A stretch of DNA of 64,000 nt, from positions 15,547,291 through 15,611,290 of the forward strand of contig NC_056553.1 in NCBI RefSeq assembly GCF_910596095.1, in the 5' to 3' direction. The stretch's first letter is position 1; each line of letters begins with the position of its first letter. Below, in pieces: positions 1-64,000 of the stretch. The notes below the pieces were generated by a model. The model was not told where the DNA came from. It saw nothing but the letters and a program-made list of their open reading frames with translations, and did not search any database. Position numbers and translations under genes: made by a program. The stretch is from Thunnus maccoyii (lineage: Eukaryota; Chordata; Actinopteri; Scombriformes; Scombridae).

Positions 1-500
1 CAGGTAAGCTACAATAACATGTAAAAACTTTTTTTTACCGCATGCTAGCAATGAGAATATATTTATTTGATATTAAGGTATGGTTCTTGATGAACCTTTG
101 GGTGAAAACATATTTTGAAGTTCCAGTTTGGTACCACTGAGATGTCACTGGTCTGGATCATTTACTATCAGCTCAATTAGATATTTGCAAACTTTGATGC
201 CCAAAGTGACTGAAGAGAATTTAAAAGATATTTATGTATTTAGCAGAGACAAGTTCAACATGAGATTTTACATCTGGCTGTTGAACAATTATTAATCTGC
301 TTATTAATTTTGCCTTCTATCTTCTATCGCAGATCTTCTAGTCAGAGTAACAGCGTGTGAAAATAAGAGCACAGGTTGGCCTCCATAGTGATCATGTAAA
401 AAACTTGAAACCAGCTGACCATAAACATACTTCGCAATAATATTAATGTTAAATGTTAATTTCACAGTGTTGGAGGCCAGAATGAGTTCTGCAACACACA
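1..500 (+). pseudogene. Decayed C1q-like gene fragment (stalk exons)
   Basis: The window opens at an exon end (bases 1-3, cag) followed by gtaagc. A 42-nt stalk exon lies at 333-374 with good acceptor and donor (reads DLLVRVTACENKST). A partial 63-nt type exon starts at 468 after cacag but loses homology after about 30 bases and has no donor. There is no C1q head before the next gene's promoter starts. The same arrangement recurs near 25216-25395, 36530-36900 and 54520-54640, so this is a duplicated dead fragment. An upstream 5' part may lie left of the window. Confidence 0.7.
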
Positions 501-672
501 AGATTCGAAATAAAAGAATGATTATGAGGTTAAAATGCTGAATCTACACTTTAATTTGTTGATATTGAAACCTGAGTCTGGGAAAACCAACCCATACACA
601 CAAAAAGATCAGAGACTGAAACCCCACTTATCATCTGTTTAGTTCTGATGAGGATCTGATGATCATTCAACA

Positions 673-1290
673 TTAAAGGACAGGTTCACAACCTTTCAAG
701 TCTGTCTTAAAACAACAGTCAGGTGTGTATATGGACACTGAAAGAGGTTTTCCTCACTGTAATCATTCCTCCTGTTCATACTGGATATTAAAAGATCCCC
801 TTCAAATGTGCTTTCAATGTAAGTGATGGGGGCCAAAAGTCATTTTGTGCAAAAATGTATTTAAAAGTTGATGTTCAGCTTATATGAAGCTTCAACAGTC
901 TGAGTTAGTCATATCAAGTGGATATCTTCCACATTTACAGTCTTTTTAGCATTAAATTCCCTCTTTGTGTTTCCTCACACAGTGTTTCCCTGTTGAGCTA
1001 TAGTGGAAGTATAGTAACAAAAAGAGGGACTTTTGCACTAAAAAGACTGTAATGTTGACTGTAAACTTGATTTACTTTGACAACAGCTTCATTTTAGCTT
1101 CAGATAAACTTTTAAACATATGTTTCTGCACAAAAGGAGGCTTGAGGATTTTGGTCCCCATCACCTACATTATAAGTGCATTTTGAAGGGATCTTCTAAT
1201 GTTCAGTATGAACAGGAATATTTAATGTTCATAAGGGCACCAGACTGTTGTTTTAAGAGAGACTTGAAAGATTGTGAACCCGTCCTTTAA
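673..1290. repeat. TTAA-flanked long foldback (palindromic) element upstream of C1q gene A
   Basis: The left end (AGGACAGGTTCACAA) and the right end read in reverse (AGGACGGGTTCACAA) are near-identical. Both are flanked by TTAA, at 673-676 and 1287-1290. Most of each half is complementary to the other half: for example, the string around 990 that includes ttgagctatagtggaagtat is mirrored near the centre, and the dagger-like arms continue outward. There is no coding capacity. It resembles a non-autonomous TTAA-specific DNA transposon (piggyBac- or Kolobok-type target). Copies occur at 25556-26120 and 54768-55382, each about 200 bp upstream of a TATA box. Confidence 0.75.
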
Positions 1291-1442
1291 TGTTGTTATT
1301 TTGAAGGAAAGAACATCATTCTAACTTGTTGTTTGCTTTAAACTCAGTTTAGTGTTCAAGGATCTTTGGTGCTATTTTTATATTTGTTATCAAAGACACC
1401 TGTTTCATTCTCATACAGCAGTTCAATGACCTGTTTTACGTG

Positions 1443-1450
1443 TATATAAA
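1443..1450 (+). promoter_or_regulatory. TATA box of C1q-like gene A
   Basis: TATATAAA lies 63 bases before the ATG. The surrounding block, from the cagcagttcaatgacctg motif to the ATG, is almost unchanged in every C1q copy of the window, whereas introns differ more. It contains a TGACCT half-site and a TTACGTG motif just upstream of TATA. Confidence 0.75.
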
Positions 1451-1512
1451 GACGGGAACTGAGCGAGACGTGTCAGAATGAATTTTGCTGTCTAAAGAGG
1501 TGATATTTCACA

Positions 1513-3975
1513 ATGAGGAGTGCTGCAGCTTTTCTGGCGTTGCTGCTCTGTCTGTACTGGACGAGGGCTCAGGGTGAGAGTGGAGGGGTGACAGAGAATG
1601 ATATCACTCAGACAGATGTTCAGTCTGAGATCCTGGGTGTTGAAGCAACCAGTGATCAGACTAACATCACCCCTGATATCTGGGCTGAGCTGAAGGAGCT
1701 GAGAGACATGGTGATCCAACACAGTCTGGAGCTGAGTAACAGCAAGAGCAAGATAGAGAAGCTGGAGCAAGAGAATACAGGTTCATTCACATAGTGCTAA
1801 ACAGATTCATGCAATTTTCACATATTTATTACTTTTAGGAATAATTTACTGCTTTTATTCCAGCCATACAGGCCAGACTGACAGCCAGTGAAAGCAAGAA
1901 TGCAGGTAGATATTTACATTTTATTAAATGATATTTAATTCATTCATGTTTGTGATGTTTTTCCTGCCAAGCTCAAGAGTTAAATGTAACCAAATCTTTA
2001 AGATGTTTACTGAGATTAATATCTAACATTCAAAATGAACCTTTTGGTAAAAAACTTTAAATGTATTCACAGTTTTGGAGGCCAGAATGAACGCCAGTGA
2101 AAATTTGGTCAAGGAGCTCCAGAGAGGTAAGCTTAAAAAAAATCAAAGTGTGAAAATGAAACTGAATATATTATGTTGGCAATGAGAAAATATTTAGTGA
2201 GATTAAGATAAGGGTAAGTTTCATTAATGATGTTTTGGTGGGAAAACTTTAAACATCACAGTACACAGGTAATCTACAAAAATCAATAAAAAGCAAAAAT
2301 AGCATCATATGATAGAAATAAAAACATATTTAGTGAGAAAATTATCATGATAAAAGGTTCATAATTAACCTTTTTGTGAAAAAAACGTTACAGTTTTGGA
2401 GGCCACAATAAATACCAGTAAAAATCTGGTTTTATACATGCAATTTTCACATATTACAAATGGTACAAATGTCATTTTACACTTGACTGCTGATTGACTG
2501 TAAATCTTTCATAATAGTAACTAGAAATGTGTTCACAGATTTGGAGGCCAGATTGAACACTGCTGAAAACGTGGTGGAGGAGCTCAAGAGGGAGAACACC
2601 AGTAAGCTGCAAAACACAAAGCTGCCAGTTTATTAGATATTAGATACACATACATGTATTTCAAGTTCCAGTTATGTAGTTTACCTCCTTTACAATAAAA
2701 ATGATGAATGTGTTCACAGTGTTGGAGGCCAGAATGAGCTCCAATGAGCTCCAGGTGGAGGAGCTCAAGAGAGAGAATGCAGGTGAGCTGCTTATATCAT
2801 TATTAAAAAGTCAAAATGTCATATTATGGTAGCAGTGAGAATGGCAACGGTAAATCGAGGGTCATCCTCTGTGCAGCAGGATGCAGAGTGACATGAATAC
2901 AGTTATTAAATGAGGCAGAAGTGACATTTTGCAGCTGTTACTGATGTGAGAGGAAAATATTCTCTCTATGTGTGTCTTCCACATTCACACAGAACGACCA
3001 AAGGTGGCGTTTTCTGTCGGCCTTACTGACGCAGGATATGTTGGACCCTTCAATACTGACATCACACTTCAGTTCAGTAAAATTTTCACCAACATCGGCC
3101 AGGCTTATAGCCCAACTACAGGTACATATACCTCTCTAACCTACTCACACTGATTTTATTTGAATTATTACACAATCTTATAGATTTATGATCCAATTTA
3201 TCATTTTTTTTGGAATTGCCTTTTTATGGATAACTTTTATTGTATCCCTAGTTGTCCAAGTGTGGAATATCTCTCTTGAAACTGTCTGTCTCGCCATTTT
3301 TTAAATGTTTTTTTCTTTGTTTGTATTTCTTGTCTTCTTAGTAGGCTAGTTCTGGGTTGGAAGCTCTTATAAAGCTCTTTCAGATAAAGTATGTTATACT
3401 GGGATATACATGATGCCATGAAGGGAAGGGACTTTCTCTTTTACATAGTTTGCACATGTATTATGTAGCTATTTTTATTCTATTTGGCAGTCTTTTTTTA
3501 TTTTAATGGGTGCTTCTGTGAAAGCTTTGATAGTTCTCACTTGTATTTGGTTTGGTTTGTGTTTTCACTGAATTGATTAGATTAGATTTCTAACACAGTC
3601 TAACATCACGGACTTGGCAACAAATTCCCAGAGTTAGACAAACACCTATAAAGCCTGACAAAATCAATTAAAAGACTGAATTCCTTCTTTGTTGCAGGTG
3701 TCTTTACAGCACCAGTCAGAGGAGCCTACTACTTCAGATTCAACGGGTTTGCTGCGTGGAATTCAATAGCTATTGACCTGTATCACAACGGCAACCAAGT
3801 GACTCTCTCTCTTGATAGAGTTGGTAACAATGATTATGTCAATGTGTCTAATGGATTTGTTCTTCAACTGGAAAAGGGAGATATGATCTATGTGGTTCTC
3901 CGCTCAGGCTTTGGTGTTTATGATGATTCCCTTGATCGTACCACTTTTAGTGGATTCCTACTTTTTGCTATGTGA
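1513..3975 (+). CDS. Secreted C1q-domain protein, C1q-like gene A (7 exons, 298 aa)
   Basis: Exons: 1513-1780, 1864-1905, 2073-2126, 2539-2601, 2720-2782, 2993-3121, 3698-3975. All junctions are phase 1 and the sum is 897 nt with one terminal stop. Residues 1-20 are a signal peptide ending in RAQ. Residues about 50-163 form a heptad-rich coiled coil built from repeats of the type LEARMNASEN..EELKREN. Residues 164-298 form a C1q head (PKVAFSVGL, then GVFTAPVRGAYYF, VLQLEKGD and the final strand TTFSGFLLF). There is no collagen repeat, so it resembles fish complement C1q-like/cerebellin-like proteins; such heads trimerise. Oddities: the third exon is 54 rather than 63 nt, the exon 4 donor has shifted base (acca then gtaagc), and a decayed stalk exon without a donor lies at 2394. 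A poly(A) signal ATTAAA is at 4029. The family is certain; ligand and role are unknown. Confidence 0.88.
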
Positions 3976-4494
3976 GGTCAGCTGTAAAAACAACTACAGT
4001 TGATTGCATGAAGTTTCAACATTACGCTATTAAAAATATGAAATCCAAATAATCTGTTTGTGTGTGTGCATTTTTGTCTGGTTACATGAGCAAGACACAA
4101 GATGAAAAAGTTCTCTACTGACAATATCAAAGAACCTCTCCACAGTTTAAGATAAGTTACATTTTAGTGTTAATTAATATGAAGAGGATGTCATATGTAA
4201 TTAAAATTATTTCGTAAAGCATTTTGAAGAAAAGAAGAAAAATGCTTTACACAACTCCTGTAGTAGCACGACAATATTCTGTGACTAACTGTTTTATGAA
4301 GAGAGAACACAGCAAGAATATCCTGGTATCAAAGTACTGCAAATGTCATTTAGATAAGACAGCAGCATCCAAATGACGACCCTTATGGTCATGACTGATC
4401 ATGATCAATTATTAAAGAACCACAAGTCAGCTTCAATAAATTAAAAGCAGTGTGACCAACTCTGCTGGTCTGAAGGAACAAATGACAGCCTTAC
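3976..4494. other. C1q 3' flank (to about 4315), then unique sequence up to the polycystin exon
   Basis: Up to about 4315 the sequence matches the 3' flanks of the C1q genes at 39044 and 58209 (same order of ATTAAA, the gtgtgtgtgttttt stretch, the atgaggaggatgtcatatg block and the gaagagagaacacagca block). Homology stops there. The last 180 bases before 4495 are unique, and on the - strand no PLAT-domain exon can be read in them. Confidence 0.6.
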
Positions 4495-4702
4495 CTTTGC
4501 ACTCATACTGGCTGCAGAGTAGAGACCAGTGTGGATGGTTACAGCATAGAGGTATGGGTCACATAGAGAGTTGTCAATAAGGTAGTGGACTCTCTGATTC
4601 TTCTCGGAGACGACGTCAGCTCTCCTACACACCACCAACCCCGGGACGTACAGGCAAACACACAGCACCAGCACACAGAGCACTGTCACATCACTGGACA
4701 CA
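4495..4702 (-). other. pkd1l1: First transmembrane segment and start of the PLAT domain
   Basis: After the GPS exons a hydrophobic stretch (VTVLCVLVLCVCLYVPGLVV) is followed by basic residues and then YLYAVTIHTGLYSAASMSAK, the first strand of a PLAT domain. The exon ends at a strong donor (AAAG/GTAAGG). No following PLAT exon can be read between here and base 1. Confidence 0.75.
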
Positions 4703-7700
4703 CTGAGGTGACAGAGAGGGGGGAGAGAGGAGGCACAGGAGGGTCTTATTGTTTTATTGAATGAGCACAGACATACAGAATGATGTTTGTGTCGTACAGG
4801 ACCATGTGCTAGTAAAGAAAAGGTCCAAATTACTGCTACAGTTAAAGTAACAGAGAAATTTGTTTTGCTCTTTTTGAGCCTCAGGAGGATGAGGTCACCT
4901 TAGGAACGGATCCAGATCGACTGTGTCATGGCTGCTCTGGATCTGCTGCTGCACCACAGTCAACAGCCTCAACTGGTGACAACTGAGACAAACAGGAAAT
5001 ACAGAGAAATATGAAGTGATTAATTTCTGTAAAACATCACACTGTGTAGTTCTTTTTTGCAGTGTGTGTGGGTGTTTTAGTGTCTGTGCATAACTGCATG
5101 TTTTCATGCCCCCACACACACACAACCCCTGCCTTACCTGCAGTTGACTGTAGTATTTGTGTCTGCCTGGTGTGTTCTGCAGCCAATGTGTGTCCAGGCC
5201 CCCTGGTGGCCATTCCAGGACAAACACAGGCTGCTGTCCGCTGTGAGACTGTAGTTGACCTGGCTGCTCAGGTGACTGTGTCTGGGTGGCTTCGCAAAGT
5301 CAGCATTCAGCAGGGCCAAGTAACAAACACCTGGAGCTAGACATTTTTTATGATTGTTTAAAACATTCACTGAAATTACATGTGAAATGTCAAAACAAGT
5401 ACATTTTCTGAGACACTTATTGCACTGAATGAGCATTGTCTTGGCAACTAACTGTCAAATGGTGAATAATAATCAGTTTAATATGATCACAACACACTTT
5501 CTATGTTATATTTTGTCTTTCAGAAAAACAGAGGAAATTGGATTTTAAAATTTTGATCACAAGTATCACTCAAATATCTACAAACTATGAGACATGTTGG
5601 ACACACATTTTAGACACTGATGATACAGTATACCTCTTTTTTACATATTACATGCTTAAACCTTGTTTGACTATTTGAGTTACACATTCTGCTTCAAAGA
5701 TTTATTCAGAAAACATGAAGATTTTTTTTGTGGATGATGAATGAGAGCAGGAGGGAGAGGAAATGTAAAAAAACGAAAACTAATATAATGTGCAACATTT
5801 ATTATATTAAATGAGCATTGGATTGGCAACTTTGTGACTGTCACATGTTAACCCTCTAATGTCATTGCAACACATTTCCTATGTTGTCAATATCTGTCAC
5901 AAATACAGAGGAAATAGGATTTTTATGACAAGTAAAACTCCCAGAATGACAAGGATCAACTGAAATATGTGACAGATATTTTGAGTGTTTTACACTTTGC
6001 TAAAGCCTTGTTTAATTATTTCAGTTACACATTCTGTATAAAAACTCTGTTAATGGATGATAAGTCTTATACTTTATAGAATGAGCAGAAGAATGGTGAC
6101 AGAGCTGAAAACTGGATGGAACCAAAACAAATCTTACTATGGAGGTAGGACGGTGGCAGAGTGATGCGAGTGCTGTTGCTCTTCCAGCGGTGAATCCTGT
6201 GCAGATGGTGCATGCTGGGAGTCGGCCTCTCAAACATCCTGGCGCAACAGAGAGTCAAGGTTTAACTTTGTGGCACATACAGTAGATTAACCATGTTGTC
6301 TCTAATGCTCTACCTACCTGAAGAGCAGCATGATGGGAAACGTCTTGTTGGGTGGCGGTGCAAACACCACACTCAGCTGGACGGCCTGCTTCAAGTGCTC
6401 CTGGGTAATGTTGAAGCTGTGGTAGTTGATCTGGCTGCGCAGGAGGACAAACTCACGCACAGAGCTCTCCTACAGCACAGATGTGATCACATGTTGTAGT
6501 TACTTCAGTCCAAAAACATCCCCTCTATAGCTCACATGGTTGAAGATCATCCACTGAAAGGTAATCCTCAATTTCACTGATAACTAGCATTTTCTAATGT
6601 TGCTGGTCACTTTTATCTATAAAATATTCTTTAGTGATAAAGTGGAGTTGCTGAAAACAACAGAAAAGAAGAAGTAGTCACATACATTTCTTGGTGGTTG
6701 TTGTAGCTTGATGTTGATTGGCTGAAAGAGGGTTCGAACAGGAATTTTTCTTCTCGTGCTGCATTCATACAGACTCAGGTCAACCACCGGTCCACTCAAC
6801 TGGAAATCAGCAGAGGAAAATGAGTATAATGCCTTCCCTTTAATCACTTAAGTGTCAAATTATCATGCCAGTCTCACCCTTCCAGGATAGCGGGTCAAGG
6901 TGTAAGGGCTGTAGGGGAGCTCAGTGAGCAGGCTGAGCACACATGGTTGACGCTGTCTGCTCTCAGTCTCTCCTCTATGACCAACAAACAGAAGCTGGAT
7001 GAGGGAGGGAGGCATGTAGAAGGTGGTTGTGTCACTGCTGATGACTGTGGAGGTTTGGTTTTGGTATGTGACATAGAGGGACATGAGACTGGTGTTGACT
7101 CTGTGCTCCTGGATCTTAGAGAACAAGATGTACTTCTGAAAAAAAAAAGACAATTGATGTCAGTCGAGAGATAAATGGAAGTGCAAAAAAAGTTAGTGAG
7201 TGTAAGGAAACAAGTTTGTTTTTTCTCACCAGCATCAGATCTGAAGCAGTCTGCAGAATATCATCTACAAGCCGCATCACCTGCTTTGTTGAAATAGATG
7301 TTTTAATAAAAACACCACTGGATGAGTCTGATATGCAGCCATTTGGATCAGCTATGGCATTTCTTATGTTTTCACCAGTATGTGAGTCTGATTCCATTTC
7401 TTGTGTAATGTCAGCACTGTTGGTTGTGAAGTCATAACCGGTGACAGCAGCCTGCAGGCTGTATGAGAGCAGGGTGACCAGGCTGTTCAGCGTCTTCTGG
7501 TCCAGATGGTACCAGACAGGAACACTGGACTCAGAAAACTGCTCTGAGATGGCCTGAATGTGAGCTCTCACCCGTCTGGCACTGGCTAATGTTACCTAAG
7601 AAGGATAAAGCAAGTGTGAGAAACAATTTTCATCTTTCAGCATGAATCTATCAGCATCTGTTTGTGCATTAAAGTCAATGAAAGAAGGCAATCGTTCACC

Positions 7701-8690
7701 TACCTGACTTGTGACCTGTAAAAGGTCGTTGAGAATGTAGATGCTGTCCACCATTGATACCTGGGATTAAATTACATGTTATCAAAATGCTTGAAAAGTT
7801 GGACAAGTTTGTTGAGATCTAACTGAGTGAGAGATGCTTAAACAGAATATTTGAGGGAAATATGAGTGTTATTTCGGTCAGTCTTGAATATATGTGTGGG
7901 CACCTGTTCGCTGCTCTCGAGTTCACACACTGTACAAATGAGTATATTGCGTATGCGTCTCTGTGCGTGTGTGTTGGCCTCAGTGTCCATGCTGAGTCTG
8001 TTCAGAATGCTGGAAAGGAGACTAATGTAGTTACGGATCTCCACACTGTTCCCAAGCTGCACCAGAGCTGACAGGTTCTTCAGACCTGACTCTGAACTGG
8101 AGAGAGAGAGAAACTAGTAACACAACAATACAAAATATTGACAAAAACTGACAGTTGACTTGCTTAGAAACCTAAATGAGCAGGGTTATGAGTACCACTT
8201 CCTGATAAGGAATACTTAAAAAGGGGTTTAAGTTTTAATTAAGTGTTTTATTGATTTATAAATCAATAGTAAGTCATTTGTAAGTTGTTGAGTTGTTAGT
8301 TTGTGAAACCTTCCTTACAGCTCCAGATCAGGATCATGATGGGAAGAGGAGTCTCTGAGGAAGCTTGGCTGGACTTGGACGGTGACAGGACAGGGTTTAG
8401 TGGCTGTTCCATACGTGCTGCTTCTGATCTTTGTGTAAATAGTTACTGTGGAAACAATGACGTTCAGTCACTCAAACAATCAAAGGGAAATTGCTGTGAT
8501 AATATGTTTTGATAAAACATCTGTGTGGAATTTAATAGTCATGAATCAATGTCAGTATGTTTACCTTTATTGTCGTCGCTGCGGTCTCCAGAAGGAAGGC
8601 TGAAGTAGTACTGGAAGTCTCTCCCCTGATACAATATCCTGGGAGGTCTGTTTCCGACACTGAAGCTGTACTCATACAGTAAGTCCTTCG

Positions 8691-8726
<36 letters not shown>

Positions 8727-11700
8727 CTTGAGGGTGAGGGTTGACATGAAGGGAATCATGTAAAGAAACAAAAGCTGGAGAGAAGTAGATACATTTGTAG
8801 TTTGTGATGTTCAGATTCCTTGAGCGTATTTAGCGTGTAAAAATCTGGGACAGTGGATTAGTAAGTGTGATGTAGGATTTTTTTTTTTAAAAATGTCACT
8901 ACATCTTAGCATGTACTTATGGCACCATTAAGCAATCACAACTTCACTGTGAGTGGCAATTTAGCTCCCTTTGCTTCAGCGATTGAGAGTATTCTCAAGG
9001 ACTAAAAATACATTTAAAAAGTACTACTGTTCAAAAGACGATCAAATTAGCCTTTACTTTTTTTCCTGCATTGAAAAACCACTCCCACACAGAGAAAGTG
9101 AAATAAGTAATAAGTTTAAGTGCTTGGTCATTTACTTTTTTGTGTAAATGTGTTTATGTGAGATGGGAGATACCTCTTTCCCCGAGGTGCAGAAGATGCT
9201 GAAGTGTGTGTATAACTCCGACCCTTTGATCGGTTGCACCTGGCACGTCATTCCTTTTGGAGCAGGGTTGGTTTTTAAGAATATCTGAGTCCGGCCCAGA
9301 AAACTACTTTGAGACTCTGAGTTCAAAAGATAAAACAGAACAACAGTGTTAGCATCCAGATCCATCCCTTCAGTATTTCTTTGGAAAACAAATGATGGGC
9401 TGACACAGAATCAATGTCAGTGTCAACCTCTTACAGGACAATTAGAACATTACATTTTGCACTGAGCAGATTCATTCGTCTGTGATGACTGCAGTTTTCC
9501 CTTGCTGCTGTTATTTCATTGACATTGACATTATCTGCAACAATAAATTTGTATATCATAGCTCCTTTGTGTTTGGAAAGAGCTGTCTGGCCTGTCTTTA
9601 ATGACTCATTTTGACTTTCAATACTTTGAAATACTTTTACAACTGAAACAATGACCATAATCAACAAAAATACAACTTTCAGTTTCCAGTTGACCCCCTT
9701 ACCACTCATAGTTAAGATGTATAAATTAACTTTTATGGGTTTGTGTATTGCCTATTGCATTTTAGCAAAAATTAAACTTACTGGCAGTAACCCCCAACAT
9801 GTATCTGCTCCCCGGTCTCAGACTGAACGGTCTGAAGCTGAGCAAAGGGGAGGAAATTCCTGTAAAGACGGACAGAGAGAAAATTATGACTAAAAACTGA
9901 GATACAGAAAAAGAGAGAGGAAATATGTGTTTGTGGAGTTTTCTGAATAATGTACCTGTGTAAGTGTAGGACTCAAACAGCGCTCTGTCTACTGGGTCTC
10001 GAGGTAAGTCAAGCAAAGTTGACTCCTGGATCACCATAGACGGCCTGGAATCCACCAGATTACTCCCCTCATCGACATGTGATGCTGGATCAAACACTGA
10101 GTCATCTTCTGGACTGAAGGTGTCATCATCAACACCTGAGAATACATACAAGTTAATATATAATCTTTTACACATGTGACAATTTGCATATACACACACA
10201 TACAGTATGTACCTGTGGGTCTTCCTGCTGAGATTCCTGGGTCTCCCTCCTCTGTGCTCAGGAAGGGAACATCATAATCTGAATCTATAAGAGCAGATCA
10301 GCTTTAATGCACATTGCAGATTCACACTGAAAATCTGCACATAAAAGAAGTTACTAATTATGTTAGGATCAGACACAGACACGAAGTGGTTTGGTTTCCT
10401 ATTTTTACATGGTAGCATTTTACTGAGTTGGTTGTTGGTTTAGAAAACTTTTTTTCTCATGTACTGGCTGCTTTTCTCCTTACAGTTCATAAAAAAATAT
10501 TTTTGTTACAGCTGCTGTAATCAATATTTTTATATTAACAATGGATGAAATTACTATGTGAAATGTGAAAGGGGTTGCTGGTAGCAATAAACCCACAGAC
10601 AATTACAACTTGACTCTGCAGTTTGCCTCAGCTCTGCAGGCTTTTTTGGCATCTTTCAGCCAGCATGGTTTTGGTTTTACCACCTGCAACTTTAACGTTA
10701 CTGTTTGGTTCAGTCTTACCGCTCTCACAAGCATAGCATCAGTGTCAGTTTTTAGTGGAAAGCTCTTATAACCTGGTTATATACTATTCTCCTACTACCA
10801 AACAACAGACAGGCAAAGTTAGCAACTGACCAGTGTAAACATGACTCCAAAAAAATGCTAATGTTGCTCAATATCTGCTGGATGTGTAAATAGGCAACTG
10901 TTTGCTAACAGGTTTGCTATATCTACTGTATAAGATGATAATGTGTCAATGTGGTGATAATAGCTTGTTTCTGCTGCCCCCAAGTGGCTAAAACAGTGGT
11001 TAATGCAGGTTTAAAACATCCATGTTACACCTAGTTTTCACTAACTGTGCCTGATTAGACATCTTTTTGGACTGTGTATATGTACACAGCCTGTGCTCGG
11101 TCCACATTGACCTCACATTCTGTTGCACCGGTTAAGGTGAGACAACTTAGACCTTTATCAATCTTATTAGTATATGTATTTTGACCTCACATCATTTTCC
11201 ACCCAACTTCAACCAGAACAGAGGTGTAATCAGCCAGAATGACTGAGAACACCCGTGCATGTGTGCAGGGCTTTTAACCACATCATTCAAAGACCAGATT
11301 CAATTTCAATTTGATTTTGATTGACCGCGGCTGTGACAGCCAAAGTTTCAGCTACGTTTTTTCTCACCCAGTCCATCTCCCACATCACCACTCTCCAGGA
11401 CAGGAAAAGAAAACTCCCAGTCAGTAGAGGAGTCTGAGTCAATAGGGAATTTGCTGATAACGTCACCCTGGCTGCTACCATTGTCAAGGGCAAGTGGCGA
11501 ATATTCAGTTGAGGAGTACAGAGGCTCTAGAAACTCTCCCAGAGGATGATAAATGGACTCCTCTCCTGGACATAAAGAGGATATTCTGTTAAATAATTCA
11601 TAAACTACCTATTTTACTGTAACTATGACCTTGCACATAATTACTTCTTGTAGGTTTCCTTATTGATGTCCAGGACACAAACACTTTGGGGCTTTTTTTT

Positions 11701-14700
11701 TTTAAATATTGGATTACAATAAAAGCTAGCAGTATTATGGTAGTATAAACAGCTCCCCACTATTACCTGACTCTGCTGTTCTTATGTTGACTGGAGAAGA
11801 GCTGAGGAGTGGCTCAGGGTCTGTCAAACCTGTGTGAGGATTAAAAGGGAGACGTCAAATTTAGTGAGTTATACCGTTGGTACCCTCAGGATTTGTTTTT
11901 ACTGAGGTGATCACTTGTGAATTGGCTCAGAGGTTGCCATTTTTATCCCCCCAGTCACATTTAATAACACACCGGCGATGTGTAACATGTTTCTGTTCTT
12001 CTTTAATGATGTCTCGCTGTCAGTCACATTCGGATTTTGCTTTTTGGCTGCAGTTTCAGAAGCATTCTCACTCAGGGGGACAGTATGAGTGTAGTGTGAA
12101 GCATCTGCAGCAGGTGGATGCAGGGTGGATGTCCCAGGAGTCTGAGGAGAAGTAGCAGGACCCTCACTGATGGTGGAAGGAGCACTGAGATCCACTGTGT
12201 AACAAAATGGGACTAGAATAGAGCAGAATAGGATATAATATGCTGAAAATGTCTCTAACAAATGAAACACTGGCAATTTACAAGTGTTTTACCTTCTGTG
12301 ACAGGTTTGGACGAAGCATTGACCAAGTACAGGCTCCAGGTGTACTGGATGTTTTGTTGGGAAACATCACAGTCTTCACACAAGGCACTGACAGAGAAAG
12401 ACTGATCCCAGTTCGTTTGGTCTCCTCGGCACTGAGGGCAGTAAACTGCTACCTTTCTGGATTGACATGTATTTGAAACATTTAAGTACATGTTAAAAGT
12501 CAGTTCAGGTTAATTCAAAGCAATCTTCAACTTTCCAAAAATACTGTGTAGTTATAGTCATTGGGATACAGTGATATAGTTTTTGTTACATAATTCATAC
12601 CTAATTACATTTGATGTCACTGTGAGGAAGGTCTCTGTTGAAGCTGAATGCTCTCCACTGCTGACGGTGAGTGTGAACCGAAACTGGTCAAAGTTGTGTT
12701 TTAGGAAACTAGCAGGAAACGTGAGCACAGAGGAGGAAGTGGTAACGTGTTGGTTGAAACAGGATCCGGTGATGGAGCTGACTGGTTTACATGCCCAGCT
12801 GAAGCTATTAAGAGAAAATTAAAAACAGAGTCAAGTTCGGATGTACATTTGAACCCGATTGAAAATTGGAATGCAGTGCAGTTTCTCTCTACCTGACTGG
12901 CTTCATGGGGAAGTCAGGGTTGTAAGATCTCTGCCCGTCCAGGGTTACCACGGTGGTGTTTCTGTTGTTAATGAAGATGTTGGTGCCGCCCTGAATGGAC
13001 GCCACAGGAGGGCTGGGTATCACTTGAACTCTCACACTGTAGTTACTGTACACCACATTGCCGACAACCTGAACCTGCAGAGCAACAGCAGCTACAGGGT
13101 CAAATCACAATCACTCATATTAATTAATTGTGTCTGCACTCAATTTGCTGCGAAATGTGAGGTTGTACATGGGCCAATTTACATTTTATAGTATTTTCTT
13201 GTATCACAGTGAAAAACAGTCAACTGAAAATGTCGGAATTTTCACAATAACAATAACATTTGTTTGGATTAAAACAAAACAGGATGGACTCTAACTATAT
13301 TTTCAGACAGTTCAAGGAGTCTGTGCACCATTTGATCAATTATAAACATTCCTTATCTTACTATTTGACAACCCACCAACAAAACATTGATATTTTAAGG
13401 CTGTTAATTGTGATGAGTCTCCTCTCTCCTTCATGCACAACAGTTTTCGTTGGCTACTTACCCTGGCTATGGCAGTGTAGGTGTCATAGTGCAGGAGATG
13501 GCTCGGCAGTATGAGGCTCTGTCTGTTAGTGTTTGTGAGAGTCAAAGGGAAGACCTGGCCTGCAGAGTCAAACAAGGTCCAGGTGTAGTGAAGGCCTCCT
13601 GATTTGTCACAGTCAACTTCAGTCTCATAGGTCACCCCCAGATGGAGAACCTCGTATCTTCGCACCTAGAAGACGGGATCTTTTTAGATATACTCAGCCA
13701 TACTCTGATGAGATAAAGATGACAGTCATGCTGGTGAAATGTACCTGTAGTTTGAGAGGCCCCATGTTTTTGACTGGTGGAGGCTGACATGGCTGGTCCA
13801 CAACAAAGATGTGGCTGCTCAGAGAAGCAGAGCTCACCAGGTTAGATACAATCACTTCCACTGTGAACTCACCTGTCCTGCGGAGAGAAACACATACAAT
13901 TCATGTACAGAAGCACAAATACACATTTCAGTTAAGCAGATATACCATGCACATTTGAATTTGCCTGAGCTAACTTAAAGCTAACGCTACATCAAGATTC
14001 ATAGTGAAACTTTCTTGCTCACTCGTGGAAGATGTGCTGCTCTGTGCTCTGTCCCAGCCTTGTTGTTCCGTCTCCAAAGCTCCACAGGAAGATGACATCG
14101 GTGCCCATGTTGACCCGGCAACGCAGCGTCACTGTGTGGTTCTGCAGGACAGAGGCCCGGTGGACAAGCCTGTTGAGCTTTACTGCTCTCTGGATGACCA
14201 GCGGGAACACTTCAGAGGTGAGGGAGGTCCGACCACCAGACACAACTACGACTACATCATACCTACATCAAAGAGAGGCGGATTTGAATGGTGGATTTAA
14301 GTGTCGTAAATACTATCCTGTGTGCTATCAAAGGTTCAGGATAAGATATATGTACTGTGTCTACATGTATTTTAGTTATTTGTTGTTCTCTCACTACAGT
14401 AATGAGATAGTTTTGATGATTTAATTGCTTAAATATCTAAAAAAAAAAAAAAAGTCAGAAGATTAGGAATTTATAAATGTATATTTAGGATTTTAAATAT
14501 CTAAAACTGAAATCCTGCACATGCACCACTGTGTTTACATGCCTCAGTATATACACACTTAAACTGAGTTTGTCCTCATTTTTTCGACACAGTTTACAGT
14601 AACGTAAATGCACAAGCTCTTAAACTGATTACTTGAGGTATCCACATAATTTGCAAATGGAAAAGTAATCACATCCGTTGTCACCAGATGTTGACTGTAA

Positions 14701-17289
14701 TGAGACACAAATATTTTACCCTTCTGGCTCTTATGAATGGAAAAATGGCTTTAGTTAAAGGAGAAACACAACATTTGAACACTTGAAAAATGCTATTAGA
14801 GTCACATTCACAGAGGTTAATCTATAAGTCTGGAAGATTAGGAGCACTTTTGACATCATTTTGAAGTCATAAAAAATAGTCACATAATTAATTTGAACAA
14901 TTTTTTGGTAATTAATAATAGAATAAATCAGCTACATTATAGTCAAAACAGCACCTACACTGTATTTCAAATATTTGTTTCTGTGTGTTGTACCTGCCGG
15001 GAGTGTAGTATCTTTTGGTGATGGTCTTTGAGGTGGTTCTGGCGGATTTTGAGTCTCCGAAGTACCAGAGAAACTCCACAGGGACTGGGACATCAGCTAC
15101 AACCAGGAAGGTTATATCTGTGTTTGTGGGATAAGCTTGTTGTGCTGCATGAATCCTCACAGCTAGAGGACAAAACAGATTTCATGGTCGACATGTTATG
15201 TATTTGTCACAGAAATGTAAACACTCCATGACAGAGAGATGAAGAAATACTGCTGTTTTAAACAAAATGATGTTGTCTCAAGAAAGTGGTAAATAAGAGA
15301 AAAATGTGGAAAAAAGACAGATTAAAGGATGCATTATGAGCATTCATTTACTTAATTATGTTGAAGCTTACATTTTCTTTGACAGTGATAAACTTCCAAA
15401 AGTTAGCCTATCAACACCTTTGCAGTGTCACATTCAGATTAAAGGAGATACTTTGATTGAACTAAAGCTGTATGTAACAAAGCAGCTGTTTTGGGTGGTG
15501 CTTGTACATTAAAAAATTCATTAGGGAATTATTTAAGAACTTTGTCACAATGAAAGATAAACATAAAAAACATAAAATCTGAGTTTATATTATATTTTTC
15601 TTAACATTTACAAGAAATAAACGTGTATGTTTTGTACTGCTCAGTGAGTGTCAGTTACTTCCTTACCATTGTCAGTAAGGTTGTGAACAGGCCTTTGACT
15701 AGTGGGTGGTTGCCAGATTGGATTAACTTGTGGTGACGGCTTCCGTTTCCCCTCAACACGTACTGTCGCGCTCTTGTTCTGAGAAGAGACTCGATTCTCA
15801 GCTCGAAGCTCAACCACAACTGTCCCAGCATGGTCAAAAAACAAAACCACTGCTGCCTCCTCTTCTGCAGCGTAGTTGCTGTTTCTGTACAGTACTGTTG
15901 CATTCACCAGCAGAGACACAGTTACATTCGACCCTGCTGTGACGCTAAATAAAACTGAATGTTTTCGATTTGTTGTGATCACACTTGGAACCTTTAAGAC
16001 CAGCTCTTCAACTGGATCTTGAACCAGTATGTGAGTGTGGAAGGAGGCCCAGCTGACTGGGTTAAATGACTTAACTGTGACATTATAACTCCCTGCTATT
16101 GGAAGAGACACATTTATGTTCCAATTTTCAGTTGTTCTGTTAATCACAACAGCATCATCCAAACTAAAAGTCCAAACCACTTTCGACTTCACACAGCTGA
16201 CAACCTCCAGGCTGAATTCAGTCTGTGTCAGAACTACTGACATCCAACTCCCAGAAGGCCTCAGGGCTCGTATACGCTCATATACCATCAAGGCTGGAGG
16301 CAGGACAGTGAAGAGCAGCACTGATGAAGGATCAGCGGTGGAAAGGACAGACGCTGTGAGGTGATACTGTCCTGCAGCGGTGGGGAGGCGGCAGTGAAGG
16401 TGGAGGTGCAGACGGCAGCTGGAGCGGTTGGATGTGTGAAGGTGGTGTAGAGGGATGAGGCCGTTAGGGTGGGGATGTGAGTGGGTGCCACTGTGACAAC
16501 GGATGTTATTGTGGTGTTGACTGAGATTGTGATCATAGTTGATGTTTCCATGGCTACCGTTGCTACAGTTGTGATCATTACTGTTTTCCTGGTTGGTAAT
16601 TTTTCCTGTATGATTCTCAGCTTTATTAATGTTAGCGGTGTTGTTGCTGATGTTTTCATTGCAATTAGTTAAGTCACTTCTGTCATCATCATTTTGGTTG
16701 TTGTCGCTGTTCAGTGTGAGGTTGAGAAGAAGTAGGTGCTTCATGGTGGTGAGCAGCTGCACGTCTACAGAAATGCCCTCTCCTACACTCAGCTGTTCCC
16801 CAGACACACTCACTCTTAGGTCAGAGACAGCAAGACGCACAACCACCTGCAAATGCACACACCCACATCACACAAATGTGAGATTAAAGGATAAGTGTGG
16901 TCATATTTTACATTTTCTTTTTGTCAGACCCCATTAAAGATACCAAAATCAACAATGAGTTGATCATACTGAGAAGTGTAGCCAAAGTCTGATGTAGCTC
17001 ATTTCTCTGTGCCTTAGACCACGATTGCTGTCCAAAAACAATTAAAAACACATTAATGTGCCACACTGTTGCACTGTGTGACATGTTCCTTCATTAGGAT
17101 GAACATGGGCACTGTGGTTTGTTTGGACTGTCCCACATACACCGTCCTGCTGTGGTAAATACTTGCTAATACAACAAATGTATATTAATCCGCAGGTGAA
17201 AATAGCTCCTAACAAATACATTATTTGCTCCTGTTTGAGTCATTTTTGCAAAAAACTACAGTGCCCAGCTGTTTGAGGAAATGATACAG

Positions 17290-17320
<31 letters not shown>

Positions 17321-20300
17321 GCAAAACTATAAATTTGTGACCTGTTTTTAGAGATCTGTGTGTTCCGTAGGAACCAGTGGGCTTGAGGCTGTGAGCCAGA
17401 GACAGGCTGGGGAAGTCGTAAAGTATAGAGCGACAGATGGAAATGTGCTAGTAGCTAAATCTGGCACAACACATCTCTTCTCCTTATGTGAGATGAATGA
17501 TTTTTTGTATTTGGTCTCTGACAAATAAATCTAATAAATTAAACTAATCAGATTAACATTTTGTTGGTTTTGGTCTTTTTTATGAGATTTGTTGACAATA
17601 AAACAGATTTAGAATATTACCAGATGTATCCTTTAATCATTGATGCCACATGAAGAAAACGTTTTTAGAGAATGAAAGCAGAATACTCACAATATGGATT
17701 GTCTCCTGCGTCCATCCAGAGGTAGTGGAGGCATTTACTGACACCACGTGAACTCCTTCTGTTTCAAAGGTCCAGTTCTGAGGGCATTTAGAATTACATT
17801 TCCTCAGTTGCCAGATTAAAAACATGACAGACGGTGTTGAGCCCTGTCCTGGAGATTTTTCACTGTTAAAATTGGACTTCTTTTTTTTTTTTACATCAAA
17901 AAACACCTTTCTTGACAGCCTAAATCACCAAATGGGACTGCAATAGACAACAGCATTCATTTTACACTAACAGAGGCCCCATAAATTCATACTATGTGAT
18001 TTTTGGTGTAGTTTTAGTGTCATATATCCTTAACTACTAAGATTAATCAAAATGAAACTCCAGCATCTTCTAAAAACCACAAAATGAGCTCTGCATCAGA
18101 GACAGCTTTAAGCATTTCTCCCTTAAATCCTGAGTCTGGGTACCTGAGTTTGGTATAAAGCAATAACAAATAGGCCGCTAACACTTCTTCTATCAACTGT
18201 CTCTTGTTGTGATTTAGGGCCAACAATGTGCCAAAGGTGCCTCATGTAGCTTAGATAATGAAGTTTCCTTAATTCATGAGCAAAAGAATAACTTTACAGA
18301 CCTTGTATACGAATAAATGTTGAAAATATATGCTGATCAACTTAATTTTGAGATACATTTGCATCACATAGTCGTGCTATATTCTCTGTCCTACATACCA
18401 TAGTACTGTTCAGACAGTCAGTGTTGGGGAGGCAAGCTGTCTTTACACTCGTCCTCTCTTCTTCCACCCCCTTGTTTTCCTCCCTCTCTCTGTGAGTAAA
18501 CCACCAGGAGAACTCTGCCTCCAGCCCATCAGCCACATATGCCTGTAGTGTGACAGGGTCACCCACGTATGCTGCCTTCACAGTCACATTGTGGGAGTTC
18601 ATCTGTAGGAAGGGGATGCAGGAGGGGACGCCCAACGGGCCATGAAGCAAAGAGATCACCAAGGTGTCAGGAAATGGCTGCAAGACAGAGAGCTGGAGGG
18701 TGGAGGAGAGTCTGGATAGAGGGTTGGAGACGCTGATGTCTACAAACAAAATAGAGGGGTGGAGAGGTGGTAGGTGTTAGGTCAAATATGTAATAATTAA
18801 TGTTTAAAAATATATTAATCCCTCAATTTTTAATTACTGAACAAAACAAGTTTGCTCTTGTGCCTTACTGATTTCATGTTTTCCTGAAGTTTCCAAAATC
18901 CAATCAGATGACACAGCAAAGGAACCATCATCCAACACGCTGACATGATGTGAACTTTGACCTGCAGTGGTCGTCCACAGAAACTCCACATTGACATGAG
19001 AGAGGCTCTCCTCTCCCAGACCCACAATCCCTGAAAATAAAAACAAAAACCTCATTCAGAAAAAAAGTGCTTAAAATTATGTATGTATATATTAAACCAG
19101 TAACAGATAATATATATGTATATTTTTGCCTCTGTGTAAGTAGATTCCTTTAGATAAAAATCTATGATCAACCACATTCTGGATGAAATACTGCTCACCA
19201 CCACATTAAGAAAAACATTTTCATAAAATAATTATTTTAAAATTGAATCTAAATCAATTACCTGAATGCATTTGATCTTTACTAATATTAATGCATTATA
19301 CATTTGGCAATCATCTTGATTTTTTAACACATTATAGCATGGTTCTGCAGCAGCTTTAATATGTATATAACTTTTTTTGTAACATCATTATAACACATAT
19401 AGTATTTTCCCCTACAAGGCTTTAACTGTGGTTTGCAGATGTATTATTTTTATGTTTGCAAAAATGGGGGAAAAAGCTTATTAAAATATAAATAAAAATA
19501 AATGTTGTCTCTCTAAAATTAAGTCTAAAGTTGAAGCTTCCACCAGACTTTTCTTCTGCAATAATAACACTTTTATCTATACCTTTCATTCAATGAATGA
19601 AGCTAAAAAATACTTAACATAATATCAAAAAACACAACAGATGACAATTTTTTAAAAATAAAAAAAACAGCAGACAATGTAACACAACTGGGAAAAAAAA
19701 AAAATTTCCTTTCATTGTTAACTTAAACAAACCTCTGTGTCAAGTGAGACACAGCAGCCACTGTATGCATATTTCCAGGAACAGAACCTACAGTGTGTAA
19801 AGTAGCAGCTGACCTGTGGGCTGGTTGGGGCGTCCAGCCAGGTTTCCAGAAACCTCCAAGACAAAAGTTTTCCCAGCATGCACTCTGTCTGGAGAGGTAG
19901 ACACACTGATGCTGTGCAGAAAGGGTCCTTCAGTTCTGTAGAGTGCCACATTTCCCTTTCCACCTCCAACAGGCAGGTACAGCACACTGGAAAAGAAAAG
20001 AAAAGAAAAGTAAAGAAACGTTTTACTTTACTGAGGAGATAGTTACAGATAGAATATTGAAAGAAAACGGAGAAGGAAATAGAAAATGCCGCAGCATATC
20101 TCACCTTCGTCCCTCACTTTCTCCTCTGATGTCCTTTGACCCTCCATGGGAAGATATGTTGAAGCACCCACTGACTATCCAACCATGCAGCTGGTTACCA
20201 CAGTAACATCTCTCTAATGTTAATGCTGCAGTCTGGTACCTTCAACAACAAATACTGAAGGTTAATATAATACTCTCCAAAATAGTGTCTAAGTGCTGCA

Positions 20301-21047
20301 CACCTCCTGCTAACATGTCTTGTGTTTTAGAAAGATGTTGGGAATCCAAGATGTGATGCATTAAAATCTGGTGATTAGAAAACATGTTAAGTGCAAAAGT
20401 CAGCCAATCTCTCTTGAGTCCAGAGGTCAAGTTAACATTTATTTTCCATGTTTTAAGGCTTTTTGGTGATTGGAAATGCTTTTAAATGCTAAGTTTTAAA
20501 CCATTTTTGATTTTTTTTTTCATAGCAGAAAAAAGAAATACTGGGGAAAAAATGAGCTGTCCTGTCATATATTTTATCTAAAAGAAATCGGCCTGTTGAT
20601 TGAACTTTTATACTACAATATATTTCAGAGTGAGAACATGTCATCTACGTAAGTGCTTGATAATGTTTATAAAAATATAATGTTATCATACATAATACAA
20701 GATTACTTAACGTCAGATTATTTGTGACACCTTTGAGAAAATACTTCTTCCAATAGGAATACATTTTAAAAATTCATAAAATGCATTTTCTCTGTAATTT
20801 TACAACACAAACATCCAAACCAGCTTTGGCTGAAATTCAGCTTATTCCACATGCTCTCTCACCCTTCATCCAGGCAGCGCACAGAGCAGGTTACCGGGTC
20901 AAGGTCACGGACATCCTCATGTGGATAAAGTCTGTTGCTGGCGTTGACGCATCCCATGAACCACGACGGATCCCCGTGACCTGCAGCAGACGAGCGGTGA
21001 CAAAACGAGTTCAACGCAATGAACATATAAACAAAAGCACTGAACAT
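4495..21047 (-). CDS. pkd1l1: Polycystin-1-like protein, probably polycystin 1-like 1, N-terminal 2181 residues in 33 exons
   Basis: Exons (high-low): 21047-20863, 20239-20105, 19986-19814, 19030-18869, 18739-18399, 17843-17691 (acceptor uncertain), 16846-15667, 15162-14994, 14262-14023, 13877-13745, 13665-13462, 13074-12893, 12804-12609, 12452-12293, 12194-11973, 11829-11767, 11565-11368, 10284-10213, 10135-9956, 9859-9782, 9316-9174, 8685-8565, 8445-8319, 8096-7904, 7760-7704, 7595-7230, 7135-6878, 6799-6686, 6469-6318, 6238-6138, 5330-5138, 4982-4899, 4702-4495. They join in frame without a stop (6543 nt). Order: signal peptide, WSC, long Ig-like/glycosylated region, two PKD repeats, REJ, GPS, one membrane segment, start of PLAT. 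Two PKD repeats fit PKD1L1 rather than PKD1 (many) or PKDREJ. In the family, PKD1L1 pairs with PKD2 in cilia of the left-right organiser. Remaining PLAT and channel exons are not in the window. Longer introns hold no further gene that I can see. Confidence 0.8.
4899..5330 (-). other. pkd1l1: GPS motif of the polycystin-like gene (exons 31-32)
   Basis: The cysteine/tryptophan pattern C-x-S-W-N-G-x(4)-W-x(3)-GC, then V-N-C-S-C-H-Q-L-R, matches a GPCR proteolysis site. The usual H-L-S/T cleavage triad reads Q-L-R here. Confidence 0.75.
8319..13877 (-). other. pkd1l1: REJ (receptor for egg jelly) module of the polycystin-like gene
   Basis: Following the PKD repeats: PPVKNMGPLKL, then LHYTWTLFDSAG, ASIQGGTNIFINN, LDGQRSYNPD, FSWACKPVS, a Ser/Thr/Glu-rich insert (exons 15-19, 9956-12194), LRPGSRYMLGVTA, MTCQVQPIKGSELYTHFSIFC and CPVTVQVQPSFLRDS. 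This is the usual order of REJ landmarks. The acidic insert of about 245 residues inside the module is poorly conserved in kind and may be a linker. Confidence 0.75.
8691..8724. repeat. (CA)n microsatellite at a splice acceptor
   Basis: An uninterrupted CA run ends only six bases before the exon 22 boundary (8685). On the coding strand this acceptor is therefore preceded by a (TG)n tract instead of a normal polypyrimidine tract. Confidence 0.9.
13745..15162 (-). other. pkd1l1: Two PKD repeats of the polycystin-like gene (exons 8-10)
   Basis: The first repeat carries VEFLWYFGDSKSA and ends YYTPGRYDVVVVVSGG across the exon 8/9 junction. The second carries VIFLWSFGDGTTRLG and ends FHETGEFTVEVIVSN across exon 9/10. 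Both keep the W-x-FGD core of the PKD fold. The strong fit across two splice junctions supports the exon model. Confidence 0.85.
15667..16846 (-). other. pkd1l1: Large 393-codon exon with Asn/His-rich low-complexity tract
   Basis: This is one uninterrupted exon. After a strand-rich start (VVVRLAVSDLRVSVSGEQL) come about 100 residues rich in Asn, Asp and His with many N-X-S/T sequons (16480-16690). Then come Ig/PKD-like stretches with motifs such as GSYNVTVKSFNPVS and HAGTVVVELRAENRVSS. The tract is probably a glycosylated spacer. Its codons carry imperfect short repeats, which suggests slippage expansion. Confidence 0.7.
20105..21047 (-). other. pkd1l1: Signal peptide and WSC domain of the polycystin-like gene (exons 1-2)
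   Basis: The ATG at 21047 opens a hydrophobic leader (MFSAFVYMFIALNSF) followed by FMGCVNASNRL. The cysteines continue as CSVRCLDEGYQTAALTLERC, then CYCGN and VSGC, which is the WSC carbohydrate-binding cysteine pattern. The exon 2 acceptor was chosen after AAG at 20240-20242 because it alone restores the frame and completes the domain. A different frame upstream (21193) also contains a hydrophobic stretch but stops early. Confidence 0.75.
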
Positions 21048-22282
21048 GTCTGATCTGCGAGGATAAAGGCCGCAAAGAACAAGAGGGCAGCTGATGGACA
21101 GACTGCGTTTGGTGAAGACCTCTCAGACGGAGAAGAGGAAAGGAAAGGAGGAGAAAGGCAGGTGCGTTGACACCACAGACTGTGTGTATACACTGTTTAT
21201 GAGTGAGTTAGAGGAGATAATGGGACTGTATGCAGATGGGATGGAGAGGTGTGAAGGAGGAAGGAAGGTTTCAGTGGATCAAACAAGTAAAACGACATTT
21301 AAATGATAGGCCTGTTAATATATTGCAATGCATTGCCCTGCAAAAATAAGCAATGGCTGAATTTTAGAGAGAAACTATGAGGAAGCTTTTCATTAAAGGC
21401 TGCAGTTTGCTGTGTTGTGTGAAACTGTCTCGTTCACTGTCTTTCCTGTAATCTTGTTGTGAGAACTTGTGATCACTGATCGTCTTCACTAATGCAGTAT
21501 TTCCAGTGTTTGGCATTTACTGTCATGATGTGTGAGGATTTAAAAAAAAAAAGTATAGCTGCCCTTTAAAATATAATCTTGATTCTTTAAAGTTGTGTTT
21601 CTGTTATACTATCTATTCCGTGAAAATCACATTATTACAATTGCAAAGGTCACCAGTGAGTCAGGCTGAATATACAAAGACATAGTTGCTATATTAATTG
21701 CTGGTTTATGAAGCACAGCCACTAAAAATAATTAAATAGTCTAATATGGCAAATAAATAGTTTGTGATCACACACAAAAGAAAACGTGCATTGAAAAGAG
21801 GATCAGGTGCTGCTTGTGTTATTTTGTCCACCCATCTGTGTATATTTTTCATCTAAAGATCTGTAATTATGATTATTCTTGTCATTATTAAAACATTTCA
21901 TTAAGATAACCTGAACTGTCCTAAAGTGACCTGGCCACGTGCCAACATGCCTCAGGTAGGCCCCAAAAAAATAGATCACAAGAAAGAGATGAATTATTTA
22001 TATTTTCCGTCACAGGACCGACAGGACGGTCACACAGAGGCAGGAAGCAAACCTCATTATTGATTTGATTCCGTTAATGTCCGGTGGCCCATTTGAAGCC
22101 TATTAGATCATTTAGAGGATCAGAATCTGATCTGCGTTCTTTCATCAGCATCAAAAATAATAGCTGATATCCCTAAAAGCATCTACAAATATTCACATCA
22201 TGTTTTAACAAGTTACTGTGAAGAATGATCCTGCTGCCAGATGAGGGACCTGCATCATCTGCCAGCCAACTTAAAGATTTAC
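21048..22282. other. Upstream region of the polycystin-like gene; no gene seen
   Basis: There is no convincing TATA box, RNA gene or mobile element. The stretch ends where C1q-derived sequence begins. It presumably contains the pkd1l1 promoter. Confidence 0.4.
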
Positions 22283-22365
22283 ATGCGTCTCCAGTCAAAC
22301 TACATTGTTGCAGATGAGAGCAGCAATCGTACCACCTTTGATGGTCTCCTGCTTTTCCCTCTGTG
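22283..22365 (+). pseudogene. 3' scrap of a C1q last exon
   Basis: The sequence reads the end of a C1q head (MRLQSNYIVADESSNRTTFDG then LLLFPL and stop) and continues into the usual C1q 3' flank. The upstream part of the exon and all other exons are missing, and the 5' side is unrelated sequence. Confidence 0.75.
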
Positions 22366-22439
22366 AGTGCAGCTGTGAAGTACCCACAGTTAATATTACA
22401 CAGTTTCAACATTACTGCATTAAAAAATATAAGCATTTA

Positions 22440-22730
22440 TAAAATCCAATTAACTTATATGTGTAAAACATTTATTGAATCCTTAGTTGTCCAAGAGGGG
22501 AATATCTTTTTTATTCTAATGGGTTCTTCTGTGAAAGCTTTGATAATTCTCACTTGTATTTGGTTTGGTTTGTGTTTTCACTGAATTGACTCCTTGATTA
22601 GATTTCTAACACAGTCTAACATACATGGATTTTACAACAAATTCCCAGAGTTAGATAAACACCTAAAAACCCTGACAAAAGCAATTAAAAGACTGAATTC
22701 CTCCTTTGTTGCAGGTGTCTTTATAGCCCC
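22440..22730 (+). pseudogene. C1q last-intron remnant and first 16 bases of last exon
   Basis: The stretch matches the last intron of the intact genes (ttattgaatccttagttgtcc block, attctaatgggttcttctgtgaaagc block) and its acceptor at 22714. After 16 bases of the GVFTAP exon (22715-22730) it switches abruptly to the 3' part of a hAT-like element, which indicates a deletion junction. Confidence 0.7.
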
Positions 22731-23018
22731 CTTTCTCCTTGTTTTTCTTTCAACACTTTTACATCCTGCAATTCTTCCTAACTTCTGTCTCCTCTCTCCT
22801 GATTCCTTCACCCACTCTGGAAATGTAAAAAGCTTCCTTTTAAAAGTCTGACAGAGCATGAAGCAGAACTTTAACTTGTACGGTGTTAATTACAGTAATT
22901 GTTGACAAACAATACATCAGCAGTAAAACTATCCAAACTATCAAGCTAACATTACATTAACATTACTGTAAAGTAAATAACATTAATATTATTATATACT
23001 GCCCCCTGCACCTACCAG
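22731..23018. mobile_element. 3' end of a hAT-like element
   Basis: The sequence is identical in order to the right end of the full copy at 52590-54293, ending ctgcacctaccag. It is followed by the target octamer TCACTCAG (23019-23026) where C1q exon 1 resumes. Confidence 0.65.
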
Positions 23019-23193
23019 TCACTCAGACAGAGGTTCAGTCTGAGATCCTGGGTGTCAAAAACAACCAGTGATCAGACTAACATCACCCCTGATATCTGGG
23101 CTGAGCTGAATGAGCTGAGAGACATGATGATCCAACACAAGGTGGAGCTGAGGAACAGCAAGAGCAAGATAGAGAAGCTGGAGCAAGAGAATA

Positions 23194-24831
23194 GGGGAGA
23201 ACGGGGTAAATAGAGACAGTGGATAAAATGAGCCACCCCCTTTATCTAGGTAACCATAGGTAAAAGTAATCATGTGACCACAAATTAAGAGGGAATAGTT
23301 CACATTACTCAATTCATCTGGGACTGAAGCATGTGGAGAGAGTGGTCATCAAAACAGAGCAAAAAACAAAAGATTTTTGTCATGCCAAGTGAATTCATCA
23401 TGTTACTAAAGTTATCAGTCTTGTATCTTAATTTAAAAAGATAAGTTTTGGACATTATTACATGTTAATTTAAGACAGTGTAAGCTACAAAACAAGGTCA
23501 TAAACTTAGCATAATTGTGGATCTGAGCCACTGTGTGAAACAGTTTTGTCAAAATGGAGGTTGTGGGGTAAAAAGTGCCGGTGATGTTGGGGCAAGTTGA
23601 GTCAATGGCTCACTTTACCCCCCAAAATTATTTTCTGATATTCTAGAGACTAGAGACGCTGTTCATGTTTGATCCCTGTTACAAGTGCTACAATATTGAT
23701 GAATAAATACCTAATTGTTGACTAATGTTAAATTTAAGCCACAAACAAACATGCTGTACATACAGACAGATGACAAATTAAAGGAAAAGCCGATATAAAG
23801 TGTCTTAGTAAGGTGTTGGGCCACCACATGCTGCCAGAACAGCATCAATACACCTTGGCATTGATTCTAAAAGTCTCTGAACTCTTCCGGAGGGATGAAC
23901 ATCATTCTTCAAAAAGATATTTCCTCATTTGGTGTTCTGATGATGGTGGTGGAGAGTGCTGTCTAACACCTCTGTCCAAAATCTGTCATAGGTGTTCAGT
24001 TGGGTTGAGATCTGGTGACTGTGAAGGCCAGAGCATATGACTCACATCATTTTCATACTCATCAAACCATTCGGTGGCCCATCGTGCCCTATGGATGGGG
24101 GCATTGTCATCCTGGAAGAGACCACTCCCATCAGGATAGAAATGTTTCATCATATGATAAAGGTGATCACTCACAACAACTTTGTATTGATTAGCAGTGA
24201 CCCTTCCCTCTAAGGGGACAAGTGGACCCAAACCATGCCAGCAAAACGCCCCCCACAGTGTAAGAGAACCACCAGATCCCCTCACTGTAGGGGTCAAGCA
24301 TTCAGACCTGTACTGGTTTTTTCTTTAATTTGTCACCTGTCTGTTTACACAAAAGCACATTTACACACACATTCTTTCTGTAGTTAACACACAAAAATCA
24401 CAGTTTAATCTTTACTGAAAATGTTTAGGTATCATGTTGAACAACAAGACACAAACATATGATTTTACTTAAAAGTACAAGTTTTTGCACCTGTTAAATT
24501 GATGGCATGAATAAAGTTCAAAATTATTTTTAATTTTATAATAAATTTGTTTGATTTTTTGTAATTTTTATATCAGTATATAATGGTAGCGCTATTTACC
24601 CTATCTCCATTCTCATTTTATCCCTACCTTGCGGTAAGTTGTGCCATTGGACTAACTTTTTTTGATGGCTTATTGTTCTTAAACCATAATAATTAGATAA
24701 CTTGTTTTAATTTCCATGGGTATACAACAACCTGAGGTGTATATAGTAACTATTATTTGAAACAAATACATTTTCATTTTGCAGTAAAATTATCATATGT
24801 AAAATGTGGCTCATGTTACCCCGTTCTCCCC
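23194..24831. mobile_element. TA-flanked DNA transposon with GGGGAGAACGGGGTAA inverted ends
   Basis: The left end GGGGAGAACGGGGTAA and the mirrored right end are flanked by TA (23192-23193 and 24832-24833). The paralogous exon at 36116-36127 lacks it, giving an empty-site comparison. A TA target is typical of Tc1/mariner. It holds a second, Tc1-like piece inside. Confidence 0.8.
23986..24297 (-). pseudogene. Tc1-like transposase C-terminal fragment
   Basis: A reading frame of 103 codons on the - strand contains LWGAFCWHGLGPLVPLEG, a D of the FQDDNAPIHRA motif and the [14 protein letters not shown] tail, the catalytic C-terminal half of a Tc1 DDE transposase. The N-terminal DNA-binding half is missing. 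The adjoining + strand text (gtgttgggccaccac around 23815) is the usual Tc1 flank, so this copy is nested in the GGGGAGAACGGGG element. Confidence 0.85.
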
Positions 24832-25555
24832 TACAGGTGAGTGCATTAATGTCAGTCACACAGGGCTTCACACATTCATGCAATGTTTGTATATTATTGA
24901 AATGACTGTTCTGAGTAGTTTATTGCTTTAGTTGCAGCTCATGCAGCACAACAGTCTGTCATATTGGTCCAAACTAACAGCCAGTGGTTTTACAGGCCCA
25001 CATCTATTTATATGGGATTTGATCCACCCATGTAACTTTTATATCAGCTTTATGGTGGATATACTGTATATTTCCATTTTTTGTTTTTTGATTTGACCAG
25101 AGACTATCAGCCATCAGCCATTTATGTATTTAGCAGAGACAAGTTCAACATGAGATTTTACATCTGGCTGTTGATCAATTATTAATCTGCTTATTAATTT
25201 TGCCTTCTATTGCAGATCTTCTGGTCAGAGTAACAGTGTGTGAAAATAAGAGCACAGGTCGGCCTACATAGTGATCATGTAAAAAATTTGAAACCTGCTG
25301 ACCATAAACATACTTCACAAAAATATTAATGTTAAATGTTAAATTCACAGTGTTGGAGGCCAGAATGAGTTCTGCAACACACAAGATTTGAAATAAAAGA
25401 ATGACTATGAGGTTAAAATGCTGAATTTAAGCTTTAATTTGGGGATACTGAAACCTGAGTCTGGGAAAACCAACCCATACACACAAAAAGATCAGAGACC
25501 GAAATCCCACTTATCATCTGTTTAGTTCTGATGAGGATCTGATGATCATTCAACA

Positions 25556-26120
25556 TTAAAGGTTCACAACTTTTCAAGTCTGTCTCAAAACAACAGTCAG
25601 GTGTCTATATGAACAGTGAAAGAGGTTTTCCTCACTGTAATCAAAAGCAAAAACCAAAAGTCATTTTGTGCAAAAATGCATTTAAAAGTTGATGTGAAGC
25701 TTATATGAAGCTTCAACAGTCTGAGTTAGTCATATCAAGTGGATATCTGCCTCATTTACAGTGTTTTTAGCGTCAAATTCCCTCTTTGTGTTTCCTCACA
25801 CAGTGTTTCCCTGTTGAGCTATAGTGGAAGTATAGTAACAAAAAGAGGAACTTTTACACTAAAAAGACTGTAATGTTGAAAGAGATCTACTTGATTTGAC
25901 TCATTTGGACAACTGAAGCTTCATATTAGCTTCAGATAAACTTTTCAATATAATTTTGCACAAAAGGAGGTTTGTGGATTTTGGCTCCCATCAATTACAT
26001 TATAAGTGCATTTTGAAGGGATCTTCTAATGTTCAGTATGAACAGGAATATTTAATGTTCATAAGGACACCTGAATGTTGTTTTAAGAGAGACTTGAAAG
26101 ATTGTGAACCCGTCCTTTAA
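25556..26120. repeat. TTAA-flanked foldback element, second copy
   Basis: Same element as at 673-1290, flanked by TTAA at 25556-25559 and 26117-26120. The left arm is shortened (missing about ten bases at the tip and an internal piece near 25645). Confidence 0.7.
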
Positions 26121-26272
26121 TGTTGTTACTTTGAAGGAAAGAACATCATTCTAACTTGCTGTTTGCTTTAAACTCAGTTCAGTGTTCAAGGATCTTTGGT
26201 GCTATTTTTATATTTGTTGTCAAAGACACCTGTTTCATTCTCATACAGCAGTTCAATGACCTGTTTTACGTG

Positions 26273-26280
26273 TATATAAA
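26273..26280 (+). promoter_or_regulatory. TATA box of C1q-like gene B
   Basis: TATATAAA lies 63 bases before the ATG at 26343, in the same conserved core promoter block as gene A. Confidence 0.75.
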
Positions 26281-26342
26281 GACGGGAACTGAGCGAGACG
26301 TATCAGAATGAATTTTGCTGTCTAAAGAGGTGATATTTCACA

Positions 26343-28731
26343 ATGAGGAGTGCTGCAGCTTTTCTGGCGTTGCTGCTCTGTCTGTACTGGACGAGGGCTC
26401 AGGGTGAGAGTGGAGGGGTGACAGAGAATGATATCACTCAGACAGATGTTCAGTCTGAGATCCTGGGTGTTAAAACAACCAGTGATCAGACTAACATCAC
26501 CCCTGATATCTGGGCTGAGCTGAAGGAGCTGAGAGACATGGTGATCCAACACAGTCTGGAGCTGAGTAACAGCAAGAGCAAGATAGAGAAGCTGGAGCAA
26601 GAGAATACAGGTTCATTCACATAGTGCTAAACAGATTCATGCAATGTTCACATATTCATTACTTTTAGGACTAATTTATTGCTTTTATTCCAGCCATACA
26701 GGCCAGACTGACAGCCAGTGAATGCATGAATGCAGGTAGATATTTACATTTTATTAAATGATATATAATTCATTCATGTTTGTGATGATTTTCCTGTCAA
26801 GCTCAAGAGTTAAATGTAACCAAATCTTTAAGGTGTTTACTGATATTAATATCTAAGATTCAAAATGAACCTTTTGGTAAAAGCTTTAAATGTATTCACA
26901 GTTTTGGAGGCCAGAATGAACGCCAGTGAAAATTTGGTCCAGGAGCTCCAGAGAGAGAACATAGGTAAGCTTAAAAAAATCAAAGTGTGAAAATGAAACT
27001 GAGTATATTATGTTGGCAATGAGAAAATATTTAGTGAGGTTAAGATAAGGATAAGTTTCATTAATAATGTTTTGGTGGGAACACTTTAAACATCACAGAG
27101 CACAGGTAAGCTACAAAAATCAATCAAAAGAAAAAATAGCATTGTGTGATAGAAATAAAAATGTATTTAGTGAGAAAATTATCATGATAAAAGGTTCATA
27201 ATTAACCTTTTTGTGAAAAATGTTACAGTTTTGGAGGCCAGAGTAAACACTGGTGAAAATGTGATCATGGAGCTGAAGAGAGACATCATGGGTAAGCTAC
27301 AGACATCATTAAAAAATAAAATTTGAATATAATGTTAGAAAACGTGTTTTTGCAAAATGTGATTTACAAAAGTAATTGGAAAGGAGTCAACATGATTTAA
27401 CAGAAATATAACATTTGGGGTTGTTAACTAATCTATTTAACCTATTAATTTTTCTCCTCTATTGCAGATCTTTTGGTCAGAGTAACAGCTACTGAAAATA
27501 AGAATACAGGTAGGCCTACATAGTAATCAAGACAAAATGTGAAAACTGCAGACCATAATCCTATTTCACAATAAAAGTGATAAATGTGTTCACAGTGTTG
27601 GAGGCTAGAATGAGCTCCAGTGAAAACGAGGTGGAGGAGCTCAAGAGAGAGAACATAGGTAAAGTAAATAAAAAAAAAAATCCTAAGTAAAAAAGTCATG
27701 TTATTAGAAAACATATTGTTGTTTTAAAGTCTATCACATGTGAAGTCCAAATCTGATGAAAGAGGAGTAAAAAGATCTATTTATCAGAAAAAAGTTTGAC
27801 ATATTAATAAAATTTTATGCTTGGACGTTAATTTTAATTCATTTCCTCCTCTAATGCAGATCTTCTAGCCAGAGTAACAGGAACAGAAAATAAATGCACA
27901 GGTAGGCCTACATAGTAATCAAGGAAAAATGTGAAAACTGCTAACCATAGTCCTACTTTACAATAACAGTTTAAAATGTGTTCACAGTGTTAGAGGCCAG
28001 AATGAGCTCCAATGAAAACGAGGTGGAGGAGCTCAAGAGAGAGAATGCAGGTAAGCTGCTTAAATCATTATTGAAAGTCAAGATGCTGCTATCAGCATCA
28101 AACTGACTGTAGTGTCACTATGTTTGTGTGGTTGAAAAGCAGTATGTCAGTGAGGAAAATATTTTACAAACAAAAGATGCAGTTACATTTCTCAGAGACT
28201 GCACATCAGTGATGTTTTCAATATGCACGTCTTTCACATTCACACAGACCGACCAAAGGTGGCGTTTTCAGTTGGTCTTACTTACACAGGACATGTTGGA
28301 CCCTTCGACACTGACATCACACTTAAGTTCAGTAAAGTCTTCACCAATATCGGCCAGGCCTACAACCCAACTACAGGTATTCAGCTCTTTTATATTCAGT
28401 TTTCAGTACTGATGTGGGGAGAGGTTCTGACCCCTCACTGATTTTCTCCTGTGATGCAGGTATCTTCACAGCCCCAGTCAGAGGAGCCTACTACTTCAGA
28501 TTCAGCTTGTGGGATGACCGTACTTCGGCTTTGATAGGTGCTTTTCTCTATCACAATAACAAGTCAATGATGTATAATTCAAACTACGGTAATAGTGTTG
28601 GATATATTACTGTGTCTAATGCTTTAATTCTTCAACTAGAAAAGGGGGATGTGATCTACATGCGTCTCCCATCACAGTTTGGTGTTTCAAATCGTACCAC
28701 CTTTGATGGTTTTCTGCTTTTCCCTCTTTGA
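26343..28731 (+). CDS. Secreted C1q-domain protein, C1q-like gene B (10 exons, 348 aa)
   Basis: Exons: 26343-26610, 26694-26735, 26902-26964, 27229-27291, 27468-27509, 27596-27658, 27860-27901, 27988-28050, 28248-28376, 28460-28731. The sum is 1047 nt, all phase 1, one stop. It has the longest stalk in the window, seven small exons of 42/63/63/42/63/42/63 nt giving about 126 residues of coiled coil after exon 1. The 42-nt DLLVRVTATEN type exons alternate with 63-nt LEARM type exons. The stalk carries two cysteines (SEC, NKC) that could cross-link chains. The head (216-348) keeps PKVAFSVGL, GIFTAPVRGAYYF, LQLEKGDVIYM and TTFDGFLLFPL. It belongs to a subtype (ending FPL) distinct from genes A, C, D and E (ending FAM). 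Its last intron is short, about 80 bases, against about 580 in the others. Confidence 0.88.
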
Positions 28732-29846
28732 GTGCATCTGTGAAGTGCCCACAGATAATATTACACAGTTTCAACATTACTATGTTAAAAAATATAAGCA
28801 TTCATAAAATACAAATAATTTGTCTGTGTTTTTTTCTGGTTAGATGAACAAGACTCTGCAAGTCACAGAACATTCTCACCTAAAATTTATATAAAAAAAG
28901 CACATTTTATAAAAAAGTTACCTTTAACTGTTAAACCCATGTTAGTGAATGACCACAACTCCATCTATGCACCTTAGAGCTTTATATAGTGCAGTTGAGT
29001 CTTTACATATTTGGATAGTACATGTTTTTTGTTGTGTTGGCTTTGTCTGCAGCACTATTTGCAATAAATACTTTAAAAACACACGTTAATACACATCAGA
29101 TGACTGTTATCAGCCTATTAAATAGGCGTTATAGGCACACATCAGTCCCAAATATATGGGCTAATAGGGGCCTACCAACCTACTAATAGGTTCAGGAGGC
29201 TGTTATCACCCATTTATTTCAGTGAGCCAATGTTGGTGGAACCCAGTAGGCACAGAGGGCCTGTTATCAAGCACGTGCTTTGAAGTACATTATCAATTTT
29301 TAAAAAATATTTTATTGACCAAAATCTATCCTCCATACCGCATTCATCAAAACGATATTAAACAAAGAGACCCCCCCCCATCCCCCCATATAACAGTATT
29401 TGAGTCTGTGAAGGACTCGTCACAGATACTTGTCACAGATCTTGTCAGTTTTTTAAATGTTTACGGAAACATATATTTATGTTCTGTAAAAATATGTTTA
29501 TGTTCTGTAAAAAATATGTTTATGTTCTGTAAATGGAAAGTTTTTTTAAAAAATAAGTAAAAAAAAACCAACAAAAAAACATTGGCATGCACGAAATATA
29601 CGTCATCTGGGCGTGGGTGCTTTCTCTTTGTTTCTCTCACTCCCCATCAATCCCAAATTAAACAGATAATAGAATATATAACCTTTTAATATTAATGTTT
29701 TAAGTGATTTCTTTTTATCTGAACAAAAGGCTGTCATTTCGACTAGATTGTCACATATTATTTTACTTTGGTTGCTAAGCAACTGGCAAGGGACGCCTAT
29801 ATCTGTGTGCAACATGTGAAAAGAATGGGAAGCCAAATATTTTTCA
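28732..29846. other. C1q 3' flank then low-complexity spacer
   Basis: To about 29110 it matches flanks at 47440, 51600 and 33600 (gaatgaccacaactcc block, tgttttttgttgtgttggctttg block). The rest shows no gene. A tandem repeat of about 21 bases (atatgtttatgttctgtaaa type) runs 29478-29535, and a C-run is at 29371-29379. Confidence 0.55.
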
Positions 29847-30025
29847 CAGGATGGCGAAGTCATGACCCGCCGTATTCTGCCTCTGATTGGCTAGTACTCG
29901 TTGCCTTCGTTGGTTGGGTTGGTTAGGTTTAGGCATAAGGAGTGAAATTGGTTAAGTTTAGGGTAAGAATATCAGGGTAAGCCAATCAGAGGCAGAGTAT
30001 GGCGGGTCGTGACTTTGCCATCCTA
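29847..30025. repeat. Foldback MITE, about 180 bp
   Basis: The arm beginning AGGATGGCGAAGTCATGACC is mirrored with few changes at the other end, near 29980-30025. The arms are about 45 bases with a TAGGTTTAGG-type centre and no coding capacity. Confidence 0.75.
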
Positions 30026-30479
30026 GGAAAAAAATTACCACAAACGGGAAGGACCGTTGGCATCAGTCATGGATGACAATAGATGTGCTGTGTCACAGCA
30101 CTAGCTGTTAGTTACTTAAAAAAACAAAATATTAACAACAAAACAAAAGCAACAGTTGCAAACATGGGATAAATATTATTTCCGTTATTTTTTTTATTGA
30201 TATTAGACAGGGGTTTCTGTATCTTTCCATCCCATGGCTAATAACTTTACCAAGTAAGTTGAAGTAACGTTAGCTAAAGTCAATACCTAATGCTTGCTAA
30301 CTGCTATTAAGCAATATGCCATTGCATAGTCTTGTCTGCCTAACCAAAAGAAGATCTACCTTGGCCAGCGATTAACCATACCTTACCATTCCTGATTTTG
30401 CACTCCAGAATAATGCACTACTGTAATGCAGTAATGAGACCATGTGACTACAATTAATGTTCTCTTTTTTCTTATTTAA

Positions 30480-32880
30480 ATAGGTGAATATGGCAAAAAC
30501 AAAAAAAATCAGACCTTACATTACTGTATAAAAAATTCCAGTGAGAGGAAGGACAACAGTGGCCTGAAACTATTTAAGAGGAGGAATCCCCTTGCCCAAG
30601 AAGCCGACAGAGAAACGCTGCTGCTTGTTTTCACAAGCAGCCAATAGTGACTTCCGCCCAGAAAAAGAACCCTTCATTAACACCAGTAAAAAGAAGAATG
30701 ACACTGTGGAGGTATGGCAAAGCACAAGGGAAATATTCCTCAGTGTGAGTGCTGAGCTCCTTTGTCCTCCAGACGACACAGCCTGCACAGTTTGCAGTAT
30801 TTCCCTCACTGATGATAAAAGTGAGATCTGGTGATGCAGCGACTGCGGAAGTGAAACGTACTTATGTTCTGTCTGTGCCCACAGTGTCCATCAAAGCACT
30901 GCTGTGGTGCATGCTCTAGAAAAATGGAAGGTTTGTATCACTCATTATTTTCTCCTCCATTTTGTACAACAAGAAAAGTATTTTGTTGTACATTAAGCAA
31001 AGAGAATAACTAGAAACTTGTAAGTGCAGCATAAAACTGTCCTCCTCACTGCGGTGATGATGATGATGACTGTCAACCTGTCTCATGATGTTGGTACAGA
31101 TCACCATTGTATGGAAGCGCTGATTTGTGAGCACAGAGCCAACACCGATTTCCCTCCAATCTGGGGGCTTTTGTCGGCAATCTCCAAAAACTGTTGTTGA
31201 GTGGAAAATCAGGGCTAAAATTGTATAGTGTGAACTGAAGTGATGTTGTGTGATGTAGTGATTTTGATCATGGAAAAACTGGGCATTTGGATTGATAACA
31301 CGCGTCACTAGAGTTCCTAAACACCAGCCCCTCGGTGGCTTTTTTGTGCAGTAAGTAGTCAATATAGTGGTATTTTTTAATCTGACACTTTAAAGTTGAA
31401 CATTGTGATAACAGGTCAAACCTATCTGAGCTTAACATATATAATGTTTCCCCTATGAAAGTGTTGCCAAAGAAGTTGTCTTTATCTTTAAGGCAGGTGA
31501 ATTTCATCAGAGAATTCCCATGGGCTTCAGATGGAATTGGTTAAGTAAGGATGGCCACCAATGTGAAACGTCCTATGTATGTCAAACAAAAGTATTTGAC
31601 TATCAAGGTAATTAACATTTGTATGTACATTGTAGATATATATCTCACAAAACAGTCACACCCTCTCTGCACAAGGAGGAAAATTATGAAAAAAAAAAAA
31701 GTACACTTAACAGCTTTTCTAGCTCTGTCATGAATTCTAGGAAGGCCTCATGTTTGGATCCAATTTTGCAAGTGCGAAATGGAAGTTGCAACTCTACTAC
31801 GTTACAACCTTTGGCCAGCAACTGTTAAGCAACCCCAAAGTGTCATTTCCATCAAGCTCATGGACTTGAACTGCCAGTTGCAGCGTGAATGTGGTGCATC
31901 ACTGAAGGCTACATGTGCATCAATTCAGCATTCCTCTTCCAAGGTTTGCTTATTGTAGCCTCTCCAACTTTTCCAACTTTTACAGGGTTGTGTCAGCTTT
32001 CAAGCAGGTAGTGCCTTCAGGTCAAAGGTCAAAAACTCCAAATTGGATGAAATTGGAGTTTTTGGAATATCCTGTAAGCATGAACATCCACAGCGCTTTC
32101 TGAGTTTAAAGAGAGGAGAGAGGTAAATCTAAAGCTTGCATTGGCACGTGAAAATAGGTTACAGTGTCCTGTTTCAGCTAAAATGTTCTAGCCTTTCCAA
32201 TGCTGTCTATCTGCTCAAGGAATTGCAAGAAGATCTGGGGAAAAACAAAAAACTTGTCTTCATGTACGACATTGCATGCAAATTAAAACCTCATGTGCAG
32301 GTAATTTTTCTATATGTTAGCTTGATGTTTGCTTTGTAATATCTTAAAATTATTCCAGAGAAACAAAATTACTACTTACCTGTCCGCTTTTGGGTGTCTG
32401 CATACAATCTTTGTGTCTCTTTTTTAGTCAAAATACAATACATTTGGGGTATTGCTTTGTTCTCATTAACTGTGGCAGTGTTGGTAAAACTATATTTTAT
32501 CATTAATGCAGTATTATTATTTCTGTTTTTCTTACACAAGTTTTACCCAGATCTTCTGACTAAAACAACATATGCTGTACCTGCATTCTATGCTTATGGG
32601 CACAATGTTGTTTGTCAGGTTATCATCATTTTGTTTTGACATTGTGTTGAACTCTATTGCAATTTGTCACAGACAGCATAAAAATAAAAATAATTAAATA
32701 TTTGCTTCTGATTTTGTTTTTAATGTTTTGTAGATTTCCCATGATGGGGAACAGTTGGAACAACTGTGGTCATACCTTTGCCGTTTTGGAAAGGTGACTA
32801 AAGAAATGACCCCTTCACACAGAGAACCTGCTGACTGATGCCTTGCCGCACTACAGTTCAAAGATAAGAAAGAGCCAAGG
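30480..32880 (+). mobile_element. Degenerate KDZ/Zisupton-type transposase remnant
   Basis: Around 30590-30930 a cysteine cluster can be read (CTVC, a stop, CSDCGSETYLCSVCAHSVH, HALEKWK), like the CxC cluster of KDZ-type transposases. Near 32200-32300 is LGKNKKLVFMYDIACKLKPH, near 32530-32620 YAVPAFYAYGHNVVCQ, and near 32734-32850 ISHDGEQLEQLWSYLCRFGKVTKEMTPSHRE. These are in KDZ order, separated by stops, frame changes and intron-like gaps. The copy is inactive. Ends were not found. Confidence 0.65.
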
Positions 32881-32890
32881 TGAAGAAGTG

Positions 32891-32924
<34 letters not shown>

Positions 32925-32930
32925 CTGTGT
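32891..32930. repeat. (GT)n microsatellite
   Basis: A nearly pure GT run with two CT interruptions. From here to about 33540 no gene or element is recognised. Confidence 0.9.
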
Positions 32931-33548
32931 CTGTCTCTCATCCTCTCTCTATCAGTTTTTAGATATGCACATCATCTAGTAAAATTGTTTCAATTTGACA
33001 TTTTGGCATCATGTTTGAAAAGATTCTGTGGCACTTTTCTGTAAAAGTCATGCCAGCAAAGACAAGCTCAGACCCTGTAACATTTCTGTAACATTTACAA
33101 CCAGTCTGAATTAAATGCAGTCACATTGTGGGTGGTTACAACAGCACATGGTGAAAGAGAGAAAGATCACTTCTTCAGCCTAATTTCTGAACAGACCGAG
33201 AGAATAATCAGAAACCAGGATCATTGTTATTTTAAAAACTAAAAGAAGGGTCTATATAGATTTTTTGGCCACTGTTTGACCCCTGCGGTAAGGAAGTTAG
33301 AGAGCTAAAGTACCTTTTTAAATGAAACGGTGTACAGATAGCGTAATGCTAATTAAAATGCATTGTAGCTCTGAAAAAATAGATGTTGAACAGAGAAACT
33401 TACTTACATAATGTAAATGTCATTAAGTTCACTGGCAGAGGCTAAAAATATACTTTCTAATTTAAAGTATTTAAATATTTCATATTTCTGTTGCAAGGCC
33501 TCACACAGCAAGACATACAAATCTGGGCAGACCAGTATAAAATCTCAA

Positions 33549-33593
33549 CTGACCAAAGGTGGCGTTTTCAGTTGATCTAACTGATGCAGGATT
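33549..33593 (+). pseudogene. Scrap of a C1q head exon
   Basis: About 45 bases match the PKVAFSVGLTDAG exon, preceded by a broken acceptor, then jump directly into the C1q 3' flank (cagtacatgttgttggctttg). No donor and no other exon are present. Confidence 0.65.
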
Positions 33594-34099
33594 TGCACAG
33601 TACATGTTGTTGGCTTTGCTCTGCAGCGCTATTTGCAATAAATACTTTAAAAACACACATCAATACACATCAAATGAACAATGACCTAGTTGTAGCTCTT
33701 CACAACCTGAGTCTGGGAAACAAACATATACACTTTTGAATAATCGAATCGCATTGCTCTTATCAACTGCTTAGTTCTCATGATCATTCAACATTAACAT
33801 TTTGTAGTTTTTACAGGATTCAGTACTAATGACTTCAAAAGAACATCATTCTAACTAGTTGTTGTTTGCAGTTCAGTGTTCAAGGATCTTTGGCTTAATT
33901 TTTATATTTTTACTTTTTTTTTTTTTTTTACATTTACAAGATTGTGACCCCTTCCTTTAATGTTGTTATTTTGAAGATTCTAACTAGTTGTTTGCTTTAA
34001 ACTCAGTTCAGTGTTCAAGGATCTTTGGTGTTATTTTTACATTTGTTATCAGACACCTGTTTAATTCTCATACAGCAGTTCAGTGACCTGTTCTATGTG

Positions 34100-34107
34100 T
34101 ATATAAA
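34100..34107 (+). promoter_or_regulatory. TATA box of the disrupted C1q copy at 34170
   Basis: TATATAAA in the conserved core promoter block, 63 bases before the ATG. The promoter is intact although the gene is broken. Confidence 0.65.
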
Positions 34108-34169
34108 GACGGGAGCTGAGCGAGACGTGTCAGACTGCATCTGGCTGTCTAAAAATGTGATATTTCACA

Positions 34170-36896
34170 ATGAGGAGTGCTGCAGCTTTTCTGGTGTTGC
34201 TGCTCTGTCTGTACTGGACGAGGGCTCAGGGTGAGAGTGGAGGGGTGACAGAGGGCAATGCAGAGACCTTTAGAGGGGCAGTTGCTCAAAGTTAAAAAGG
34301 GGCACATGGGACAAGATTTTAAAAAAACACATACACCAACATCATTTATAGCACAACCTGTTGAAGTATAGCAACTCATATTCAAGCAGAATGTAACATG
34401 GAATCTTACAACAAACTGCATCATACTATATCATTGTCCCCCACCTGATGAAACAAAGGTCCTGTCCTGTAAGGACCAAGGTTTTGTCATTGTAAGGGTT
34501 AATGAATGGCAGGATTAGCCGAAGGCTTCAAGTATTCTTGTCTGAAGGACTCAGTTTATAATGTTTGACTGAACAACATATAAAACAATTTGCTTTCAAA
34601 AACAAAAACCCCTGAATGGTGAAAAGGCTGCTTCTTTGAAGACATTTAGCATAAACATATTGTTTCTAAACAAAGAATATGCTTTTGATATGATGACAAT
34701 CTCTGATCCAGACATAACATATAGCTCTTCAAATCCCATAATTACAAAGAAATAAAAACAAACAAACAAACTACAAGACATACAACAACTGGGATAGAAA
34801 GGGGAGAATCTTTAAAGATTATAAAATACAGCTAAAAATAACAGAGAGGCAGAGTTCAAAAGTAGTGCAAGAGACAGTGAGACAAAACCAGCTGCTACAG
34901 TCTTATCTTAAAAGAAACTTAACGGCAAGTTCTTGGACTCCATTTGCTGTATTTCAAAACATGGTTGAAATACCTTATTGGATGTTTTAATTGTTTTTAA
35001 AATGGAGATGTCACTGAATAAAGGCTCAACTTTGTAGGATTCTTTAATATACATTTTTCCAACCAAAATGAGAAAAAAATGAATTGTGATTATTCACCAC
35101 TGGATGTTTTACTGATATATACAGTATTTTTGTGCTACTTCTACTTCTAGTCAGCACATCTTCAAGGTTTAAAACAATAAGAAACATCCACTGAGCTGCG
35201 ATGTGTCATTTTCAGTTTTTACCAAACATGCTTGTCAGGAATGTGAAAATAGTCTCCCAAGTATTTAAATATTTACACAGAGATTTCTTTTTTTTTTTGC
35301 TGGTGTCTCACCTATTTCAACCTGTTAACAGCTTGTGAAAACATCATGATAATAGAGTTGTTGTGTAGTGTTACTACCTGTATTAAAGGATCTGTTAGTC
35401 CTTTTATAGCAGGTTTCAATCTTGTGCTTTGACTTTTGTTTGTTAAGATGTCCTTTAGTTTACATTTGGATAACAGATTGTGCCTTTAAAAATATTTACC
35501 AGAACAGTAATGTATCTATATACAAGTGTAAATTTCTTACCAGTTTTCCTGCTTTGAATGTGTTCATGTCTCTCCATCACCTGACACCTGGGCTGCTTCT
35601 ATGTGTTTCTCTTTCCTCCTTAAACTGTTTCTTTCAATCTTGAATCAGTTGTGTCTTCTTTACTTTCTCCATGTTTTTCTTTCAACACTTTTACATCCTG
35701 TAAATCTTCCTCATTTCTGTCTCAGCTCTCCTGATTCTTTCACTCACTCTGGAAATGTAAAAAGCTTCCTTTTAAAAGTCTGACAGAGCATGAAGCAGAA
35801 CTTTAACTTGTATGGTGTTAATTACACTAATTGTGGACAAACAATACATCAGCAGTAAAGCTATCCAAACTATCAAGCTAACGTTACATTAACATTACTG
35901 TAAAGTAAATAACATTAATATTATTATATACTGCCCCCTGCACCTACCAGTCACTCAGACAGAGGTTCAGTCTGAGATCCTGGGTGTCAAAACAACCAGT
36001 GATCAGACTAACATCACCCCTGATATCTGGGCTGAGCTGAAGGAGCTGAGAGACATGATGATCCAACACAAGGTGGAGCTGAGGAACAGCAAGAGCAAGA
36101 TAGAGAAGCTGGAGCAAGAGAATACAGGTGAGTGTATTAATGTCAGTCACACAAGGCCTCACACATTCATGCAATGTTTGTATATTATTGAAATGACTGT
36201 TCTGAGTAGTTTATTGCTTTAGTTGCAGCTCATACAGCACAACTGTCTGTCATGTTGGTCCAGACTGACAGTCAGTGGTTTTATAGGCCCACATCTATTT
36301 ATATGGGATTAGATTCATCCATGTAACTTTTATATCAGCTTTATGGTGGATATACTGTATATTTCCATTTTCAGTTTTATAGTTTGACCAGAGAGTATCA
36401 GCCATCAGCCTTTTATGTATTTAGCAGAGACAAGTTCAATATAAGATTTTATATCTGGCTGTTGATCAGTTATTAATATGTTCATTAATTTTGCCTTCTA
36501 TTGCAGATACATACATACAACATACAAAAGCTACAAAAATCAATAACATGTAAAACCTTTTTTTTTACTGCATGCTAGCAATGAGAATATATTTATTTGA
36601 TATTAAGGTATGGTTCTTGATGAACCTTTGGGTGAAAACATATTTGAAGTTCCAGTTTGGTACCACTGAGATGTCACTGGTCTGGATCATTTACTATCAG
36701 CTCAATTAGATATTTGCAAACTTTGATTCTCAAAGTGACTGAAGAGAATTTAAAAGATATTTATCTGTTTAGTACAGACAAGTTCAATATGAAATTTTAC
36801 ATCTGGCTGTTGATCAATTATTAATCTGCTTATTAATTTTGCCTTCTATTGCAGATCCTCTGGTCAGAGTAACAGCGTGTGAAAATAAGAGCACAG
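34170..36896 (+). pseudogene. C1q-like pseudogene, exon 1 disrupted by a hAT-like element
   Basis: Start codon, signal peptide and first residues are intact at 34170-34253. The frame then enters the inserted element and stops within about 15 codons (TEGNAETFRGAVAQS). Exon 1 resumes at 35951 (TCACTCAG onward) and reaches a good donor at 36127. Of the stalk, one 42-nt exon is recognisable at 36855-36896 but its donor is lost (cacag followed by tgcgg). No C1q head follows before gene C. Confidence 0.8.
34254..35950. mobile_element. hAT-like non-autonomous element in exon 1
   Basis: About 1.7 kb, collinear with the copy at 52590-54293. The left tip has suffered an 18-base deletion that removed the left octamer and the first bases. 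The right octamer TCACTCAG is kept at 35951-35958. No transposase is readable. Confidence 0.7.
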
Positions 36897-37156
36897 TGCG
36901 GCCTACACAGTGATTATGTAAGAAACTTCAAACCTGCTGACCATAAACATACATCACAATAATATTAATGTTAAATGTTAAATAAAATAAATACGATGTC
37001 CTTTAATGTTGTTATTTTGAAGGAAAGAACATCACTCTAACTTATAGATTGCTTTAAATTCAGTTCAGTGTTCAAAGATCTTTGGTGTTATTTTCATATT
37101 TGTTATCAGACACCTGTTTCATTCTCATACAGCAGTTCAGTGACCTGTTTTACGTG

Positions 37157-37164
37157 TATATAAA
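37157..37164 (+). promoter_or_regulatory. TATA box of C1q-like gene C
   Basis: TATATAAA in the conserved block, 65 bases before the ATG. This copy lacks the TTAA foldback element upstream. Confidence 0.75.
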
Positions 37165-37228
37165 GACGGAAACTGAGCAAGACGTGTCAGACTGCATCTG
37201 GCTGTCTGACACGAGGTGATATTTCACA

Positions 37229-39044
37229 ATGAGGCGTGCTGCAGCTTTTCTGGCGTTGCTGCTCTGTCTGTACTGGATGAGGGCTCAGGGTGAGAGTGGA
37301 GGGGTGACAGAGAATGATATCACTCAGACAGAGGTTCAGTCTGAGATCCTGGGTGTTAAAACAACCAGTCATCAGACTAACATCACCCCTGATATCTGGG
37401 CTGAGCTGAAGGAGCTGAGAGACATGGTGATCCAACAAAGTGTGGAGCTGAGGAAGATGGAGCAAGAGAATACAGGTTCATTCACATAGTGCTAAACAGA
37501 TTCATGTAGTTTTCACATATTATACATTTTAATGTCATTTTACACTTGACTGTTGATCGACTGTAAACCTTTCATAATAGTAACTAGAAATGTGTTCACA
37601 GATTTGGAGGCCAGATTGAACACTACTGAAAATGTGGTGGAGGAGCTCAAGAGGGAGAACACCGGTAAGCTGCAAAACACACAGCTGCCAGTTTATTAGA
37701 TACACATACGTGTGTTTCAAGTTCCAGTTATGTATTTTACCTCCTTTACAATAAAAATGATGAATGTGTTCACAGTTTTGGAGGCCAGAATGAACACCTG
37801 TGAAAATGAGGTGGAGGAGCTCAAGAGAGAGAATGCAGGTGAGCTGCTTATATCATTATTAAAAAGTCAAAATGTCATATTATGGTAGCAGTGAGAATGG
37901 CAATGGTAAATGGAGGGTCATCCTCTGTGCAGCAGGATGCAGAGTGACATGAATACAGTTATTAAATGAGGCAGAAGTGACATTTTGCAGCTGTTACTGA
38001 TGTGAGAGGAAAATATTCTCTCTATGTGTGTCTTCCACATTCACACAGAACGACCAAAGGTGGCGTTTTCTGTCGGCCTTACTGACGCAGGAGCAGTTGG
38101 ACCCTTCAATACTGACATCACACTTCAGTTCAGTAAAATTTTCACCAACATCGGCCAGGCTTATAGCCCAACTACAGGTACATATACCTCTCTAACCTAC
38201 TCACACTGATTTTATTTGAATTATTACACAATCTTATAGATTTATGATCCAATTAATCATTTTTTCTGGAATTACCTTTTCATGCAAAACTTTTATTGAA
38301 TCCTTAGTTGTCCAAGTGTGGAATATCTCCCTTGAAATTGTCTGTCTCTCCATTTTTTTTTTTTTTTCCTTTTTCGTATTTCTTGTCTTCTTAGTAGGCT
38401 AGTTCTGGGTTGGAAGCTCTTATAAAGCTCTTTCAGATAAAGTATGTTATACTGGGATATACATGATGCCATTTTGGTGAAGAGACTTTCTCTTTTACAT
38501 AGTTTGCACATGTTTTAAAGTATTATATAACTATTTTTATTTCATTTGGCAGTCTTTCTTTATTCTAATGGGTTCTTCTGTGAAAGCTTTGATAGTTGTC
38601 ACTTGTATTTGGTTTGGTTTGTGTTTTTACTGAATTGACTAATTCCCAGAGTTAGACACACACCTATAAAGCCTGATAAAAACAATTAAAAACATTTTCC
38701 TGTTGAATTGACATAAGATTTTAATGGTGAGAAAAAGACTGAATTCCTCCTTTGTTGTAGGTGTCTTTACAGCTCCAGTCAATGGAACCTACTACTTCAG
38801 ATTCACCGGGTTTGAAGATCGGTCTACAAATTGGCTAGGTATTAAATTGTATCACAATGACAAGAGAATTACTGGTAGTTATGATGGAAATTATGACGAT
38901 GGCACTGTCATGGTGTCTAATGGATTTGTTCTTCAACTGGAAAAGGGAGATGAGATCTACATGGTTCTCACCCCAGACTACGGTGTTTCTGATGATCACA
39001 ATAATCGTACCACTTTTAGTGGATTCCTACTTTTTGCTATGTGA
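37229..39044 (+). CDS. Secreted C1q-domain protein, C1q-like gene C (5 exons, 261 aa)
   Basis: Exons: 37229-37475, 37602-37664, 37776-37838, 38049-38177, 38761-39044. The sum is 786 nt, all phase 1, one stop. It has the shortest stalk: exon 1 lacks seven codons (the SNSKSKI stretch) and only two 63-nt modules follow, giving about 42 residues before the head. The head (125-261) reads PKVAFSVGLTDAGAVGPFN, GVFTAPVNGTYYFRF, IKLYHNDKRITGS, VLQLEKGDEIYMVL and NNRTTFSGFLLFAM. A new sequon (NGT) appears where the paralogs have RGA, and one Cys sits in the stalk (NTCEN). The last intron is about 580 bases, with a TAG acceptor. ATTAAA lies at 39098. Complete and probably functional. Confidence 0.88.
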
Positions 39045-39668
39045 GGTCTGCTGTAAAAACACCCACAGTTGATTGCATGAAGTCTCAATGTTACAATATT
39101 AAAAATATGAAATCCAAATAATCTGTTTGTGTGTGTGTTTTTGTCTGTTTACATGAACAAGACACAGGATGAAAAAGTTATCTACTGACAATATCAAACA
39201 ACCTCTCCACAGTTTAAAAAACAAGTGTTTTTTTTTTTTTTTAGGAAAAAATAAAAATAATACTAAACCAAACCCATCCTGCAAAACTTGCCTGAAATGC
39301 ATCCAAACCCAAACAGATCACGCCCTCCACTTATTTATTTTTATTTCTTTTAAATTTTTTCTTTCTTTTCTTCACATGCTGTCCCCTGTTACCTATCTGT
39401 GTCCTTTTATGTTTTGTAAACCAATATCATCTCCTGTTGCCTTTGTATTAATTAGTATGTCCATATTGTCTATATATGTATGCACTTATCAGTGAATAAA
39501 AAAACATTCTAGTGTTAATGAATATGAGGAGGATGTCATATGTAAAAAAAATAATTTCACAAAGTATTTTGAAGAAAAGTACAACTCCTGCAGTAGCGAC
39601 AATATTCTATGACTCCACACACAACTGTTTTATGAAGAGAGAACACAGCAACCTGTAAAATGTTACAG

Positions 39669-39731
39669 TTTTGGAGACCAGAATAAACACCAGTGAAAAT
39701 GTGGTTGTGGAGCTCAAGAGAGACATCATGG
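39669..39731 (+). pseudogene. Orphan 63-nt C1q stalk exon
   Basis: An exon like exon 4 of gene B (..ENVVVELKRDIMG) with acceptor and donor intact, but no first exon before it, and its intron is filled by a Penelope-like element. A duplicate lies at 58862-58924. Confidence 0.7.
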
Positions 39732-39882
39732 GTAAGCTACAAAAACATCATTAAAAAATAAAAATTGCATATAATGTTAAAAAAATTTGCAAAATGTGAT
39801 GTGAAAAAGTAATTGGAAAGGAGTCAAAAAGATTTAACAGAAATGTAACATCTGGGGTTGTTAATCAACTAATCTATTTAAC

Positions 39883-41290
39883 TGGAGGATGAACTTAGGG
39901 CATTTAGTGAATATAAAAATGCACTCATCCCACTTTGCATTTTACTATGGAAAACAGTCATGAAAAAATCAATTTTTGAATCCTTTGATTAATGTTAATG
40001 AAAATGGAAAATTGGAGACATCTATTTATCAGTAAGAAACACCATTTTACACTCTACAAGTTTCCATCCTGACCATATGATCAGCAACATTCTATATGGT
40101 CAATTTGTGAGATTGAGAAGAATATGTAGTAAAGAAGAGGATTATCAAACTAAAACTAAGGAAATGTCTCAACGTTTTAGACAAAGGGGATATGACCAGA
40201 CACTCATTGATCAAACTTGAAAAAGCTAACAGTGTGGATAGGAAGAATTATTAAATCCTCCCCCTAAACACACTGAATATTGTACATCTATGCAAGTCAA
40301 ACAGATTATAAACAAACACTGGAGAATCCTAGAATGTGACCCAAGTTTGAATCATTTGTCATCCTCTAGACCTCGTTTTTGCTTCAAAAGAGGCAGAAAT
40401 GTCGGATACTGTTGTCAATTCTATGTATAAGGAATCTGCACAAACTAATTGGCTTTCTCAACAAGTGTATGGAAATAATAGATGTGGAAAATGTACACAC
40501 TTTTCAAACACATTTGATACCAAGACATTTAATCACCCTCATACAGGAAAAACATATGATATAAAAGAATTCACTAACTGTCTTTCTACACATGTCATTT
40601 ACATCTTGAAATGCCCATGTGGCTAATGTATGTAGGCCAAACAAAGTGCCATCTCAAACTGAGAGTTTCTGAGCATAAGGCTGCCATTAGAAATGGAAAT
40701 ATGGTTTATGCCAGTGCTAGACACTGCAAGGAGAAAAACCCTTGGGTCAGCTACTTCCCTCAAATTTATCAGCATTGAAAGAATGCGACCCAGTCCAAGA
40801 GGTGGTCATTTGATTAACCAGTTCTTAAGAAGGCGACTAAATGAAACACAGGATTTGAGTTATTTTCTGTGATATGTTAATATTAACTTGTATCGCTACG
40901 CAGGCTATTTGGACTATTAGGGAGAGATGAACCACTAGGCAGTCACCCTTTCCATGTAGAGATGTAGAGGGATAGCTGTAGGATCGATCATCCTGTTTAC
41001 AGGAGATAGTCTATCTAATGAAGTTTAAGTGATGTAAAATTCTTGTAACTCTGTGTAATATTAATCATGTCATGTTTTTTGAAATATGTATTTTTATTGT
41101 CATGCCCTTTGTAAAATTCTCACTTTTAAAAAATGAAGACAGTGATAATTAGTCATGTGACTCAGATGTATTCATCCCACCTGTGAGTACTCATGCAATT
41201 GTGCTGAATGAACCTGAAGAAGCTACAGTTGTTCGCTCCTAATAAAATCACAGTTAAGTCATCTCAGTGTGCGGTGGTTCATTTTAATTT
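39883..41290 (+). mobile_element. Penelope-like element 3' part, broken GIY-YIG ORF
   Basis: Collinear with 59076-60522. It shows the end of the reverse transcriptase region and the linker plus GIY-YIG endonuclease (VIYILKCPCG), but one base is lost right after CPCG so the frame meets a stop at 40624. The 3' ribozyme-like core is also deleted (see 60424). It lies in the same C1q intron position as the other copy, so one insertion preceded the duplication. Confidence 0.8.
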
Positions 41291-41299
41291 TCACATAAT

Positions 41300-41825
41300 C
41301 TAATTTTAATTTAATTTAATTTGAATTGTATTATTTTATTTGACAGGGACAGTGCATATTAATAACATTTCTGAAAATATGCCAGAGTTAGCAAGAAAGG
41401 CTAATTTTCATCTGTCCCTGGGCAAGCAAAGAGTTGGAAGCACAAATATTACGAATAAAAGCATTGAAATTACAATCAACAATAAAAGCGATGAAAATAT
41501 GCCAATACAAACAAGCCTGCACTGCATAGAGACAAGAAACACAGGTCTTCAGACACACAAAATCAACAATAGCATGACAACACATACAACAAATAGCATG
41601 ACAACACAATGTCAGGACTGGTAAAGTGTGGATATTACATACAAAGCTTATGATAAACAAGAGCAGCTCTTACACTAAGCATAAATAATGACAAGACATC
41701 AAAGAACACAAAAACACCTCGTTGCTCTAGTGTTCACAAGTTTGATTTTTAATCAGGCAGGTTGGATACGATGCTGAATATTTAATGAAAGAACTCAAAA
41801 ATCACAGGAGACACTGGGACCAGGG
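41300..41825. repeat. AATTT-rich run and unclassified interspersed sequence
   Basis: A short (TTAAT)n-like run at 41300-41335 is followed by about 300 bases beginning tattttatttgacagggacag that look like an interspersed repeat end. I cannot assign a family. Confidence 0.4.
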
Positions 41826-42137
41826 GGCTGTTGCACAAAACCTAGATAGGGGATTAAGCCAGGATTTTTCAGTCATCCTGGCTGAATTTAGCCGTGACTC
41901 GGTTGCGCGAAAACAGAGGCACATAAGTTACCATGGAGATTTATTCTGTGCAGCTAACCTGCTCCAGACCAGGCTAACAGCCATGCTTGATTAATCCTGG
42001 CGCTATCTGACCAGTCAGCTGTCACTCTGATCGGAAATAAATGTGTTTTACAGATACTCCATGTTCTTCTGTATATATTTTGCCTCATTTTTATTAGCCT
42101 GCTTTAAAATACCACAGATACACTGTCATTCAGTTAA

Positions 42138-45100
42138 AGGTCCAGTGTGTAGTATTTAGTAACATCTAAAAGAACAGACTTGGTAAAAATTGAATAGACT
42201 ATTTATAAGTATATTTCAATTAGTGTCTAATCAGTTGAAAATAATAACTGTTGTGTTTTCGTTACCTTAGAAATAAGCCCTTTATATCTACATGGCAGCA
42301 GGTCCCCCTCCACGGTGGCTGCCATGTTGCATCGCCATGTTTCTACAGTAGCGCAGAACGGACAAACCTAACACTGGCTCCACTGAGGACCTTACGCGTT
42401 TTAGATTCAGTGGGCGACTACCGGAAATGCACCGGTTTTAAAACGAAGAAGAAGAACGGACCAAACATTTTGTATTGTGAGAAGTTTTTGAAACCAGAAT
42501 CTGATAAATGGAGGATCATACTTATTTAGAAAATCACAGGAGTGTGAATTGTCGTTGTCAAAGAAACAAAAACAAAATCGGGACAAGCAACGGCATAAAA
42601 CGAGGATAAACCCAGATGGAAATCCCTGATGAGAGAAATGTTTGCAGACTAATGCTGAAGTTTCCTGTTTACTGCTGGACAGGTAAGACTGTAATGTATA
42701 TTTATTTTGCCCCGCTGGTAATGGTTCAAAACCTAGATGATGTACAATGTTTATTAGCAGTACATTAGTTTCCCTGAAAAGAAAAGCCGCCACATAACGT
42801 TAAATATTAGCACACTTTAGCCTCAGTTTGTGCCTCTCACGGAGCTGGTGGTCTGTTAAGAGACAACAGGGAGGTGACGTCGTGCTAATAACCCAAAGAT
42901 TTATTCATTTTCTGTGGCAGTTAGACAACACATTGATTGGTAACTAAGATATTTAGCACTGGTGATGTTCTAAAGACAGTAAGTCAGAGTAATGAGTTAG
43001 TGTGAAAGATAAACTGAGGAGAAGTCTGCTCATCACTGAGTTAATACATCCTGTGAATATTTTTCACAGTGCTCCATGATTTCATTGTTTGCTCCAAATT
43101 TGTCATTTAGGAGCACATGTACACATTGGGGGGCAAAGTTAGCTTATAGTCCAACACAAGTAATGTTTTCCCCCTTTCAATGTTGAAAAACATGTAATTG
43201 CTACCAGAGTTTTAGTTTTACAATTATCAGTCAGAAGTAGAATTTTTCTGTTATTTATTTTTGTATGTTTATCCAGGCCAGCCAAGGCTCCCAGCATCTT
43301 AGGATCTAACATAATGTATTACAAGGGTTTGTGACTGTGTCATAAAGCACTTTTTTTCTTGATGTTGCTGTTGTTTCTCCAGCTATGAGAGAGGTCCTGT
43401 AGCATCGATGCATGGTACTGCCTTTATCTTCATCCTAAAGTGACAGTGTAATAGGTCAGGGGTATTTCACCATGTGCCATTGATGGCTGGGAGTACGTTG
43501 GTTTTCATTACAACCAAAGACAACAAAAGTTGATTTCACTGGATAGCTACTTGTCTCTGACTGAAAGTGTGTTAATCAATTAAATAATCTGATCTAGTCT
43601 GTTGTTGGGATGAAAATCTAAGGTTGAACAGTTTCTGGTGAGCACATTTGATAAATAGATAGAAAGATAGATAGATGATTTAAAATAGTAAGTTCATTCA
43701 TTTGTGCTTTTTTATTTTTCTCAGGCACTGTGGGTTGGCATTATTCACCATGTCTGTGACATTCACACCCGCCATATCAGAAGTATTGCAGACCAAGTCA
43801 GGAGAGGTCTAGGTAAGTGATACACATTTGTTTGCCTATGTAGCATATTAACTTACCCTGGTAAGTAAGGTTGGTTAAATAGCACTATTTTCACATGTAC
43901 AACTGTATAAAATGTATGAAATAGTAAATTAACTATGTGTAATGGTACTGTCTTCCACAGAAGCAGTTTTCCATGCAGCTGCTGCTCTACACACAGCTCC
44001 TGGAGCAGATGAGGAACAGCAGTGCCAGTGAATCATGGGTGTTGTTCCTGCCATGAGAGCATCTTCATCCCGAGCAGTAAATTGAATACCTTTGGTGTGG
44101 TATTGGTCTGACCCTTGTCAGCTATTCTATGTGCAGCAATTTGACTGCTGGAAGGTGATTGGATAAGTTTAATCACACTGCTTTTAGTGTTCAAACAGAC
44201 TAATGATTTGATAGATTATTCTGTCTTTATCAGAATCAACTCTGAAGAACACAGAATAAGCTGTCAAAATGTTTGTTTGAACAGTAAAAGCTGCATGTTT
44301 ATGTTATCCTTTTATTGTCCAGATTGAAAAGGATGTCCAAAAATGTTTCTGTTTAATAAAAGATATTTTTTATTACAAATGTCATTCTTAGTGTTGTTTT
44401 TTATATTTCTGTGTTTCAAACTAGTGAATTACAGTTTACATAACCTGAAGTGGCAATGAAAATTAATCCATAACATGTAATACAGTGCCCTGTTCTGAGG
44501 ATCAGTGGTATTCAATTTCACTGTTTTATGTTGCTTTATAGATGTAAATAATGACAATATAAATTAATGGTGGAAGTGGTAATGACAATATACTGACTGC
44601 AGGGAAGTACTGTCATTGTATAAGTATATATTAATATGTTTATCATTGCAATTATCACAGCACATCTGATGAATATCTTTTATTTGGTAAACTTGCACAT
44701 TTAAGTTGAACAAATGTGAATATATAAACAAAAAGTTTAATAATTATCCAGAAAATATATAAATATAGAAAATGTATAAAATAAATAAAATATCAGAAAT
44801 GTAACAAATAAATATGAGATGATTTGATGCCTTGATGATGAACAGGCAGGTGTGTGAGTACCTGAGATACTGTGTGGACGTTCCAGAGGAGCTGGAGGGA
44901 AACTCAGAGGACAGGTGTGAAACCAGTGTGATGTCTTTGGAGGATCAGGGAACTTGTCTCTGATCCTCCAAACACAGCAACTGGGGATGACAAGTCGGTT
45001 TCCCTGGCCTAAAGAGCCATGCTGTCAATAGATGAAATATCTATAGGCAGCATAACGGTACTCCCCGTTGTCATCCCCAGGCTTCCTGGTTTGGCCAAAT

Positions 45101-46719
45101 ACCATAATGTCCTCCCAGTACTGGCTGTGAATGCATAAAAAGCATTTTCAAGACAGTACTGGGAGAAGTGCGGTATTAGGCTCACACAATCTGCAGGGTA
45201 CTGGCCACAGCATTTCCTCTCCCGGTCTGTAGGCATGTCTGTACAGTTACTACAAGTACACCATGGTACCCCTGGCACTCCAGCAAACGGTGGGACACCA
45301 TGCCTGCACTGATGCATCATCAAGGCATCAAAAATTAACCCTGGCTGCCTCTGAAGCAGTTCACTAGTGAGCTGCCTGTGCTCCTCCAAGGTCATCTCTT
45401 CAAGAAGTCTCTGAAAAAATAAAACACAGGAAAAACACAGATAAGGCTTTATAGGTTATAAGTTTCATATGTTGGAAATATGGTAATGGTAGTGCAGAAT
45501 ATGGATTGTAGGCTGTCCAGTGTTCCCAAACATGTCTACAACAACAACATGATTTTTTTAAAAAGTCAAAATATTGCTGCTCGATACTGTTCCTAGTATT
45601 TATATAATCATTCAGTAGTGTTGCTGATGTTTTCAGTAGCCTCTTTTATACAGAGAACCCGCATTATAGCCATAAAGAGGATCCAAGGGGAGGACATTTC
45701 TCTTTGTTTGATAACGTTAAAAGTAAAGTTAGACTTTTCTGTCGGCTTCCCAACTCATTTTAAAAAAAAAGGAGAGAAAGAGAGAGAGAGAGCAGCTGTG
45801 GTCGAGTGAGCTAGAGGGTGATCGCTGGTAGTGAGGAAGCCGGTGAATCAGATCAATAAACGTTATTTTCTGATTGTTTTACAGCGGTTAGCTTCTAAAG
45901 CACAAACACACCCACACACCTCCTCATCCCTGCAGCTGTGCACCGCCCCGCCTGATTTGGTCTGAATACGGGCTGTGTAAAAGGGGCTTCTGACTCACAT
46001 TACACTGATAATACATAAAACTATACAGACTACAGTAATGTAAAGCACAGAGCTGCTATGTAAATACAACTTTGTGTTGTATTGGCATTTTTAATATCGT
46101 GCAGAACGGGTAGGAATATAATAAAATAATTGTATAAATAACGTCACAAACCTCAGTTGCTTTGGTCCTTTTGGGGGGTTTCCAGCCTCTTCCCTTGCTT
46201 CTGCGGTGCCGGTGTTTGCTCTCCTCCCTCGCCTGGCCCTGCCTGCAAAAGCACTGCTAACTCACCCTCTTCCTCTCCCTCTAACCTCCGGTACTTGACT
46301 CTGCAAACGGATGATAAAATATGTAACGTTATCCTGCAAACGCTATCTCGCTATCAATAATGCCTAACGGTAGAATAAAGTAACATACGTTTTGTTTAGC
46401 ATGACATTGTTAATGTTAGCTTGTATTACCAAAACAATAAAACACTCATAATTGCTATCTTACTTGTGAGCTATAACCTATAGCACTATAGACTAATTGA
46501 CTAAATACATACCCACCTCATCACTTGACTTGTTAGAAATGCTCGGAGTGTCGTGGACGATGACATCTTCAGCAAATAGCTTCTTGTCCTTGAAGGCCAC
46601 CGTAGCTTCTGGAATCTCTCCAAAGTCTCAGGGAGGAGAGGGGTGAGCGGCGGAGTGCTTCAATCTAGAACCTCACCGTTAGAGGCTGCTAAATACCACA
46701 CATATTACACACTGGACCT
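42138..46719. mobile_element. TTAA-flanked 4.6-kb DNA transposon (Kolobok-like)
   Basis: The left end AGGTCCAGTGTGTAG and the mirrored right end CTGGACCT are flanked by TTAA (42134-42137, 46720-46723). The subterminal blocks near 42300-42430 resemble an abundant fish TTAA repeat. Inside are a candidate + strand exon (43726-43813, LWVGIIHHVCDIHTRHIR) and a - strand gene with a P2RX7-like domain. The class is a guess from target site and content. Confidence 0.65.
44850..45412 (-). pseudogene. Transposon-borne gene with P2RX7 C-terminal-like zinc-binding domain, broken
   Basis: On the - strand, RLLEEMTLEEHRQL leads into WCTCSNC, TDMPTDRERKCCG and YPADCVSL, matching the W-C-x-C-x-x-C ... C-C pattern of the intracellular domain of P2X7 receptors. 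After SQYCLENAFYAF a frameshift near 45070 and a stop near 45020 separate the domain's second half (YRYAAYRYFIY, stop, [25 protein letters not shown]). Two likely upstream exons lie at about 46515-46640 (EIPEATVAFKDKKLFAED, donor gtgggt) and 46265-46299 (KYRRLEGEEE). A receptor channel part is absent. Confidence 0.65.
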
Positions 46720-46959
46720 TTAAGTAGGTCCACTGTTATTTTAATTGTAACCATTATCATTTTTATAATTATTCATGTGATAGTCATTATTACTGTTAGG
46801 CCTACTGTTCATATTGCTGTCCGAGGTTTGATGAATATGTATATTATTGCACACCTTTGAGATGATTAGAAATGGCTGATGAGGTTGCAGAGATGGTTTC
46901 AATTAAGTCAATGACAAGGCAATATATAAAGTCCCATTCATGCCATTGTGTTTCTTCCT

Positions 46960-47437
46960 TCACAATGGCATGCCCTTTTTTAGATGACGTGTTGGATGAG
47001 GAAGCACTTATACTGAGAAGGGCTTTCCGATGTGAGAGTGTTACGGGACAGGTCAGAACCGTTAGTTTCCAGATGATTACCTGCATGAGAGGTACCGATT
47101 TTCCGGTGATGGCATCCGATACTTGTGCAGACTGCTGGGTCCCAAAATTCAGCACCGCACAGCACGGAGCCACGTCCTCACCATCTCACAGATGGTCTGC
47201 GTTGCACTACGTTTCTTCGCAAGTGGAATGTTCTTATATTCGGTGGGAGATGCTGAAAACCTGAATAAGGGCACCATCATCACCTTCCCTGGCCACAGAA
47301 GAATTTGCTACATTATGGAGGAATTCTACAAGATTGCCGGTAACATCAATTACGCTTTGAGAATAAAGAAGATCTTCGTCAACGCTGCATGCCGGTCTCT
47401 GCATTTGGATCCATTCCTGCTATTCTACTCTCCATGA
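46960..47437 (+). pseudogene. HARBI1-like (Harbinger) transposase fragment
   Basis: It reads MACPFLDDVLDEEALILRRAF, then after a frame change HERYRFSGDGIRYLCRLLGPKI, LTISQMVCVALRFFASGMFL and YSVGDAENLNKGTI. This is the N-terminal half of a Harbinger transposase. The following FPGHRRICYIMEEFYKIAG is joined after a deletion. The DDE catalytic core is absent. Confidence 0.8.
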
Positions 47438-47441
47438 CAGA

Positions 47442-47915
47442 ATGACCACAACTCCTACAGTGACACTCTGTGGATCCATCTATGCACCTTAGAGCTTTAT
47501 ATAGTGCAGTAGAGTCTTTACATATTTGGACAGTACATGTTTTTTGTTGTGTTGGCTTTGCTCTGCAGCACTATTTGCAATAAATTCTTTAAAAACACAC
47601 ATTAATACACATCAGATGAACCATGACCCAGTTGTAGCCCTTTACAACCTGATCTGGGAAACAAACATACACACTTTTGAAAGATCAAAGACTGAAATTG
47701 CTCTTATCAACTGTTTAGTTTTCATGATCATTCAACATTAATGTACTGTAGTTTTTTAAGGATTCACTATTAATGATTTTAAAGAACATCATTCTAACTA
47801 GTTGTTTGCTTTAATTTCAGTTCAGTGTTCAAGGATCTTTGGTGCTATTTTTATATTTGTTATCAAAGACACCTGTTTCATTCTCATACAGCAGTTCAGT
47901 GACCTGTTTTACGTG
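47442..47915. other. C1q 3' flank joined to the promoter region of gene D
   Basis: It starts in the gaatgaccacaactcctacag block, which belongs downstream of a gene-B-type C1q copy whose exons are missing here. It then runs into the conserved upstream block of the next gene. Confidence 0.6.
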
Positions 47916-47923
47916 TATATAAA
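47916..47923 (+). promoter_or_regulatory. TATA box of C1q-like gene D
   Basis: TATATAAA, 70 bases before the ATG, in the conserved core promoter block. No foldback element upstream. Confidence 0.75.
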
Positions 47924-47985
47924 GACGGGAACTGAGCGAGACGTGTCAGACTGCATCTTGCTGTCTAAAGAGGTGATATTTCACA

Positions 47986-50572
47986 ATGAGGAGTGCTGCA
48001 GCTTTTCTGGTGTTGCTGCTCTGTCTGTACTGGACGAGGGCTCAGGGTGAGAGTGGAGGGGTGACAGAGAATGATATCACTCAGACAGATGTTCAGTCTG
48101 AGATCCTGGGTGTTAAAGCAACCAGTGATCAGACTAACATCACCCCTGATATCTGGGCTGAGCTGAAGGAGCTGAGAGACATGGTGATCCAACACAGTGT
48201 GGAACTGAGGAAGATGGAGAAGCTGGAGCAAGAGAATACAGGTTCAACATAGTGCTAAAACAGATTCATGCAATGTTCACATATTCATTACTTTTAGGAC
48301 TAATTTACTGCTTTTATTCCAGTCATACAGGCCAGACTGACAGCCAGTGAAATCAAGAATGCAGGTAGATATTTACATTTTATTAAATGATATATAATTA
48401 ATTCATGTTTGTGATGTTTTTCCTGTCAAGCTCAAGAGTTAAATGTAACCGAATCTTTTACTGTTTACTGAGATTAATATCTAAGATTCAAAATGAACCT
48501 TTTGGTAAAAAAACTTTAATTGTATTCACAGTATTGGAGGCCAGAATGAACGACAGTGAAAATTTGGTTTTATTCATGCAATTTTCACATATTACAAATC
48601 TGAATGTCATTTTACACTTGACTGTTGATCGACTGTAAATCTTTCATAATAGTAACTAGAAATGTGTTCACAGATTTGGAGGCCAGATTGAACACTGCTG
48701 AAAACGTGGTGGAGGAGCTCAAGAGGGAGAACACTGGTAAGCTGCAAAATACACAGCTGCCAGTTCATTAGGTACACATACAGGTATTTTAAGTTCAAGT
48801 GATGTAGTTTACCTCCTTTACAATAAAAATGATAAATGTGTTCACAGTGTTGGAGGCCAGAATGAACAACTGTGAAAAAGTGGTGGAGGAGCTCAAGAGG
48901 GAGAACTCCGGTAAAAAAAAAAGAAAAGAAAATATGAGTAAAAATGGCATTTTATGTTAGAGAACATGTTGTTGATTCAAACTATCAGATGTGAAGTCCA
49001 AAAGTGATGAAAAAGGAGTAACAAAATTTATTTGGAGGAAACAAGTTTAACATACTAATAACATTTTACATGTGGATGTTAATTTTAATTTATATCCCCT
49101 CTAACGCAGATTTTTTTTAAATTCAGATTTGAAGTCCAGATTGAACACTGCTGAAAACATGGTGGAGGAGCTCAAGAGGGAGAACACCGGTAAGCTGCAA
49201 AACACACAGCTGCCAGTTTATTTGATACACATACATGTATTTTAAGTTCCAGTTATGTAGTTTACCTCCTTTACAATAAAAATATTGAATGGGTTTACAG
49301 TCTTCGAGGCCAGAATCAGCTCCAATGAAAATGAAGTGGAGGAGCTCAAGAGAGAGAATGCAGGTGAGCTGCTTATATCATTATTAAAAAGTCAAAATGT
49401 CATATTATGGTAGCAGTGAGAATGGCAACGGTAAATCGAGGGTCATCCTCTGTGCAGCAGGATGCAGAGTGACATGAATACAGTTATTAAATGAGGCAGA
49501 AGTGACATTTTGCAGCTGTTACTGATGTGAGAGGAAAATATTCTCTCTATGTGTGTCTTCCACATTCACACAGAACGACCAAAGGTGGCGTTTTCTGTCG
49601 GCCTTACTGACGCAGGACGTGTTGGACCCTTCAATACTGACATCACACTTCAGTTCAGTAAAATTTTCACCAACATCGGCCAGGCTTATAGCCCAACTAC
49701 AGGTACATATACCTCTCTCACCTACTCACACTGGTTTTATTTGAATTATTACATAATCTTATAGATTTATGATCCAACTTATCATTTTTTTTGGAATTGC
49801 CTTTTTATGGATAACTTTTATTGAATCCTTAGTAGTCCAAGAGAGGAATATCTCTCTTGAAATTGTCTGTCTCTCCATTTTTCACATTCTTTTCTTTGTT
49901 TGCATTTCTTGTCTTCTTAGTAGGCTAGTTCTGGGTTGGAAGCTCTTATAAAGCTCTTTCAGATAAAGTATGTTATACTGGGATATACATGATGCCATTT
50001 TGGTGAAGGGACTTTCTCTTTTACATAGTTTGCACATGTTTTAAAGTATTATGTAGATATTTTTATTTCATTTGGCAGTCTTTTTCTATTCTAATGGGTT
50101 CTTCTGTGAAAGCTTTGATAGTTCTCACTTATATTTGGTTCGGTTTGTGTTTTCACTGAATTGACTCCTTGATTAGATTTCTAACACAGTCTAACATAAC
50201 AGATTTGGCAACAAATTCCCAGAGTCAGACACACACCCATAGAGCCTGACAAAATCAATTAAAAGACTGAATTCCTCCTTTGTTGCAGGTGTCTTTACAG
50301 CCCCAGTCAGAGGAGCCTACTACTTCAGATTCAAAGGGTTTGAAGTAAAGTCTTCAAATTGGATAGGTATTAAACTGTATCACAATGACAAGAAGATTAC
50401 TGGGTCTTACGATGCAAATGATAACATTGGTAATGTCATGGTGTCTAGTGGATTTGTTCTTCAACTGGAAAAGGGAGATATGATCTACCTGGTTCTCCCC
50501 TCAACCTACGTTGTTTGGGATAATGGCAATAATCATAGCACTTTTAGTGGATTCCTACTTTTTGCTATGTGA
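47986..50572 (+). CDS. Secreted C1q-domain protein, C1q-like gene D (8 exons, 320 aa)
   Basis: Exons: 47986-48241, 48323-48364, 48674-48736, 48848-48910, 49127-49189, 49301-49363, 49574-49702, 50289-50572. The sum is 963 nt, phase 1 throughout, one stop. The stalk is one 42-nt and four 63-nt modules (98 residues), with one Cys (NNCEKV). The head (184-320) reads PKVAFSVGLTDAGRVGPFN, GVFTAPVRGAYYFRFKGFE, IKLYHNDKKITGS, VLQLEKGDMIYLVL and FSGFLLFAM. A decayed stalk exon at 48533 has its 3' half fused to intron, leaving no in-frame donor, and must be skipped. The 49127 exon follows two tandem acceptors (ctaacgcag and attcag); only the second gives a 63-nt in-phase exon. ATTAAA lies at 50626. Confidence 0.87.
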
Positions 50573-50880
50573 GGTCTGCTGTAAAAACACCCACAATTGA
50601 CTGCATGAAGTTTCAACATTACACTATTAAAAATATGAAATCCAAATAATCCGTTTGTGTGTGTGTTTTTGTCTGGTTACATGAACAAGACACAGGATGA
50701 AAAAATTCTCTACTGACAATATCAAACAACCTCTCCACAGTTTAAAAAACAAGTAATACTCTGGTGTTTTCTTTTTAAGAAAAATAATAAGTATAATCAT
50801 GATAATAAACCAAACCCATCCTTCAAAACTTGCCTGAAATGCATCCAAACCCAAACAGATCACACCCTCCGCTTATTTAG

Positions 50881-51598
50881 GAGGAGCTCAAGAGAGAGAA
50901 TGCAGGTGAGCTGCTTAAATCATTATTGAAAGTCAAGATGCTGCTATCAGCATCAAACTGACTGCAGTGTCACTATATTGTGTGGTTGAAAAGCAGTATG
51001 TCAGTGAGGAAAATATTTTACAAACAAAAGATGAAGTTACATTTCTCAGAGACTGCACATCAGTGGTGTTTTCAATATGCACGTCTTTCACATTCACACA
51101 GACCGACAAAGGGTGGCGTTTTCAGTTGGTCTTACTGATGCAGGATCAGTTGGACTGTTTGATACTGAAACCACACTTAAGTTCAGTAAAGTCTTCACCA
51201 ATATCGGCCAGGCCTACGACCCAACTACAGGTATTCAGCTCTTTTATATCCAGTTTTCAGTACTGATGTGGGGAGAAGTTCTGACCCCTCACTGATTTTC
51301 TCCTCTGATGCAGGTATCTTCACAGCCCCAGTCAGAGGAGCCTACTACTTCAGTTTCACCTTGTGGGACGACCGTACTTCAGCTTCATTTGGTGTTTTAT
51401 CTTTATCACAATGACAATAGAGTGATGTATAGTTCAGACTACAATGACAGCATCAGCTATGTCACTGTGTCTAATGATCTAATTCTTCAACTAGAAAAGG
51501 GGGATGTTATCTACATGATTCTCTGGTCAGACTACATTATTGCAGATGAGAGCAGCAATCATACCACCTTTGATGGTTTTCTGCTTTTCCCTCTGTGA
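50881..51598 (+). pseudogene. C1q-like pseudogene (head exons, frameshifted)
   Basis: The 3' 25 bases of a stalk exon (50881-50905) are fused to the gene D 3' flank. The head exons follow at 51102-51230 and 51314-51598 with good splice sites. One extra T in the last exon (ttttatctttatcac near 51395, compared with gene B) shifts the frame and gives a stop just after. The identical lesion is present at 62113-62609. Confidence 0.8.
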
Positions 51599-52286
51599 GT
51601 ACGGTTGTAAAGTACCCACAGTTAATTTTAAACAGTTTCAACATTACTCTGTTAAAAAAATATAAGCATATATATAATCCAAATAACTCTTTGTCTGTGT
51701 TTTTGTCTGGTTAGATGAACAAGACTCTACAAGTCATAGAACATTCTCACCTAAAATATAAAAAAACATTTGCACATTTTATAAAGATGTTAAATTTAAC
51801 TGTTAAACCCATGTTAGTGAATGACCACAACTCCTACAGTGACACTCTGTGGATCCGTCTATGCTCCTCAGAGCTTAAAATAGTACAGTAGAGTCTTTAC
51901 ATATTTGGATAGTACATGTTTTTTGTTGTGTTGGCTTTGCTCTGCAGCACAATTTGCAATAAATACTTAAACAACACATGTTAATACACATCAGATGAAC
52001 CCTGACCCAGTTGTAGCCCTTTACAACCTGAGTCTGGGAAACAAACATACACACTTTTGAAAGATCAAAGACTGAAATTGCTCTTATCAACTGTTTAGTT
52101 CTCATGATCCTTCAACATTAACTGTAGTTTTTAAAGGATTCACTACTAATGATTTTAAAGAACATCATTCTAACTAGTTGTTTACTTTAAATTCAGTTGA
52201 GTGTTCAAGGATCTTTGGTGTTATTTTTGAATTTGTTATCAGACACCTGTTTCATTCTCATACAGCAATTCAGTGACCTTTATGTG
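51599..52286. other. C1q 3' flank and upstream region of the next copy
   Basis: Same order of blocks as 28732-29110 followed by the conserved pre-promoter block. No other gene is visible. Confidence 0.55.
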
Positions 52287-52294
52287 TATATAAA
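52287..52294 (+). promoter_or_regulatory. TATA box of the disrupted C1q copy at 52491
   Basis: TATATAAA in the conserved block. The distance to the ATG is enlarged to about 200 bases by the duplication at 52305-52479. Confidence 0.6.
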
Positions 52295-52304
52295 GACAGG
52301 AACT

Positions 52305-52479
52305 GAGTGAGACGTGTCAGACTGCATCGTGCTGTCTAAAGAGGTCCAGGAACTTGCACAGATAGACCTCAAAGGGGGTTTGAGGACCTGCATTTTTGCC
52401 CTCCTAGAGAGAAAGTGCTTCTTTTCAGGGGGTGTTTTGAGTGAGACGTGTCAGACTGAATCTTGCTGTCTAAAGAGGT
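52305..52479 (+). repeat. 41-bp direct repeat around a 93-bp insert in the 5' leader
   Basis: The leader segment gagtgagacgtgtcagactg... occurs at 52305-52345 and again at 52439-52479. The spacer between them carries a perfect hairpin, CCTCAAA-GGGGG-TTTGAGG at 52367-52385. The same structure is at 62943-63116; other copies have the segment once. Confidence 0.8.
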
Positions 52480-52490
52480 GATATTTCATA

Positions 52491-54561
52491 ATGAGGAGTG
52501 CTGCAGCTTTTCTGGTGTTGCTGCTCTGTCTGTACTGGACAAGGGCTCAGGGTGAGAGTGGAGGGGTGACAGAGAATGATGTCACTCAGCAGGGCCGTGC
52601 AGAGACCTTTAGAGGGGCAGTTGCTCAAAGTTAAAAAGGGGCACATGGAACAAGATTTTAAAAAACCACATACACCAACATAATTTATAGCACAACCTGT
52701 TGAAGTATAGCAACTCATATTCAAGCAGAATGTAACATGGAATCTTACAACAAACTGCATCATACTATATCATTGTCCCCCACCTGATGAAACAAAGGTC
52801 CTGTCCTGTAAGGACCAAGGTTTTGTCATTGTAAGGGTTAATGAATGGCAGGATTAGCCAAAGGCTTCAAGTATTTTTGTCTGAAGGACTCAGTTTCTAA
52901 TGTTTGACTGAACGACATATAAAACAATTTGCTTTCAAAAACAAAAACCCCTGAATGGTGAAAAGGCTGCTTCTTTAAAGACATTTAGCATAAACATATT
53001 GTTTCTAAACAAAGAATATGCTTTTGATATGATGACAATCTCTGATCCAGACATAACATAAAGCTCTTCAAGTCCCATAATTACAAAGAAATTAAAAAAC
53101 CCCAAAAACTACAAGACATACAACAACTGGGATGGAAAGGGGAGAATCTTTAAAGATTATAAAATACAGCTAAAAATAACAGAGAGGCAGAGTTCAAAAG
53201 TAGTGCAAGAGACAGTGAGACAAAACCAGCTGCTACAGTCTTATCTTAAAACAAACTAAACCGCAAAAATTTTATAAATGCTTGGACTCCATTTGCTGTA
53301 TTTCAGAACATGGTTGAAATACCTTATTGGATGTTTTAATTGTTTTTAAAATAGAGATGTCACTGAATAAAGACTCAACTTTGAAGGATTCTTTAATATA
53401 CATTTTTCCAACCAAAATGAGAACAAAATGAATTGTGATCATTCACCACTGGATGTTTTTCTGATATATACAGTACTTTTCTGCTACTTCTACTTCTAGT
53501 CAGCACATCTTCAAGGTTTAAAACAATAAGAAACATCCACTGAGCTGCGATGTGTCATTTTCAGTTTTTCCAAACATGCTTGTCATGTCAATGTGAAAAT
53601 AGTCTCCCAAGTATTTAAATATTTACACAGAGATTTTTTGCTGGTGTCTCACCTATTTCAACCATTTAACAGCTTGTGAAAACATCATGATAATAGATTG
53701 TTGTTGTGTAGTGTTACTACCTGTATTAAAGGATCTGTTAGTCCTTTTATAGAAGGTTTCAAATTTGTGCTTTGACTTTTGTTTGTTATGATGTCCTTTA
53801 CTTTACATTTGGATAACAGATTATGCCTTTAAAAATATTTACCAGAACAGTAATGTATCTATATACAGCTGTAAGTTTCTTACCAGTTTTCCTGCTTTGA
53901 ATGTGTTCATGTCTCTCCATCACCTGACACCTGGGCTGCTTCTATGTGTTTCTCTTTCCTCCTTAAACTGTTCCTTTCTGTCTTGAATCAGTTGTGTCTT
54001 CTTTACTTTCTCCTTGTTTTTCTTTCAACACTTTTACATCCTGCAATTCTTCCTCACTTCTGTCTCCTCTCTCCTGATTCTTTCACTCACTCTGGAAATG
54101 TAAAAAGCTTCCTTTTAAAAGTCTGACAGAGCATGAAGCAGAACTTTAACTTGTATGGTGTTAATTACACTAATTGTGGACAAACAATACATCAGCAGTA
54201 AAGCTATCCAAACTATCAAGCTAACGTTACATTAACATTACTGTAAAGTAAATAACATTAATATTATTATATACTGCCCCCTGCACCTACCAGTCACTCA
54301 GACGGAGGTTCAGTCTGAGATCCTGGGTGTCCCATGTAACTTTTATATCAGCTTTATGGTGGATATACTGTATATTTCCATTTTTTGTTTTTTAATTTGA
54401 CCAGAGACTATCAGCCATCAGCCATTTATGTATTTAGCAGAGACAAGTTCAACATGAGATTTTAAATCTGGCTGTTGATCAATTATTAATCTGCTTATTA
54501 ATTTTGCCTTCTATTGCAGATCTTCTAGTTAGAGTAACAGCGTGTGAAAATAAGAGCACAG
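52491..54561 (+). pseudogene. C1q-like pseudogene with hAT-like insertion in exon 1
   Basis: The first 33 codons (signal peptide intact) run 52491-52589, then the element starts and the frame stops about 14 codons later. Exon 1 resumes at 54294 for only about 38 bases before a deletion joins it to a later intron (ccatgtaacttttatatcag). A 42-nt stalk exon remains at 54520-54561. No head exons follow before gene E. Confidence 0.8.
52590..54293. mobile_element. hAT-like element with 8-bp target duplication (best copy)
   Basis: 1704 bp from CAGGGCCGTGCAGAGACC to ctgcacctaccag. It is flanked by perfect octamers TCACTCAG at 52582-52589 and 54294-54301, which are single in intact exon 1 sequences. 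The ends share an imperfect inverted GTGCAG core. Octamer duplication and a CAGGG start indicate hAT. No transposase is seen. Confidence 0.78.
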
Positions 54562-54767
54562 GTTGGCCTACATAGTGATCATGTAAAAAATTTGAAACCT
54601 GCTGACCATAAACATACTTCATAATAATATTAATGTTAAATATGTTCACATGTGTGCAACACATGTCTGAGTCTGGGAAAACCAACCCATACACACAAAA
54701 AGATCAGAGACTGAAATCCCACTTATCAACTGTTTAGTTCTGATGAGGATCTGATGATCATTCAACA

Positions 54768-55382
54768 TTAAAGGTTCACAACTTTTCTGTCTTAAAACAA
54801 CAGTCATGTGTCTATATGAACAGTGAAAGAGGTTTTCCTTACTGTAATCATTCCTCCTGTTCATACTGGATATTAAAAGATCCTCTTCAAATGTGCTGTC
54901 AATGTAAGTGATGGGGGCCAAAAGTCATTTTGTGCAGAAATGCATTTAAAAGTTGATGTGAAGCTTATATGAAGCTTCAACACTCTGAATTAGTCATATC
55001 AAGTGGATATCTGCCACATTTACATTGTTTTTAGCATCAAATTCCCTCTTTGTGTTTCCTCACACAGTGTTTCCCTGTTGAGCTATAGTGGAAGTATAGT
55101 AACAAAAAGAGGGACTTTTGCACTAAAAGACTGTAATGTTGAAAGAGATCTACTTGATTTGACTCATTTGGACGGCTGAAGCTTCATATTAGCTTCAGAT
55201 AAACTTTTAAATATATTTTTGCACAAAAGGAGGCTTGTGGATTTTGGCTCCCATCAATTACATTATAAGTGCATTTTGAAGGGATCTTCTAATGTTCAGT
55301 ATGAACAGGAATATTTCATGTTCATAAGGACACCTGACTGTTGTTTTAAGAGAGACTTGAAAGATTGTGAATCCGTCCTTTA
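54768..55382. repeat. TTAA-flanked foldback element, third copy
   Basis: Same element as at 673-1290, flanked by TTAA at 54768-54771 and 55379-55382. It keeps nearly the full length of both arms. Confidence 0.72.
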
Positions 55383-55535
55383 ATGTTGTTATTTTGAAGG
55401 AAAGAACATCATTCTAACTTGTTGATTGCTTTAAACTCAGTTCAGTGTTCAAGGATCTTTGGTGCTATTTTTATATTTGTTATCAAAGACACCTGTTTCA
55501 TTCTCATACAGCAGTTCAATGACCTGTTTTACGTG

Positions 55536-55543
55536 TATATAAA
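55536..55543 (+). promoter_or_regulatory. TATA box of C1q-like gene E
   Basis: TATATAAA, 70 bases before the ATG. The promoter block is identical in order to gene D. Confidence 0.75.
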
Positions 55544-55605
55544 GACGGGAACTGAGCGAGACGTGTCAGACTGCATCTTGCTGTCTAAAGAGGTGATATT
55601 TCACA

Positions 55606-58209
55606 ATGAGGAGTGCTGCAGCTTTTCTGGTGTTGCTGCTCTGTCTGTACTGGACGAAGGCTCAGGGTGAGAGTGGAGGGGGGACAGAGAATGATATCAC
55701 TCAGACAGATGTTCAGTCTGAGATCCTGGGTGTTAAAGCAACCAGTGATCAGACTAACATCACCCCTGATATCTGGGCTGAGCTGGAGGAGCTGAGATAC
55801 GTGGTGATCCAACATAGTCTGGAGCTGAGTAACAGCAAGAGCAAGATAGAGAAGCTGGAGCAAGAGAATACAGGTTCATTCACATAGTGCTAAACAGATT
55901 CATGCAATATTCACATATTCATTACTTTTAGGACTAATTTACTGCTTTTATTCCAGCCATACAGGCCAGACTGACAGCCAGTGAATGTACGAATGCAGGT
56001 AGATATTTACATTTTATTAAATGGTATATAATTCATTCATGTTTGTGATGATTTTCCTGTCAAGCTCAAGAGTGAAATGTAACCGAATCTTTTACTGTTT
56101 ACTGAGATTAATATCTAAGATTTAAAATGAACCTTTTGGTAAAAAACTTTAAATGTATTCACAGTTTTGGAGGCCAGAATGAACGACAGTGAAAATTTGG
56201 GTTTATTCATGCAGTTTTCACATATTATACATTTTAATGTCATTTTACACTTGACTGCTGATCAACTGTAAATCTTTCATTAGTAGTAACTAGAAATGTG
56301 TTCACAGTTTTGGAGGCCAGATTGAACACTGCTGAAAACATGGTGGAGGAGCTCAAGAGGGAGAACACTGGTAAGCTGCAAAATACACAGCTGCCAGTTT
56401 ATTAGATACACATACATGTATTTTAAGTTCCAGTTATGTAGTTTACCTCCTTTACAATAAAAATGATAAATGTGTTCACAGTGTTGGAGGCCAGAATGAA
56501 CAACTGTGAAAAAGTGGTGGAGGAGCTCAAGAGGGAGAACTCCGGTAAAAAAAAAAAGAAAAGAAAATATGAGTAAAAATGGCATTTTATGTTAGAAAAC
56601 ATGTTGTTGATTCAAACTATCAGATGTGAAGTCCAAAAGTGATGAAAAAGGAGTAACAAGATTTATTTGGAGGAAACAAGTTACAAATACTAATAAAATT
56701 TTACATGTGGATGTTAATTTTAATTTATATCCCCTCTAACGCAGATTTTTTTTACATTCAGATTTGAAGACCCGATTGAACACTGCTGAAAACGTGGTGG
56801 AGGAGCTCAAGAGGGAGAACACCGGTAAGCTGCAAAACACACAGCTGCCAGTTTATTAGATACACATACATGTATTTTAAGTTCCAGTTATGTAGTTTAC
56901 CTCCTTTACAATAAAAATGATGAATGTGTTCACAGTGTTGGAGGCCAGAATGACCTCCAATGAGCTCCAGGTGGAGGAGCTCAAGAGAGAGAATGCAGGT
57001 GAGCTGCTTATATCATTATTAAAAAGTCAAAATGTCATATTATGGTAGCAGTGAGAATGGCAACGGTAAATCGAGGGTCATCCTCTGTGCAGCAGGATGC
57101 AGAGTGACATGAATACAGTTATTAAATGAGGCAGAAGTGACATTTTGCAGCTGTTACTGATGTGAGAGGAAAATATTCACTCTATGTGTGTCTTCCACAT
57201 TCACACAGAACGACCAAAGGTGGCGTTTTCTGTCGGCCTTACTGACGCAGGATATGTTGGACCCTTCAATACTGACATCACACTTAAGTTCAGTAAAATT
57301 TTCACCAACATCGGCCAGGCTTATAGCCCAACTACAGGTACATATACCTCTCTCACCTACTCACACTGATTTTATTTGAATTATTACACAATCTTATAGA
57401 TTTATGATCCAACTTATCATTCTTTTTGGAATTGCCTTTTTATGGATAACTTTTATTGAATCCTTAGTAGTCCAAGAGGGGAATATCTCTCATGAAATTG
57501 TCTATCTTGCCTTTTTTTTTTTTTTTTTAACATTTTTTCCTCTTTTGTATTTCTTGTCTTCGTAGTAGGCTAGTTCTGGGTTGGAAGCTCTTATAAAGCT
57601 CTTTCAGATAAAGTATGTTATACTGGGATATACATGATGCCATTTTGGTGAAGGGACTTTCTCTTTTACATAGTTTGCACATGTATTATGTAGATATTTT
57701 TATTTTATTTGGCAGTCTTTTTCTATTCTAATGGGTTCTTCTATGAAAGCTTTGATAGTTCTCACTTATATTTGGTTCGGTTTGTGTTTTCACTGAATTG
57801 ACTCCTTGATTAGATTTCTAACACAGTCTAACATAACGGATTTGGCAACAAATTCCCAGAGTTAGACACACACCCATAGAGCCTGACAAAATCAATTAAA
57901 AGACTGAATTCCTCCTTTGTTGCAGGTGTCTTTACAGCCCCAGTCAGAGGAGCCTACTACTTCAGATTCAAAGGGTTTGAAATAAAGTCTTCAAAATGGA
58001 TAGCTATTAAACTGTATCACAATGACAAGATGATTACTGCGTCTTACGATGCAAATGATAACATTGGTAATGTCATGATATCTAGTGGATTTGTTCTTCA
58101 ACTGGAAAAGGGAGATATGATCTACCTGGTTCTCCCCTCAACCTACGTTGTTTGGGATAATGACGATAATCATTGCACTTTTAGTGGATTCCTACTTTTT
58201 GCTATGTGA
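55606..58209 (+). CDS. Secreted C1q-domain protein, C1q-like gene E (8 exons, 324 aa)
   Basis: Exons: 55606-55873, 55957-55998, 56308-56370, 56482-56544, 56762-56824, 56936-56998, 57209-57337, 57926-58209. The sum is 975 nt, phase 1, one stop. It is the closest relative of gene D in stalk layout (one 42-nt and four 63-nt modules) and head sequence (FKGFEIKSSKW, IKLYHNDKMITAS, TYVVWDND). It differs in RYVVIQH of exon 1, an added Cys in exon 2 (SECTNA) and another in the head (NHCTF). The same decayed stalk exon as in gene D lies at 56167 without a usable donor. ATTAAA lies at 58263. Complete and probably functional; ligand unknown. Confidence 0.88.
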
Positions 58210-58861
58210 GGTCTGCTGTAAAAACACCCACAATTGACTGCATGAAGTTTCAACATTACACTATTAAAAATATGAAATCCAAATAATCCGTTTGTGTGTG
58301 TGTTTTTGTCTGGTTACATGAACAAGACACAGGATGAAAAAATTCTCTACTGACAATATCAAACAACCTCTCCACAGTTTAAAAAACAAGTAATGCTCTG
58401 GTGTTTTCTTTTTAGGAAAAATAATAAGTATAATCATGATAATAAACCAAACCCATCCTTCAAAACTTGCCTGAAATGCATCCAAACCCAAACAGATCAC
58501 ACCCTCCGCTTATTTATTTCTATTTCTTTTAAATTTTTTCTTTCCTTTCTTCACATGCTGTCCCCTGTTACCTATCTGTGTCCTTTTATGTTTTTTTAAA
58601 TCAATATCATCTCCTGTTGCCTTTGTATTTGTTAGTTTGTCCATATTGTCTATATATGTATGCACTTATCAGTGAATAAAAAAAAAAACTAGTGTTTCTA
58701 GTGTTAATGAATATGAGGAGGATGTCATATGTAATCAAAATAATTTCACAAAGCATTTTGAAGAAAAGTACAACTCCTGTAGTAGCGACAATATTCTATG
58801 ACTCCACACACAACTGTTTTATGAAGAGAACACAGCAACCTTTTAGTGAAAAATGTTACAG

Positions 58862-58924
58862 TTTTGGAGACCAGAATAAATACCAGTGAAAATGTGGTTG
58901 TGGAGCTCAAGAGAGACATCATGG
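58862..58924 (+). pseudogene. Orphan 63-nt C1q stalk exon, second copy
   Basis: Same exon as 39669-39731 with good splice sites. The next intron holds the Penelope-like element and the first exon is absent. Confidence 0.7.
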
Positions 58925-59482
58925 GTAAGCTACAAAAACATCATTAAAAAATGAAAATTGCATATAATGTTAGAAAACATGTTTTTGCAAAATGTGATGT
59001 GCAAAGTAATTGGAAAGAAGTCAAAAGATTTAACAGAAATATAACATCTGGGGTTGTTAACTAATCTATTTAACCAGAGGATGAACTTAGGGCATTTAGT
59101 GAATATAAAAATAGCACTCATCCCACTTTGCATTTTACTATGGAAAACAGTCATGAAAAAATCATTTTTAGGATCTTTTGATTACTGTTAATGAAAACAG
59201 AAAATTGGAGACATCTATTTATCAATCAGAAACACCATTTTACATAAATTTCCATCCTGACCATATGATCAGCAACATTCTATATGGTCAGTTTGTCAGA
59301 TCGAGAAGAATATGTAGTAAAGAAGAGGATTATCAAACTAAAACTAAGGAAATGTCTCAATGTTTTAGACAAAGGGGATATGACCAGACACTCATTGATC
59401 AAACTGTTGAAAAAGCTAACAGTGTGGATAGGAAGAATTATTAAATCCTCCCCCTAAACACACTGAATACAGAATATCTTTT

Positions 59483-59995
59483 GTGTGTGAATATTGTACA
59501 TCTATGCAAGTCAAACAGATTATAAATCATCACTGGAGAATCCTAGAATGTGACCCTAGTTTGAATCATTTGTCATCCTCTAGACCTCATTTTTGCTTCA
59601 AAAGAGGCAGAAATGTCAGAGATACTGTTGTCAGTTCTATGTATAAGGAATCTGCACAAACTAATTGGCTTTCTCAACAAGTGCATGGAAATTATAGATG
59701 TGGAAAATGTACACACTGTTCAAACACATTTGATACCAAGACATTTAATCACCCTCATACAGGAAAAACATATAATATAAAAGAATTCACTAACTGTCTT
59801 TCTACACATGTCATTTACATCTTGAAATGCCCATGTGGCTCAATGTATGTAGGCCAAACAAAGCGCCATCTCAAACTGAGAGTTTCTGATCATAAGGCTG
59901 AAATTAGAAATGGAAATATGGTTTATGCCATTGCTAGACACTGCAAGGAGAAAAACCCTTGGGTCAGCTACTTCCCTCAAATTTATCAGCATTGA
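59483..59995 (+). pseudogene. Penelope-type GIY-YIG endonuclease ORF (170 codons)
   Basis: An open frame with H-W-R-I-L, CFKRGRNVRDT, the cysteine pairs YRCGKCTHCSN of the linker and the GIY-YIG core VIYILKCPCGSMYVGQTKRH. It has the conserved Arg of LKLRVSDHKAEIRNG. The reverse transcriptase upstream is truncated and in another frame, so the element cannot move by itself. It is listed as a pseudogene because the full ORF is not present, although this domain itself is uninterrupted. Confidence 0.8.
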
Positions 59996-60423
59996 AAGAG
60001 TGTGACCCAGTCCAAGAGGTGGTCATTTGATTAACCAGTTCTTAAGGCGGCGACTAAATGAAACACAGGATTTGAGTTATTTTCTGTGATATGTAAATAT
60101 TAAGTTGTATTGCTCTCCGCAGGCCATTTGGACTCTTATGGAGAGATGAACCACTAGGCAGTCACCCTTTCCCATTTAATGATGTAAAGGGACAGCTGTA
60201 GGATCGATCATCCTGTTTACAGGAGATAGTCTTTCTAATGAAGTTTAAATCATGTAAAATTCTTGTAACTCTAATATTAATCATGTCATGTTTTTTGAAA
60301 TATGTATTTTTATTGTCATGCCCTTTGTAAAATACTCACCTTTAAAAAATGAAGACAGTGATAATTAGTCATGTGACTCAGATGTATTCATCACACCTGT
60401 GAGTAATTGTGAGCAATTGTGCT

Positions 60424-60466
60424 GAGCGAACCTGAAGAAGCTACAGGCGAAACGTGTTGTTCGCTC
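60424..60466 (+). ncRNA. Candidate hammerhead ribozyme in the Penelope-like element
   Basis: GAGCGAAC (60424-60431) pairs perfectly with GTTCGCTC (60459-60466). Between them are CTGAAGA (60432-60438), a short stem GCU/GGC, GAAA (60449-60452), and a two-pair stem III of AC with GU. The last unpaired base before stem I is U58, the expected cleavage position. One extra A precedes stem II. Penelope-like elements are known to carry minimal hammerheads. Activity is not shown. Confidence 0.6.
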
Positions 60467-60589
60467 CTAATAGAATCACAGTAGTCATCTCAGTGTGCGG
60501 TGGTTCATTTTGATTTTCACAAAATCTATTTAACCTTTTAATTTTTCTCCTGTATTGCAAATTCTTTGGTCAGAGTAACAACAACTGAC

Positions 60590-61590
60590 AATAAGACAAC
60601 ACGTAGTTCCAACCAAGCAATCCGATTGGTCAACTAGATAGTTAGAACGTGCTCAAATCAGCATGATCAGCAACTCAGCATCTAGCCATGCTCACCCACT
60701 GTTTTGTTTTGTGGGGGGATCTGTGGTGAAAACCTGGAGCGGAATTTTGAGTTATCTTTCTTTTATGTTTGTGAAACTGGATTGAACTGAATTGATTAGG
60801 GGTTGTGGGGAAAACAAAACAGACCCTTTGCCGAGTGGATTAAACTCTGAGACTGTGGGACGAGTTACACATACACACAGTCACACACACACACACACAC
60901 ACAAAACCCGAACCCTTCTTCACTCTTCGTCGTTATCTGGCACCCCCATACACAGCAAAACTTAGCCATTTTCCCTTCAGTTGAGAGTATATCTTATCTT
61001 CCACTCTGGCATCCTCCATCAGCTGTGCTGGTGACACGGTGCAACTAGCTTAAAAATGTCTGTAAAGTTTGTGGACATAGTAGCTAAATCTGTCCATGGA
61101 ATTTTTTTTTTTTAGCGGATATCTTAGTTATAACGAGATTGAGCTAGCAAAGCACTTTTGTGTTTATATGTGAGGTATTTTTTCAGTTTGGGAAATGCCG
61201 CGATCTCCAGAAAGTTGAAGTTGAGCCATCAGGGATTAGAAATCATCTCTGTTGCTAGGTCGTTGCTAAGGGTCAACCTACTTGCTGAAGTAGTTAACTA
61301 TGTTTTGTTACATAGGATTCTACTGATGTGAGTGATTGTTGTCATACCCCATGTATTTCCATGGAAACAGATATAAAACAAGCAAAAAGTTTTTTATTTT
61401 TAGAGTGAACTGCCTCACAATATGAATACATTTTGTTTATATGTTTTTTTTTGTTAGTAAATGTATAATCGCAATATTACACTCGAGGGTGTGCTTTACC
61501 GTCATTGTTGGCACGACAGTGATGCGGTCAGGAATGAGGCGCTTCCGTAAGCATCATGAAGTCTTGTGTAATATGACTTAATAAGAGCAG
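60590..61590. other. Unassigned insertion of about 1 kb between C1q stalk exons
   Basis: A decayed 42-nt stalk exon near 60549-60590 (attgcaaattctttggtcag) is followed by sequence without matches elsewhere in the window. It includes a (CA)n run at 60881-60903, a hydrophobic-poor set of short frames and no inverted ends I could define. C1q intron sequence resumes near 61590. Confidence 0.4.
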
Positions 61591-61725
61591 AGAAAACATG
61601 TTTTTGCAAAATTTGATGTGCAAAAGTAATTGGAAAGGAGTCAAAAACATTTAATAGAAATGTAACATCTGGGGTTGTTAATCAACTAATCTATTTAAAC
61701 TATTATTTTTTCTCCTCTATTGCAG

Positions 61726-62609
61726 ATCTTTTGGTCAGAGTAACAGCTATTGACAATAAGAGCAGAGGTAGGCCTACATAGTAATCAAGGAAAAATGTTA
61801 AAACTGCTAACCATAGTCCTACTTTACAATAAGTGTTTTAAATGTGTTCATGGTGTTGGAGGCCAGAATGAGCTCCAATGAAAACGAGGTGGAGGAGCTC
61901 AAGAGAGAGAATGCAGGTAAGCTGCTTAAATCATTATTGAAAGTCAAAATGCTGCTATCAGCATTGAACTGACTGCAGTGTCACTATATTGTGTGGTTGA
62001 AAAGCAGTATGTCAGTGAGGAAAATATTTTACAAACAAAAGATGCAGTTACATTTCTCAGAGACTGCACATCAGTGGTGTTTTCAATATGCATGTCTTCC
62101 ACATTCACACAGACCGACAAAGGGTGGCGTTTTCAGTCGGTCTTACTGATGCAGGACATGTTGGACTGTTTGATACTGAAACCACACTTAAGTTCAGTAA
62201 AGTCTTCACCAATATCGGCCAGGCCTACAACCCAACTACAGGTATTCAGCTCTTTTATATTCAGTTTTCAGTACTGATGTGGGGAGAAGTTCTGACCCCT
62301 CACTGATTTTCTCCTCTGATGCAGGTATCTTCACAGCCCCAGTCAGAGGAGCCTACTACTTCAGTTTCACCTTGTGGGACGACCGTACTTCAGCTTCATT
62401 TGGTGTTTTATCTTTATCACAATGACAATAGAGTGATGTATAGTTCAGACTACAATGACAGCATCGGCTATGTCACTGTGTCTAATGATCTAATTCTTCA
62501 ACTAGAAAAGGGGGACGTGATCTACATGATTCTCTGGTCAGACTACATTATTGCAGATGAGAGCAGCAATCATACCACCTTTGATGGTTTTCTGCTTTTC
62601 CCTCTGTGA
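61726..62609 (+). pseudogene. C1q-like pseudogene, 3' half, frameshifted
   Basis: A 42-nt stalk exon at 61726-61767 is intact. The next stalk exon (about 61853-61915) has lost its acceptor (ttcatgg instead of ttcacag). The head exons are 62113-62241 and 62325-62609, the last with the same +1 T lesion as at 51314-51598. No first exon. Confidence 0.8.
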
Positions 62610-62924
62610 AAAAAAAGTACCCACAGTTAATTTTACACAGTTTCAACATTACTCTGTTAAAAAAATATAAGCATATATATAATCCAAATAACTCTTTGTC
62701 TGTGTTTTTGTCTGGTTAGATGAACAAGACTCTACAAGTCATAGAACATTCTCACCTAAAATATAAAAAAAAACATTTGCTACTAATGATTTTAAAAGAA
62801 CATCATTCTAACTAGTTGTTTGCTTTAAACTCAGTTGAGTGTTCAAGGATCTTTGGTGTTATTTTTGAATTTGTTATCAGACACCTGTTTCATTCTCATA
62901 CAGCAGTTCAGTGACCTTTATGTG

Positions 62925-62932
62925 TATATAAA
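62925..62932 (+). promoter_or_regulatory. TATA box of the disrupted C1q copy at 63128
   Basis: TATATAAA in the conserved block, followed by the duplicated 41-bp leader segment (62943-62983 and 63076-63116). Confidence 0.6.
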
Positions 62933-63127
62933 GACAGGAACTGAGTGAGACGTGTCAGACTGCATCGTGCTGTCTAAAGACGTGCAGGAACTTGCACAGA
63001 TAGACCTCAAAGGGGGTTTGAGGACCTGCATTTTTGCCCTCCTAGAGAGAAAGTGCTCCTTTTCAGGGGTGTTTTGAGTGAGACGTGTCAGACTGCATCT
63101 TGCTGTCTAAAGAGGTGATATTTCACA

Positions 63128-63226
63128 ATGAGGAGTGCTGCAGCTTTTCTGGTGTTGCTGCTCTGTCTGTACTGGACGAGGGCTCAGGGTGAGAGTGGAG
63201 GGGTGACAGAGAATGATTTCACTCAG
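63128..63226 (+). pseudogene. C1q exon 1 fragment before a hAT-like insertion
   Basis: The start, signal peptide and first 33 codons are intact, then the element begins after TCACTCAG (63219-63226) and the frame stops after about 13 more codons. Confidence 0.8.
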
Positions 63227-64000
63227 CAGGGCCGTGCAGAGACCTTTAGAGGGGCAGTTGCTTAAAGTTAAAAAGGGGAACATGGAACAAGATTTTAAAA
63301 ACCACATACACCAACATAATTTATAGCACAACCTGTTGAAGTATAGCAACTCATATTCAAGCAGAATGTAACATGGAATCTTACAACAAACTGCATCATA
63401 CTATATCATTGTCCCCCACCTGATGAAACAAAGGTCCTGTCCTGTAAGGACCAAGGTTTTGTCATTGTAAGGGTTAATGAATGGCAGGATTAGCCAAAGG
63501 CTTCAAGTATTCTTGTCTGAAGGACTCAGTTTATAATGTTTGACTGAACGACATAAAAAACAATTTGCTTTCAAAAACAAAAACCCCTGAATGGTGAAAA
63601 GGCTGCATCTTTAAAGACATTTAGCATAAACATATTGTTTCTAAACAAAGAATATGCTTTTGATATGATGACAATCTCTGATCCAGACATAACATATAGC
63701 TCTTCAAATCCCATAATTACAAAGAAATTAAAAAACCCAAAAAACTACAAGACATACAACAACTGGGATGGAAAGGGGAGAATCTTTAAAGACTATAAAA
63801 TACAGCTAAAAATAACAGAGAGGCAGAGTTCAAAAGTAGTTCAAGAGACAGTGAGACAAAATCAGCTGCTACAGTCTTATCTTAAAACAAACTAAACCGC
63901 AAGAATATTTATAAATGCTTGGACTCCATTTGCTGTATTTCAGAACATGGTTGAAATACCTTATTGGATGTTTTAATTGTTTTTTAAAATGAAGATGTCA
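63227..64000. mobile_element. hAT-like element, runs off the window
   Basis: Collinear with the left 774 bases of the copy at 52590-54293, starting CAGGGCCGTGCAGAGACC. The right end is outside. Confidence 0.75.

Follow-up and report, generated by a model that had tools for sequence, protein, structure and literature searches.

Introduction

Stalks built from repeats are common. In fibrillar collagens, symmetric 54-bp exons encode integer structural repeats, so that the rod stays intact when an exon is added or removed; in DC-SIGN and L-SIGN, the length of the neck below the recognition head is set by the number of repeats; and in CD23 (FcepsilonRII), the 21-residue repeats are encoded by exons, with no family-wide variation in repeat number to our knowledge. 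We also know of no modular stalk in the synaptic proteins C1ql3 and cerebellin-1, whose heads (PDB) share the C1q domain by sequence with the proteins described here. The open-licence papers listed in our literature searches gave no indication that C1q-like genes of fish had been described with modular heptad exons, which is weak evidence for novelty. The stalk of CD23, as described in PMC6791321, is α-helical, made of heptad repeats, and forms trimers under a recognition head. In Crassostrea virginica, 262 of the 476 C1qDC genes are C1q-like type II genes, combining a coiled coil with a C1q domain (PMC6835236).

The array of C1q-like genes analyzed here in Thunnus maccoyii encodes proteins that are, as judged by the hydrophobic occupancy of heptad positions a and d, a variant of the coiled-coil (type II) C1q-like proteins. 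In-register heptad occupancy ahead of the C1q domain was found in 23 genes, and the 23 aligned exon-1 peptides begin with a similar hydrophobic N-terminus, a putative signal peptide as judged by eye. No run of four or more collagen-like Gly-X-Y triplets was present in any of the 23 usable proteins (defined below); the collagen-like region of complement C1q A/B/C and of C1q-like type I proteins is lacking. The array proteins resemble bivalve type II proteins in that the latter are secreted, carry a coiled coil instead of collagen, have expanded in tandem, and show positive selection at some C1q-domain sites while most of the domain is conserved; unlike the array, however, the example paralogues given for C. 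virginica have two exons of near-identical size, and modular stalk exons or a variable stalk length do not figure in the parts of that account drawn on here (PMC6835236). The C-type lectin family was absent from the Pfam matches of the five proteins of the window (the whole 64,000-nucleotide stretch of T. maccoyii DNA that was analyzed), whose head is C1q, whereas CD23 is a membrane protein with a C-type lectin-like head. DC-SIGN and L-SIGN differ in being membrane lectins with 23-residue repeats inside one exon, and fibrillar collagen differs in forming a Gly-X-Y triple helix, with no heptad coiled coil and no such C1q array.

Results

The window holds five C1q-like genes, all on the + strand: G1 (1513-3975), G2 (26343-28731), G3 (37229-39044), G4 (47986-50572), and G5 (55606-58209). 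Their modelled exons translate without an inner stop in all five cases, and every exon junction is GT-AG and phase 1; the splicing as modelled is predicted from GT-AG sites, frame, and homology. Broken gene copies are also present in the window. The exons and fossil modules of the five genes are as follows.

1513..1780, +, G1 exon 1, putative signal peptide (by eye) and first stalk helix (exon model, heptad register)
1864..1905, +, G1 module 1, 42 nt (exon model)
2073..2126, +, G1 module 2, 54 nt (the exception), lacks 3 residues and shifts the register
2394..2429, +, G1 fossil module, truncated, fused to intron-1-like sequence, end approximate
2539..2601, +, G1 module 3, 63 nt (exon model)
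2720..2782, +, G1 module 4, 63 nt (exon model)
2993..3121, +, G1 head exon A, 129 nt (exon model, Pfam)
3698..3975, +, G1 head exon B, hypervariable blocks
26343..26610, +, G2 exon 1 (exon model)
26694..26735, +, G2 module 1, 42 nt (exon model)
26902..26964, +, G2 module 2, 63 nt (exon model)
27229..27291, +, G2 module 3, 63 nt (exon model)
27468..27509, +, G2 module 4, 42 nt (exon model)
27596..27658, +, G2 module 5, 63 nt (exon model)
27860..27901, +, G2 module 6, 42 nt (exon model)
27988..28050, +, G2 module 7, 63 nt (exon model)
28248..28376, +, G2 head exon A (exon model, Pfam)
28460..28731, +, G2 head exon B (exon model)
37229..37475, +, G3 exon 1, 21 nt (one heptad) shorter than in G1
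37602..37664, +, G3 module 1, 63 nt (exon model)
37776..37838, +, G3 module 2, 63 nt (exon model)
38049..38177, +, G3 head exon A (exon model, Pfam)
38761..39044, +, G3 head exon B (exon model)
47986..48241, +, G4 exon 1, 12 nt shorter than in G1, register shift
48323..48364, +, G4 module 1, 42 nt (exon model)
48532..48567, +, G4 fossil module, truncated, end approximate
48674..48736, +, G4 module 2, 63 nt (exon model)
48848..48910, +, G4 module 3, 63 nt (exon model)
49127..49189, +, G4 module 4, 63 nt; modules 4 and 5 duplicate the unit of modules 2 and 3 at a distance of 453 bp
49301..49363, +, G4 module 5, 63 nt (exon model)
49574..49702, +, G4 head exon A (exon model, Pfam)
50289..50572, +, G4 head exon B (exon model)
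55606..55873, +, G5 exon 1 (exon model)
55957..55998, +, G5 module 1, 42 nt (exon model)
56165..56200, +, G5 fossil module, truncated, end approximate
56308..56370, +, G5 module 2, 63 nt (exon model)
56482..56544, +, G5 module 3, 63 nt (exon model)
56762..56824, +, G5 module 4, 63 nt (exon model)
56936..56998, +, G5 module 5, 63 nt (exon model)
57209..57337, +, G5 head exon A (exon model, Pfam)
57926..58209, +, G5 head exon B (exon model)

The first-pass annotation had described every stalk exon as symmetric and phase 1, with lengths of 63 or 42 nt and one 54-nt exception, and this was borne out for all 23 stalk exons of G1 to G5 (16 of 63 nt, 6 of 42 nt, and 1 of 54 nt), as were its module counts of 4, 7, 2, 5, and 5. 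The stalk lengths that it gave (74, 126, 42, 98, and 98 residues) are correct as residues encoded by modules but not as stalk lengths: since the last part of exon 1 is already in the same heptad register, another 31 to 38 residues probably belong to the stalk. The Pfam C1q family (PF00386) matched all five proteins, with 77.4 to 89.8 bits against a cut-off of 23.7. Coiled-coil families gave weak cross-matches, and ATG16 exceeded its cut-off in G5 (39.3 versus 33.7), which we read as coiled-coil similarity.

Across the T. maccoyii genome, 25 gene models of the modular-stalk family were obtained on six contigs, with diverged heads; 23 of these are usable, i.e., open end to end, while one has a frameshift and one an unusable exon-1 end. 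The models contain 147 module exons (110 of 63 nt, 35 of 42 nt, and 2 of 54 nt), every one with a length divisible by three and phase-1 borders, and module number in the usable genes ranges from 2 to 10 (42 to 189 residues). Of the 42-nt modules, 27 of 35 use a weak donor, GTAGAT, that was assigned by homology; in two of these 27, a GT at 30 nt scores better. One 63-nt module was also placed by homology. A TATA-like box lies 68 to 72 bp upstream of the ATG in 20 of the 25 models. The genome contains at least 145 C1q matches, from which the stretches of eight loci outside the modular family (L021 to L028), a small sample, were compared. Stalk exons at L023 (C4:12.91 Mb) are symmetric and measure 63, 63, and 84 nt; at the neighboring L024 we read exons of 72, 72, and 84 nt, the first of which becomes 63 nt if an inner acceptor is used; one 51-nt stalk exon is present at L025; exon 1 of L027 seems to be joined directly to the head, with zero modules; and no convincing stalk exon was seen in the 4 kb scanned upstream of the heads at L021 and L022. 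In view of these exon lengths, we reject the heptad-exon rule as a general one for C1q genes within this eight-locus sample.

The coiled coil was judged by the hydrophobic occupancy (L/I/V/M/F/Y/W) of heptad positions a and d. For the exon-1 helix plus modules, in the best of seven registers, the hydrophobic fraction ranged from 56% (18/32, G1) to 67% (14/21, G3), a level reached by 0 of 2,000 shuffles in each of the five genes. With modules alone, 23 of 2,000 shuffles were as good in G1, 1 in G3, and 0 in G2, G4, and G5; the exon-1 helix taken by itself lacks the length to exceed chance, 105 to 671 of 2,000 shuffles being as good, and AlphaFold placed helices at residues 4-19 and 54-87 of exon 1, both with low confidence. 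Over the 23 genes, hydrophobic residues occupy 631 of 999 a/d positions compared with 334 of 2,479 other positions. The continuous register across modules claimed initially holds in 3 of the 5 window genes and in 16 of the 23 usable genes, where the exon-1 helix and everything up to the head share a single register; it breaks in G1, due to the 54-nt exon, and in G4, due to the shorter exon 1, and overall it is shifted once in 7 of the 23 (five in exon 1 and two at a 54-nt module).

With residue numbering starting at 1, L occupies residue 2 (d) in 109 and residue 16 (d) in 110 of the 63-nt modules (n = 110), V residue 13 (a) in 106, and N residue 20 (a) in 92, while one of S, G, N, T, A, or C is found at residue 9 (d) in 109, so that a small or polar residue weakens the core once per module. 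The motif R-h-x-x-x-E occurs in 135 of the 147 modules and matches the trimerisation motif only in part, since the second core residue of that motif is small or polar in the modules. Since length classes are inherited by duplication, the 22 heptad-multiple exons among the 23 of the window do not represent 22 independent events. The independent length changes in helical parts are -7 (42-nt class), -3 (54 nt), and -4 and -7 residues (exon 1); the heptad rule therefore rests on few independent changes, about half of which are not heptads. A reading of the exon-1 series (0, -4, and -7 residues) as stepwise register repair is not claimed, the -4 form being present in 5 of 23 genes with no clear polarity.

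The proposal that the exons are interchangeable heptad units is supported by paralogues that differ by whole in-frame units. C12a_17256 (10 modules) and C12a_26896 (9 modules), located in one cluster, are 99.3% identical over 2,343 bp with a single gap of 174 bp, equal to one exon-plus-intron unit; C12a_12326 and C12a_33775 likewise differ by a 174-bp gap, in addition to smaller gaps of 51 and 22 bp, and an interval of exactly 174 bp separates successive modules in 31 of 122 cases. That modules come and go without a shift of frame or heptad stood for the frame, which is phase 1 throughout, and mostly for the register, which is shifted once in seven genes. Fossil modules were found in 12 of the 25 models, and damage at the 3' end affects another four module exons (two have lost the donor and two are 41 nt long), whose genes stay open when the exon is skipped. 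The modules are conserved (omega, 0.59; P = 0.004 against 1; codon model on 72 unique module sequences with a tree of their own). Positive selection on modules was rejected: the last module of G4 and G5 differs more than its intron, but its synonymous change is also high (dS, 0.32), which points to local gene conversion.

The heads, in contrast to their initial description as similar, are not alike in the last exon. Head exon B of the four other window genes is 53, 62, 64, and 64% identical in amino acids to that of G1, and the last exon is more diverged than the preceding intron in five of six pairs among G1, G3, G4, and G5, with no excess in the pair G4-G5 (P = 0.43). Codon models on the 23 genes, fitted to a single tree in spite of probable gene conversion, gave an omega of 1.76 (P = 0.0002) for three hypervariable blocks of the last exon that were picked after variability was seen; dN versus dS in single window pairs was not significant (P = 0.07 to 0.42). 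The case for rapid change of the head is made by the divergence beyond that of the intron in five of six pairs and by the 23-gene codon models. Rapid change of the last exon was absent from the first-pass annotation.

Discussion

We consider it probable that these genes encode secreted, collagen-less coiled-coil C1q-like proteins whose heptad-exon stalks are turned over by unequal recombination. This explanation draws on what can be read from the sequence, namely, the exon anatomy, the register, the one-unit difference between paralogues, the conservation of modules, and the rapid change of three head segments. The product would consist of a signal peptide, an α-helical coiled-coil stalk, and a C1q head that is probably a trimer, as in the C1q family, with a presumed role in recognition. 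The stalk would begin in exon 1 and go on through symmetric phase-1 exons of three or two heptads; since these are interchangeable in frame and mostly in register, unequal recombination between neighboring exon-plus-intron units (often 174 bp) could add or remove whole heptads, and decay of a splice site would drop a module without breaking the gene. Module number would then largely drift, while the coiled coil itself would be kept by selection.

The variation in stalk length invites several other readings. A selected length, setting the base-to-head distance of the oligomer so that paralogues reach different targets or spacings, would accord with the range of 2 to 10 modules (42 to 189 residues), with the register kept in 16 of 23 genes, and with similar heads on different stalks, such as those of C21_47020 (2 modules) and C21_93833 (5 modules), whose exon B is 87% identical. 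However, no test revealed a preferred length, module loss seems to be tolerated, given the fossil modules in 12 of 25 models and the four damaged ones in genes that are open, and module number is uncorrelated with head similarity (Mantel r, 0.065; 1,149 of 5,000 permutations as high), which fits free drift as well as modular reach; a selected length is doubtful, and drift by unequal recombination fits the data as well. Alternative splicing could instead provide several stalk lengths per gene, which is conceivable because every module exon is symmetric (147 of 147), and in-frame stalk isoforms are predicted to be possible from any gene of the family. Donor strength is unequal among modules, but many donors score well and no regulated module stood out in the sequence examined; such isoforms are unlikely.

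It is quite unlikely that stalk length and polar core layers bar the mixing of paralogues, so that each gene forms its own homotrimer: module number does differ between genes, and a small number of core residues are gene-specific, for example the Cys that occupies position d in 4 modules, but most core residues (L, V, and N) are near-invariant, which favors mixing, and modules are up to 100% identical between neighboring genes. That the tandem units are misassembled and the models pseudogenes is very improbable. Highly similar tandem units are hard to assemble, and broken copies in the window and the two defective models agree with this view; nevertheless, an uninterrupted reading frame is present in 23 of 25 models, the architecture is shared by genes with diverged heads on six contigs, and omega lies above 1 for the head loops and below 1 for the modules, which is not expected of dead genes. 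Turnover of heptad exons by unequal recombination remains our preferred explanation.

What is peculiar to this array is that DNA turnover proceeds in units that match both the exon and the structural repeat, and that 25 paralogous models can be compared in one genome, so that two questions become testable: whether selection tunes the rod length under a recognition head or leaves it to drift, and whether a diversified, loop-based recognition repertoire can be formed by C1q heads. Tentatively, the family may represent a germline innate repertoire, in which antibody-like hypervariable loops would provide specificity and a shuffled number of heptad exons would provide reach, the two being freely combined, although we hold this to be rather improbable as a whole. 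The loops would sit on a C1q framework that stays constant, and the repertoire of this one fish would comprise 23 or more open genes. In C1ql3, residues W188, N240, N242, and Y244 are reported to take part in the contact with BAI3 (PMC12048575), and these residues align with hypervariable blocks 1 and 3.

Exon anatomy and heptad register of the window genes

Five complete C1q-like protein genes (G1 to G5), all on the plus strand and with a hydrophobic N-terminus, were reconstructed exon by exon in the window, and their splice junctions and reading frame were verified. Between exon 1, encoding a putative signal peptide and the first helix, and the two head exons (A and B), each carries small stalk exons, termed modules:

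1513-3975, plus strand, G1, C1q-like gene, 4 modules
26343-28731, plus strand, G2, C1q-like gene, 7 modules
37229-39044, plus strand, G3, C1q-like gene, 2 modules
47986-50572, plus strand, G4, C1q-like gene, 5 modules
55606-58209, plus strand, G5, C1q-like gene, 5 modules

Every intron is bounded by GT-AG and lies in phase 1, the 129-nt head exon A is symmetric as well, and the modules measure 63 nt (16 exons), 42 nt (6) or 54 nt (1), so that the reconstruction bears out the module counts, lengths and symmetric phase of the first-pass annotation. All five proteins match Pfam C1q; with G4 as query, the closest solved structures were the C1q heads of cerebellin-1, adiponectin, C1q and C1q-like 2/3, and its stalk gave weak matches (E 8e-5 to 7e-4) to tetherin and reovirus sigma-1 coiled coils. 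Module-like exons outside all gene models lie at 39661-39738, downstream of G3, and at 58854-58931, downstream of G5.

With module residue 2 (L or I) set as d, the core pattern within a 21-residue module is L(d) h(a) small(d) V(a) L(d) N(a), and the 14-residue module looks like the same unit minus the inner V-L heptad. The end of exon 1 already follows this register. For exon-1 helix and modules together, none of 2000 shuffles matched the best register in any of G1 to G5; with the modules taken alone, it was reached by 23 (G1), 1 (G3) and 0 (G2, G4, G5) of 2000, and for the exon-1 helix alone the register was not significant in the five genes, 105 to 671 of 2000 shuffles reaching the best. The predicted fold of exon 1 alone (five sequences) places a helix at residues 54 to 87, with low confidence (mean pLDDT 55.8). 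G2, G3 and G5 carry an unbroken register between exon 1 and the head; single shifts in an otherwise regular repeat result in G1 from the 54-nt exon, which is three residues shorter, and in G4 from an exon 1 four residues shorter than that of G1.

The family across the genome

We searched the whole genome (782 Mb, 54 contigs, window included) and located related exons on C21, C12, C4, C22, C2 and C9, the DNA search giving lower bounds. From 18 retrieved stretches, genes were modeled by a scan scoring the ten leading module residues; it leaves exon length free and would miss modules too diverged for that score. It yielded 25 models, each comprising exon 1, modules and the two head exons (C21, 9; C12, 8 + 1; C4, 3; C22, 2; C2, 1; C9, 1). 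Gene-level counts use 23 of these, excluding C12a_8791, with a frameshift in exon 1, and C12a_31419, whose exon-1 end is unusable as a splice site, though the script had labeled the model intact.

The 25 models contain 147 module exons, four further ones with a damaged 3' end being excluded: 110 of 63 nt, 35 of 42 nt (27 with a weak donor, set by homology) and two of 54 nt, which probably share one origin, since they encode an identical peptide. Usable genes have 2 to 10 modules, or 42 to 189 residues. Hydrophobic residues occupy 631 of 999 a/d positions and 334 of 2479 remaining positions in the 23 genes. The earlier proposal that modules come and go without disturbing the heptad holds for most genes: a single register spans exon 1 through to the head in 16 of the 23, and the other seven shift it, two of them at the 54-nt exon and five within exon 1 (256-nt form). 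The lengths that are heptad multiples go back mainly to two ancient length classes, copied repeatedly: the helical part shows separate length changes of -7 and -3 residues (modules) and of -4 and -7 residues (exon 1). Exon 1 has an additional 1-residue gap N-terminal of the helix, and head gaps are of 1, 2 and 4 residues.

Among the 63-nt modules, residue 9 (d, counting from 1) is small or polar in 109 of 110 and residue 20 (a) is Asn in 92 of 110, so that the core is broken every 21 residues.

Gain and loss of modules

C12a_17256 and C12a_26896, family members on C12, are 99.3% identical over 2343 bp, with a sole gap whose 174 bp match one exon together with one intron; a 174-bp unit likewise separates C12a_12326 from C12a_33775, beside gaps of 51 and 22 bp. 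The module-to-module interval is exactly 174 bp in 31 of 122 cases, and G4 and G5 each repeat a two-module unit at 453-454 bp. Unequal recombination between adjacent units, the route we infer, would produce such unit differences. Truncated fossil modules persist in 12 of the 25 models. Unlike stalks can sit under similar heads, exon B being 87% identical between C21_47020 (2 modules) and C21_93833 (5 modules); over all pairs of the 23 genes, the difference in module number was not predictable from head distance (Mantel r 0.065, with 1149 of 5000 permutations reaching this value).

Rapid change of the head

The window genes had been credited with similar heads, a description contradicted by exon B, where they have diverged furthest: G1 and G3 share 78% identity there, as against 93% in the preceding intron and 92% in the 3' flank. 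Nonsynonymous change exceeds intron change in five of six pairs among G1, G3, G4 and G5 (p 6e-4 to 2e-10), the pair without excess being G4-G5 (p 0.43); compared with synonymous change, no single pair among these genes is significant (p 0.07 to 0.42). Across the 23 genes, the exon B alignment alternates between a near-invariant framework and variable blocks at columns 15-28, 33-50 and 70-83.

Omega, in tests open to distortion by gene conversion, is 1.55 for the whole of exon B, which was not selected post hoc (p 3e-4), 1.51 for exon A (p 0.07), 1.05 for exon 1 (p 0.81) and 0.59 for modules (p 0.004). For the three blocks, picked after variability had been inspected, the value of 1.76 (p 2e-4 against 1) is descriptive; the framework gives 0.83 (p 0.43). 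Values for blocks, framework and exon B were nearly unchanged with the exon-B tree. Block 1 aligns with W188 of C1ql3 and block 3 with N240, N242 and Y244 (numbering counted back from Y244), residues reported in BAI3 contact (PMC12048575); in that study, binding was lost with the N240/N242/Y244 triple change and not with Y244A alone.

Interpretation and known relatives

These genes most likely encode a family of C1q-like recognition proteins, secreted and with a coiled-coil stalk, in which (i) selection keeps the stalk a coiled coil, (ii) stalk length varies by whole heptads and (iii) head loops diversify; secretion, trimer formation and an immune role would follow by analogy with the C1q family. 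The data are accounted for equally well by drift of stalk length and by the ruler proposed in the first-pass annotation. The principle of an exon that matches a structural repeat is familiar from collagen, and also from CD23. No description of this exon logic of a modular heptad stalk in fish C1q-like genes came up in the literature searched. Tandemly expanded coiled-coil C1q proteins under positive selection have been described in bivalves (PMC6835236).

C1q loci outside the family and broken copies

In the handful of further C1q loci covered, exon lengths follow heptad multiples less closely. At one, L027 (C21:15.98 Mb), exon 1 is similar to that of the family and the next recognized exon is the C1q head; because the scan found no module exon there, L027 may represent a state preceding module amplification. 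A second large C1q exon group lies at C22:17.5-18.6 Mb, and the two stretches read from it (L021, L022) held no convincing coiled-coil stalk exon.

Other elements in the window are:

34170-34253 with 35951-36128, interrupted exon-1 copy, insert ~1.7 kb
52491-52589 with 54294-54330, interrupted exon-1 copy, insert ~1.7 kb
63128-63226, interrupted exon-1 copy, insert ~1.7 kb
50880-51600 and 61726-62609, partial copies: whole or partial module, exon A, exon B
15641-16867, minus strand, ORF with PKD domain between G1 and G2 (PF00801, 25.9 bits, cut-off 23.5)
23986-24324, minus strand, DDE_3 transposase fragment (35.2 bits, cut-off 28.6)

The interrupted exon-1 copies look like the product of a single ancient transposon insertion that gene duplication then multiplied. 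In four of five such copies on C21, the left edge ends in VTENDVTQ or VTENDFTQ, and a direct repeat, (G)TCACTCAG, is present again on the listed right edges but missing on the left of the copy at 34170; two C4 copies have the first part of exon 1, the remainder being absent nearby. The two partial copies look like pseudogene fragments duplicated after damage, because the frame of exon B changes at the same place in both.
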